From: Tetradesmus obliquus
Lineage: Eukaryota > Chlorophyta > Chlorophyceae > Sphaeropleales > Scenedesmaceae
DNA: 64,000 bases
NCBI GenBank assembly: GCA_030272155.1
Contig: CP126199.1
Location: forward strand, 3,584,501-3,648,500
Direction: 5' to 3'
Part shown: one piece after another, positions 1-64,000 of the stretch
How the letters are laid out: the number at the start of each line of letters is the position of its first letter
Numbering within the stretch: position 1 is the stretch's first letter
Notes under the pieces: generated by a model
Told to the model about the DNA's origin: nothing
Seen by the model: the letters and a program-made list of their open reading frames with translations, nothing else
Database searches by the model: none
Translations under genes and position numbers: made by a program

Positions 1-34
<34 letters not shown>
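1..34. repeat. (TGC)n microsatellite at window edge
   Basis: About eleven TGC units. On the minus strand they are in frame in the last visible exon of the C2-domain gene and would encode polyglutamine. The repeat continues outside the window. Confidence 0.9.
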
Positions 35-36
<2 letters not shown>

Positions 37-3034
37 CTGTGGAAGTAGACCTCCTCGCTGTATGTTGCCGCCAGTGCTTCTACCATTGCCCGAATGTGTC
101 GAGGCGAGTCGCTGTCCATAGCAGCAAGCGCTGCCAGCAGCTGCGAGCTGTGGGAGGCCTCCTGCTGCTGCTGCGCTGCGATGATGTTGAGCACCTGCGC
201 TGTGCCTGCAGCAGGGACAGCACGCCATCAGCAAAGTATGTCCAGCATCAACCAGATCACATTCACAGCAGCATAGCTGCCGCAACACAATCCTCTCCAT
301 TGCCTCCTTCTGTAATCGTACAGATGTGTTCCTGAACTACGGGATACAGGAACGCAAGCATTGCTTCATGCAAGTGACATGCCATAACAATCTGGTGCCA
401 CGTTGCTGCAGCCAGCGCCCTCATCAGCAGCCGCCACCCTCACCTGCTTGATTCTCCGCCTGCTGCACCACCAGCTGCCTGTACAGGATCGCCTCCTTCT
501 CAGCAGCATCAGCATCATCATACTCCCTTGCGACCTCATCATCCCACTCACTCCTGTCCACTGCCGCTGCATCGCCCTGCAGCTGCTGCAGCGCATCAGC
601 AGCCTGCTGCAGCAGCCGCTCCTCCTGCTGCCGCGCCTGCAGCAGCTGCTGGTGCCGCACCGCAGCATGCTGCACCATCTTGCTCGGTGACAGCTTGAGC
701 TGCCTCCGGCTGCTACGCAGAGGGCTCAGCACCTCACCAGCAGAACCCGGCCGGCCTCCTGCCTGCAGGGCCCCGGCCGCATACTGCTGCTGCGGCTGCT
801 GCTGCTGGTGCTCTGCAGCTGCTGAGCTACTGCTCATAGAGCAAGACACACGCAGCCCGCCTGGCATGCGGCCTTCTGCTGCTGCCTCACTGCCTCCATA
901 CAGAACGCTGCTGCTGTCACTGGTGCGGCTGCTGTACCGGCTGCGATGGTGGAAAAGGCGGCCACCAGCTGCCAGCAGCTGCACACTGTCAGCCACACCC
1001 ATGCCTGCAGCTCCTGCTGCAGCTGCTGCAAGAGAATGCTGCGCTCCAGCGCCAGCAGCAGCAGCATGTGCAGGGCTGAAGCCGGGTGGCAAAGGCGGCG
1101 CCGTCGCACTGCTGAAGCTGTTACTGCTGTTCAAAAAGTTGTTACGTTTTGCCCTGAGCGAGCATGGCAGCGGCCCAGCTGACTCAGGCAGGCTATCAAA
1201 GCAGGCCTGTGCATCTGCAGCACGGCCTGCAGCAGCATCACCAGCCACTGCTGCGAATGGTGACACCGGCCTTGGCGCTGCAGCAGATCCTGCAAGCGGC
1301 TCCTCATTGTTCCTGCGTTTACTGCTAAACCCGAGCATGCTGCCGAGCTCATGCGCGCCCTTTGCAATCCTCTGGCTCAATCGCCTGCTGCCGTCCTGCT
1401 GCTGCTGCTCGCACGGCGCCCCAGCAGCGCCGCTGCCGTACGCCGCAGCAGCGCCGCCGCCGTGCTGCTGCTGCATCTGCATCTGCTGCTGCTGCGCCAG
1501 CAGCTGCTGCCGCTGCTGCATGCTGGGCATGGTAAATGAGGTGAAGCTGCCAGAAAGGTGCTCTTCCTGCAAGTGGTCTGGCTGCCTGGCCCCTAGTGCA
1601 GGCTGCATCTGGCGGCTGCTGCTTGCTTTTGAGCGCTGCGGGGCAGTGACTGTGAGGCCGGGAATGTCTAAGCTTGCTGCCATGGCCCTGGAGGAGGTGG
1701 TCAGCTCAACATCAAACAGCACGTGGCCTATTGTGTTTCCTGCAAGTTGGAGCATGTGGCGCAAGAGTGATCAGTTTGGTTGAGCATGCACTGGTGCGCT
1801 GCTGCTTGTATTGTGGGCATGGAGGCGGTTGCTAGCGTGGCATAGGGGGCTGAAGGATTGCAGCTTTGAGGTGTACGAGCACAGCTGCAGTGATGCAGCA
1901 TGGCTGTACCAAACAGAGGGGTGTACGAGGCTGCAGGACTGTCCAGCATGCTTCTCTCTGCTGCAACCATTCTCGCAACAGCCTTCTGCCAGTCCTACGA
2001 TTGCTGTATGCGCAGTGCAGCAGGCGTGCTTCGGCTGCTACTGGTTGTGCAGTACAGCATTGCTGGCAGTAGGCACCTGTGCTGTTGACCAGGGGTGCTG
2101 ATGCGCTGAGGCTGCCTGCCTGCAGCATAGATGCCACGTCAACCGTAGCCTGCGCGATGAAGGCCCCTGGGTGCCTGCCAGCATCAAATGCCTGCAAGCA
2201 GACCAGCAGCAGCAGGCGTGGTGTGCAATGGCGTGGCAAGCAGGGTAATGGAGCGTGTGCCAACTGCTGCAGCTAGTAAAATGCTACTGGTATTGCAAGT
2301 AATGCTGCCATGCAATACAGAAGTGATGAAGCGGGGTCGAAAGCTGCTGTTGCGGCGTTGTGCAAGGCAACCAATACAGCAACTCACCATGATGTTGAGG
2401 TCAGCAGTCGGCACATAGGGGAACGTTGCCTTTTGGTTCCAAGCAGTAACATTTGAGGCTGCACAGCGCATGACGAAGCAGTGGGTAGGGTAAGGGCGGG
2501 GCAAAGCAGCTGATCATCAAAAACAGGCATGTGCAGCAGGCCATGCACAAGCTACGGATGCTGTGTTATTTGGCTTGTCAATATGCTGCATTAACTTTCA
2601 ACGGCCTCCTGCAAGCATGTCTGCACAGCAATACCAGCACAGCAGCCTCACTACTGCTGCTGGTGCTTGAACTACAGCTGCCAAATCTGGCCTGTGCTGC
2701 CCTCATGCTGCCTCACCTCGTGCAATGTCCGTCTGCTGCTGCTGCCCATTGTGATCAACCACCAAGTAGGGAGACAGTAGCCCTGCAGGAATGAAGCATG
2801 CCGAGGTAAGTGTCATGCTTGAAGCTATGCAGCATTGCTGTCATCTGCACTGCTGTGTGCAAGCACTGCTCACAGCCAACCCACTCACCGCTCTGCTTGA
2901 ACCGAGACCAAATGCTCTCCACAACTGCGAGGGTGAGAGTGCATATCAGCACGGTTCAAGCCTTGAATGCTGTGTTCCGTGCGTGCGCGCCATATCACGA
3001 GCTACTCACGGTGCACAGTCAAGACGATGGCCAT
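1..3034 (-). CDS. C2-domain protein with long low-complexity tail (partial)
   Basis: Exons 5' to 3': 3034-3010, 2924-2889, 2782-2717, 2458-2388, 2191-2077, 1739-444, 205-1 (runs off the window). All junctions have GT/AG ends and matching phases. The start ATG at 3034 opens directly into a C2 fold (residues about 1-115): first strand MAIVLTVHLVES, then a SPYLVVDHNG segment, a TAWNQKATFPY segment and a closing GHVLFDVEL strand. C2 domains usually bind phospholipid, often with calcium. The acidic calcium-binding loops look poor here, so a calcium-independent or N-terminal-C2 (EEIG1/EHBP1-like) type is possible. Residues about 120-535 are Ser/Ala/Gln-rich with no recognised domain. The last visible exon (GTAQVLNIIAAQ onward) is helical and ends in a polyglutamine run at the window edge. 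The domain call is firm; the function is not known, and membrane association is inference. Confidence 0.75.
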
Positions 3035-3754
3035 CTCGCTGACTTTACGCTCCTGAAACGGCTAAAAACGTTTTAACAGCAAATAAGGCAGTTTCTGGAC
3101 CTCCTGCTCCTGCATTTGCGACACTGGCCTGTACTGCGGCACACTGCAAAAGACGCCTTTCGCAGACAGCAGTGCTACTTATAAACTGCTCTCAAATACG
3201 TGATATGGTTTTAGTGATGAACGTTTTTCAATGACGCTGAGCTCGACGCTGCTTTGCCCTGAGTTCACGACATGACAGCTTTGCGTACTGGCAGAATGCT
3301 ACTACGCCAGCTGAGCTTGAGAGCCAGATACTTTGCCCTCGAAACCCGGATCCCAAGGTATTCATCCTGCGCTAGTGTCGGCGGTCAGGATTGTGGGGCC
3401 GGCTGTGACAAGTATCCTGCGCCAACAGGTCCAGCCAGGTTCAGACAAGGTTGCTGTGCACGACAGGCCACCTTGATCAGCTGTCACCAACACAGTAGCC
3501 CGACGTGGAACGACCAGGCGTTTGCTGCCTTATTACAAAACCACAATTTTCAAAGCTGGATGGTGCAGCGATTACAACGCCCACCACATATGTTCTGCGA
3601 CGCTGCACACGGTGACAACATTGCTGTTGCCTACAATGCGTCAGCATGGTCCCAATTGCACAGCAGCCATGGTGGCAGGGCGCCTCCTAGATGCGTGAGT
3701 GAGCAACATGTTGCATGCAGCTATTGCAAACTGTATTTTCATGCCAATGCAAGC

Positions 3755-3835
3755 TTTTACCAATTACCAATTACCAAAGTAGGGCCGCAGGCCCACCCAC
3801 TACGGAGCCAGACAAGGCTCATGGGGTCCAGAAAG
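3755..3835. repeat. Dispersed repeat, copy 1
   Basis: About 70 bases closely match 61085-61155. Shared blocks include AGTAGGGCC-CAGGCCCACCC and AGCCAGACAAGGCTCATGGG. Both copies lie in intergenic DNA beside short TTACCA/TTACCAG tandem runs. No terminal repeats or coding capacity are visible, so the element class is unknown. Confidence 0.6.
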
Positions 3836-3906
3836 CACTGAGATGAGATTTTACTGCCCACGTGCACCACCACGCATATTAAGGAACACAGTGTGTGCCA
3901 CTACAC

Positions 3907-3971
3907 CCTTTTCAGGCCTGCAAATTATGCGCCAGCACCGTGCTGGTGTATGATGTGCAGGCCTGAAAAGG
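3907..3971. repeat. Nested perfect inverted repeat (hairpin)
   Basis: Outer arms of 16 bases, CCTTTTCAGGCCTGCA at 3907-3922 and its exact reverse complement at 3956-3971, flank an inner hairpin CCAGCAC-C-GTGCTGG at 3932-3946. It lies between the amylase and C2-domain genes. It could be an RNA structure in the amylase 3' UTR or a remnant of a foldback element. Confidence 0.8.
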
Positions 3972-4939
3972 TTGCAGTTGTCATGCGGAATAAGGGTACA
4001 ATGCCGAGAAAGGGACACAGCAGGTGATGCCCCGGACACAGTGACGCACACAGTGACGGTGTGCTTGTTTCACATGTCCTGTGCTGTTGTGCTAGAGCCA
4101 AACCGCTGCACAAAGATGTGCCAGGGACACATACACAAGCGCAGAAGACTTTATCAATGGCCCTGCAGAATGCAAGTCTCTCAATTCAGCTTGCTGACAG
4201 CCGTCGCCTGTCACACTAGCAACCTGTACACTGTCACATCAATCACAACTATACACATAGCGCAGCAGGCCTGCTGGCGAATGCTGTGTTTAAATGTGTG
4301 TCAACTTGTCAACTCCACATCTACTGCAGATATATACCAATGCACAGTCGAGACAAACCAGCAGTGCGCAAAAATGCGTATGTACACTGCATGCTGGTCC
4401 CACAAACGCTGACGTGAGGCAGCACAAGTGTCCGATGCGTAGCTTTCCAAACAGCACTGTCAAGCACACACATGCGCACTAGCCACAACCAACCCCTGTA
4501 CATCTAGGATGCGCTGCCACGTCTTTTGCACATTTTCGGAGCAGCACACTCCACTGCTTGAAACACCACACAGACAGTTGTCTGTCACAACTGCGCATCA
4601 ATTTCGAGAAACTTGTTTGTTGCCACCAGTCAAGTCCTGCTTGCCTGCTGTCACTGCCAGAAGCTACTGCTGCTGCTGCAGCTGCTACTCAGCGCTGTGC
4701 AGCCCCCAGATATGCACCCCACCATCATCAGCACACACCCCTCCCCACACGCTCGCTACATCACACAGTTGATATTAAAAATGCCCATTCACACATGGAC
4801 ACGCCACTACAACTCCGTTCGTTGCCCCACCGCACACCACACAACAACCCACTCTTCCAGCCAACCAATACAAGCAACCCTTCCCCACCTCCACCCCACC
4901 CCTACCGCAGCCAGCCACACACTGCTGCTGAGCCCCTGC

Positions 4940-6954
4940 TCACTGCTGCTCAGCAGCAGCAGCAGCCTCCGCCTCACCCTGCTGAATCCACACGCAGAAG
5001 TCCTTGCCCACAGCCGCCTTGGCCCAGCCCTCCGCTGGCTTAGGTAGCAGCGGCCCCATGTCATAGCGAGGGCCCAGCTTCAGCACCAGGCTGCCCTTGC
5101 TGCCTGTTACTTTTGCCACGTACATGTCGCCCTCAGCGCACAGGATCTGCAGCTTGCTCTTGGCAATGATGCCCGCATCGCGCCGCGCCTACAGCATAAC
5201 AACACGCAGTACAGAAACAGTACATAGCTGTGAGAAAAAGGTGGCCAACACGAGGGCAAGATATTTGGGTCGACGCCAACATTCACAAGGGACAAAGCGA
5301 GGCAGGGTTTGCTGGGTCCCCTGGGCAGCCCGTGTCTGCTGGCAGCTGCATGCCGACTCCCTTCATACCAAGAACTGCTGCCCTATCACATCTGTCACGC
5401 ATCTTAAACATCAGCCGCTGCAAACACCAGGCCAAGCCTACAACCCCAGCTGCAGCATGCCTCATTCTTGATGCCTGATGCCTCATGCCTGATACTGCCT
5501 CCTGCCCCCACCTGCATCAGTGCCCTGATCTCGCCCTGCAGCTTGCTGCCCCAGTCAAAGAAGTGGTCAAACGCAACGCAGGGCATGCCTGGGTGCGTCA
5601 GGATGTACGCGTAACCCTGAGACACACGGTCACTGGGGAAGGGCCAGTGGCGCTGCGTGCTGCCTGCAGCAGCAGCAGCAGAAACAAGGCAGCAGCAGCA
5701 ACAGAGCAGCAGACGAGGTGCTGTACTCTTGAGCAGTGGCACATGTGTTGGTCGGAACCAGGCAGTACATGTCTGCCGCTTGACAATTAGGCTCAACGCA
5801 GCACATGAAAACCACCCAGCGCACGAGGTTGTCACAGCATGTGGCAGCACATCAATGCACAGCAGCGTGTGTCAGCCCACCTGTGTCGTGGTTGTCCACG
5901 AACGTTACTGCGCGCTGCGGCCACCAGCCGATGAGCCCGGGCGCCTTGTTCTTGCTGTCAGCCAGGCGCCAGTACTCGCAGTGCTTCACAGCTTCCTGCA
6001 AGTGCAGTAGGTGAGCACCACACAGCAGTCGCACGCGGTGTTGATGCCGCGGAATGTGGACACGTGCTGTGCTGTCTATTTGTGTAATGGCAGGCGGCCG
6101 TATGTGGGCGGAGCCCAACCCGGACTGGCAGAATAAGGCATGGCAGCAACACCAGCACAGTTGCACTGCACATGATCTCATTCCAGTGACTTGCTCAGCA
6201 GGCCACTACCTGTTTAGCACAAGCTGCAGTGCACATGCTGCATTTGCTGCTGCTCAAGACGCAGCCCACCTGCAGCACGCCCTTAGTGACAAAGTCAAAT
6301 GCAGTGCTGCGGCGCTGCGTGCCGTCAATCCAGTTGCAGATGCGCTGCCGAGCGTCGTCCTGGTTCTTCCCCAGCGTGGCTGCAGCAGCAGCAGCAGCAG
6401 CAGCAGCAGCACACACGCCACTGGTCACGCAATGCACGTGCAGTACATGCAGACAGAGCAGCAGAGCAGCGGCAACCAGACGCTGCAATGCGCAGGCTGC
6501 ACATGTTCAGTAAAGGTGAGCAAGCACCTGCTACAGCCTCAGTGTGTCACACGCACCAATGTGATACATATAGCATTGCATGCTGCTACTGCATCAGCGT
6601 GGTTTGAGCCACTGCCGTCCCAGTGCAGGTCTGCAACAGCACCAAATGCAGCCGTGCATTGCGGCTGAGCAAACTACTGCTGCAACCACAGGTCGTTTTA
6701 CATGCAAAGTGCATGCCGCAGCAGCACTGCCACGCACTGCCGTCCCGTACAGGTCCGCAACAGCACCAAATGCAGCTGTGCAATGCAGCTGAACAAATCA
6801 CAGGATGTTTCACATGCAAAGTGCATGCTGCAGCAGCGTGGTGTCACTCACTGCCGTCCCAGTGCAGGTCTGTCCAGACCTCGCCCACATTGAGGTCATT
6901 CTGTGTGCCGCTGCCCTCCACATACTGCGTGATGTACTTTGCGCCATAGCCCCT

Positions 6955-7005
<51 letters not shown>

Positions 7006-9328
7006 TGTGAGCCAAGCCACACAGACAGCAGCGTCCACGCACGCCAAGAGACTACCTCCTACAAGCACAAGCTGCACCCGCACCCCCCGCGCACCAGCCA
7101 CGCTGTTGAAGGTGCGCTGATGTCACAACCAGGCACAGTCCTGTGCCAAATTGCAGCCCATTCACTGTCATAGCGTGCAGTATGCTGCAGCTTTCTGGGA
7201 ACCAGCGGTAGTGAAACAAATTGTAACATGTGCTCCTGATGTGAACATGCAGCAACAAATCAAATCATTGTCTCACCTGGCAAAGTCGAAGCGCCAGCCA
7301 GTGAAGCCCACATTGTCCCGCAGGTGCTGCAGCCAATGCACCAGCGCCTCGCGCAGGTGGCTGTTGGTGTGGTCCAGGTCAGGAGCGCCTGAGTTTTTGC
7401 AACATTGTAGCAACAGTGCAATGTTCAGCACCGTTGATGCAGCACACAAAGAGCATGACAGCTGATGGAACCGCGCAGGCGTATGAGTACCAGCACTGCT
7501 GGCATGTGCATGGTCCACACAGCTTGCAGGAAGAACTCTCTGTGATTGCTGCAGAGCTGGTGCTGGTGGCCGTGATGCTGTTTTGGCAATGCCTGCTGGC
7601 TGAATACGTTTTAGCCGCAAGATTTTCACAGTCTTCCTTGTGCTGCCCCTGCAGCATCTGCCTCACAAATCGTACCACATTACAGTCATTGGCGCTCACC
7701 CCAGAAGTCGTCGCCAGTGTCCTTGTTACCCTGCCCGCCAAACTCATGGTCGTCACACGTGATTGCCCACTGGCCCCTGCAGCAGCAGATAACAGCCACA
7801 TGCAGCAGCAGCGCAAGGCAACTGTTTGTTGAACACAAGCGCAGGCATGCAGAGCCACACAGGTATAGCAATGCACCCCGCACACACCCTGTACAAGCTT
7901 GGCTGACAATTGCTGTGCTTGTCTGTTCCGTTACAGCCAGCCCTGTCCACAGATGTGACACTTTGGCAAGCGCATAGCTCGCTCCATGTGCAGTGGGCTC
8001 ACCAGTCAATGGAATGCCCCTCATGGTCGTGGTCATCATGGTAGTTGTTCCACCTGCCATGCTCGTCCTGGCTATCAGCACACCTGCAAGGCGGCCGCAG
8101 CAGCAGGAGCAGAGCAGCAGCCCAAACATACACACAGCTTGACCCAAATCCTGCTTGTTCACCAGTTACGAGATGGCGGCGCTGCAGCAGGGCCACACGC
8201 ATTGCTGCCAGCATGTCACTGGGAGGGTAGCAGGCACAGCCGCACAAATATGACAGCAGAATGCGCATCCCCCACTGCATGCACGCCTCGCAAGCATTAA
8301 AAACCCCTGCATCAACACAAAACAGCCCCGTGAACCACACTGATTATGAGGAAACCCCGGCTACATACCTGTGGTTGATCACAATGTCAGCCAGTGGGGC
8401 GATGCCTGCTGCCTTGAGGGCCTCATTCAGCTCCACCAGCTGCTGCTCATTGCCATACGCAGAGCTCAGGTTGTACAGCTGGCCCGGCATGTAGCCCTGC
8501 AGCAGCACACAGCACAAACATGGTGATTATACATACAGATAGATATCCAGAACCCTGCGCAACTTCTGGAGGCTTCCGTTCTTCTGGTGACTGCTGCTGC
8601 TGTAGCTGGTCTTCCAGTGCTGCTCCTGCTTACCTCTGGTGACACGCTCTGGGAAGGAGGAGGCAGCCAGATGTGTGTGAAGCCTGCACCCTGCATTGCC
8701 GTCACATGAAAATGCAGCCAGGGGGCCGCCCAGTATGAAGATGTAACAGATGGCTGCTGCATCTACGGACCAACCTGGAAGTGCTGCAGGCATTGCTCGT
8801 GTGCAATTTGAAAGATGCCTAGAACATGTGGCTGCACTGCTTGTATGCTTGCTCGCGGCGCAAGCAAACTACCCAGCTACTTGCATTGTCCATGAAATTG
8901 CCGCTGCACGCAGTTGACGCCACGCATGCTCTGCGCTGAACAGCAGCTGTACAGCCACACCAACCTGGATCTCAGGTACTTTATGCCTGATGACGTTGTA
9001 CCAGGGGTGCGTTTTGTGGCTCTCCCAGTGGAAGCCTGCAGGAGCATGCAGGTGAGCCAAGTTGTGTACAGGCCCATGTGACAGGTACTGCTGCTGCTGC
9101 TGCTGGACCCAGGCTAGACCCACCTTGCAGCATCACGCCATCTGTGCCCAGGTGGCCTGGCGTCGGGCTCTCCAGTTCCTCGACGCAAGGGTCTGCTGTA
9201 GCTACTTCTACTGCAGCAGCTTGCGGCCTGCACAGCGTGATACGCCTAGCCATGACCGCATTGCGTCCTGCCCGGCATCGGACCCCTGCAACGCCCTTGG
9301 AGGTTTGGGACCTGCCGAGAGTGTTCAT
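4940..9328 (-). CDS. Alpha-amylase (plant type, GH13), probably plastid-targeted
   Basis: Endo-hydrolysis of alpha-1,4-glucan (starch). Twelve exons: 9328-9124, 9035-8965, 8690-8634, 8496-8369, 8083-8003, 7776-7700, 7388-7277, 6952-6852, 6379-6270, 5995-5881, 5663-5512, 5188-4940. They give 485 residues with consistent phases. GH13 landmarks: region I DIVINHR (about 148-154), region [10 protein letters not shown] with nucleophile Asp about 241, region III GEVW with acid/base Glu about 268, and region IV FVDNHDT with Asp about 351. The C-terminal antiparallel beta-domain ([12 protein letters not shown], then DFCVW) matches plant amylases. About 65 residues precede the GVMLQGFHWES start of the barrel; they are Arg/Ser/Ala-rich and could be a chloroplast transit peptide (inference). 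The open frame extends upstream of ATG 9328 only from a GTG codon, so the ATG was chosen. Intron 8 carries two echoes of the exon 8 donor edge. The last residues form a short Ala/Glu/Gln tail. Confidence 0.93.
6587..6872 (-). repeat. Splice-junction echo array, amylase exon 8 donor
   Basis: The end of amylase exon 8 and about 100 bases of intron 8 are repeated twice in the intron. The block CACTGCCGTCC starts at 6610, 6735 and 6849 (the last is the real exon edge), giving spacings of 125 and 114. Each unit also shares an AACAGCACCAAATGCAGC block and an ACATGCAAAGTGCATG palindrome. The copies lie on the intron side only. Confidence 0.85.
6953..7003. repeat. (CAG)16 microsatellite at amylase exon 8 acceptor
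   Basis: On the sense (minus) strand this is a CTG run ending in CAG directly before exon 8 at 6952. The repeat therefore replaces a conventional polypyrimidine tract. It is intronic, not coding. Confidence 0.9.
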
Positions 9329-11144
9329 GGTGCTGCGAGCGTGCACTGGTGTGAAGCAGCAAGTGGTGGGAGACTTCAGGCGTGTTTGCTAGGTTTGTTT
9401 TCACAGCAGCGTATCAAGCACTAAAGCATGCGCTGTGTGCAGTGCAATGGCGTTATGAGTGTGCTAGTGATCCAATGAGTCCACCAGCGTGCGTCATAAA
9501 AGAACCCTTGTTGCTCACCACTTCGTTGGTGAGTCGGATCTTCCGTCATTATCGGTCGCATACTCCACGACTAGCGATGATCGATATGTTTTTTGAGCGG
9601 AACACATAAAATCCTGAGTTGGTCCTGCTGCGAACGGTGGCTAGGTAAGATGCAGGGCACTGCATTCGAGCAGCTACAAGGTGCTGTTGTGTAAAGTTTG
9701 TGAACTTGTACTTGGAGCTTCCGCACGCACATTTTGTTAGATTTCTGCCTAACATCTGCATGAATGGGGATGCAATCTCATCAGGTGCTGTTTTACACCT
9801 GCACCAAGTGCCAGCCATCACCCCTCAACTCTAGGGGCCTTTTGGCCCAGTAAATAATGCACCCTCTGACTCGAACACTGAACCCTCTTGAAAAAGCATG
9901 ATGAATCATGATGCGAAAGCTGCCAACAACCGGATGCAAGGGCTGCAGCCACTCGCCGCAGCCATTTGCCACACCTTCAAGCATGTCACCGTGAAGGTGA
10001 CCTTCACTGTACGTTGGGCATGCATGCCAAACACTGCCGTGCAGACGTGCCAATTGAGCAAGCTGTTGGCTCCGAGATGTATCAGGCTCACCGTCAACAC
10101 CGGCCTTCATTGCCCTAGGACGGCATGCTGCGGGACATGCTGTGTCCCATCACATGCATGCATGCAGTGCCGGTGTCTGTATACAATCACAGTCATAATT
10201 TGTGCCGGCCCAAATGGGCCAATTGCCATACTTCGACACACCCACCACAACATGTAGTTAGCCTTTGCAGCAGCCTGCCGATAAACCGAAGGTCGCTTCC
10301 ACTGAGGCTGCCCTGCTGGCAGCTACATGGCAGGAAAACAGAACCTCCCCAATGTCTGCACTGCAGAAAGGCAGCGCTGTTGAGACATACACCCCCTTGA
10401 CTGACCCAGTTGCAGTCTATTGGAACCTGTGACCCGTTGGCATGGTTGGCCCGTGCTCTCAATAGGCAAGACGTTTGCCTCTTGTGAAAAGAAAAGTACA
10501 AAACCACCTGAAAGTTGCAAAGGTGTTCGGTGCATGTTGACTGGCACACTTTGTGAAACCAGCAAGACAGCAGCAACACAACACGTCAAGATATGGCTAG
10601 GTATGTGCACTGCACTGATAAGTGATGATGATGTTAATGCCACATCATTTATTGGTTGGGCGCACACTGCCGTGTTGCGGCTACGCAGTTTGAACGTGTA
10701 TCCCACTGAAGGCCTACATATCACATCATACTTCAGCTGCCAGCTACAGCCACACTGCCCTACACAATTCTTGCTCACAACCACTGACCAGATGATGTAC
10801 GCAAGCCACAGTGCGAGCCAAACAAGCACTTGTGCAAGGCAAACACACAAGCTTGCTTGTGAGAGCAAGAAACATACCATCATGATGATGGTTGTGATCA
10901 CAACCGGCAGCAAACACAATTAGCTGCAGCAAAAGACACTTCCAGGTCCTGCAACCCACAGTAGGATGCTAATGCTGTGGCAAACCACACCACACGCTGC
11001 CTGTATGGAGTTCCAGAGAAATGTCAGCTGCAGCCACATTGACAACATGATGGCGGGTATTTCCAACCATGCTCACGCTCTTGCAGCACTTCACAAGCTG
11101 CTCGGGCCCTTTGATACCAAGTGCAAGGACATCTGACAGGGATG
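9329..11144. other. Intergenic: amylase 5' flank and F-box gene 3' flank
   Basis: No gene recognised; short open frames on both strands lack domains. A TTACA at 9793-9797 (TGTAA on the minus strand) could be a distant polyadenylation signal for the F-box gene. A near-perfect 17-base palindrome, GTGAAGGT-G-ACCTTCAC, lies at about 9991-10007. Confidence 0.45.
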
Positions 11145-14100
11145 TCACAGGCTATGCTTCAAGTGCAGGTAGTGAGGGCAGCAATGCACCAGCTCAGGGC
11201 TCATCCCCTTGCAGCCACACACATCCAGCTGCACCAGCGCTGGCACACTCTGCATCACTGCCCTCAACCCCTGCTCGCTCACCCCACCACAATCTGAGAC
11301 ATCCAGCTCTTGCAGTGCAGGGAGCGCAGCCAGCTGCTGCAGCCCAGCGTCTGTCAACTGGCTGCAGCCCTTCAGAAACAGCACTCGCAGCTCTGGCAGG
11401 TGCGCCAGCTGCTCCACACCCGCGCTGCTCACACGCGAGCCACTTAAATTGAGCGCAGTCAGCTGCGGCAGCAGCTGCAGGTGGGCCATCGCTGCGTCCT
11501 CAATGTCAACGTTTCCTGCAAGGCTGAGGTCCCGCAGCTTTGGGAAGAAGCTGAGCACGCGCCGCAGCTGCCCGCAGTGGATGCCGCTCAGCGAGCTCAG
11601 CTCCAGCTTTGCCATACTGCTGGAGCACGCAGGCATGTTGACACAGCCGTTGAACACATTGCCAAATGGTAGGCCGCGCAGGCTGAGTGACGTCAGCTGC
11701 GGTGGCAGCAGGTCCTGACTGATGGCTTCGCCAGCATGGATGTTCTTGCAGCCATCCAGTACCAGCACTTGCAGGAATTTCAGCTGCTTCAGCGCAGCCA
11801 GCCCCGCATGGCCGACAGCACAGCAGCCGTGAAGCTTCAGCACCACTAGCTGCTGCTGCGCTGGCTGGGGCTGCTGCTGCTGCTGCTGTGTTGGCTGCGG
11901 CAAGCTGTAGTTGCTGAAGCTGCCAAAGCTGTGGGTGCTGCCAAAGCTAGGGGCACGCAAGTTGAGGCTGCTGTTGCTGCGGCTGCTGGCAGGGCTGTGC
12001 GGCGGCTGCGCGTGCAGCAGCTTGCTGCTGCTGCTACGGCTCATAGACGCGGCTGCACTCTGCACGTTCCACAGCATGATTGGCGCCTGCTGCTGCGCAG
12101 CTGCTGCAGCAGCAGCCGCTGCTGCGGCCAGGTTGGGTGGAGCAGCTGCCTGCGCCAGCAGCTCGCAGTCCACATCACACCAGCATGATGCTGTCACCTC
12201 TGCACACTGCAGCCCTGGCAGGCTGGCCACCACGCGCGCAACTGCCCCCGGCCCCAAGTCCTGCGTCAGGCCCAGCGACAGCCCCGTCAGCCCTGTCAGC
12301 TGGCTCAGCACCAGCAGGCCAGCAGCAGTTGCATGCATTGCCTCTGACAGCGCCAAGCTCTTGAGCATTGTCAGCTTCGCCAGCTCAGCGATGCCGTCGT
12401 TGCCCATCGACCACAGGCCACTCAGCTTCAGCTTGCGCAGACGTTTCAAGCTTGTCAGCCGCCACAGCACACTGTCAGGCAGCTTACACTTGCCCATCTC
12501 TAGGGAGGTGAGGCTGGTGAGGGATGCCAGTGCCGCCAGCTCACCAGCCGGGTTCTTCAGCGTCACCTCTGAGCAGGTGAAGCTGAGGCTTTGCAGCTTC
12601 GTGAATGGCATTGCTGGCAGCGGCTTGTCGGATGTAGAGGCCCTTCTTCTGCTGGGGCTGAACCTGCTGCTGCTGCCAGCAGCGGCGTGGGGGCTGGTGG
12701 CACAGTGCTGATGGTCCTGCGCCGCTGCCCCTGCTGCTGCTGCTGTTGCTGCTGCTGCAGGTTCCGCAACATTGCTGCCCAATAGTAAGCTGGAGCCGCT
12801 GGTTGTTGTGTCTGCTGCTCCAGGGCATAACTCTGCTGCAGCTTCCGCCTCTGCTATGTATGCCTGCAGAGCCGACTGCACTGCTGAACTCTGCCTAGCA
12901 ATGGAGCTGCCGCTGCTGAGAGCAGCAGCTGCTGCTGTTGTGCCCTGCCAAACCAGGCTACCAACCTTGTACAGCGCTGATGTCGAGCTGGCAAATGGTG
13001 AACCTGACTGGCTGGGAGTTGATCCAATGCTCCAGGATGCACCTGGCTCCTGCTGCACTGCCGAGCCCTGACTGCTGCCGCTGCCACTGCTGCCCATACC
13101 AATGCCGCTGCCACTAAGGTTGAAGCTGATGGGCCTGCCTTCGTCCCCTGCATCTCCAGGCGCGCTTTTTAAGAGTGTGGGCTCCGTTGCTGTCTGCTCT
13201 GACGTTATCCGCTGCTTCTGCTTCCGATAGAGCAGCTTCCGCACGGCACCTGACTCCTGTGAGCCGCCGCCAGAGCTGCTGCGACCATTGCCTACTGCGC
13301 CGCTGCCCAGCTGCACTCCTGCAACTGCTGCTCCAGACCCTGCCTGGCTCTTACGCGTGAGCAGTGCCAGCAGGCCGCCACCACCCGACTTCTGCTTCGC
13401 CAGCACAGCGGAATGGATGCTGCTGCTGCAGGGGCTGGAAGTCCGAAACAACCGTCCTCCACCAGGCAGCCAGCCCCCGATCCTGCTTGCCATGCTGGAG
13501 CTAGCTGCTGGGGTTGCGGCGTCTGCTGCTTGCGCCTCGTACCCCATGCATGCAGTGCGCCAGGCTTCCTGCAGCTCGGCCCAGCTGACCTTGCCGCAGT
13601 TCTTCAGCTCCAGCGTTTCAAGGTTGCCCAACACACTCAGCAGCAACAAGGCACGCTGCGATAGGCTAGCGGCGCCTCGGATGCGTAGCTCCTTGAGCGT
13701 TGTTGCCATGGGATGCAGGGCCTGTGGTGCAGCAACAGCAGTGATAGCAGCTTTGAGCATTGATTGAAAGTGGTGCTGCAAGAGTGTGCAGCTGCTGCTG
13801 AGGTAACATAGTTGGTGCACGTATGCTGTTCTGCAGATTTGTTGGGTGAAACCAATCTGCTGAATAAACCAGGATGCTGGGTTGGGGCTACAGCTGCCAT
13901 TGCTGACAAGACTTCGATGCGAAGCTGTCCTCTACATTACCTGCAATGACCTGTCCTGCAGAGCCTGTCCATATGGGATGTGTAAGCAGCGCAGCTGATG
14001 AGCGCTTGCCAACACCCCTAGCTGCTGTGCGCCCACGCTGGACAGCTTGCTGCCGATGGTCAGTTCCTGCAAGCAGGGCAGCGCCAGCACCATTGCCTCC

Positions 14101-14562
14101 AGCTGTCCGCGCCACTTGGTGACACTGGCGGCCTCTGGAGGAGTGGTTGCCTTTGTGCTGAGGGTGGCGAGCGCCGCAAGCCATGACTTGCAGACCAGGC
14201 GAGCGCGCCGCAGGTCAGCAGGCGACAGCCACCTGGAAACATCCTGTTGAGCGGTCAGCATAACAGACAATACATAAAATTAAAGTGTTTATGATGACAG
14301 GAGCTGCTAGCTGCAGAAGGAGACTCCAGCAAACTTGCTGTGCCTGCAGGCAGCTGCCTGGCTACTGCCCACTTACAGGTGCCTTGGGCTCTTGCACATG
14401 CTTTGCACAAGCTCAGAAGCATCAAATCGCCTGATTTACATTACTGCATACTGCTCGCGCCTCTAGAGCGCCTGCTGAATGCTGTCTGCCGCTTCCCGCC
14501 TCACTGCGCACCCTCAGTATCTTCTCCTCCATGAAAGTCCAATCCGTCTCGTCTCCGGACAT
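11145..14562 (-). CDS. F-box / leucine-rich-repeat protein
   Basis: Likely substrate-recognition subunit of an SCF ubiquitin ligase. Exons 14562-14512, 14243-13941, 13721-11145 give 976 residues. The F-box (about 8-40) is split by intron 1: WTFMEEKILR joins DVSRWLSPADLRRARLVCKSW, the typical F-box ending. Cys-containing LRRs follow (for example LQELTIGSKL, LKELRIRG, LETLELKNCGK), interrupted by a 300-residue Ser/Gly/Ala/Gln-rich insertion (about 180-495) and a second insertion (about 640-740). A C-terminal LRR block then ends with LQELDVSDCGGVS and LVQLDVCGCKG. An in-frame ATG at 14691 would add 43 residues. An acceptor 60 bases upstream of 13721 (before HHFQSML) is also in phase, so exon 3 could start there. 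Target and pathway are unknown. Confidence 0.85.
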
Positions 14563-17500
14563 ACTGCTTCGTGTGCTGCATGCTGGAAACAGCTGGCCAC
14601 TGCCGGACGATAGTCGGCGTGGGACTGTGCTGCTGCTGCATTGCGCCAGAGCTTGTGAGTGACCGCAGACGCAAGGACCAGCCTCTGCCATCAGCAAGCA
14701 CAACGACTACGTAACCTAGGTAGTTTTCATTGTCTCTATGTCGTGCTCGCGGCCGTCAGCAGCGGCAAGTAGGGAAGGACCCAACCGGTGGTAAGCGAAC
14801 GAGAATGCAGAATTCAAGGCGCACTGCTAGTAGCTCTGTACCTGTGGAAGTTTGTCGAAGGAGGAGGGGTCTGTCTTACCAGAGTGTTCGTGTAACAAAG
14901 GTCGTGGTTCAGGTGCCACCACCTAGTCAGCCACTAACACACAGGTTTATGCCCTGCAACCTGCTGAATTGCAGAAGAGGTTGCTTGACAAGCCACCCTA
15001 CAGCAGCACCAACACCCCATATTACATAAGTTGATTACCATGCTTGGCTGAGCTACATGACTCCACCAAGAAACCAGTGCAGCAGCGTGCACCGACGTAC
15101 TTGCCACCATGAGCACATGGCCGCACAGGTGCGGCATATGCCAGCCAACACAGGCTTGCATGTGTATACACACGCTGTGCAACACTCCTGCATGCACAAT
15201 ACCACGTATATACAATGCAAGTATAAGTAAGGAGTACAATTGAGGCGCCAGCTGCATGACCTGGGCGCTCTTGCGAAGTGCTGGGCAGAACCCGGAGGTG
15301 CACTTGCGGCTGAGGCGTTCATTGGCTGCACTCACACTGCATATTCAACACTGGCCAATGTAGTCCAAATATAAGGCAGCGTGCCATCCAGCCTGCTGTC
15401 ATACAAAACGACAATGTCTGTTCACAAGTGCAGAGGTGTGATGAGTAACCTTTGCATTGTGCCAATGTGCTGCTGCTGCAGCAGCCGCGTGTCCCAACCA
15501 ACAGCAGGCGGCAATGGCCACTGTGACTACGGCTGATCCACAACACACGCCTCCTTGGTTCACGTAGTTCAAAAAGCAACCCATGAAATCATCTGATAGC
15601 AAAAGGACAGCACATGGCGCTTTGTACACGCTTTCTGCCCGTGCCTGATCGGCGCAGGCGCTGCTCCACTGCTGCTCTGTCAGCCAGCAGCCCCATTCAC
15701 ACCCAGGCAGCACAACATTATTCCCAGCATGCACAGTCAACTTGTAGCCAATGGCGGCTTGCATGCCCAACACAAGCCGCCACCTCGCCGCCAACAGGCC
15801 AAGGACAACATGTAAAAGCCATCGTGCCAATAACAACCGAACAACCTTGAGCCACAACACACAGGAAGTGTGATGATTCACCATGCGGAGATGCATCATT
15901 GCAGGCAGCAGCCTCATGCAGCGCCCTTGTTTGCCCACCCAGCCACGCATGTCGGCGCCAGATGCAGCCATCTCCTGGTCAATCACGCTTGCAGGAAAGC
16001 TTGCACGGCTGCTTGCAGGAAACACGCCACACACAGGCCAGCAACTACCCGACTACAGCACAGAGTGGGTCAAGGTAGCCTGTTCTTGGAGCCCTTCACC
16101 GCTCCAGCAAACAAAGTAAGCGTACACAGGCAGCTGCAGCGCTTGCCGCTGCCAGCTGCCCTGAACCAACACAATAATGCAAGCATCACTGCCGCCCTAG
16201 TAGCCAAGCTCACTACCCTGCCTGCTGAGTGTGCTTCAGACCCGATCCCCTGGCGCTGCTCACACAGCTAGCGCCCAGGGTGGGCTGAGAAAAAGGTGGT
16301 CAGACTACAATCACAGCACAGCAGGCAGGCAAGGCCCAAGGCAGATGATGCTGTCCCTAGTGTCAAATATTCTGGTGCTCCCACCCGCATTCATCACACG
16401 GAACCACAGCACAGGCTGTCGCAAGAGTGGGCAGCCACAGCAGCACTCCTGCATGGCAGCCACTACTGCACATGCACAGCAAAAGCGCCAGCAGCAGGCA
16501 GGCCCCTAGCCTGCAGGAACACACGCCACCGGCTCAACCTCTCATACACCGAGCCTCTTGCACCCCAGAGCTGGACAGCATGCGTGCTCTCAGCAGTTGA
16601 TGTTCTTCTCGAGACTTGTAGCCTCTGGTGTGTAACCCTCTATGCACCCCAGGCCCTCGCCTGGCGACCCTCAACAAAGATACAGTGCACATGCGCGCCA
16701 TCATTCACAGCCGCCTCAACAACAGGCTTGACATGTGCACTTCTGCTGACACACCGCACAGCACCCTAGACAAAACACCTCGGACGAACAGTTCGCTGCT
16801 GCAGCATCCTGCGCGCAGGCAACCATATGTACAAAGCGCATGCCGGGGTCGCAGCATGGAGCACTTGACAGCGCTGGCCACAGGCCGCTCAACAACAAAC
16901 CCTGCTGTCACTTGTCACCGCTCTGGATTCTTCACAGACATGTAACCAACTGGACGGCCCAGCATGCACACCACTGCCCGCCAAAACCACTCTCGCCACC
17001 GATCTCGCAACCCAGCAGTCACGCATCGCCACCAGCTGCACCACTCATACCACCTGCAAGCCGAGGCCCGACGGACCGACGGCGTACTCCAGTGCAACCA
17101 CAGGGATTGATATACACAACAGCACATACGCGCGCCCCAACAGCAGTGACCGCAGCATACATGCGCCAGGACATGTGGCGACAATGAACTAGGCATGCAT
17201 GCAGCAGCACTGTGCTGCGCCGCGTGTGCAACAACTCCCTTAACTATGCAGAACAATGCTCGAGCGTACCAGTGCCTGCTATGCTGCGCCGTCAGCGATG
17301 CCGTTCCAATTGATTGGTAGCGCGGGCCTGCAACTGCCCAACCAACAAACACCAGCTGCCAGCAACACACCAACATGGCAACCCTGGAGAGGTCCTCCGG
17401 GCATTCTAGCCAGCGGCAGCATGTAGCGTCCACAAGCAGCATGGCAGACCCGCGTCTGCCTGAGCCGCGATCAGCATAAGGTGCATCGTGCACGCTAGTC

Positions 17501-18110
17501 GACTGCGCACATGCCACACGTGCGCGCCAGCACAGCCTGACCTACTGCCATCATCCAGAAATGTCAACTGAACGCCAACCCCAAGAAGGCCTGAAAGCAA
17601 GGAGCCACCACCTTGATCACGCTGTCACTGCAGAACACACCACATGCCCACAACCACAATTCAGCATGACAGCTGAGCAACAACACCACCCTGAACCCAA
17701 CCCAATCGCAACATGGTATGTTCCACCATGGCTGCATAAGATGCATTCTGCATCCAAAGATGCTCGAACAATGCTGGAGAGCTTGCGGAAGCAAACACAC
17801 ACATTGGACCAAGCACAACACACAGGCTTGAGGTGTGATCAGGGCAGCTGGACAGGCTGACCCTTGTCATCATGAGGAAGCTAAGGGCTACCAGTCATTT
17901 GCAACATGCACTTGTCGTCAAACAGCATGAACCCAAGCACACTGGTGCACAATGCTAGTTTAGGCAAGGCAAGGATGCACCTGCCAGGCATGAACGCAAT
18001 CTGCCACCCCGGCTACGTCGCCGCACACTTTCAACAGTTCATCATGTAAGTAACAATGGATGTTCTGCCAAAAGTGATGCACCAGCCTGTGCATGCATCT
18101 GCCTGGCCTT
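14563..18110 (-). other. 3.5 kb A+C-rich flank downstream of the transporter gene
   Basis: No domain-bearing gene found. From about 15.8 to 17.9 kb the plus strand is rich in CA/CAC, so the minus strand is G+T-rich. This polarity agrees with a long 3' UTR of the minus-strand transporter ending at 18111. The right-hand 100-200 bases next to 14562 should hold the F-box promoter. TTACA motifs (TGTAA on minus) occur near 14373, 14437 and 15023, but which of them is used is unknown. A 211-codon minus-strand frame at 15399-16034 looks like chance openness in low-complexity DNA. Confidence 0.4.
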
Positions 18111-20932
18111 TCAAGCAGCCTTTAGCTTCATCTCCCCTTCAGGCTCGCCGCCATCCTCAGGCAGTGGCCTGTCGCCAACCCACTTCGCCCACAGCGCTGC
18201 GCCCACCACGTTGTGCGCAGCAGCCAGCCCAAATGCGATGGACCAGTTGCCGGTGTGCTGCAGCACGTAGCCCAGGCCAGGCACTGTTTGCAGCAGCAAA
18301 AAAAGTTGTAGCAGCAGCATTAGAATGTTCAGCTTGAAGTTCGGCATCGGTGTTACTGTGCAGCTTCTTTGTGGGGGGTAAGGTAGGGGGGGGGGGGGGG
18401 GGATATGTGCAGCTGAAATCCATACGTCAAGAGAATGCATGAGCAAATCCAGCCGGCAGAAATGTATGTGCTGAGTAGCTGGGCACGGCAGAACGCGAGT
18501 GACACACACCCTGCCGCTGCTTGGATCGCTGTGAACCCAAGCCAGTGCTGCCTCACCTGCCACCAAGCCTGCCAGGGTGCCTGCTGTGTTGCCCACGCCA
18601 AACACCACGCCCGCGTGGCGAGGTGCAATGTCCAGGTGGCTGGCAGACACGCCGCCTGCAGCAGAGCAACAGCGAGATTCTGTCGGCACCAAACGCAGAA
18701 ACTGCCAGCTTGCTGACTAGGAACAAGAGCAATGCATGGAGCTGCAACATCTCACGCATTTGCATGATTGCTGTTGACATTCGCTTGCAAACCATGATGA
18801 TGAATGCCATCAACACCACAGTTGAGCATTGTCGACATAGTATGCTGTGGGCACTCACTGCAGGTGAGGGCCGACATGCCCATCGCCACAGTGATGAGGC
18901 CAGTGGCAAGGTATGGCGAGTGTGCACTCAGCGGCGACGCAGTAGCAAACAGGCAGGCAGCAGGGCCCAGCATGCCAGCCACCTGCAGCAGCACAGTATG
19001 GTGCAGACAAACGCAAGCGTGTGAGCAGAAGCTCCTGCATCAGGGATTTCAGTTCACAGCCCACTGGCAGACAGATGTCACACCGTAATCGCACACATCA
19101 AGCACAGCCAATGCAGTGAGGCAGTTTTGCATAACAGACACCTGTCCAGAGCAGGCCGGGCACTGCGACAGGTGGCAATTTACAATCTAGTGCCTGGCAA
19201 GCAAGCAGTGTGCTGCATTTCAAACTCATCCCGCACCTGCATCAGCACGCGCACGTCGCGGATGCCCCAGTTCCGCTGCACAATCAAGTTGTCAGCCACG
19301 ATGCCTGCACTGGCCCCCACCACCGCCTGCAGCAGGTATGGCGCCAGCGTGAAAGCACCTAGCTGGCTCAGCTGCAGCCCGCAGTGCTCAATGAAGAAGG
19401 AAGGTAGCCAGGCAAGCAGGCCATAGAAGCCCCAGCCAGCGGTGTACTGTGCAATCGCAATCGCCCAGACCTCCTTACGCCGCATCAGCGGCCAGAAGCC
19501 TACATTGGGGTTGCTGCTGCTGCTGTCCTGCTTGCTGCTGCTGCTGGGGTTGGCTGTGGCAGCCGCGCGCTGCTGCAGCCGTGCGGCGTGCTGCTGCTGC
19601 TGGTCATGCTGCTGCTCGATGGCGTCCAGCAGCGGGTGCGCACTCCTGCTGGTGCCTGCAGGAGTGTCCCGCACTGTGGGCATCACAGCATCTGCCACTG
19701 CAGCACCGCTGCAGAGCGCTGCAGCGCCTGCAGTTGCTGCTGCCATGCTGCCAGCCTGTGACCAGGCGCTGCCGCCGCTGTGCATGATGTGTGCACTCGC
19801 GGCTGCCGCACGCTGCTGCAGCTGCTGCGCCTGCTGTGCTGCTGCAGCCGCCGCCGCCTTGGCTGCTGCCTGCGCCTTTTTCCGCCCCATGTTGAGCCAG
19901 AAGGGCAGCCACAGCAGTGCTGCGCCACCGAACAGGTAGTAGGTCCAGCCCCAGCCCATGGCATCGATGATGGCTGGGCTGGCACCAAAGCCAAGCGCTG
20001 TGCCGCAATGTGCACAGGCCATGATAATGCCAATAGCCCCAGAGCGCACCTGCAGGGGAGAGCACACACACCAGGAGGATGAGTTGGGTCTTCTTCAGGG
20101 TCTTCTTAATAAGGTGTGAGCATGCAGGGCACAGGGTTGCACCGTCTGAATAGCACCTGAGCAAAGTCATGCAGCAGCTGCCGCCAGTAGACGACACCTG
20201 CCAACAGTGCCGCGAGGAAGCTGCAGAGAAGCTAGCATTGCAGCTAAGATCGTATAGAAAGCCAACACAAGCAGCACCTCCTGACCCAGGCCTACCACGT
20301 ACCTTGTGCGGCACATGCTTCGCCAGCAGTGCGTGCATTGCCGGGAACGCGACACCCTGCGGCAGCGCAACACAACACGGAGCGGAAGTAGTACATTAGC
20401 TTGAGCATGCCAGCCACTACATGCGGGTGCCAGTCATGCAGCCAAAATGTACAAGGCTTCAAGAGAAACAGCACAATGCGCACACTAGGCAACAAAAGAG
20501 TGGCGGCAGCAACAGTGCCCTGTGTCTCACCTGCCCCATCCCCAGCAGCGTCCGCGCTGCCAGCAGTGGCATTGTCCCCCAAGCCGCTGCGAATGGCGTC
20601 AGCGCAGTTGCAACTGACCACAGCGCCAGCCCTCCTGCAAGCACTGCACTGCCGCCGTACTTGTCTGACCACTGGCCGCCCAGCACCTGTGTGGCACCGT
20701 ATCCTGCAAAGAAGGCTGACAGCACTGCACCGCAGAACTGCTTGTCCCAGCCAAACTGCTCTGCCATCGGCACAATGGCTGTGCTGATGTTGGTGCGGTC
20801 CAAGTAGCACAGCATGGCGGCGAATGCACACACGCCGACCACCTTGACCCAGTCACGGTTCTTCTTGGCTGTGACCGGGGCTGCTGCTGGCGCTGCTGCT
20901 GCTGCTGCTGCACCTGCTGTGGGTGCAGCCAT
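18111..20932 (-). CDS. PHT4/sialin-like anion (phosphate) transporter, MFS
   Basis: Exons 20932-20531, 20356-20303, 20049-19237, 18982-18859, 18655-18557, 18283-18111 give 554 residues from the ATG at 20932, which sits in a good ACCATGG context. SLC17/PHT4 features: TM1 VCAFAAMLCYLDRTNIS, the loop GQWSDKYGG, LLGMGQGVAFPAMHALLAKH, GVVFGVGNTAGTLAGLVAG, and GNWSIAFGLAAAHNVVG near the end. Plant PHT4 proteins move phosphate or organic anions across plastid or Golgi membranes; the substrate here is not shown. The central cytosolic loop (about 212-335) is inflated with Ala/Gln/Ser repeats. The frame stays open another 633 bases upstream to 21565 but has no ATG, so a transit peptide may be supplied from an upstream exon not resolved here. 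The last 30 residues are acidic and soluble. Confidence 0.87.
18386..18402 (+). repeat. 17-base G run
   Basis: Uninterrupted guanine tract on the plus strand, a C tract on the transcript strand, inside the last intron of the transporter gene. It is preceded by shorter G runs (GGGGGG at about 18372). It could form a G-quadruplex in DNA and is likely to vary in length. Confidence 0.85.
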
Positions 20933-23668
20933 GGTGAGCACGGGTGTGCTGGTGCGTGGTGGCAGCTCGGTAGCCTGCACATCAATAGGCTCAGCTGCCG
21001 CATCTGCTTTGTCAGCAAAAGGGCTGAGTGCAGCTAACGATGCTGTTGGTGAACCTGGCGCAGTGCTACTGCCCACAGTGGCCAGCGAGGTGCTTGCTGC
21101 TGCAATCGTAGCCACATCATCGCCAGGGACTGTGGTGGCACCCCCTGTTGAAGCAGGCTGCTGCAGCAGTGGCTGCAGAAGCTGCTGCAATGAGTGCTCT
21201 GGTGGAAGCTGCTGCTGCAGGATGGTGGAGCCCCATCCTGTGGGCAGGGCAGCACCACAGGGCTCGCCTGCTACTGCTGCTGGAGGGGATTGGTGCCCGC
21301 TTGCACGAGAATCGCCGTCCTGCTGCTCAGGCAACGACCTTGTCACAGCAGTGCAGCTTCGCCGAGCTGCACCGAGCACGTAGCCGTTGCTGGAAGGTGA
21401 TTGCCGCGTGTGACCCGCCCCAGTCCATCCCCTAACACCTCTACAGACCGTCAGCACACTACATTTTACATTTCTGGCCACACAGAGACCATTTGGGTGA
21501 ATGGCCAGAGTCCTGCGTGCGTTCAAGACGAGAAAAGCCAGAGTCAGACACTGGTGAACGCTCACCCAGGAGAGCCAGACTTGTGGGTCTGATGACGCTC
21601 TTATGCAGCTAGGAGCCTAGTGATCTAAACCTACCGCGCAGACATGGAGAAGCTGGTGGGCTATGAGAGTGCTGACGTCTCCCTCAGCAACTGGTGTCTC
21701 CTACGTGCCAGTCTGCTCCTGCCTTTTCGATTATCAGCTGAAAGTAAAGAAAAGAAACTGTTTGACGTATGTAAACTGCCGAAATACACCGGCAAGCGAC
21801 GGGAACTGATGCGAGGCAGAGAGCAGGCCAGACAGCCGATCTTATCTAAGTTGATGGTATAAGGTGGTTAGTGTGGCGCGGTGGGGTGTGGAGTGGGGAG
21901 TGCGTCTCGCACCTGATAAGAAAGTTCACAAACTTGGGCCCAAAACCCCACAACGTTCGCAGGATGTGGCTTGGCGTATTTACTCAGAGACGTAACCTTA
22001 AAAAAGTTTCCGAGCCTGTGAAGTTATCCCGTTGCAGCGGAGTATGCCATCAAACAGCTGCACCAGCATAGGCATCAATGCTTGTGTTTTTGGCACTGAG
22101 CCGCTCCACTCGATGGCAGCAACATTGATTATTGCGATCAAGCTCTTTGCCAGCACTTCAACGCGCATACTTGATACCGTGCAGTGTCGCCCAGCCCCGT
22201 GTTGATAAAGTAGTACCACAGCAGGCTGGTCTGACAGGCTGGTCAGACAGCCTTCTGCTTTCCTTATGCACGGTTTGAAGCTAAAAGTGCCAGATGCCAT
22301 GCATGAATCACTCACAATTTGTCTCATGAAGATGCGTGTATGTGCATTTACTGTCTTAATCCGTCCAATTACGTCGACCTAGTCCGACGTAAATAATGGA
22401 GTCCATTCAGATGCTGATGCACAATCATTCACCTGCAAGCAAAGCTGGTCCAGAAGTACCCCTGCCCGAAGGCTCCTGGCTCCTGGCTGTGTTGCATGTC
22501 AGCAATGCTGCACAGCACCTGTTGCTCAGCGACTTCCGTGTGCCAGTCACAGGTAGCAACTTCGATATTTTGCCAAGGCACTGCTACAGGCATTCCTTGC
22601 TTGACTAATTAGTCAACTTATAAGTTGAACATCACTGTTCGATGACAGTGCAGGGCGCATTGTATAGATGCCTGCTGGCAGCAACAAGGCGCACCCATCA
22701 CGTCGCAATTGACTTTCAGGCTGGCGCCAGCGGAAGTGGTACTAGCCGGTCAGTGCTACACGACTGGAACACAGCCTGTTTTCGAGCCAACGACAGGCTC
22801 ATTGGGCAACCACTACATCAGCTATCCACAGGATGTCACCAAGTAGCTTGAAACTGCAGAGAGCATGATGCAGGTGCAGTGCTCATTGAGCTTGTATCTT
22901 AAGAGCACTGGCCATGCATGGCCATATGGCATTCAAGTGAGATACAGAGCAGTTTTAACATATTAAAATATATTAACACAGACTTCATCAACACAGACTT
23001 TACTGAAAATTTAGCACAGACCTACAGGCGTGCATATGCATGTAGCTCCTCAAACTGCTCAAACTGCAGGAACAGCTGCCGTTGCTGCGGTTGACACCAG
23101 GGCGCACGCACTGAATGCGGGTCTGTCACAGTGGGCAACAGCGAGGCCAGGCTGCATCGTAGTACACTGCGCACGGCTGGCAGTTAGGTTGCACTTTTCA
23201 AGCTGTTAGGGCAGTTCGCTGTGCCAGTTATTTGCCTGCAGATAGGGGGCCTGTATGTGTTGAGCAGAAGGGCAAGGTGCCCCTGCCCACTGAGTGCGCT
23301 TGGGCCAACATTGCCAAGCGTCCAACACTGTTGACGGTGTGTGAGATGCAGCAAGCACCAGGGACTTTGGTAACATACGGATGCTTCTCAAGAGCAGTAC
23401 ATGCCAACCACAGCGTGCTTTCAGGAGTTGGCCAAAAACGCGGTATGACATACCTTGGCATTGTCTGATGATGGTGAACCCACAGCTCCCTCCCGCTGTT
23501 CTGCTCACCGAGACACTATTGCTGCATATGCTTTCACTTTACTTTGTTTTTGGTGTCTGCATCGCATCCACGAGCGAGACACAAGCTGCGATGTGTTGAG
23601 AGAGACTACCTTGGGACCATTCTACTTTTGTCAGCAATAAAGACGTTTTGTGGTGCAGCAGCTGCTGT
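20933..23668. other. Divergent intergenic region; possible transporter N-terminal exon
   Basis: Separates the minus-strand transporter from the plus-strand coiled-coil gene. 20933-21565 is open in the transporter frame without an ATG. An acceptor-like CTGTAG near 21442 and an out-of-frame ATG at about 21425 (minus) suggest missing 5' exons. From 21.6 to 23.6 kb the DNA is less GC-rich and no gene was recognised. A short block, GACAGGCTCATTGGGCA at about 22791-22807, recurs exactly at about 38173-38189. Confidence 0.4.
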
Positions 23669-24179
23669 ATGATAGTGCCAGGCCGTGCGGACTTGGGCAC
23701 GCAACAGGCCCTCCACCCTGCTGTAGTTCGCCAACCCCGCATTAAGCGCGTTAGCATCCTTACCTGTACCGAGACTTATACAGCTGAGGCTCTCGGTCAG
23801 AGCTCAGCTCCCCCTGCACTGCAGACAGCAGTACCACCAACACAGCAACAGATGCAGGCAAGCCTCATAGATTTCGATGACCTCCTGGATCCCGCGGCCG
23901 CTGATGCAGCACAGGTGACGGATAACGACACTGGTACCCACCAGCAGCAGCAGGAGGGCAGCAGCCCAGCAGCAGCAGCAGATGTGTCACACCTGTGGGC
24001 TTCCACTGCCAGTGCTGAACATCTGCCACCTCACTTGGCTGCAAGCAGCGACCCTTTTATAGACTTCATGCATACAGGGCAGCTGCAGCCACAGCAGGCA
24101 GGGCAGCAGCATGCTGCCATCGGGGAGCAGCAGCAGCAGACGGTGCTGCACGGGCAACACCATGCACCGGCAGTGCAAG

Positions 24180-24213
<34 letters not shown>

Positions 24214-27206
24214 AAAGGAGCAGCACCACACAGAAGATGCAAAAGGGACACAGCCAGCAGCAGGCAGCGCCCAGCAGCTGCAGCCAGGCCAGCACCCCGA
24301 CCAGCAGCACAGCAGCCCACAGGGCACACCCTGCAGCAGCATCGACCCGTCCTTGCTGCCAGTGTGCGAGCGTGTGGCATGCCTGGGGCTGCTTTTACAG
24401 CAGCACGGCGCTGCACAGGGAGAGGCTAATGCCAGCATCAGGTGAGCACTGCTGCACTTCCGGCAGCACAGTGATGATTATTGTTCCTGGTTATGCTGCT
24501 TGATGCAGGTGGCAGCAGGATTGCTTGCAGGAAAGGGGCTGCTGTGCATGCTGGAGGGTGCCTGGAGCATGCATGACTTCACAGCATTGCGGGTTCTTGG
24601 TGCGTCGTGCACCATGCGCTTGTCTAGTAATTGCTTCACCTGCGAGTCTTTGTATGGTGATAAACACCAACCTCCATGCACCGGTACCGCTCATGTGCAG
24701 GCTGCTGCTTGCCACAATATCAGCAAAGCAGGTCAAAACAAGGCAGCTACTGGCAGGCATATCTGCAGCACATGCCTCACCAAGCCAGCAGCAGCAGCAG
24801 CCAGAGCAGCAACAGCAGCTGCAGCAGGCGCAGCAGGCACAGCAGCAGCTGCAGCAGCTGCAGCAGCAGCTTGCAAACAGCCGCACGGAGCTGGCAGCAG
24901 CACGGGCAGAGCTTGAAGCAGCACGGGCTCAGGTGCAGCAGCTAAAGGCAGCAGAAGCTGAGCAGACCGAGTTACAGTTTATGAGAGAGGCGGAGATGCG
25001 GGACCTGCGATCATCTGAGCAGCAAGCACATGCAGAGATTCAAGGCTTGCAGGAAAGGCTGCTGGAAGCAGAAGAGGCACTGTCACGCCTGTCTGCGAGC
25101 CTGCCAGGCAACAGGGGCAGGCGGCGGCACAGCAATGCTGACGCTGCGGTTGCTGACCTAGATTTTGACTTTGCTGGAGTCACCAACGTGGATGCAGCTG
25201 CCAGCCCGCTGGCAGGCAGCAGTGCAGCTGCTGCTGCAGCGTCTGCGTTTGCTGCTGATGCTGCCGCTGCGGCTGCTGCTGGCGAGGCAGGGCTTGTGAC
25301 GCCTGTGCGCGGCATGCGGCAGCAGCAGCTGACGCAGCGCTCTTCCCTGATGACTCCTGACCAGCAAAGCATTGTGCAGCTGAAAGGCTGGCTGCAGCAG
25401 AGCCAGGCAGCACTCATAGAAGCCCAGGAGGACTTGCTGGCGCGTGAAGCACAGGTGAAGGAGCTGCAGCGGCAGCAGGAGCTGGCTGTGGTGCAGCTGC
25501 AGGCGCAGCTACAGCAGGAGCAAGGCGACGTGGCAGCAGCGGCGGCTGAGCAGCTGCTGCAGCAGCAGCGGGAGCTAGTAGAGGTGCGGGGTGCACTGCA
25601 GGAGGCGCAGCAGGCAGCTGAGTCAGCCGCTGCACAGCGTGATGAGGTTAGGGAGCAGCTAGATGAGATCAGGGCTGAGCTTAGCAGCTTGAAGGGGCAG
25701 CTGCAGCAGGCTGAAGCAAGGGCAGCTGGTGTTGCAGCAGTACAGGAGGGCATGCAGCAGCAGGGTGTTGACAGTGCAGAGGCGGCAGATGCTGCTGCAG
25801 CTACAGCAGCAGCTGAGCGCGCCGCAGCTGCTGAAGCAGAGCTGGTAGAGGCACGCGCGGCTGCTGAGGCAGCTGCTGCTGAAGCTGCAGGGCTGCAGCA
25901 GCAGCTCAAGCAGCTGCAGGTGCAGCTGCAGGAGCAGCAGGCTGCAGCAGCAGCAGCTGGCAGCAGCACTGAGCAACCTGTGGCTGCAAATGCAGCAGCA
26001 GATGCGGCTGCAGCTGATGCTGCTGGTCAGTGCCTGCCAAGTCAGCAGATGCCAAGTCAGGAGACTGCTTCCTCTCAGCTCACAGACAAGCCGGCAACTG
26101 CTGACGCATCACAAGGCACCCAAGATACCACTGATCAGCAACCACAGGAGCCGCAGACCAAGCAGCAGCAGCAGCAAGGCATCAGTCATGATGAGGGTTC
26201 AGTGGGCTTTGAGTTGCTGAAGGCAGTTAGCGAGAAGCAGGCTCTGCAGGAGGAGCTGGCAGACACAAAGCAGCGGCTGCTGCTGCTGCTGCAGCTGGTG
26301 AAGAAAGCCGCGGCGGCTGCAGCCGCATCGGGCAGCACGCGCAAGCAGCAGCAGCTGCCGACTGACCTTGATGGCTTGCTTGAGGAGCCAGCAGCAGCTG
26401 CAGGGGTTGTCAGTAGTGGTGGAGCAGCATCAAATGGCGACCCAGCAGCAGCGGCAGCAACGGATGATGCTGCTGGTGCTGTGGGTGATGTTGGGGAGCT
26501 GTTGCAGCTTGCATTGGGCCTAGAGGCACGCTACTGCCGCCCTGAGCAGCTGCAGCAGCTGCTGCTGCGCGGCAAGGAGATGCAGCTGCTGCTGGAGAAT
26601 GCGCTGCAGCAGGTGCACCTGATCAAGGCTGCTGCAGGCGTGGCTAGCTGCGCGTGCCCTAGTGAGCAGGAGTACCAGCAGCTGAGGGCTGCTGCACGCA
26701 TTGCAGAGGGAAAGAGCAGCAGTGACAGTGCAGTGGCTGCAGTGCCATCAAAGGCACTGGGGCTAGGAGATGTCCCAGGGGCAGCTAGTGCTCCACATTC
26801 TGGGGATAGTGCAGCAGCAGCAGCAGAGCACAGCGGCATGGGGCTAGCTGAGCAGTGGGATCAGCCAGTGCATGATGGGGAGGGGCAGGGGTTGGCAGGC
26901 ACAGATGCCAGGATGCTAACAGGCAGTGGATACGAGCCGGATCCCTTCGACTTGCTGCTGCAGCAGCCGCAGCAGACACAGCAGCAACAGCAGCAGGGTG
27001 GTGCAGCTGGCAATGGCGGCGGCGCTGGCGCATATGTAGGCAGCAGCTGCGGCAGCGATGTGCTGCGTGTGGGTGCGGCGGTGGGCAGCGGGCAGGGTGT
27101 GCTAGATGAGGGCTTGTCATATGATGGGTTGGAAGGTGCCTGGTGGAACAAGAGCAGTGTGGAGTCTGTGACAGACCTGCCTGACTTTCTGATAAAGAAG
27201 AGCTGA
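23669..27206 (+). CDS. Large coiled-coil protein with DPF and acidic LIDF motifs
   Basis: Exons 23669-24441 and 24701-27206, phase 2 at the junction (ATCAG then GCTGCTGCTT), give about 1092 residues. A shorter start at 23852 (MQASLIDFDD) is attractive because the conserved-looking motifs begin there, and upstream exons cannot be excluded. Near the N-terminus are LIDFDDLLDP and DPFIDF, with DPFDLLLQ near the C-terminus; such motifs resemble clathrin- and adaptor-ear-binding peptides of endocytic proteins. The first third is Gln-rich, including a (CAG)10 polyglutamine. From about residue 280 to 560 there is a long heptad-rich coiled coil (LQQQLANSRTELAAARAEL and similar). The centre is Ala/Gln-rich, and a second coiled coil starts at ELLKAVSEKQALQEEL. 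The tail ends VTDLPDFLIKKS. No catalytic domain is seen. A role in vesicle trafficking or tethering is inference; the family was not recognised. Confidence 0.7.
24182..24212 (+). repeat. (CAG)10 coding polyglutamine
   Basis: Pure CAG run in frame in the coiled-coil gene, encoding about ten glutamines. Here CAG is the sense strand, unlike the intronic repeats, where CTG is the sense strand. Confidence 0.9.
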
Positions 27207-29149
27207 TAGCAGCTGCGTAGGAACGTGTGCACGGTCAGGCGGCGGGGTTGCGGTAGCTGCTGAGGCGCAGTGCTAGCTGTTGATGCCGGCGCCGGCTTAG
27301 GTAGCAGCACAGGTGCTACCTAGAGTAGAGAGGCGTGTTGGTGAGGCGTGTAGGTCTTTGCATGGTCAGCTGGTGTTGTCTGTCTGTGTATGGCTTGCCA
27401 ACTATCATAGTGATGTTAGTAGTAGAGTTCTTTTGGATGAATGCAGAAGAAGTGGCTTGTCCTGCAGCAAAAGGTGATGTACAGTCATAGTGTGAGAGCC
27501 AGGGTATTGGTTGGGTGCCTGTTTGTACCGGACTTTGGTGGTTGTGCCGTACTGGTATGTGGGTGTTTGGTTTGACACATGCCGCCTGCGCAGGAGAGGA
27601 CGCCAGATGCTCACCAGACACAGTGGGTTGTGTGGCGCGAGGCGCGAATCGGGTGTCAGCACTGTTGTGCTCTTTGGATTTGTCAAAGGGTGCCGGCGGA
27701 GTTGGTGGCAGTTACTGTGGGATGACAGCAGGATGTGCGGGGGTATGATGCAGGTGCTGCACCATGACTGCGTGTCTGTCAGCGCTATGGCACTGCCATA
27801 TATGATGTATGGTCTGGCTTTGATGGAACTTTATTTTAACCTTTGTGGTTGACCATCGGCTGGACAAGCCCCCTACTGTGGTTGCTGTGCGCGAGGGATG
27901 TGTTTTGTGAAGAAGCGGTGTCAGCCACGTGCTTCATTCTGAAGTTGTACAAGCCTGCCTGCTTGCCATGGCTGGCAGCAGACACGCAAGCCAGCTGGCA
28001 GCAGGTTTTTTTGGTGGAATGTTTCATGGCCAAAGAGTGGTAGGCATGCTGCAGTTGTTTGGCACATGCCATGCAGTGCATGCACACAGAACGCGTCATG
28101 TGCATGCATGCACATCCGACTCTGCAGCTGCGCAGGTGCGAGCTGAGCATATGGGTGTTCTGATCCATCGCCAACGTTTGGTGTGTCAGCCCTGACCCCA
28201 CAATGACTGTACCACAGTCATGTAGTGGGTGTGCTGTTGCGTGGATCACCGCGCTTGGTTACGGTAACATTTGTGGACTGCAACGTGAGTCAAGCTTGAA
28301 CTTGCAACTTCAAGGCTACAGTGCTGGTGTGCAGGGCAATGGCTAATGCAGAATGTATTGTGTTTCCTTTAATTCTTTGTACTGCATGGCAGTGGGCACC
28401 GACCTGACAGCCACACTGACTGATCACAGCACTGAGCCTTGAAAAGCTTGCGCTGCACTGCTGGCTGAGCCACGTCAGTCATGGTAGCATGTGTGGCCAA
28501 CTTGAAAGAGTACAACTAGTAGGCTGAGCTAGGAGGCTAAGCTACGGAGCAGCAGATTAAAGAGCAACTTCCAGACGTAAAGGTGACTGCCGGCACGACA
28601 GCAGCAGCAACTGCCAGCATGCCAACAACAAAGTGCATAACGAGACACTAGCTCCTACCAACCTAGCAAGATACCCAGCGGGCAATGCAACGCCTGCTAG
28701 TGAGCGCTGCAACAATACCCCAGCAATCCCACAACTTTGAAAGCAGCAAAGCTACTGCTGAAACACAGCTGCATGTACTTGCATGGCGTGCAGGCATTCA
28801 AGCCTCAGGCATAATGTACAGGGAGAGTGGGCTTCTGCAATTGCAAGAGTTGACAGCTATCAGTGCCGCTGGCAAAGGCAAGTGACAAGGAAGCTTCTGG
28901 ACCAGATAATGGATGCACCAACTAAACTGCCTCACAGGCCTGTGCAGCTGCTACATTTGACCATTCGTATCAGCCCCCCCATGCGCATGCCTGCCAGCTG
29001 GAAACCAACCCTAAAGCACTCCAGCGCGAGCCCATCATGCACCTCGACCAAAAACTAGGCCGCTGTAACACAACGTTACCCGCAGCCGCAGGAGGTCATG
29101 CTTTTCCATCTAGACTGTGAGCTGGATTTCATATCCACAGCAAGTTGCG
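27207..29149 (+). other. Convergent intergenic region, G+T-rich 3' flank
   Basis: Lies between the ends of the coiled-coil gene (+) and the MRF gene (-). From 27.2 to 28.2 kb the plus strand is G+T-rich, consistent with a 3' UTR of the plus-strand gene. TGTAA, the usual green-algal polyadenylation signal, occurs at 29064-29068, but this is far downstream. No gene was recognised. Confidence 0.4.
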
Positions 29150-30764
29150 CTAGGCGGTGAGTGCAGCCGTCTCTGCGGGCAGCCAGCCCTCTGCTGCCGC
29201 CTGCGCCAGCAGCTTCTCAAAAGCTGCCGGGGCGCCTGGCGCGTCCAGTGTCTCATCCGCCATGGAGTCCTTTATGCGCTTCAGGCCCTGCGTTGCATGG
29301 CAATTAAGTTGCAGAAGAGCTGAGACAGAGTGCAGGGAGCGCAAAGGAGCAGCGAGTTGGGGCTGGCAGCGTCCTATCCGCCATGGAGTCCTTTATGCGC
29401 TTCAGGCCCTGCGAGACAAGTGGCGGAACAAAGTGCGGAAGATGGACGTAAGAATTGTACAATAGATGGTGCCGTCAAGCAATAAACATGAATCGGCTCG
29501 TCTCGGTGATGTTGACAGACGTGCATGTGACTGCACATTCTCAACGCCACGCAACAGTCACAGTAGAGGCCGCCAGGCTATTCTGAATGAAGTTTACAGC
29601 GCACAGCACAGCATGCTATCAACAAGTTTTTCCCTCGAGGATCCCGAGCTGGTCTTGCGCGAAAAAAGAAGAAGGAAAAACACGAGACGAGAGTCCATTG
29701 CCCGCACCTGTGCCATCTGCGTGCTGCTGATGACGCCGCTGCCGCTGAGCTGCCTCAGCAGCCCCGTCAGCTGCTGCGCCTTGTCGGGGTACTCAAAGCC
29801 CAGCTCAACAGCAGCCTTGACCAGCTCGTGGTGGAAGTGGGGCAGGCCCAGGTCCTTGAGCACCTGCGGCAGCAGCAGCAGCAGCAGCAGGCCTGATGGA
29901 AAAAGGAGTAGCAGGCCAGACACGCGACGCGAGGGCTGCCGACTAAGTGTGTAGCCGAACATGCCTGTACTCTCACAATCATATGCAGCTGCTGCAGCCA
30001 AAACTGTGGCTGGAAACACAACAAACAACTCTTAACGCTAACCACTCACCGCCGCCACCTCGCTGCTGCTGCCCGCCACCATGAACTCGTCCAGCGCGTC
30101 CCGCATCTGCTTGCGCACATCCTCCAGCGACAGGCCGCCGCCGTGCCAGCAGGTCTGCAGCCGCTCCGCGGCGTGCCGCTGGCTCAGCATGGCGCCTGCA
30201 GCCGCAGCAGATCCGGTAAACAATAATCAGCCCAGCATGTGTTTGCTGCATCCTCAGCATGCCAGTGTGAACTTCTAGCGCGGCCTGTGTCAGCTGTTCT
30301 GCCGACGGCACAGCACAGGGCAGCACCGCACATGTGAGAAGCCTTCCCAGCTTTTTACGCGTGGGGCCGACACACGCAATTAGGTTATTCCAGCTAACCA
30401 CCGCCCGCATGCGCACCTGTCGCCTGCACCACAGTGATGCCCAGGCCCTTGACTGGCAGTGAGGGCAGGCAGCAATGCCCAGGCTACCGCATGTTGTGTG
30501 CAAAAGCACATAACACAACAAAAAGGGAGAAAAACCTGCACCTGCCGCCTGCACCACAGTTGATGCCCAGGCCTCCATCAGGCAGACAGGGCAGCCACCA
30601 GATCTTTCTAAGCAGGTTTTACATATTTCTAAGCAGTTTTTACACGAAATAATACTGCCCGCACCTGTCGCCTGCACCACGGTGATGCCCAGGCCTCCAT
30701 CAGGCAGTGAGGGCAGGCAGCTGGCCAGGAAGGCTGGCGGCAGCACCTCATCCACAACGGCACT

Positions 30765-30797
<33 letters not shown>

Positions 30798-31109
30798 GCG
30801 GCGCAGCAGCAGCAAAAAAATGACATGCAATGTCAGTAACATGTGCCGTACATTGTTGCAGATGCACCCATGCACAAGGACGGCATGCTATGGAAAAAAA
30901 CGCACACAGCCAGCCCTCTGATCAGCTGCAGATGGCACGCAGCGATGCAGAAGGCAGGTGTGTCCATCAGACCAACAGCAGCAGCAGCAGCAGCAGCAGC
31001 GAACATGGCACCCCGCCAGCAGCAGCCCCATTCCCCTAGCCGCAATGCACTCACCGCCCCAGGAGGAGGCTGAGCAGGTGCACCGCTTTCTCTCTGGTGT
31101 GCCCACGCA

Positions 31110-31147
<38 letters not shown>

Positions 31148-31722
31148 ACATGCAACCCCGCCACCAGCCACCCCACCCACCCGGCCCCCATGCACTCACC
31201 GCCCCAGGAAGAGGCTGAGCAGGTGCACCGCCTCAGGGATGTCCAGCACCAGGTCATCAGCAGCAGAAAGCAGCCGCGTGAAGCCAGACACCATCTGCAG
31301 CAGCAGCAGCAGCAGCAGTAGCAGCAGCAGCAGCGACATAGCAGCAGGCAACTTCAGTGCCAGACACGCGCCGCACAGATCCGCCACCGCCGACACCCCT
31401 TGTCGATGTCACAAGTCGTACATGCTAGTGACATGTTATATGACATGTTCAATAACAGATACCATAACAGCCGCACCTGGTCGTCGCTGATGACGCTCGG
31501 GTGCAGCTCGCTGAGCAGTCCGCTGGCCATCTCGCGCTCCCTGTCACGCCTGTCCATGGCCAGTGTGACCACCTGCTTCACAAACAGAGGGTGCAGCCCA
31601 GGCTGGCCAAGCTCCAGCAGCCTGGCAGCAGCAGCGGCAGCAGCAGCAGCAGGATGGTTGGTGACAACCTGCTCCACAAACAGAAGGTGCAGCCCGGGCT
31701 GACCAAGCTCCAGCAGCCTGGC

Positions 31723-31760
<38 letters not shown>

Positions 31761-31913
31761 GATTATTGACAACCTGCTTCACAAACGGAGGGTGCAGCCC
31801 AGGCTGGCCAAGCTCCAGCAGCCTGGCAGCAGCAGCAGCAGCAGCATGATTATTGACAACCTGCTTCACAAACAGAGGGTGCAGCCCAGGCTGACCAAGC
31901 TCCAGCAGCCTGG

Positions 31914-31947
<34 letters not shown>

Positions 31948-32010
31948 GTGGTAAGTGACAACCTGCTTCACAAACAGAGGGTGCAGCCCGGGCTGATCAA
32001 GCTCCAGCAG

Positions 32011-32043
<33 letters not shown>

Positions 32044-35000
32044 GTGCAACCACCCGCATCACAAACAGAGGGTGCAGCCCGGGCTGACCAAGCTCCAGCA
32101 GCCTGGCAGCAGCAGCCTGGCAGCAGCAGCAGCAGCAGCAGCAATGTTATTGACTACCTGATCACAGAGGGTGCAGCCCACCAGCCTGGCAGCAGCAGCG
32201 TGGTTAGTGCGTCGCAGCCTGTGCAGACCAAGCAGGAGATATGCAGGCACAGCAGGTGCGCTTTGGTCTAACAGTAGCAGCTAACTGCACAATCATGATG
32301 CTTGTACACTGCTTCGCACCTTGCAGCGACCTCCTGAGCATCAGCCGAGTTGAAAAACTCCTTGAGAGCAGTTGCCATCGCCACCTTGAAAGCAGGCACA
32401 CCAGCCCCACCCAGCCCCACGCCATTCGCAGCACCAGCAGCACCAGCAGCAGCAGCAGCAGCAGCGCCAGACGGCGAAGCAAGGCCGCTGCCACCACCTG
32501 CAGAGGCACTGGAGGCTGGCCGCTCTGCTGCTCCCGGTGCTGCTGCTGCTGCTGCGGCACGCAGCTCTGCCAGCAGCTCTGCTTCCAGCAGGCCTGCTGC
32601 TGCTGCGGCCTGCAGTGTGCTGCTGAATGCGTCCTACAGGATGTGGCGGGGCCGCAGTGAAGTTGACGATGCTGTGCTGTGCAACAAGTTGTGTGTTGAA
32701 GGCAGCTGCCACTTGTGTTCATCACAGGTGGACAAGACAAAGATACAATGTGCACAGTGCAACTGTCATGCTGAAGGCGTCACCTGTGCTATGCATGCAC
32801 AAGCAACACAACAGCAGGGACCATGCAGGGCAGGCTTCATGCCAACATCTGGCAGATACAGCAAGCACCCAACATGCACATGCAGCTACAAGAAAAAAAA
32901 CCCCACGCAGCTGTGTGCCGCATGCTTCGCTATCATACAGTCAAACGTGGTCAAACAGTCTAAACCAATCTACTCACTGGTGCTGCCGGGTTGTCCAGCG
33001 CGGTGTCTGCCAGGTTTGCTGCTGTGCGCTGGAAGCCCTTGGCCAGCTGGCTGCTGTTGACCTCGCTGCTCTCTGACAGCCTGCAGTCAAGCACAACAGC
33101 CAGGCACATGTTGATCAAACAAAAGGAACAGATGCACACCACCAGATCTGTGTGAGGCGTTAATGCGTGCCAGCTGGCTGCTGTTGACCCCGCTGCTCTC
33201 AGACAGCCTGCAGTCAAGCACACAACCAGCAGGTGTTCCCGCCGCAATCTGTGTGGAATGCTTGCATGCACGTGCACCAGATACAAAAGTACATGGGTGA
33301 TCAGGACTTTGGCTACAAAGTCTTGTTCCTGTGTGGCAGGTTCTGGAACCGGCCGTGTTGACTAGCCCCTGGCCTGAACATTATGAAACATCGCCTGCCG
33401 CTGCTTGCACACAGAGTGTCTTGCACCGCATCTTCACAACACAGCACGCCCTGGTCACCTCTTCAGCAGCGCGATCACAGCCTCCGTATGTGCCGGGGTC
33501 TCCATGGCTGCATGCAGCGCCTGCTTGACTAGCTCGTGGTGAAAGAAGGGCACAGCCAGGCCCCGCAGGCAGCGCGAGGCTTCTGCTGCATCCCTTGAAT
33601 CCAAGTACTCCGACAGCAGCTGCAAGGTAGATGTAGCAAGAGAAGATTGAACAGCAGGACAGCAGCAGGGCGGCAACAGACAACAGCAGGGCAGCAGCAG
33701 CAGCAGCAGCAGCAGCAGGGCACAAAGGAGGTGAGCTTGCAGCGCCTGCTTGCCTAGCTCATGGTGAAAGAAGGGCACAGACAGGCCCCGCAGGCAGCGA
33801 GAGGCCTCTGCTGCATCCCTTGAATCCAAGTACTCCGACAGCAGCTGTGCATTGGAGTGCAGCGAGATGGGTCGAGATGGGTGAAACAGCAGGTCACTAG
33901 CAGACACATCAGCAGGGCAGGTAGAGTTGGCGATGGGTGAGGCGAATCAGAAGCAGCATACCAACTGCCAAACAAATGCCGCAGCGCGCTGCAGAGAAGG
34001 CCTGGCACAGATACTTGCAGCCGCCCTGGCCGCACAACAACGATCGAGTTACGCATAAGTACACATCACACCTTGGCGATGCGCTCCTTGGTCTCCGCAT
34101 AGCTCTGGCCCGCGCCGCTGCCCCAGCAGCGCAGCATGCGCTCCGCGCTGTGCCTCGCCGCCAGGTGCAGCTCGCAGCGAGCCTTGAGGGCTGCCAGGTT
34201 GCTGCCCTCAGGGGCGCCTGATGCCCAGCGCTGGATGCAGGCCGGCGGCAGCACGTCGTCAACCTGCATTGGCGGGCAACCGTGGTCAAACGTGGTCAAC
34301 CGTGGTCAAAGCAGTCAAATGCGACTCATACTGGTAGGTGAGTTAACACGGAAATGACAAGGGACATGCGTGAAAAACCCGGGGCAGGCCTTGCAGTTAG
34401 CCAACACTCTTTAGCCAACACCCTGCTGCTTCGGCCTCCCTGCTGTTGTGCCCTTCCTGCTGCTCTCATGACAAAAGCTTCGTGGTGAACTATGAATGCT
34501 CCTGTCACGCACGCCACCCGGGGCTTGAGGTTAGCTTAGCGCGTTGAAGGCCAGCGTGCATTCAGGTGGAGCAGGCGTGTAGAGTCTACTCCTCCTGATT
34601 CTCCACCTTGATGCATGATGGCCTTCGCACTGTTGATTGAACAAGCATCTGATTGCATGCTCAAGGGGAGAGAACAGGGACATGCACTTGCTAGCTGAAG
34701 CACTCGCCACATTGCTTGCATGTGCATGAAGCCAGGAAAGCTGCTCAAACAAAACTCGATTGACCCCAGCATAGTGACACCTTGACACTCACCACCACCC
34801 ACGCGCTCAGGAGACATATTAATGCCCTATCTGAACTCTACTCCGAGTCTGCCCCCAAACATCAGCTCACCACACCGCGGCCGATGCGGAGGAGGCTTGT
34901 TTCTTCTGAAACATGCTGTTGTTGATTGTATGCTGCCGTTGATTAATCTACCTCCGGGCATCAGCCTATTGTGTCAGGCATGTACAGAGCTGCTGCTGCT

Positions 35001-35897
35001 CGATGCAACCCTTGCTTCCATGCCTGCCCCCAGCAATCATTATGCATTCAACTCACGACGCCGCATGCAATGAAGAGGTGAGCAGCTCCATTGCACACAA
35101 CAAGCAGGTGGGCTGCTGCTGTCATCAGCTGCTGCTGTGACAGCTGCCGCTTTCATCAGCAATCAAACAATTAATTTAATACACACACCACGCCGCGCGC
35201 AATGAACCAAGTTGAGCAGCTCCACTGCACGCAACAAGCAGGAGGGCTGCTGCAGTCATCAGCTGCTGCCTGTGATCAACTGCTGCTTGCATCGGCAATC
35301 AAACTTAATCAGAACACACCACGCCGCGCGCAATGAACAGGCTGAGCAGCTTTCACCGCATGCAACAAGCAGGAGGGCTGCTGCAGTCATGAGCTGCTGC
35401 TGTGATCAACTGCTGCTGTGTCAGTGATTACAACTCACCACGCCGCGCGCAATGAAGAGGCTGAGCAGCTCCACAGCATCAGGCACGTCCAGCAGCAGGT
35501 CGTCCAGCGACTCCACCAGCCGAGCAAAGCCCTTCTGCACCTGCTCCCCGCTCAGCACCTGCAAGGACACAAGAAACAAAGGACAACCGTACAGCACATA
35601 TTGCTTTTGTGATCCCATACAATTCAATTAGGAAGATGCCCGTGTTCAACTACACTGCAGCCCGCCGCATCTGATCACGCTGTTGACCAAGTTTGACCAG
35701 CCTCACCTCTGCGTACAGGTTGCTCAGCAGGCTGCTGGCCATCTCCCTCTCCTTGTCCTTGCGGTCCAGTGCCAGCGTCACCAGCCGCTTCACAAAGTAG
35801 TGGCCCATCGTCTCCACAGGGCCCAGCTCAGACAGGCTGTCGGCAGCGTTGGACACGTCGCCGCTGCTGAAGTACTCCTCCACAATGGCGTTGACCT

Positions 35898-35932
<35 letters not shown>

Positions 35933-37604
35933 TGATAAGTACGACTTTGTTTCTACGCTAGGTGCATCGGCCTGCAGGGAACACAGAGCACAAGCCGCAT
36001 GAACGAGGCGGAACCCCCGTCCTGCACTGCAGGTTCTATGGCTTCGACTCTCCCCCATTGCTCTGCGCTGCTGCAGGACGCTACCAGCATTCTCGGCGTG
36101 CTGGCTATGCTGCACCGCCTTCAAATGTCGCACGTATGTCGCAACGATCATATCGTGCTGGCTGTGCATTCACATGCAGCTGCGTTGCGCCGCACCTCCT
36201 GCTTGTATGCCGCCACCTCTGCCTGCACGCGGCTGTGGCTGCTGTTGGCTGCCATCAGCACGCTGCGCTCCTCATCGCTGTCATAGTTGGGGTCGTTCCT
36301 GCAAGCAGAAGTGAATTACAAATTATGTTATATAACATGCAGGCCGTGGAGGCAGCGTGCGACAATGTGCAGCGTCCCGATGTGGCACGCTGCTTCGACA
36401 ACTGCTGTGTCAACTGCCATATCACCTACCATGCTGCCGCCTGTGCACGCTGCAGTACCAGACAGCACGCACAAATAGGCACACACGCACACCAACCAAA
36501 CTCAGGTCCACCCCGCAGACCAACTCCTTGTTGCTGCTGTCGTGCTGCGCCCAAACGCACCTGTCCAATGCTGACACTCCCTCCTCTCCTTCAAGCATAC
36601 GGCCCCATGTAAACTTGCCGCCAGCGCCACCTACAGAAGACAAAAAACGCGCCACAACAGCAGCAGCAGCAACTAAGGAGTCGCAAGCATCACAGCTAAT
36701 GCACTGACCAGGCACAGGCTCACAAACAGCAGATGGCTTTGATTGCGTACAGAGCTGTGTGTGCTTCCGCGCTGCGCTGAACAGCATGCCTGCTTCAACT
36801 TGCAACATGTGCATGGTTGGCAACCCTCGGTAAGATGCTGTGGGGGCAGAGCCTGCTGGTATGAACGCAGTTGCAACTCATGCTGCAGCTGCAGCCAGGG
36901 AGTGTTTGCTGCTGCTGTTCCTGCACTTCTAGCGAGTGTCTGCCGCTGCTGTTTGCTGCTGCTGGTCCCACCCTTCTGACACGTGTTTGCTGCTGCTGGT
37001 CCTACGCTTTTAGGGAGTGGTTGCTGCTGCTGTGCCTACCCTTCTTTGTGGCTCCAGAGCCCTTTGAGCTCTTCGACTTCTTGTCACCCGCGTGAGGGCC
37101 AGTGCCGGGAGCGTGGTGTGAGCCCTTCGCGGCCTTGCCTGCACACCGGCAGCATGCTTGTGTTAGCAGTGTTTAATAAGAAGCTCGCTCAGGAATGTGC
37201 AAGGGGCAGTGCTGTGCTGTCTGACACTGCTGCAGCAGCAGCTGTAGGGAACCCTCAACATGCTGCTGTGCCCCAGCCAGGGTGTGAGGAGGCTGGAAGG
37301 CTGGTGCCTGCTGTATTACACACACCTATATCAAGTTTTTCACAAATGGACAGCAACAGCTCTGACTCGTGAGGTGCTACATCGTGTCGAAACAGCAGCA
37401 AGCCCGAGATCACTCCGCCAGGTGCAACGCACGAACGTTGCAAGCTGCAACGTTAAGATCAGAAGCTCAACGTACCAGATCACCAACTGTAAGCATCAGG
37501 CGCAACCGCAGCATGCCGCGACACGCACCTGCACCAGCTGCCAAGCGCTCTGCGAGCGCAGCATCCAAAGCAGCCCGTTGGGCCTCCGTCAGAAACGAAG
37601 ACAT
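29150..37604 (-). CDS. MA3-domain translation regulatory factor (MRF / PDCD4-like), four MA3 domains
   Basis: Sixteen exons: 37604-37529, 37138-37040, 36630-36561, 36298-36196, 35895-35707, 35558-35439, 34263-34072, 33619-33459, 33080-32978, 32633-32320, 31621-31477, 31294-31200, 30762-30665, 30195-30050, 29863-29708, 29287-29150, giving 734 residues. Plant MRF hallmarks: GGAGGKFTWGRMLEGEE and DPNYDSDEERSVL before the first domain, then four MA3 repeats (about 114-218, 282-371, 450-556, 610-720) with HYFVKRLVTLALDR, VPFFHHELVKQAL, LFVKQVVTLAMDR and PHFHHELVKAAVEL cores. MA3 domains bind eIF4A; plant MRFs adjust translation to energy and TOR status (family knowledge). Linkers carry VDDVLPPACIQRW and VDEVLPPAFL motifs. 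An Ala/Gly insertion precedes MA3-3. Intron edges are exceptionally rich in partial tandem copies of the neighbouring exon (separate entries). Every phase agrees across all 15 junctions. Confidence 0.92.
29252..29413 (-). repeat. Splice-junction echo, MRF last-exon acceptor
   Basis: The first 35 or so bases of the final MRF exon with its CGCAG acceptor (29252-29292) are repeated at 29376-29413 inside the preceding intron, spacing about 120. The copy keeps CGCAG followed by GGCCTGAAGC and so remains a potential acceptor. Confidence 0.85.
30408..30720 (-). repeat. Splice-junction echo array, MRF exon 13 donor
   Basis: The 3' edge of exon 13 (encoding PDGGLGITVVQAT) is present three times. CACCTG(T/C)CGCCTGCACC starts at 30415, 30539 and 30662, spacings 124 and 123. 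The right-most copy is the real exon. Both intronic copies keep a GTGCG/GTGCA donor. The left-most copy has diverged most. Confidence 0.88.
30765..30797. repeat. (CAG)n at MRF exon 13 acceptor
   Basis: A CTG run on the sense strand ending in CAG directly before exon 13 at 30762. It is interrupted and followed by GGCGGCG. Confidence 0.85.
30956..31230 (-). repeat. Splice-junction echo, MRF exon 12 donor
   Basis: The end of exon 12 (VHLLSLFLGR) with GTGAGTGCA donor and intron down to a CTG run occurs twice. TCACCGCCCC is at 31051 and 31196, spacing 145. Each unit ends in a CAG/CTG run (30976-31002 and 31112-31147). The intronic copy would read VHLLSLLLGR and keeps an intact GTGAGT. Confidence 0.88.
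31294..31337. repeat. CAG/CTG run at MRF exon 12 acceptor
   Basis: An interrupted CTG repeat on the sense strand ending in CAG before exon 12 (ATGGTGTCTGGC at 31294). It acts as the pyrimidine-containing part of the 3' splice site. Confidence 0.85.
31569..32215 (-). repeat. Sevenfold echo array of MRF exon 11 acceptor with CTG linkers
   Basis: The first 50 or so bases of exon 11 (RLLELGQPGLHPLFVKQVV) are repeated about seven times: the real exon start (31569-31621), then units up to about 32215. Six units are nearly full and the seventh is degenerate. Units are separated by CTG runs of different length, so the period varies from about 86 to 105. Each unit has CAG before GCTGCTGGAG. Reading leftward on the minus strand from about 32049, the frame stays open through five units. 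A message using an outer acceptor would encode tandem LLELGQPGLHPLFVKQVV motifs joined by polyalanine. Only the inner-most unit continues into the MA3 core (TLAMDRRDRERE). Confidence 0.92.
33038..33225 (-). repeat. Splice-junction echo, MRF exon 9 acceptor
   Basis: The first 45 or so bases of exon 9 (LSESSEVNSSQLA) plus the acceptor GACTGCAG are repeated at about 33168-33225 within the preceding intron, spacing about 130. The copy retains the AG and diverges after CAGCTGGC. Confidence 0.85.
33526..33844 (-). repeat. Partial duplicate of MRF exon 8
   Basis: About 107 bases of exon 8 (LLSEYLDSRDAAEASRCLRG to HHELVKQAL) are present at 33619-33513 (real) and again at 33844-33738, about 225 bases upstream, roughly 95% identical. 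The upstream copy keeps a CACAG acceptor but has no donor after CAGGCGCTGC and substitutes Gly for Val (HHELGKQAL), so it looks non-functional as an exon. Confidence 0.88.
35040..35490 (-). repeat. Splice-junction echo array, MRF exon 6 donor
   Basis: The end of exon 6 (ELLSLFIARGV) with GTGAGT donor and about 90 bases of intron is repeated. CGCCGCGCGC or a variant starts at 35059, 35191, 35322 and 35441 (real), spacings 132, 131 and 119. Copies share CAACAAGCAGGAGGGCTGCTG intron blocks. At least the outermost copy retains GTGAGT. Confidence 0.9.
36901..37044 (-). repeat. Short tandem units at MRF exon 2 donor
   Basis: Four related units of about 33-49 bases (GTGTTTGCTGCTGCTG followed by a CCTACCCTTCT-like block) run from the exon 2 donor into intron 2. 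They overlap the exon edge by only a few bases, so this is weaker than the other arrays. Confidence 0.6.
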
Positions 37605-39230
37605 ACCCTGTCGTGCTCCTGTACTTCCGAAATCCAATGCAGTATGCTGCACAGGTGGCTGCTGTCGTGTGAAGACGATCCCTAGAAGGAGACCTGGTAT
37701 GTGATTATAGTTTCAGGATGTTAACTGGGCAAACTGTACAACTGGTGTTGGCTGCCAGAGACTACTTACACACTGTCACAGGAACAGGCCTACGTGGCAC
37801 CGGGCCAGTCCCTGAACCACGGCAAACGGCGTGCATAGCAAGCAACACCTAGCCACACTGCAGCCTGACGCCAACTTGTTTCACAAAAGGCGCCCAAGCC
37901 TGACCTGACTGCATGTATGCCATGCTGCTGAGATCTGTACTGCAGTACTGCTTCACCAGCTCAGCCTCAGCATCACAACACACGAAGCAGCACAACACAC
38001 AACACACGTACCTGACAGCCGTCTTGTATGCTCACCCTGTGTCAGCTCCTCACTTGCTCCGCACTGTGGCAGACGAAGCCTTGAGCTATATGCATTGCGT
38101 TGCTTCCACAGCCAGCAATTGCTTGCAACATTTTGGAAGTTACAAGAGTAACCTCGCCCGTTGGGGAGCCAATGACAGGCTCATTGGGCAGAGAAAATCG
38201 GCAAACTCAACCAGTCCTTTTGTGAAAGGAAAGACACTACCAAATCTCATCCTGAAAATCGTCGCACATAAGATCACATAACACATGATTGAAGGTGCGT
38301 AATTAAGCATTACCTGAGAACATTGGAGCCATGAAACTGGTGATTTTACAGCCATGGTTAAAAATCATAGCAAATCCTCCACAATGTAAAGCGTATGCAT
38401 GAGCAGGTCATGGAGTGATCTATGCTGCCACGACATCAACACCGCGCGGCGCGCCCTAAACCCCGTCATGATCACAAGCTGGTTGACTAGACGACTTTCA
38501 GGCACAAGAGTGCCTGCAAGTGAAGCGTTGACCCTTGAGGTCAGGGCTGATTCTACACCGCAGCACCTGCCTTGGCAGCACAGCACAGCATCGAGGGCCA
38601 AGCCGGTGCACAACAGCATGTGCAGCTGCTGGCTGGCTCGACCCAGCAGCTCCGAGTGAGTGAATGACCAACTCACATGGGATCACAACCATATCAATCA
38701 GCCAAGCAACGTGTCAAAGGGCAGGAAACTCAGTTCTTAGTACAAGAACAGACCCAGGCATGATCACATAAGATTGTGTGGCAGCACAGCCGGCTACAGC
38801 GCCAGCCATGCTGAAATGTGTGCAAGGGTGCAACAAACAGTGATGCGACTCCTCGGCAGAAGCAAGATCAATCCACCAGGACAGTGCCGGAGCCAAGGAG
38901 GACAATTGCTTGGCAACTGCACAGGATCACGCCGACACACCAGCAATGCAACAGGGCTCAAACCCAGCACTACACTCTCACCAGTAGCCAGCACAGAACA
39001 AATCCAAGCTGAACAACACCACCTGCCAGTTTGCCGTGCGCAACAGCCTCCTCCTCACAACGCCACAACCTGACAAACCAGCCATGCAACCTAGTGCTCC
39101 TCAAGCCAAGCATGCGAGCGTATGTATTGTATGCAACTGAAACTGTATGCAACAGAACTGACACCTGCACCACCGTCCTAAGATCAAATGCAACGCCATG
39201 GCAGCTAGGTCTGGTGTACTCAGCCTCAGA
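37605..39230. other. Intergenic: RAD21 3' flank and MRF 5' flank
   Basis: No gene recognised. TTACA (TGTAA on minus) occurs at 38346-38350 and 37766-37770; either could end the RAD21 transcript. The block GACAGGCTCATTGGGCA at about 38173-38189, part of a short inverted repeat CCAATGA/TCATTGG, is shared with about 22791-22807. Confidence 0.4.
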
Positions 39231-39262
39231 TCAAATGCGCGCCATGGCAGCCAGGTTTGGAG
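39179..39262 (-). repeat. Echo of the RAD21 stop-codon region
   Basis: The last codons of RAD21 and flank (39228-39262: AGATCAAATGC-GCGCCATGGCAGC on the plus strand) are repeated at 39179-39213 just past the stop codon, spacing about 48. This is the one echo at a transcript feature other than a splice site. Confidence 0.75.
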
Positions 39263-39662
39263 TGATCAGCACGTCCCCATACGCCTCCTGCTGCTGCAGC
39301 CCCACCAGCCCCTTATTCCCCAGTACCAGCATCTCGTAGAACCAGCGGCAGGAGTCCAGCCTGCCATGCCCCTGAGTCAACCCCTGGAAGCTCAGCGACA
39401 CTGCACCAGCAGCAGCAGAGCCGCCAGCCGCCCCTGCCTTGCCACCTGCCTGCTTGTCCCCAGCCTCAACAGCAGCAGCAAGGCCAGGCGGTGGTACCGC
39501 GCTGATTCGGCGCTTGCTGCCGGTGGCAGGCGTGCCCATGCCGGCAGCGGCAGCAGAGGGGCCGGCAGCGCCAGCAGCAGCAACAGCGGCGAGCTGCAGG
39601 CGCCGCATGACCAGGCGCGTGCGGCTGGTGAAGCCGCCATCAGTAGGCAGCCGCCCATCTGT

Positions 39663-39698
<36 letters not shown>

Positions 39699-42600
39699 AG
39701 GATGCGGTGACGTCAGCAGCACCAAAGATGGATGCTCCAACCCAAACAGTTCATCCGCAGCAATCATGCAGCCGTTGATGCTCTGCGCACCGACATACAT
39801 GCACAACATCAAGTTTCATTTGCAGCAGCAGCAGCATGCTTCAGCCGAAGCACTCACCCTCCTCCTCCTGCTCCTGCAGCGTTTCCGCATCAGCAGGCCA
39901 CGCCACGCCTCCCTCCTGCGTGCTAACCAGGCTGCTGCCAAACACAGCAGCAGCAGCACCACCACGCACTGCAGCACCCTTGCCGGCCGACCCCGGCGCT
40001 GCTGCTGGCGAGTTCTCCTTGTCAGAGTGCTCCTGCTGATCTTCAGCATGGAACATTTCCGCATCATGGTGAACTTCATCGTCCTCCAGCATGCCGCCAG
40101 TCAGCACAAGGCCTGGCCCCTGCTGCTGCTGCCGCTGGCTGGCAGCAGCCACGCCTGCTGCATCCAGCGGCTGCAGCACACCATCAGCAGCTTCAGCAGT
40201 GCCGCACAAGCTGCCTGGGGTATAGCCGTCAAACCCTGCGCTGCCAAAGCCAGCACTGCCCAGGCCTCCTGTGCCGCCTGCACTGCCGAGCACCCCAAGA
40301 GGAGCCTGCCCTGCCACAGTCGCTGGCGTCTGCTGAGCACCAGCTGCAGCACCAGCAGCAGCAGCAGATCCAGGGGTGCTCAGTGATAGTGACAAGCTGC
40401 TCCTGGTGGCACCGCTCAGGCGGCCAGCACCAGCAGCACCAGCAGCCGCCCCAGCAAACTCCAGCTCTTCCTCACCCACCATACCAATCTCATCCGGCGC
40501 AGCAACAGGCGCCACCGCAGCTGCGCCGCCGCCGGGCGCTGCCGCTGCTCCAGCCGCCGCAGCTTGCAGGAACATCTGCTGCAGCTCGGCCGGCAGCCTG
40601 AGACCTAAACCGCCAACCACACCCAGCCCGTCTGCTAGGCTGCCGCCATACCCCAGCAAGCTGCCTGCCCCCAGGCCGCTGCTGCATGCAGCAGTGGCAC
40701 TGCTGCTGGCGCCGCCCAGCAGAGCCGCGAGTGCAGCTTGGCTGCTGACGCCGCCACTGCCACGGCCGCCGCCTGTCCCAGCAACTGCCAGCTGCAGCTG
40801 CAGTCCGCCTGCTGCTGCTGCTGCTGCTGAAGTGCCTGCTGCTGCTCCTGGCGCAGCAGCAGCCTTGAAGGCCAGTGACATGGAGCCGCTGAGGCCAGCG
40901 CATACCAGTGCAGCCTCCAGCCTGAGCCGCTTGCCCTGGGACTGCAGGCGCTGCAGCAACAAACAGACAGCGGCAGCAGGAGGTCAGTGAGAGACATCGG
41001 TGCGGTGAGAATATCAATCTCATGTGGTGACAAATTTCAGGCTTTCCAGGGCCTCCCATAAACACACAACGTCGAGTCGGCAGCATTCCACAGTAACACA
41101 ACCACAGGGAGAATGGGCGTTTCACAGTAAGCTGCATGTCCTGTACACAACACATGCATGCCATCAGCAGCACACCTCACACTGAAGCTATCATTTGGGT
41201 AGCTGCCTGCCTTGCGTGCAACAGCACACTCCATGCACACACCCCGCTGCACTGCTCACCGTTTGATCCAGCAGCGGGGCCCTGTCGGCCAGCAGCGCTC
41301 GGATCTCAGCCGCAGGCAGCTCCGTCGGCGGCTGCCGGCGGCCGGCAGCAGCTCTCTTGCCTGCAGCACTGCTGCTGCCAGCAGCAGCAACACCGTCCGC
41401 GGGCTCCTCAGGGATCCTGTCAATGACCATGCGCCGCTTCTGCCCCAGCAGAGCTGCTGCTGCGCCGCGCTTCTGCTTCGCTGCTGCCTTGGGCTTGGCC
41501 TCCTCTGCAGCTGCAGCTGCTGCATCGCTGCTGGCGCCTTCCGTTGCTGCAGCTGCAGCCTGCTGCACCGCATCGTCCTCCTGCTGCTGCTGGCGTGTGC
41601 GGCGCTGGAAGGTCTTCACCTGCTGGCCCTGCTGCTGCTCGCCAACCGCCGCCTCTGCCGCATCAACCTCCATCACATCTGCATCCTGCTGCTGCTGCTC
41701 AACTTCAGCAGCATCTCCCTCTGCGCCAGCTGCAGCGCCAGCAGCTGCATCAAGCCCAGCAGACATGCTGGGCGTGGGCGGCAGCAGCCCTTGCATGCCT
41801 CCAGCCCTGCCACCTGGTGACCCAGAGGTATCACCACCAGCGGTGCCTCCAGTGTAACCAGCAAACCCCTCGCCGCCCAGACTGCCGCCAGCAGTGCCGC
41901 CAGGGGTGGGAGGCAGCACATCACCACCGACAGCAAAGCTGCGGCCTCCTGCCCAGGTGCTCATGGGTGTCTGGCCCTCTGTGAGGCCTGCTGCTGCTGC
42001 TGCTGCCCTTGCGCCGGCTGTTACATCTGGCGATGCTGGCGGCTCGTCTGGCAGGTCAGCAGGCGGCGGCTGCATCTGCTCATCATCATCGTACTCTGAC
42101 CCAGCAGGAGTGGCCTTGCCTGCAGGTGGAAACAAGCACGATGCCAATGAGGAGGCTGGCAGAAGTGACGTCACATCAGCAAGACAGGGTTTGCCGCAGT
42201 AACCGTAATTGAAATTAAGGCCTGCTTGCAAGCAAGCACAGTGCACGCGATTGAGTGTCTGCACTGCTCTCATTCACGCCCCAAACGCACTCAGGCTGCT
42301 TCCTCCGCACACTGCGGTGCCACCACGTGCTTCAGCAGCGCCCTGCCAGCAACCTGCTAACATCCACAGCACGCAGCCAACGCAGCGCCTCACCTCTGGG
42401 GCCGTCCACGCCTGGCGTGGCACAGCCCAGCCCCAGCAGCCCCGAGCCGTCATTGCTGAGCGCCTGCTGCTGGCTTCCAGATGCAACAACCCCGACACCA
42501 GAAACCTGCTAGCACCCACAACAAGCGGGCCGCGCAGCCAGCTCAGCGCCTCACTTTTGGGGCATCCATCCTGGCGTGGCACCACGCCCGCTGCTGCCCA

Positions 42601-44157
42601 GCCCCAGCAGCCCCTGAGCAGCCCCAGTGAGCAGACTGTCAGCATCCTCAACACACAGATCAACAACACATCCCAGCGCAGCGCCTCACCTCTGGGGCCG
42701 TCCACGCCAGGCGTAGCACCGCCCAGCCCCAGCAGCCCCAGCGAGCCGCCGCTGCTGAGCGCCTGCTGCTGGCTGCTGGCCACTGCCCGCAGCCGCTCCA
42801 CCTCCAGCTCATCCAGGTCCCAGGCTGCGGCTGCCTCCTCATCTTCCGCATTGAAGTACTCCTCGCCATAGTCCTGGCTGCTGTGCAGGCCGAAGACGCC
42901 GGAGATGTCCTGCAAGCGGCCGTGAGTGGTAGCAGGAGGGCGGCAGGAGAGGGGCAGGAGCGAGGGGCTGAGGGATGAGTCAGTGGTGGCGGCGAGCTGG
43001 CAAGGTGAAGCCAGTGGGAGCAGTTGCCAGCAGCCTAGTGGATTGTCAGGCAGCAACAAGCAGTGAGCCGTGCAATGCAGCTGCACATGCTTCAACACAC
43101 TATCGCCTTGTTGGGCCAAACCTTCACTGGCCTCCACCTGCACTCATGCCTGCTGCTATCTCTATGCTGCTGCTATCCCTGCTGCTGCCCGCACCTGTGA
43201 CATGGGCCCCGAGCCTGATGGCGCCGCCAGCCCCAGCTCAAAAGTGCCGCCCTGCAGCTCAAACATGTTGAAGCCGCCAGCGCCGTCCCCTCCCAGCAGC
43301 ACATCCTGCTCCCAATAGATGTCATCCACATCCAGCTCAAATGCATCGCCAGCCCCCTTCTCCCCTGCTGCTGCCGCTGCTGCTGCCGCCTTGCGGCCCG
43401 CGGCCCTGCTGGCTTTGGCTGCTGCTGCGTGCTTGGGGCCCAGCAATGTGATGGCCTCCACTGGGGCGGTGAGCGAGCCTGGTGGCAGGTTGACGCCGTC
43501 TGCTGGGCGCAGCGCTACGCGGATCTTGACCAGTGCGTCGTTGCAGTCCTGCTGCAGGTAGTTGACCTAATCAGCATGACAAACACAGCATGACACAGGA
43601 CGTTGTGTGGGTGTGCAGAGTAAGCTGGGTGGCCTGTGAGAGATGTGTGTGCAGACGCGTGCGCTGCTGCTGCTGCTGCACTGTGTGGGTTGCTCTGTCT
43701 AGATGGCTTCTGCTGGGCTGCATTGATCAGCATGTGGGATTCTCTGCCTGTGGTTACTTGTGCAAGCATGGGCTGAGGCCGTACAGCGCATGCCAGTGAC
43801 AGCCAGCAGATTGCTGCTGGGGTGCTGGCAGTGGTATTCACTACCCACCATGCGACTGCTTCCATACAAATGTTGCGGTATCAACATTAACATGGACCTT
43901 TGCAAATGCCGGTGATCACTGTCAGCCATGCCCATCTGCAGGCCCACCTTGCGTGCATAGATGCGCACAACTCCAAGCAGCAGCTGCCCTGACAGCCTCA
44001 GCGCCAGCGGCACCTCAGAGTCCAGCAGCGTGTCGACGCTTGCAGGAATCGAGGTGCTGTTGATCTGCTGCCGCTTCAGCTGCCTGTCCAGATGTGCTGC
44101 AATCCACACCAAGCCCAGTGGCCCCTTGCGGGCAAGGATTTGGTTTGAGTAGAACAT
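39231..44157 (-). CDS. RAD21: Cohesin kleisin subunit RAD21/SCC1
   Basis: Bridges the SMC1 and SMC3 heads in the cohesin ring that holds sister chromatids together. Exons 44157-43948, 43566-43195, 42909-42690, 42119-41260, 40950-39858, 39658-39231 give 1060 residues. The N-terminal SMC3-binding domain is nearly canonical: MFYSNQILARKGPLGLVWIA, then LPLALRLSGQLLLGVVRIY-like sequence SEVPLALRLSGQLLLGVVRI and VNYLQQDCNDALVKIRVAL. The C-terminal SMC1-binding winged helix is CRWFYEMLVLGNKGLVGLQQ then YGDVLITPN. Between them lie about 850 residues of Ala/Gly/Gln-rich, acidic sequence, longer than in most plants. A YGEEYFNAEDEEAAAAWDLD segment and a second acidic stretch (DDDEQMQPPPADLPDEPPAS) are candidate regulatory parts. 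A meiotic REC8 identity is possible but the N-terminus fits RAD21 better. Intron 3 and the stop codon region carry echoes. Confidence 0.93.
42380..42745 (-). repeat. Splice-junction echo array, RAD21 exon 3 donor
   Basis: The end of exon 3 (LGLLGLGGATPGVDGPR) with GTGAGGCGCTG donor and about 45 bases of intron is repeated twice. GCGCCTCAC starts at 42385, 42546 and 42681 (real), spacings 161 and 135. The left copy keeps an intact GTGAGG; the middle copy has AGTGAGG with a changed exon edge. Confidence 0.9.
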
Positions 44158-45975
44158 CGCTTTGCAACGAGTAAGTGGTGACTGGTTGTGCTAGGTCCTG
44201 GAGCTATGGTGTGTGTCGTACTACTGCTGCTCCTGCTGCTGCACACGGTTTGCTGTGGAGTGGCTGCTGATGCTACTGGGTGCTGCTGCAGCTAGTGCCC
44301 TTCCAGCAGCAAACTGGCTCACTGCTGCTGTGCTGTTCTCAACCTGCGCTCAGTGGCATCGCTGCTGGATCACATCCTGCACACGGGAAATGCAAGAATG
44401 CACGACTGATGTCAGCAGGTGCAGGGCTGTCTCCAGTCGTCATCAAAGTATCCCACTGCAGCAGCATGCTGTGTTTCAACCGTGGCTGTTGCTTACAGCT
44501 GCCAGGGTTGGCGTGCGTCGACACTCAAATATAGTTGCATTTTAACGGCACCGTTTCCGAGTGCTTCTTTTGGTGAAGTCGTGCAAGCCACTGAGATGGG
44601 AGGCAGTGGTTGTGCACTGTGATAGCAAGCCTGGACACAGCCCTACTCGTCCCGGCGCAACACTTACAGCTGGTTCAGATGTTAATGCAGTACATGGACG
44701 CTTCGATTGCAAGCAGTGCTGCCTAGGTAGTGGCGGGTGTGTTGTTGAGCAGCTAGCTTCAGAACCAACATGTGCAACACGATAAAATTCATCAAAAGCT
44801 AGCATAAGCATTTCCGATATTGACACTTGGGGGGTAAAGCGACGCATCCGCCATCTTGTTCTTCTGATTTGAAATTTGTGTTCCACTTTACGTGTGCCTG
44901 TATGCATGTCTGGGCAACCAGCTCATCAGGTGTTCACGGCAAACTATAAAAAGCTTTTCGACTGGCAGCGGTCGGCAGCCTCATTCCATCTGCTGCGATG
45001 CTTGCTTCAGGGCCTGCGCCTTCAGCAGGCCTGCTTCAGACCCCAGTTATATATGCATATTATGATTTAAGAGTAACTTCAAATTGGCTTTCGCACCTGG
45101 CTGAAGGGCAAGGCCGACCGTGGGGCCGTGTGCATCTGCAGGCACAGTACACATCTCAGAGCACCCACATTCTGCACACAGCTAAGACTACCGCACACCA
45201 TGCGATCGCCGCTTCGGTCCTCTGACTTTAGGTACGTTATGCTCATTTCTTCCTTGGCACCTCTGCCAGCACTTGAAGGCGGACAGTGTGAACTATGGAC
45301 AAGCTGCTTGCCGCACTGCTGGAACCACGCTGAGCATGCATGGCAAACAAGAAGAGGTGTGCAGCGCGCTTCATCACATCGGACAAGCATTAGTGCGCTT
45401 GTGTAGCCGGGCTCAGCTGCATCATGGACTGGTGACATCCTGCACGTGGCCCTAGTCTTGAATGAGGTGGGGTGCGCAGGAACATCTGTCAGTGCTGAAC
45501 TTGCGGTGCCTCGTCTTTATCTGAAACAACTTTAGGTGCTTCTAACAACGCAATATATGATATGGGACCAGCGTGCGGAGCTGTCGATCGACGGGTGCCT
45601 CTCGCTGCTCCGACGCACCTCCCCAACAACCGTCATCGCTAAACCGTATAACCACGTGAACTCCGAACATGTGTTTCGTCAACTATTTGCATCATTGAGT
45701 ATGATAATCTAACAAGCAAAGGAAAGCGTCCAAGGTTCGGTTGCTTGCACAGCAGCCTGAGGCCTGACGAGCACTGCTCAGCAGTGCTGGCAGCAGATGT
45801 AGTCCATAATTTGCTGCTTGGCTGGGTGGACACTAGTATATGGTAATGAGAAAAGCAGTTCCACACCGCAAGCGCGTCAAGTTGGACTGGGGCCTAGCAG
45901 CATTTCTACTGTTAGCAGTAGCAGCGGTGAGTTGTTGATCCATTCAACTTCACCGTACTTTGCCATGCACATTAC
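44158..45975. other. Divergent promoter region of RAD21 and the glycosyltransferase
   Basis: 1.8 kb head-to-head spacer. No further gene recognised. The centre (about 44.5-45.9 kb) has lower GC and few triplet repeats. An imperfect CTG-rich stretch lies at 44222-44345 near RAD21. No clear TATA or other core element can be assigned. Confidence 0.4.
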
Positions 45976-48900
45976 ATGCTTTTGCATCATACCTCACAAT
46001 GCAGCCCACAGTGGAGCAATCTTTTCGTCTACTTGCTGCAGGTTCCACTGCTTCTGCTCAACAGAAGCATCAAGCATGCACAACATGCACAGCCTACAGC
46101 TCCACAAACAAGCAGCGCAAACAAGCAGCAGCAGGCAGTGCAGCGCCATGTGCAGTCACTGCTGCGCAAGTGCCCCCTGCCAGGGTACTGCATCCGGGAC
46201 GAGGGCTTGCCCGGCCCTTCAGAGTACCTCAGCAGCAGCGGCCCTGGACACCCAGGCATGCACCGGCAGCACGAGATTGTAACACAGCATTTAACCAGCA
46301 GCGGCTTCCAGGTGGGTGCTCAAAGTGAGGAAGGTGGCATTACAAGCTCGACTTCACGGCATTGACGGCACAGCTGTGCACAGCCGGCGCGTCCGCAGAA
46401 GCATTGCAGTGCACACAGCAGTTGAGCGCAGCTTGGAACAATGAGCTTCATCCTGAGTGCAGGTGTGTCGAAACCTGGCCAGTGCCCGCATGCTAGTGTT
46501 TGCACTTCTCTGCTACAAGATGGGGTACATGTTCTTGTGTGTTTGACAGCGCGCAAAGCTGCTGCGCTTTGTTGACCATCACTGCAGGTGTCAAAGTTGC
46601 AACGCACTATACGCACGCAGTGCTCGCATCAACGCTTGACAGCCGCCACTCGCCAGCTTGTGCTGCTGTGCGGACGTCGGATTCGAAAGGACGAATCCAT
46701 GCCGTAAATGCCCCTGCACCCACCTTCCCTGATGTGCTGCAGGAGCGGCTGCAGCAGCTGCGCAGCCTGCCTGACAAGCGAGGCATCCTCATCAGTGCAG
46801 GCGGCCGCCATCACATCGGCAATGCGGCAGTGCTGCTGCATGTGAGCTGGGAGGGGGATAACACAGCACACTGTGCATGCAGCAGGGTCAGGGAGTAAGG
46901 ACCCTCAGCACAAGAACGTGTAAAGCAAAGGCATTTGCAAAGTGCAGCAGTGAGCGTGCAGAGTGTGATGGCCTGTTGCGGGACACTGTCGGCTTACGCG
47001 GCTGCATAACAGTAGTTGCATTGCCTCTTCAAGGGACTGCTTTGCAAACTGCTGTATGCTGCTGGATCTCTTTGTGGGCAGCTCTGTATTAATATAGCGT
47101 ACCATCAACGCGAGCACTGCTGCCATGCCACATGCAGCTGCACAGAACCATGCGTCTAGATGCTAATCAAAGACCGCCTCCTGAGCCACTGCTGCGCATC
47201 GACACCTGCACAGCTCCATCTGCTCTAATTGTCTGATCTGCTATACATCATCACATCTTTCACAACTTGCTGTCATCAACACCTCTGTGCTGCTCAGTCA
47301 ATTGTAAGATTCCTTGGCTTTCCATGCACACAGGTGCTACGCCACCACCTCAACTGCAGCCTGCCAGTTGAGATCGCCCACAGGGGGGAGGCTGAGGTGG
47401 ACAACGTCACCCGGGCATCACTGGCGGCTGCCTTTTCACCGCTGCACTGGCTGGACCTCGAGCAGCAGCGCTACCCGCAGCACCACAACAAGTGAGCACC
47501 CGGACACCACCAGCGACACTTGGCACAGCTCACACTGCATGATGATGCATGATGCATGATGCATGATGGCGTTGATGCTATGGCTTGATGGGTAACATGA
47601 TGATGATGAGCATACACTGCACTACATCAGCCATAGCCACCAATGCCTTTGTGCGTGAGCCGAGGCTAGGCTTGTACTGCTGGCTGGCAGCTGCTGTCCC
47701 TGCACGCGCTGCAGCCGGCTTTCAGGCGTGTCATGATGTAATGCATAGTTTGCTGCCGCTGCTGCTGCTGCTGCTGCTGCTGCCAGGGACTTCACCATGG
47801 ACAGGTATGAGCCAAAAATCTACGCCCTCTACCACACACGCTTTCAACAGGTGAGCCATGGCCAGCAGCAATACTTGCAGCCTGGCGCAGCATGCTGCTA
47901 CTAGCTTAGTCACTAAGCAGAGACAACACAGCCAGTTAGCCTTGGGTATGGAGGCTTCTGCATGCCCCGGCAACTGCCAGCCAGCCTCCTGCGTGTATCA
48001 TACACAGTGTGTGATGTACGATGACGTCGCTGCTCTGCCTTGCTGAGTGTCACACAATGCTGACGACCCTGCCACCTGCGGTGGTCATGTGCTGCTGCAG
48101 GTGCTGATGCTGGATGCAGACAACCTGCCCCTCAGGGACCCCTCCTACCTTTTTCAGTCCCCGCAGCTGACTCAGCACGGGGTGATGGCCTGGCTAGACT
48201 TGTGGAGCCCAGGGCTGGCCAGCACCACCTTTGTGGGCTGGGACAGCGTGTATCCGCTGGTGGGGCTGAACAAGGGACCCTACCTGGTGAGCATCTGCAT
48301 GGAGAATCAAGCAAGCATGCTTTGTGGGACAGTGTGTACCCGCTGGCGGGGCTGCACAAAGGCCACTACCTGATCAGGCACAGATGCGCTAGACAATGCA
48401 TGTGTTGTGGTGGCTGGCCAGCACCACTTTCGTGGGCTGGGACAGCGTGTATCCGCTGGTGGGCCTGAACAAGGGACCCTACCTGGTGAGTCGACTGCCA
48501 GCGCACTACACCATATGACACCCGTGTTAGAGGCTGGGTCATAGCAAGGCTGATCTGTGGGTGTACCTGCAAGTAGGGCTTGTAAAAGCCATAACTGGTG
48601 AGGCGCGGCTGTGTATAAGGCCATGCATGTGTTGGAGTGGCTGGCCAGCACCACGTTTGTTGGCTGGGACAGCGTGTACCCGCTGGTGGGGCTGGTCAAG
48701 GGACCCTACTTGATGAGTCACACAGACGTACTGACTCTGTTGCCGGTGAGACACATCTTGTGCCACCATCTGCTTGAAGCAGCCATGCCTGGTGGGACAG
48801 CGTGTGTACCCGCTGATGGGGCTGGTCAAGGGGCCCTACCTGGTGAGGCGCGGCTGTACAAGGCCATGCTTGTGTTGCAGTGGCTGGTGCAGTGGCCGGT

Positions 48901-50092
48901 GCAGTGGCTGGTGCCTGGTGAAGTGCGAAGGGCCAGGCACTCACCCAATCTGAGGGCATTGTGGCTGACTCTGCAGGAAGCCATATGCATGCATGCGCTC
49001 GCCCCAGACCTGGTTTGGGGTATGGTGGCGCTGAATGCCATCGCAAAACCCCTGTGGCCCGTACACGCTGTACTGGTGACTAGAGTGGCCACTTGTTCCG
49101 GCTCTCTCGTCCTTTTTGTGGTGTAAGTGTGACTCACCGCCGGCTAACTGGGCTGATGTTTTATTGTGTCTGATGTGGCTGCAGGAGGCGCTGACAGGCG
49201 GCCAGGGCCACGTGCAAACTCTCTTCAAGAATCTGCCGCCATTACAGCTCGTGCCGCACACTCTCCAGGCAGCTGAGTTTGTGTCTGATGTGGCTGCAGG
49301 AGGCGCTCACGGGAGGCCAGGGCCACGTGCGGCGCGTGGCTGAGAGCGGGCAGCTGCTGCTGGACCGCGTGGCGCATGCTGACGTGCTGGAGTGGCTGTG
49401 GCTGCTCACTAGCTTCAGCAGGGACCTGTACAAGTGAGTGTACACGTGAGAGGCGCAGCGTGCCCCAGGAACAGCAGACAGGGTTTAAGTAGGTTTTACA
49501 TTAACAGACAACGGTGCTGCTCACCGTGAGTGTACAAGGACGAATGTATATATGCGCAGGATGTAGATTTGCACACCTGCAAGCAAAGCTGGACGAGGAG
49601 ACCCCCGCTCAAAGTTTCCTGAGTGAGAGTGACAGGTGCGGCAGCATGCACCTGTATCAGCGCCCAGGGGTGCAGCTCCCTGAGGTGTACTACAGCCCTA
49701 CGTAAGTTAGTGTCTGGATCAATGGCAACAGTGCTGCTGTGCGTGCCAGGCACAACCATTTATGTTCGCAGTGCTTGTTGCAAGTGGCTTGTGGAGCAAG
49801 TTTGTAACACACCATCACCAACTTGTTTCCCTGCATCCGCTTGCTGCCTGTCAGGCACATCCTGGGTGACAAGGACACCTGTGGCTTTGCCTTTTCTGTG
49901 CTTGAAGAAGCTTGTGTAGCATGTTGTTGGCGCACCCTTCCAACCCCGCTGATTTCGTCCCTGCACGATTGCAGGCACATCCTGGGTGACAAGGACACCT
50001 TTGGCTTTGGCTTTGCCGCTGCGCGCAAGCTGCACCAGCTGCATGCCGTGCCGCTGCCGCCAGGCATGGCGCTGCGCTACGAGGCCAGCGGC

Positions 50093-50138
<46 letters not shown>

Positions 50139-52144
50139 GCAAGTGGCGCTTCAATGGCATGATGCAGTATGACCACTTGGTGAGGGCCAGCTAGTAGCCT
50201 GTGTGTAATGAATGCATGCTGTTTCGTGTCGCGTGCAAGGTTGTGAAGGTGCCAGCACGCTATCTTGTGTGGCAAACGGCGTGAATGCACATTATGCACG
50301 CTGCTGGTTGCAGGCAAAAGCGGAAGCAGGGTGGGGCTGCTGCTCCTGCAGGAAAGCTGGTCCGCCGGAGGAGGTCTGCCGCTGCACCAGCGAATCCGCT
50401 GACCACTGTGCTGAGCTGTGCGACGCTGGCTGCTGCTGCTGCTGCTGCTGCTGCTGTGCCGCAGGGTGACCAGGTGTTCTTCCACCGCACCTTTAAGAAG
50501 TGGAACGATGTGCGCAGCATGCCGCTCATCATGGATGCAGTCAGCGGGCCACTGCCAAACTGGTGCGCCACTAACATTATAACAATATAACATTGTTGAC
50601 CCGCACCACAGCCGCTGTTTGTGTCTCAGTCAGCCACGCAGCATTCCTCTGTCTACAGTGAAATGTGAGCCACAATGCCACACTCCTGCCGAGGGTGCAA
50701 GCGCCACTGCTGCACCCTTGCCAGCAGAAGCAGCAACCGCATGTTTGATTGTTGCAGTCTGTGGTAGTGCACACACTCAGCAGTTCAAGGATCGTGCAGC
50801 ACTGCCAGATGCCGCTTGCTGAACATTCCTGTGGTGTCTGGTGAGAAGCGGCGGTACGCAGCGCCTTCGAAAGCGTGCTGTCAATACTGCTGCTTCTGCT
50901 GCTGCTGCTCCTGCGTGTTGTACAGGTTTGTTTTGAGTTTCCTAGGAGACGCGCAGTCAGGCTTCACCCCAGACATGCCTGAGCATGTGTTGCAGCCCGT
51001 GGCACCCCCAGCCTGCCCCTCTACACACCCACTCATCACATACCTCGCCAACAATAGCTACACCACAGCAGAACCGCGAGACCTCAGCGCATCGCTTGCC
51101 GGTGATGCCAGTGGCAGCACACACAGCAGAGAAGCACACAGCGCTGCAGCTGACGCAGCGCTGCTGCGCAGCGGCTGCCCTCTGAGCTTTGTGACAAAGT
51201 TGTATGAGCTGCGCCGGCTTGGCCTGCCGCTGACCTGGCCCACTGGCCTTGAGGATTCCTGCAAGCGCAGGCTGCATCTGCTGCTGCATGAGCAGCGCGA
51301 GCAGCGAGCAGCTGCTGCAGCAAGCAGCAGCAGGCGTGGAGCAGTGCAGGGAAGGAAGGTGTCTGCAGGCAGTGCTGCAGCGCGGTTACAGAGTGAGGCT
51401 GCAAGGGCAGTGCCTGCGCAGTGGCTTGTGGATGAATGGCCTATGTTTCAAAAGCTGGATGCTTTGTCGAGTGCTGCTGCTGCAGCTGGCGGTGGTGGCA
51501 GCAGGGGGAGGCGGCAGCTGAGAGCCAGCATGCAAGAGCAGCACAGACACCTGCAGCAGCAGCAGCAGCAGCGGGAGGCAGATAAAAAGCCTATCCAAGA
51601 TGGAAGTTTGCCGCACAATGATGATTTCTTTCCTCAGCTGGATGAGCACGTGTGGCGTACAGCTTGCTTGTCGCTGCAGCAGGCAGCACACAGCAGCGCT
51701 GCCAGCAGCAGTGCAGGCGGGGGCTCGCAGGCTTCTGGCAAGTCTCTGCCAGCTGCGCGACTGGCGCATGGCACCCGCTCAGCTGAGGGGGCACAGGATG
51801 ACAGAGCAGCAGCTGGCAGTACAGCAGCAGCTGGCAGTACAGCAGCAGCTGGCAGTACAGCAGCAGGTGCTGAGGACTGGCACAGGTGTGAGCTTGTGTC
51901 TTGGCACACAGCACGCTTCATGCTCCCTGAGTATGCCGAACACGTGGCAAGGGATGTGACTGGCCAGCCTCTGAAAGCCTTGGACGCTGTGCTGCCTGTG
52001 CTGTGGCTGAACAGTGTTCCCAGCGCCTTTGCTGGGGTTGGCTGCTGCAGCCTGATGGACGCACTGCAGCAGAAGGCGCTGCCGACTGCTGTGCAGTGGG
52101 TGAACCAAAACATAGAGCGGCTGCCTTACCTGAAGCAAACATAA
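45976..52144 (+). CDS. Golgi-type mannosyltransferase-like glycosyltransferase (Mannosyl_trans3 family)
   Basis: Exons 45976-46315, 46588-46841, 47334-47491, 47787-47850, 48101-48286, 49300-49433, 49975-50179, 50465-50562, 50926-52144 give 885 residues with matching phases. A short signal-anchor (LFVYLLQVPLLLL, about 16-30) suggests a type II Golgi membrane protein. The catalytic domain resembles fungal MNN2-type alpha-mannosyltransferases: KRGILISAGGRHHIGNAAVL, LRHHLNCSLPVEIAHRG, YEPKIYALYHTRFQQVLMLD with the DxD-type LDADN (about 276-280), AESGQLLLDR, HILGDKDTFGFGFAAARK and GDQVFFHRTFKKW. These enzymes use a nucleotide sugar and a divalent metal; the donor and acceptor here are unknown. A (CAG)14 polyglutamine lies in exon 7. 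The last 300 residues are Ala/Ser/Gln-rich with no known domain. The model joins exon 5 directly to exon 6 across an intron packed with exon 5 echoes. The exon 1/2 junction, using GTGCTC as donor, is the least certain. Confidence 0.85.
47534..47568. repeat. GATGCAT tandem palindromic repeat
   Basis: Four to five units of ATGATGC produce overlapping ATGCAT palindromes in intron 3 of the glycosyltransferase gene. Confidence 0.75.
48215..48850 (+). repeat. Splice-junction echo array, glycosyltransferase exon 5 donor
   Basis: The end of exon 5 (LASTTFVGWDSVYPLVGLNK then GPYL) is present in full at 48215-48286 and again at about 48309-48366, 48411-48494, 48637-48722 and 48786-48850. The second and last copies are shorter. 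Copies at 48411 and 48786 keep TACCTG followed by GTGAG; the other two have lost the GT (GATCAG, GATGAG). All lie in the following intron in direct orientation. Confidence 0.92.
49166..49334 (+). repeat. Splice-junction echo, glycosyltransferase exon 6 acceptor
   Basis: GTCTGATGTGGCTGCAG followed by GAGGCGCTGAC (about 54 bases) at 49166-49219 repeats the real exon 6 start at 49283-49334. Spacing is 117, in the preceding intron, with the AG intact. Confidence 0.88.
49851..50020 (+). repeat. Splice-junction echo, glycosyltransferase exon 7 acceptor
   Basis: CAGGCACATCCTGGGTGACA and the following 20 or so bases occur at 49852 and, as the real exon 7 start, at 49972. Spacing is exactly 120. The copy (HILGDKDTCGFAF) keeps its CAG acceptor. 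Confidence 0.9.
50095..50137 (+). repeat. (CAG)14 coding polyglutamine
   Basis: Pure CAG run in frame in glycosyltransferase exon 7, between LRYEASGQ and GKWRFNG, encoding about fourteen glutamines inside the catalytic region. Confidence 0.9.
51806..51868 (+). repeat. 18-base coding minisatellite
   Basis: About 3.5 copies of GCAGCAGCTGGCAGTACA in the last glycosyltransferase exon, encoding AAGSTA repeats just before AEDWHRCELV. Confidence 0.9.
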
Positions 52145-52652
52145 CAGCTGAAGGTGGCACAGGAGGTATACGTACTGTGCCGAAGGAAGGTGCATGCAGC
52201 GCAGCACAAGCGTGGTTTGGTGCTCGTGAGCCTTGTGATTGTGAGGCCGTGAATTCGTGTGGAATGATTGTGATTTGCTCACCGCTCACTGAGCTGGCAG
52301 CAGAGTGGGCAGGTATCAACATGATTTGCAAATGACGAATTCTAGACAAAGCCAGGATGCCAAAGGACGCTGGTCATGCACAGCTGCGCACCTTCAAGCA
52401 ATGTTGAGCCAGAGGACCCCCGCCAAAGTCTCCTGGCACTCCGAGTGGGGCTGTTCGTATGTGGTGGTGACGGCTTGTGCCATGCACCATGCAACCTCAG
52501 ACTTGATGGAGTGTGGCTCCGTTGAAGAAGCATCATTGTCCCTATTCCGGAGTAGAGGGGGTCTCCTTGAGTGACAGCCTGTTTTGCTGAGTCATCTGCG
52601 ACGTTCCAAAATTTTCGGGTGTTCGTTGCAACGTAGTTGCCTGTGCACACCG

Positions 52653-52657
52653 TGTAA
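52653..52657 (+). terminator. Candidate TGTAA polyadenylation signal
   Basis: Green-algal nuclear genes commonly use TGTAA about 10-20 bases before the cleavage site. This copy is 509 bases past the glycosyltransferase stop and the first seen. It is followed by a CCCCTCT/AGAGGGG inverted pair. Assignment is inference. Confidence 0.35.
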
Positions 52658-52752
52658 CCCCTCTTCTTCAGTAGAGGGGGTCACAGTTGTAGGGCAGACA
52701 TACCTCCAACGCATTGGTCATGTCACTTGGTGGTGTATGTCAACCTGGTTTC

Positions 52753-52850
52753 ACCAGCAAATTGCTGCCAACATGATGCAGCATCATGTGCATGACAGCA
52801 CAAGGCTGGCTGAGCAGCATGCTGCATCATGTTGGCAGCAAATTGCTGGT
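52753..52850. repeat. Long inverted repeat (32-base arms, 34-base loop)
   Basis: Arms 52753-52784 and 52819-52850 are reverse complements except for an AAATT/AATTT difference; the arm core is CTGCCAACATGATGCAGCAT. It lies downstream of the glycosyltransferase gene. It could be a foldback (MITE-like) remnant or a structured RNA. Confidence 0.8.
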
Positions 52851-53903
52851 TAACTGCCGAGGCTCGGCTCGCAGCATTATGAGGGGTGGTATGAAAAAAA
52901 AACATTTCAACAGCACATGTTCTGTAGAACAGTTCCCACATTGGCCACACCTCATGAAGCACAACCTGCAGTGGAAATGAGTATGAATGGCATGCTTGCT
53001 ACGCAGGGAGAAGTTGTCTGCTGCGGGCGAGCTTGCTGCCAGCAACAGACATGGTGTCCGACAGATGGTATGTTGTGTGCTGCAGAACATGCAGGTGGTT
53101 TGGTTGCCATCCACTTGGAAAAGGGCCTATCAAAGATTTAGCGCTTTACTGGTCGAGCTGGTGATCAGGCCGACCAGCCTGCTTCTTGAGCATAGCATTC
53201 GGACAAAACAAGGGTTGTCTGAACTTTATGGCAGGATATTGCGCCGCTGTGTGTATGACGAACCAGCTAATCTCAAGGCAGCAAACAAGCTGCATTATTT
53301 GAAACAGCTGGGGGAGCAGAGTGATTTCAATGGCGGACTTGTGACGCACTGCGCTGAGCTGCGACTTGCTGGGTGCTTGGCACTGTACATTCGTTTCTAA
53401 TCCGACCAAACAACGAATGTGTGCTCGGGGCAGAATGATGCGTTTGCTCTACTGCAGTATCCGATGGACGAACCGTCATTTTTATATACAAGGGTGAATC
53501 TCTCAACTTTGCGTCCATACCAAGTTTGTCTAAGGATGTAAACAGAGTCATTTATGTATCACATCCTGCGCATAAACAGCAGCTTGCGCATTCGATCAGT
53601 ACGACTCTAGGAAAGTTTAGATTCTCGCGCAAGCTGCTGCGATAGCGACTTTAGATCTCAGCACGCTCAAACGCAACTCAGTGCAACTCAAATACCAGGC
53701 GTCTGTGTTGGTGGTCTTCGCGGTGCCAAGAAATCCTAGCCAGAAGCACGGGTGCACGCACAGCCGTGCCAGCGCCGTTATTTTCCGTTGAGAACATTGT
53801 GTCTTGAAGTATATCAGGTGAGTAGTTCGCAGGGTTGAAGAGGCATTCGATGGCCACCCTGTGATATGGTTGATTCTTATCGTCGGCCGTTCCGCTTGCA
53901 GGC

Positions 53904-54901
53904 ATGGACCTGGTTCAAACGCCACAGGACCAAACTGGCTGTATACGGCGCAGCAGAAGCGTGTGTGCCAAGCGCTGCAGACCCTACCCCACCAATGACT
54001 CACAGCCTGTGCACGTGCTGATGCCATGCTGCCAGCCTGCAAAGTATCAGCACAGCGAGTTTTTGGCAAGCTGGGCAGGTCAGCAGCAACACCAGCACCC
54101 ATGCGGCACACCGGCTGCCAGCTGTCTGGTGCAGCAGCAGTCTGCTCTGTTGCACTTCCCACCCCTGCAGGCGCCACCACCAGTGGTGAGTTCCTGTGGC
54201 ACTGCCGTACAGCAACACGCCAGGGCCACACTGGCTGCTTCCTCGCTAACCCCCTCTTGCTGTTCACCTGCTTTACCCGACTTTTAACCTAGTGACAACG
54301 CAGCAGCTCCCAGCTTAGCATCCTCCTCTATGTGCACTGACATGAAACCTGCTGCTGCTGCTGCCAGGCTGCGCAGGCCTGCCCATCAAGCATGATGGGT
54401 GTGGCAATGAGCATGTGTGCACGATCCCTGGGCAGTACCATGCAGGCCCTGCAGGCAGCCAGCCTGCTGTGCGAGGCGTGCCCCGAGGCAGCAGCAACAG
54501 ACAGCGCGCTGTGCCGTGCTGAGCAGCTGATGGCCGAAACAATCAATAAAGTGCGGCTGACACTGCGGCTAGCTGTTTTCCTCAAGCAGCAGCAGCAGCC
54601 TTGGGTGCTCTTTGGAGAAGCAGCTGCTGTGCTGCCAGCAGCAGCAGCAGGCGCAGCTGCCAACGTGGCCGCGGCCAACATGGCAGCAGCGGTGCAGTGT
54701 GACCCGAGCATTGCAGACAGCGCTTGCAGCGGGTATGCAGGCCTGCCCCGGGCGCCGCCGCTACTGATGCTATCCCCTAAGTGGGTTGGCAGCACACAGA
54801 TGCAGGTTTACCAGCAGCAGCAGCAACAGCAGCAGGATGCTGTGCAGTCAGCACAGCAGGATGCAGGCCTGCAGGAGGAAGTTGGCAGCAGTTGGGAGTG
54901 A
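53904..54901 (+). CDS. Tentative gene of unknown function
   Basis: Exons 53904-54185 and 54368-54901 give 271 residues from MDLVQTPQDQTG. The junction is in phase 0 (CCACCAGTG/GTGAGT and CTGCCAG/GCTGCGCAG). Exon 1 is Cys/Gln/Pro-rich. Exon 2 has an Ala/Cys-rich helical stretch (MQALQAASLLCEACPEAAAT, then LMAETINKVRLTLRLAVFLK) and then Ala/Gln runs. No domain was recognised. The start follows a GCTTGCAG that could itself be an acceptor, so upstream exons are possible. The stop TGA at 54899 overlaps a GTGAGC of donor type (GGGAGTGAGCAA), so the gene may continue through further introns. Coding status rests on open frame and splice signals only. Confidence 0.4.
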
Positions 54902-56223
54902 GCAATGTCTTGCAGGAAACGACAGCTATGAGAGCTACGACAGCTATGGCGTCTCTGTTGCGTGTGTCTGCGCAGGCTGGTATTGTTGTATTGCAGCATG
55001 GTGCATGCTCGGTTTGTGCGCTGCTATTGCAGCACAGGCGCGCGCGGCATTGCTGCTGTGCGCGCGTGTGCTGCTCCAAGTCATTAAAGATACTGGTCGC
55101 AATATCTGTCAGAATATCATCGCATGGCTGCGATGTGCGCTGCCCAGCTTCAGAATACAGCACGCTTGACTTTGCGCGCAGTATCATCTATCTACTATCG
55201 TGGCTTGCGCGTGACGGCCCCTGTGCGTGCACTTGCTACAGTCACAGCACAATGCTCTGGTAGCTGGCGTTTCTGGAAAGCAATCCTTGCAGCTGTGTGC
55301 TCTGCCTGCGGCACGCTCAGGCGAGCACAATGCTGCTGCTGATGATGATGATGCAGCAATGCATGCATTGCGTGTGGAGAAGTTTGTGCTGGGCCAGCAG
55401 TGAGTGTGCTGCCTTTGCTGCAGGGCTATTGTATGCAGCCATCGCTGATGGCGTGTGTGTGCTGTGAGCTCTTGTTAACCAGGTGTGCCTGCCCGTGTTC
55501 CGCGCTGCTATGTCGCGTAGTGCCACGCGGAACGCGCAAACCTACAGCTATATGTGTTGCATTGTAGCGCCCAGAGGGCAGATGCGTGCACCTGCGCCTG
55601 CTGACGAACATTGCATGCGTTGCATTGGTGTATCTACGCGGATCTGTGTTGTGAGTTGCATGGCCGCGCACTTTGCCAACGCTCAAAATCGGCCACAGAG
55701 TGATATGTTTGCTCAACATGCTTGCGCCTGAGGCAGCAGCGGCTTGGTGTATATGCTGCTGCTCATCTTGTGCCACCGCCAGTGCGCTGTGTTTCTGGCT
55801 TCTGCAGCTGGCCTTTGCGTGTAGCTGGATTTTATGGCATGCAAATGATCTGTGCAGCAGTATATGTGGTGATGGCTTGCTGCAGCACCTGTTCATGGCA
55901 TGTTCATGGCAAGGCGCTGTGATGTTACATGTGGAACTGCTGGTTTGCAGGCCGTATTCTGCTGCAGGATGCGTGAGTTGTGCAGCCTTGCCGCAGTGTT
56001 GTGTCTGTGTCCTGCTGATCAGCTGCTGATCAGTTGAGAGCTCTGTGTTGTGATCGTCTGTTGGTCAGGGCGGCACTCGTTGTCAGCCCGTGGCAGCATG
56101 TCGTATTTCACATGTGCGGGTGTGTTGATGCACACAGAATGATATCTTGTGCTCTCGCATACCTGCATGGTGCCATGCTGTACGCATGGTTTATGGTTGG
56201 TCAGCATCCAATGCATCCCACGC

Positions 56224-56258
56224 CAGCTGTCACCAGTTCAAATGACTGGTGACAGCTG
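56224..56258. repeat. Perfect 14-bp hairpin with 7-base loop
   Basis: CAGCTGTCACCAGT at 56224-56237 and its exact complement at 56245-56258, loop TCAAATG. It lies inside the G+T-rich flank. Confidence 0.9.
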
Positions 56259-59200
56259 CAGCTCAGGTTCAAGGTTCCTGCAGGAGAGGCTGCAGGCTTT
56301 TGGGTCGCATCTTATCACTGCTCCTGCGTTGCGTCATCCGCTTGTTCTTGCCCCTCTGTTCGTCTCAACTGCACCCGTGCATGTCTTTCCGGGCTACGCC
56401 GCTACTATTGTCTTTCCAGGGTGTAATTGGAATCACCAGCAGCAGTTGGCTGCATGTGTCACCCATTACTCATGCTTGCTACAGTTTGTACCGTCCGAGT
56501 GTGCTGCTTGCAGTTGCATTAGTTGTCTGCTTTGGTTGTTCAGCTCATTGTTTTGTGACGAATTGGCAGCCGGCTTGCACATTATGATGAGTGTGTGTGG
56601 GAAAAGGCTCTGCGTCTTGCGGGTAGAGTAGCGCACTTCATTGGAGCTGCTGAGTTGCATGCAGGTTATACACATTGTGTGTTTCACGCTTTCGTCATCA
56701 CGCGTTCCTAGTCGCCAGATGCTGTACCCTGGCCTGAGTGCCGTTGCTGACCTACCTCACCCTTGCGGTTTGCTGCTTTTCAAATGTAGGCAGTGTTTCA
56801 CAGTTCCTGTTACCACTCAGCAGCCATGCTGCTGCGGCTGCTACTTCCGCCTGTAATCTGTGCTGCATGTGCGTTAGCAGCAGCAGTCGCAGCAGCCATG
56901 CTTTTCACCGCCAGTGGCGGGTGTTTGCAGCCGCGGCAGAGCATCAGTGCTGGCCAGGTGGATGCTAGCACACCTCAGCAACGGATTGGTGCTTGTTGCA
57001 TGGAGTGTGTTGTGGCGCGCAACAGCAGACGCGGTGTGTGGCTTTGAAAGAGTTCAGCGTTTGCCGCTGTCTGCAGGCCTGCAGAGTTGCTGTGCCCCCT
57101 GTTCAGTAGTTCAGTGGTGGATGTGACTGCTTCTAGTCGATTGTATGCTGGTGGTTGGCCTTCACATCTGTACGTCGGCCCCTGTTACGTGCCGTATCCT
57201 GCATGATGTCTGCATATGGCTGCAGCTGCGCTTGCGCGGCGCCGAGTGTTTCTCCTATTACATGGGGTGTTACTGCTGTCACATGCCCCTGAAAGCATGC
57301 TGCCCGATTCAACCACAGGTACTGGCTTTCACAGCGGCGGGCTGCAGCTGCGCAACACACGCAGCGCAGCATGCCGGGTCTCAAGGGGTTACACAGAGAA
57401 AGGGGCTTCCCAGGCACTGTTACTCTACACTAGCACATCACTGTCGTGCACGATGTGTTTACACGAGGCCAGGGACGTCAGACACAGATCCTACGCGCTG
57501 AAGGAGTGTTGTTGTGCACAGGAATAGTACTACTAGTACTGGGTGCGGCGGCTGGTGGCTTGCAGTTGCCATTGGTTGCGGTTTTCAAGCGTTCCAGCAT
57601 CACGCGCGCATCAGGCTGTCTGCAGCACAGCACTGCCCCAACACCCGCCAATTGTTGGCAGTGAGCGTGCATGCACATCGCCAGCTGGCGCATGCATGAA
57701 CCCGCTTGTACTACGCGCCACACTTGTTGTTATGCTGCAGCAGCTGCGCTGCTGCTGCTTCTATTATGCTGCAGCTGCTTGTTGGGCTGATCACATCGCC
57801 ACACCATCAGGCGCATAACATGTGATTGAAGAGTGCCCGCTTACACATTGCTGGCGTTCAAAGCTGGCCCTGTTTGCTGCTACCCATTGTCATCACCCAA
57901 TCCAATGCATGCTTGTTTGAGGCCTGCTGTAAAGGCTGCTGTTGTTTGCGGCAACAAAGGGGGTGTGCACGCGCGCACAATGCTGCCACGTTGGCGTTTG
58001 TCGCAGGTCGTGCTTTACGTGCGGCTCCGCACCGTGTTGAGCACTGCACAAGTCATGCCCGCTGCAGCCTGCTGAGGTGTTGTACGTTCTGTCGGTAGTA
58101 CTGTTTGCAAGGCAGCAGGGCGCGCAAGCGCTGTCTTGTTGCTGGTGATCAGTATGTGCTGTGTAGCGCTGTCGCTGATAAAGGGAGCGCACGCGTGTGT
58201 CCAGCGCATGAGGCACTGACCGCCAACCACTCTCTCGCACCAGTTTGGTGCTTCATTGCTCAATGCACAATGCATCTGCAGAGCCGTGGCAGCTTCCAGT
58301 ATCATGTGCATCTCATGCTTCATGAAGACCTCAGAACAATCGCCATTGTCGTGTGTGCCTTGCAAACACGATGGTCTGGTTGTATCTGGCTGGTCTGGTC
58401 GTACCTCCTTACTGTCAGAGGCTGCGCAATACAATACAATCGGGGTTGTGGATTAGGGTATACGGGCTTCCTTGTGCTCGTGTCAACGAGCGCTGCGCCT
58501 GCCGCTGCAGCAGCGCGTACATGCTTGCGCAGCGGCGCTGCGTCTTAACAGGGGCAGGGCTTCAACACTGCAGTATCTGTGCGTTGCTTGGGCTGCTGCT
58601 GGTTTGCCATGGGTTGCTTTGGGGAACCGGCACAAGCATAGTTTGCCTGCTCTAGATGCTTCACTGGGGTACACTTCTTGTTAGATGTCTTTGTGATGGC
58701 CGATGGCTGTTTGAAACGGCCGCTACCTCTCATGTTCGTTGCATTCACATCCAAGCGGGCTTATGCAGCACTGCTGCACACGCACACTCAGCATGTGTGG
58801 TGCAGCTGATGCTTTGCACGCAGCTGCTGGCTTTATTGTACAATACTCTCAGCTTCCTACCATACAATCACACGCCTGTGCACTATGACATGATGTGATT
58901 TCACAGTTTGGTCTTCAGTATACTTGGTTTACACTGCTGCTGCTGCTGCTGCTGCTGGCTTTGGGCATGCCCTGGCACTCGTTCAGACGCACTGCTGCTG
59001 CGGGTGCTGGCTGTTCGTTGGATGCGGTCCCACATTGCCTGCAGGCAATGGCAGCGTCGGTGTTGACAATGACACTGCATTTTGCTTGAAGGTGTGATTG
59101 GCGCTGTCAGTCTTCCGTCTCATAGGGCAGGTTATGGCCAGTGTTTACCATGTGCATGACATACAAATACAGCAGGTGATGCGGGTTGCAAGTGCTTACT

Positions 59201-61084
59201 GACTAGCACCGAGTTTGCATCAGTACCACACTGTGCTTGCTGAGGCCTGTCTGTTGACACCCAGCATTGCTTTCAGGGGGCGGCTGCTGTCGTCGCGCAG
59301 TTCAACTGCATGCGTTGTGCGGGTGCTGATTTGCTGCATTTGTTTGGCGCAAGGGTGACACAAGTTGGCCTGCCAACAGGCGCCGGCAAGTATTGTGAGC
59401 CAAGACACTGGCTTGGCATGCGTACATGTCCGCCTGTTGGTAGACCAACTATGCATGTACATGAGGTGACATCAACGGGCTTGAACTGGCATGCACTGTT
59501 TGGCTAGCAGTCTGACGGTTGCTGGCGCAACCTCTTGCGAGAGATCAGCGATTGCTGTTTGTGGGATGTGTCTGCAGCCCGTCAGTTGCCCGTAGCATGC
59601 TGCAAGTACAGGAGCAAATTCAGGCGGTTTGTGCACATCCGCAACGCACGACGCATGTCACCAGTGCCAGTCATGATGAACACCTGTAACAAAACGAATT
59701 TGCGGCAATTGATTGTTTCGACATGTAGTGCGGGCGTGCGCTTGTTGAGTCATGATTCGACGATTATCCGATAATCCCGGTGCGCAGGGTATTGTAGCCG
59801 CCACTCGGTGACTGCAGAATGTGAAAATCCAAGTCAACCACATGTCATATACAATCCTCAATGCCTCTCCCGTTGTACAAATGCGTGACAACCAGCAAGA
59901 TGGATTTAGCACTGCTAAGCAGTGCGGCAGTGTGCCTTGCTAGTCAAGCTCGAGTGCGCATGTGAGCAGCACAAGCAGGAGATGGTTCCATTCCTCATCG
60001 TGTTACCAGCAGGCAGCCACAAAACATCATGATGGCTTTGCCACCATACATGTATACATGCATAATAGTACATCTGCGCGGCACGGGGTGACCCGCGCCA
60101 CCTCTCCTTTCAGTGCCTGATCACTTCTTATGGCACGCTCCTGATAGAGGCATCCGGCTGATCAGCTTAAAGCCTAAGCAACCACCTCCTGCACTTTCCT
60201 GCACAATGAACGTTAGCGTGCGAACTTCTGAACAGCACACCATCAACCCTGTGATCCACCGGCTGCAACCCTTTTTAAAGGATACGGCGCTGCCTGAGCA
60301 CACTTGCACAGGCACATGCAAAGGCGCCACGTCATGTGGGACAGTACTGGCCGGCAATTGTCACAAAGCAGCAACAGAACGGAACAACAGCCAACACCAT
60401 GGATCAATCAAGCCATTGGCCGCGGGCCCCACTAGAGCGCAACAACAGCCATGCCATCAACAGTAGTTTTTTTATGCGAAACAGAAAAGTATTCGCGAGC
60501 CCACCCGCTACAGCTACACTCGCATGCAGCAAGGGTGCAAACAGCCATCAACACACACCACTGCAAGTGCATCATGCATCTGTTGTAACTGCTGCACAAG
60601 TATGTGCCTGAACTACCAGGTTTCAAGCATACACTCTCACATTCTGAACTTCAGCCAAACCAATCAGACATATTGTATGTGCGTTGTTTGTAGGCCCAGC
60701 GGCCTGTGCTGTGCCCTAGCACAGGCAAGGAGGATGCAGCTGCTGCAACGTGCCCGGCCCTGTCCCGTTCCAGTGCACAGCACCTAAGCACGACAAACAA
60801 GTACACATTCTGGCAGCAGCACGGCTGTGATACAACAATCAAGTCGTTTATCAGGACCTGAACAAGCAGCATACATGTGGGCTATGGCTAAGCATCTCCA
60901 AACCATCCAAGGAGAGCAATCACGCACACACATACACATGTTCTCACGCATAGACACGCACACACTACATTGAACAAAGCACTGGAGCAGCATCAGCACT
61001 GGATATGCCGGTACCGGTGGAAGTGTCATTGGCAGAAATTCATGTGTGGGTACACTCTGAACAATGTGTGACGTCACAGCTTGG

Positions 61085-61155
61085 CCAGTTACCAGTTACC
61101 AAAGTAGGGCCACAGGCCCACCCATTGAGAAGCCAGACAAGGCTCATGGGGTTGA
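61085..61155. repeat. Dispersed repeat, copy 2
   Basis: Same orientation as the copy at 3755-3835. Begins with GTTACCAGTTACCAAAGTAG and ends near AAGGCTCATGGGGTTG. Differences are scattered substitutions and a small indel near the middle. Confidence 0.6.
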
Positions 61156-61444
61156 ACAGCCGTGTTGATGGTGGGGAAGTACCACAGGGCAAAAAGTGCT
61201 ACAGTGCTTTTGCAATTGCGGTTCAAGAGTAACGCTGATAGTTCCAAGTGGCACAGCGCTGTATTGGCAAGCCAGGTGCCTGCTGTGCTGACATACAGCA
61301 GGCGCCCCAGCCCCAGCAATCATCAACATCAAGCAACGGTCAGGAGCCTACTGCCTTGCAGCTCGGCGCATGACCACAGCACCGGCCAATGCTCCGTTGT
61401 AGTAGAGGGTGGAAGTGCCTTCAACGCCGTGCACGTGCATTGCT

Positions 61445-62375
61445 TCAGTGAAACAGCGGCATATTTTGCATGCCCAGACTCTGATTCCCTGCCTGCTGCC
61501 ACAGGCCGCTTTGTGCTTGCCCTGAAAGCAGCAGCGGCCCCAAACCGCCTGCAAGGCCGCTCGAAGGCAGCTGCTGTGCTGCACCTACATTGCCATTGCC
61601 AAAGAAGTTCACACTCACTGCTTCAGAAAGCTGCTGCTGCTGCTGCAAAGAGGCCTGCAGCAGCTGCAAGCTGCCATCATCCATGCAAGCACTGTTTGCC
61701 GCAAAGGCAGACACGCCGCTGAGGCTTGGCAGTGCCTGCTGCTGCGGCGGCGGCGGCGGCATCAATGCCATCAACTGGCCTGAGTTTGTTGTGCCTGCTG
61801 CGCCGCCATTCAGTGCTGCAGGGATGCCCTGCTGTGCCCGCTGTGCGATCTGCGGCAGCAGGGACCCAGGCTGGCTGATCACCTGCAGCAGCTGGCCAAG
61901 CTGCTGCTGCTGCTGCTGAGCCTGCATGGTGGCCGACGGCTGCTGTAATGCCTGTGGAGTCACAAAGAACTGCTGCTGCTGCTGCTGCTGCTGCTGCAAT
62001 GTCAGCATCCCGGCCATTGGCAGTGACCCCTGAAACATGCTGGCAGGCAGCGCCAACTGCTGCTGCTGCTGCTGCTGCATTGGGGACATGCCTGCCATTG
62101 CCCCTGAGCCTGCAAGCATGCTTGCCGGGTGCAACACTTGCTGCTGCTGCTGCTGCTGCTGCCACTGCATTGCCATTGGCATGACAGCAGCCTGCTTGCC
62201 GCTGCCCTGACTACTCAGCACTGCTGCGACATCATCACATGCCAGCTGTTGCTGCTGTGCTGCTGCAAGCATTGGGCTTGGCGTTACTGATGGAGGCCCT
62301 CGCCTGCTGCTGCTGTTGCTGGCAGGCTGTAGCAACTGCAGGCCCTTGGCAGCATGAGACGCCTTCCTCAGCTGT

Positions 62376-62436
<61 letters not shown>

Positions 62437-63559
62437 CGCATGATTGCTGAGCCTGTGTTGTCTGGCATGGGCGATGCAGCCACACGCCAGCACGCTATGC
62501 AACGCTATCACCCCCTTGGTCAACACAGCACGAGATAATCGCAAGTATTTGCCATCAAGGTACTGCAATGTGCGCTATGGCTCACACAAGCGCCTCCCAG
62601 CAGCCTAGCCGTGCAGCACCTGCTGCTGCTGCTGGTGCTGCTGCTGCTGCACAAGCCAGCATGTGTTGTATGCCGACAGCGTACCTGGTCTGGCGAGTGT
62701 GCGAAGAAGCAGTAGTGGCGCGGGCATTCTGCGCCCTCGCGGCACATCTTGGTGCGGTACCGCTGCGGGTGCATCCCTGCAGGCCAGGCCAGGCAGAAGC
62801 AGGCAAGCTGGTGAGGATGCCGGTGAACCTTATGAACAGCTGTAGCAGGGGCACATGCGCATGATTCTGTTGTTGCAAGTGCATTGGCAGTGATTTTACG
62901 CTACAGAAGCCGCCACGTGTGCAGCTGCAAGGGCTTTATGATGACCCAGCAACGGGCGGCTGCCACACCAGTAGCAATGCAGCCAGCAGCAACCAAGTTG
63001 CAGCCTGCAGGTGTCCTACTAGCCTGATGGGGTTTGAATGTGCCATGTACTACATGTAGTAGCTACTCACAGTACTCAAACATGGAGTGTGTCATTGCGC
63101 AGCCCTCTCCCCTGGGGCACTCCCCTTTCTGCGACAGCAGCAAGGCAGGGCGAGGCAGGGCAGGGCAGAAACAGGAGGTTGCTGATGCCTCGCACACCTG
63201 GGTGGGAATAAGTAACTACAGCAGATGATGACGCTGCCAGTCAACAGCCGCCATGCGGATGTGCAGCTCAGTGCAGCAAAGTCTAGGCGGTTCCATGTTG
63301 CAGCCTGCAGAGGCAGTGAAGGTGCTGCAAGCTCACAACGCTGGACTTTGTCCTGCTCCAAATCATGCATGAATTGCATTTGCAGAGCAGCGGCAGCCCT
63401 TGGTGGATTCAGATCTGAGGGACTGTTGCCCCGCCGTAGTGCTGGTACGTGGGCATTTCACACATGGCTGCTCACTGTCTGCATGTCTGGGCACACTCGT
63501 GCCAGGTAGGGCTGCACCATTAGGCAGCGCCGCCGTGAGCGCTCATTTGGGTGCGCGTA
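61445..63559 (-). CDS. Plant-type tandem CCCH zinc-finger protein (5' end unresolved)
   Basis: Exons recognised: 63559-63476, 63128-63071, 62776-62685, 62371-61445; upstream exon(s) lie to the right and were not resolved. The finger pair is exactly C-X8-C-X5-C-X3-H-X16-C-X5-C-X4-C-X3-H, the plant-specific spacing: [20 protein letters not shown], then [16 protein letters not shown], then [16 protein letters not shown]. Just upstream is [11 protein letters not shown], the arginine-rich (RR) element of plant RR-TZF proteins. Downstream the domain continues [14 protein letters not shown], like plant family members, into a 300-residue Gln/Met/Ala-rich tail with repeated PASMLAG/PASMFQG-type motifs. 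Family members bind AU-rich RNA, act in P-bodies or stress granules, and respond to stress signals (family knowledge). All four exons join in phase. The exon before 63559 should carry the first Cys of the RR region; a candidate near 63660-63715 (FRKNVKPAHTYQPQ) could not be spliced in phase. Confidence 0.88.
61840..62165 (-). repeat. Interspersed CAG blocks in the zinc-finger tail
   Basis: Several polyglutamine blocks (62142-62160, 62062-62079, 61973-61996, 61900-61918) are separated by Met/Pro/Ala segments of about 15-20 residues with similar pattern ([32 protein letters not shown]). This suggests growth of the tail by internal duplication. Confidence 0.7.
62372..62434. repeat. (CAG)19-20 microsatellite at zinc-finger last-exon acceptor
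   Basis: A CTG run of about 58 bases on the sense strand followed by CTACAG and the last exon at 62371. It is the longest triplet repeat in the window and is intronic. Confidence 0.9.
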
Positions 63560-63561
63560 CT

Positions 63562-63599
<38 letters not shown>
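63562..63599. repeat. (CAG)13 microsatellite at a zinc-finger acceptor
   Basis: A CTG run on the sense strand ending in CTGCAG directly before the YAHPNERS exon at 63559. Confidence 0.9.
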
Positions 63600-64000
63600 G
63601 GCAGCAGAGCTGGTGAGCCTTAGCAGCATGGACTGGCAGGTCTGCTGCTGGTGTAGGGGACCTCAGCTCACGTAGCTGTGGTTGGTAGGTGTGGGCTGGC
63701 TTGACGTTTTTACGGAAGGTGCAGCTCAAGCATGTTTAGATGCTGTTTGGTACCCGATGATTAGGCATCAAAGCATATTGTGCCTGCTGCAGCTGTGAGC
63801 TTTGGGAACCGGCCATTGCTTGCAACTCAGCAGGCTGTACTGCCGGCGCTGCAAGCTGTAACAGCCAGCCACGATGACATGTGTCTAACTTGCAGGACAG
63901 CTTCACTGGGTCTGGCAGCAGCGATATATGCAACTATTGGTGCTGAAAATACGGGATTTCAAGCGCTGGCATGTTGATGTGTAGGCCTGGTGCCCACTGC
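63600..64000. other. Right edge: likely intron or 5' exon of the zinc-finger gene
   Basis: No complete feature assigned. The minus strand should contain further 5' exons of the zinc-finger gene. A short open block at about 63660-63720 is a weak candidate only. Confidence 0.3.

What the first reader, a model, noticed from the sequence alone, without database searches (positions are those of the whole stretch)
6587..50020. Splice-junction echoes: exon edges repeated inside flanking introns at about 120-base spacing in four unrelated genes
At 13 or more exon boundaries in the amylase, MRF, RAD21 and glycosyltransferase genes, 35-90 bases of exon edge plus adjacent intron are repeated in direct orientation. 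Donor-edge copies lie only in the downstream intron and acceptor-edge copies only in the upstream intron. Measured spacings: 125, 114 (amylase); 132, 131, 119; 124, 123; 120; 130; 145 (MRF); 161, 135 (RAD21); 117, 120 (glycosyltransferase). Many copies keep a usable GT or AG. Intron gain by tandem duplication of AGGT-containing exon segments has been proposed for eukaryotes, but a recurrent, length-restricted, junction-centred pattern at this density is not something I recognise. It may be a lineage-specific mutational or retro-templated process that lengthens introns and builds decoy splice sites.
Basis: partly seen in the sequence, partly recalled or inferred. Interest (0 to 1): 0.93.

Follow-up and report, generated by a model that had tools for sequence, protein, structure and literature searches.

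The report
Intron copies of neighbouring exon edges
In this unnamed eukaryotic genome about one sampled exon edge in ten, with its splice site, is repeated inside the neighbouring intron, most often about 120 bases away; the pattern is real and stronger at exon edges than simple neutral tandem duplication predicts, but its cause is not settled.

Summary
The window lies in a 104.66-Mb, unnamed eukaryotic genome, and 13 of 25 other 10-kb stretches show the same pattern. With self-trained gene models, 43 of 486 exon edges (36 bp) have a direct copy inside the adjoining intron, against 0 of 486 inverted. The copy rate peaks in the last 40 exon bases (about 10%) and is 2-6% within the intron. 26 of 43 spacings lie at 100-155 bp (6.8 expected if uniform). 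41 of 43 copies keep GT/GC or AG.

In 21 of 43 pairs the intron parts are also homologous, as tandem duplication of a unit of about 120 bp predicts; simulated neutral duplications keep such homology in about 90% of detected pairs. Differences between edge and copy lean to synonymous sites (pN/pS 0.2-0.3; I expect 0.43-0.5 for a neutral copy), but a broader alignment set gave 0.33-0.50.

Best reading: boundary-crossing tandem duplications whose intronic exon edge and splice site decay more slowly than the surrounding intron. Junction-directed copying and plain neutral decay remain rivals. AGGT intron gain and introners are not supported; no evidence for retro-templating.

The parts
6589..6872 (-). 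alpha-amylase gene: donor edge of exon 6852-6952 (about 20 exon bases) and two copies in the downstream intron, spacings 125 and 239
   Evidence: Pfam; not in the strict set
29246..29413 (-). MA3 gene: acceptor edge 29246-29292 and upstream-intron copy 29367-29413, spacing 121; intron parts not detectably homologous
30412..30729 (-). MA3 gene: donor edge of exon 30665-30762 and copies 30535-30597 and 30413-30474, spacings 123 and 125; part of the farther copy was called an exon
30973..31277 (-). MA3 gene: donor edge of exon 31200-31294 and copy, spacing 145
31565..32203 (-). MA3 gene: array of about six 96-bp units that repeat an acceptor edge (LLELGQPGLHPLFVKQVV) with intron sequence; my gene finder read part of it as exon
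33042..33229 (-). MA3 gene: acceptor edge 33042-33103 and copy 33169-33229, spacing 127
33510..33847 (-). MA3 gene: acceptor edge 33510-33622 (110 exon bases) and copy 33735-33847, spacing 225
35049..35479 (-). MA3 gene: donor edge of exon 35439-35558 and three copies, steps 119, 131, 132, whole-unit homology
42346..42774 (-). RAD21 gene: donor edge of exon 42670-42909 and copies, spacings 135, 152, 296; one copy (42394-42505) was called an exon
   Evidence: Pfam; not in the strict set
48213..48887 (+). Mannosyltransferase gene: donor edge of exon 48101-48286 and four copies (about 86, 199, 426 and 554 downstream); the last was called an exon (48783-48842)
   Evidence: Pfam
49164..49330 (+). 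Mannosyltransferase gene: acceptor edge 49279-49330 and copy 49164-49215, spacing 115
49852..50014 (+). Mannosyltransferase gene: acceptor edge 49972-50014 and copy 49852-49894, spacing 120

Best explanation
Short local tandem duplications with a unit of about 120 bp that cross an exon-intron boundary arise recurrently in this lineage and are sometimes re-duplicated into arrays (for the 28 pairs spaced 68-152: exon part median 41.5, range 19-95; remainder median 78, range 37-113). The original junction stays in use, so the extra exon edge ends up inside the intron; that the donor copy lies downstream and the acceptor copy upstream follows from the need to keep the message intact. Over time the intron part loses similarity, while the intronic exon edge with its splice-site core stays recognisable longer than neutral decay allows, which suggests partial purifying selection on it as a spliceable decoy or alternative site. 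Shown: junction-centred excess, spacing, orientation, and intron-part homology in about half. Inferred: that the rest are tandem too, splicing of the copies, selection, and the DNA mechanism.
For: Direct only: 43 of 486 against 0 of 486 inverted. Peak over the last 40 exon bases and first 10 intron bases at donors and acceptors. Spacing 100-155 in 26 of 43, 6.8 expected; spacing hardly follows exon part (r 0.23, n=28). Intron homology at p<=0.02 in 21 of 43 pairs, 13 of 28 at spacing up to 152. Arrays with near-equal steps such as 86/86/87/85, 118/118/136/120 and 119/131/132. Neutral simulation of junction-crossing units retains intron homology in 90-92% of detected pairs, copies at 0.1-0.2 of the neutral rate in 41-60%. 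Exon/intron copy-rate ratio: neutral uniform simulation 1.2-1.4, neutral junction-centred 1.5-2.4, copy at rate 0.25 4.0-5.9; observed 2.6-5.8. pN/pS 0.30 (CI 0.20-0.44, n=35) at single-copy junctions, 0.26 (0.18-0.36, n=35) for non-best copies in arrays. Donor copies match at +1 to +6 (0.85-1.0) and fall to 0.25 at +12. GT/GC or AG kept in 41 of 43.
Against: A broader BLAST set gives pN/pS 0.50 (CI 0.36-0.65) for 46 whole-unit alignments, 0.43 (0.31-0.55) for 50 edge-only and 0.33 (0.14-0.56) for 13 intermediate ones, i.e. neutral or nearly so; it may include false exons and counts arrays several times. Single-copy pairs with intron homology give 0.42 (0.19-0.94, n=8). In 38 alignable pairs exon-copy identity 0.887 against intron 0.845 is about the neutral ratio. 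Copy-specific changes in arrays are 47 synonymous, 46 nonsynonymous, 2 stop. The interval at single-copy junctions reaches the neutral value. The low end of the observed exon/intron ratio (acceptors, 2.6) is close to the neutral junction-centred simulation. No RNA evidence, no relatives; gene models are self-trained.
Confidence: 0.45

Rival explanations
1. Plain neutral tandem duplication everywhere, with survivorship: duplications inside exons are purged, intron-only ones become unrecognisable faster, and the conserved exon makes boundary-crossing ones look special.
For: Alignable arrays decay at about the neutral ratio; pN/pS 0.50 in the whole-unit BLAST set; intron homology in 21 of 43.
Against: Neutral uniform simulation gives an exon/intron ratio of 1.2-1.4 against 2.6-5.8 observed, and relatively more signal at -90..-60 than observed; 90-92% of pairs should keep intron homology, 49% do. 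An age distribution concentrated at one old burst would raise the ratio; I did not run that case, and the many copies with 0-1 mismatches argue against it.
Confidence: 0.22
2. Junction-directed copying: a process tied to splice sites (for example template switching primed at splice-site consensus, or at boundary-positioned nucleosomes or paused polymerase) copies about 45 exon bases plus about 10 intron bases into the intron without the rest of the unit.
For: Sharp pairs such as L027 1415/1696 (46 of 46 exon bases identical, intron side unrelated after about 7 bases), L010 and L027 8478; 22 of 43 pairs without detectable intron homology.
Against: Pairs without intron homology are not young as a group: pS 0.20, pN 0.037, unexpected for recent neutral copies. 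Their spacings overlap those of pairs with intron homology. Spacing hardly follows exon part (r 0.23), which suits a fixed unit length.
Confidence: 0.2
3. The copies are real coding pieces (mini-exons or alternative exon edges, in the manner of the boundary-crossing duplication reported for a potato RdRp gene), so both copies are under coding constraint.
For: Low pN/pS in the junction-level sets; the gene finder called some copies short exons (29 of 63 first-pass pairs had a copy wholly or partly called exon).
Against: The outer boundary of copies is no richer in splice sites than random intron positions (score above 3: 0.14 against 0.14); spacing is a multiple of 3 in only 8 of 43.
Confidence: 0.1
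4. Mobile introner insertion with exon-edge target duplication, or an assembly artefact.
For: Direct repeats flank a spacer. One intron (L027 5250-5740) does contain a dispersed element.
Against: Two echo loci gave no other match in the genome (that search skips very common words). For the MA3 gene region 40 of 567 candidates were scored and the short matches that I compared fall on triplet-repeat tracts. Duplicated edges are 19-110 bp, while one paper gives 3-9 bp target duplications for some introner families (PMC9860276, passages). Diverged copies in 14 of 26 sequences do not look like misassembly; no reads were available to test it.
Confidence: 0.03

Closest known systems
Boundary-crossing tandem duplication in the potato RdRp gene (PMC4974935, abstract read)
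   Same: Tandem duplication that crosses an intron-exon boundary; splicing signals inherited from the parental junction.
   Different: A single case that made a new spliced intron; here about 9-12% of sampled edges, both donors and acceptors, narrow spacing, and no evidence of a new intron.
[quoted passage not shown]
   Same: Short tandem duplication in a gene that creates extra potential splice sites.
   Different: There the duplicated exonic segment itself becomes the intron through AGGT; here copies carry their own intron-side consensus inside an existing intron, AGGT is not enriched, and 1 of 43 copies reaches the far intron end.
Introners (PMC9860276, passages read)
   Same: Recurrent intron-associated process, reported also from algae.
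   Different: Introners are repeated families across a genome, some with 3-9 bp target duplications; echoes are local copies, and the two loci tested singly had no other match.
Short tandem duplication from staggered or paired single-strand breaks, patch-mediated repair in plants (recalled; the listing gave no paper on it that I read)
   Same: Tandem duplications of tens to about a hundred bp without a mobile element.
   Different: I know of no preference for exon-intron junctions.
Intronic decoy exons or decoy splice sites regulating intron retention (recalled)
   Same: Non-coding exon-like sites inside introns.
   Different: Not, as far as I recall, copies of the adjoining exon edge; use in splicing is unknown here.

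Membership tests
Tandem duplication crossing an exon-intron boundary | Direct repeat that includes exon edge and splice site on the same strand | tested here: met
   43 of 486 direct, 0 of 486 inverted; 41 of 43 keep GT/GC or AG
Tandem duplication crossing an exon-intron boundary | Intron part duplicated too, head-to-tail units of one length | tested here: inconclusive
   Intron homology at p<=0.02 in 21 of 43 and arrays; not detected in 22 of 43
AGGT tandem-duplication intron gain | AGGT in the duplicated exon segment | tested here: not met
   7 of 40 echo edges against 71 of 438 others
AGGT tandem-duplication intron gain | The duplicated unit forms the intron, so copies lie at its far end | tested here: not met
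   1 of 43 copies within 12 bp of the far intron end
AGGT tandem-duplication intron gain | New intron spliced out | not testable with these tools
   No RNA data
Introner | Dispersed sequence family | tested here: not met
   Two echo loci gave no other match; MA3 region only short matches among those scored; other echo loci not searched singly, and one echo-dense stretch does hold a dispersed element
Introner | Short target-site duplications | tested here: not met
   Duplicated edge 19-110 bp
Functional decoy splice site | Splice-site core intact | tested here: met
   GT/GC or AG kept in 41 of 43; 23 of 43 score at least as high as the real site, median lower
Functional decoy splice site | Slower evolution than the surrounding intron | tested here: inconclusive
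   Supported; not
Functional decoy splice site | Used by the spliceosome | not testable with these tools
   No RNA data

The most novel reading that the evidence does not exclude
A genome-wide, splice-junction-directed duplication process, with intronic exon-edge copies then kept as working decoy splice sites, is a main route by which introns of this lineage lengthen by about 120-bp steps.
Probability: 0.3. Interest if true: 0.88.

Novelty: new variant of a known kind. Interest (0 to 1): 0.72.

Why it matters
A single case of boundary-crossing duplication is described in a paper whose abstract I saw; a genome in which about one sampled exon edge in ten carries a copy at a set spacing would let one test how introns lengthen, whether splice junctions attract DNA breaks or template switches, and how a cell picks the right one of several near-identical splice sites. 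It would also be a trap for gene prediction: my own gene finder called several copies exons.

Tried and rejected
Rejected, unsupported or disfavoured: (1) chance: swapped-flank null 0 in each of seven classes, 0.2 per replicate at the lower threshold; (2) inverted or hairpin origin: 0 of 486; (3) introner-like dispersed spacers; (4) AGGT intron gain; (5) copies as complete mini-exons; (6) in-frame use, spacing a multiple of 3 in 8 of 43; (7) plain neutral uniform duplication, disfavoured and kept as a rival. Led nowhere: the first gene-finder settings overpredicted tiny exons and were replaced; paralogous empty sites were sought and none found (in some only 40 of 567 and 39 of 1007 candidates were scored); global alignment of introns was uninformative because random pairs reach 0.80 identity. 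My pN/pS estimate moved from 0.19 to 0.21 to 0.26-0.30 after removing a best-copy bias; the broader set gives 0.33-0.50.

Rows dropped before counts: low-complexity repeats and edges; repeat pairs below the score limits; exons under 40 bp; introns under 120 bp and introns not flanked by exons on both sides for the junction sets; in the strict set, copies not wholly inside a called intron (63 first-pass pairs on 264 kb, of which 29 had a copy wholly or partly called exon).
Full report
SOURCE. The window is G000:C9:3584501-3648500 of a 104.66-Mb genome in 17 contigs; window GC is 57%. A table in PMC5966456 (passages) gives 57% GC and mean intron 462 bp for the green alga Tetradesmus obliquus; that its genome is of similar size is recalled. 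I did not establish identity.

CHECK OF THE OBSERVATION. Self-alignment shows the reported repeats and several more. Of the first 20 unlinked 10-kb stretches, 13 show local direct repeats in the same screen, though not all of these are exon-edge repeats. To place repeats relative to exons I trained a hidden Markov gene finder on the sequence itself (retrained on 314 kb). It keeps GTGAG donors and CAG acceptors; it has no RNA support and called some copies exons.

ENRICHMENT. First pass on 264 kb (450 bp each side, local score 44 or more on 36 bp): donor edges with a downstream copy 33 of 231, acceptor edges with an upstream copy 30 of 233. Controls (downstream, upstream): intron +10..+46, 3 and 3 of 218; intron -46..-10, 2 and 3 of 192; mid-intron 5 and 4 of 215; mid-exon 3 and 5 of 123; intergenic 3 and 2 of 186; swapped flanks 0 in every class. 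Strict pass on 314 kb (copy must lie in the adjoining intron of 120 bp or more): 20 of 239 donor and 23 of 247 acceptor edges, in 39 of 284 introns. Inverted copies: 0 of 486. Looser pass: 59 of 487 against 0.2 per null replicate. The strict copies come from 14 of 26 sequences, 13 of 25 outside the window; the window (10) and L027 (9) contribute most.

SHAPE. Copy rate by 30-bp window: donor 0.105 at -30..0, 0.059 at -60..-30, 0.016 at -90..-60, 0.018 at +10..+40; acceptor 0.106, 0.044, 0.019, 0.041. Windows starting at or beyond the junction range from 0.016 to 0.063, partly because copies themselves lie there. Donor copies match through +6 and fall to 0.25 at +12; acceptor copies fade more gradually. 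Nearest spacing: 26 of 43 at 100-155 (6.8 expected; maximum 14 in 2000 draws), 1 below 85. In a count with a longer search 23 of 49 echo-bearing junctions have two or more copies, often at similar steps.

ORIGIN. In 21 of 43 pairs the intron parts are homologous at p<=0.02, 13 of 28 when the spacing is at most 152, and many arrays are whole-unit repeats. So tandem duplication is well supported for about half. Others are sharp: L027 1415/1696 has 46 identical exon bases and unrelated intron beyond about +7; L010 has an array E-Z-E-Z-E whose first copy is preceded by unrelated sequence. A whole-genome search with these two loci gave no other match.

IS IT ONLY NEUTRAL DECAY? Simulated neutral duplications placed uniformly give an exon/intron ratio of 1.2-1.4, junction-centred neutral ones 1.5-2.4; junction-centred units with the exon copy at 0.25 of the neutral rate give 4.0-5.9 and about the right exon-side fall-off; the profile gives 2.6-5.8. 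Neutral simulations in this genome's own introns retain intron homology in 90-92% of detected pairs, and in 41-60% when the copy evolves at 0.1-0.2; 49% is observed. Divergence between edge and copy leans to synonymous sites: best copy per junction pN/pS 0.21 (0.15-0.30, n=53), single-copy junctions 0.30 (0.20-0.44), non-best copies in arrays 0.26 (0.18-0.36). The neutral expectation of roughly 0.43-0.5 is my hand estimate, allowing for transition bias. Pairs without intron homology have pS 0.20 and pN 0.037, so as a group they are old rather than freshly copied.

RESULTS AGAINST. A broader BLAST set gives 0.50, 0.43 and 0.33; exon-copy against intron identity in 38 alignable pairs is near the neutral ratio; single-copy pairs with intron homology give 0.42 (n=8); copy-specific changes in arrays are half nonsynonymous. 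Selection on copies is therefore suggested, not shown. The simulations assume uniform ages and a simple indel model.

HOW IT MOST LIKELY WORKS. A boundary-crossing tandem duplication leaves the message unchanged as long as the original junction is used, so it can persist; most units inside exons cannot. The extra exon edge then sits in the intron with a usable splice site (41 of 43 intact, 23 of 43 at least as strong as the real one). Either such copies are used at low level or in alternative messages and so are conserved, or the duplication process itself is focused on junctions. The data do not separate these finally.

LITERATURE. The nearest hit is a single potato gene with a boundary-crossing duplication (PMC4974935, abstract). 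In the listings of those searches I saw no report of a genome-wide pattern; they cover open-licence PubMed Central papers only. A 2025 comparison of Sphaeropleales genomes (PMC12571836) does not contain the word intron in its main text.

Noticed in passing
L027:5250-5740: This intron holds two related stretches (5287-5416 and 5571-5720); the second matches 34 listed dispersed places in the genome at 78-87% identity (39 of 1007 candidates scored), perhaps a short mobile or introner-like family. The intron also holds a diverged copy (about 5424-5459) of the donor edge of exon 5102-5249, with mostly synonymous differences by eye.
   Followed up: partly
L017:1-1130: 191-bp tandem array, about 91% identical, in sequence called intergenic.
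   Followed up: no
L011:7107-8313: 597-bp tandem pair, 98% identical.
   Followed up: no
L020:7915-9998: Long 108-bp-period repeat array in a stretch mostly called exon.
   Followed up: no
window:51805-51866: Perfect 18-bp tandem repeat (3.4 copies) inside the long open frame 50768-52144 of the mannosyltransferase gene model.
   Followed up: no
window:62376-62436: Uninterrupted 61-bp AGC tract, one of many CAG-type triplet tracts in and out of open frames in this window.
   Followed up: no
window:28500-37700: The MA3 gene has at least seven echo-bearing junctions, more than I found in any other gene of the window.
   Followed up: partly
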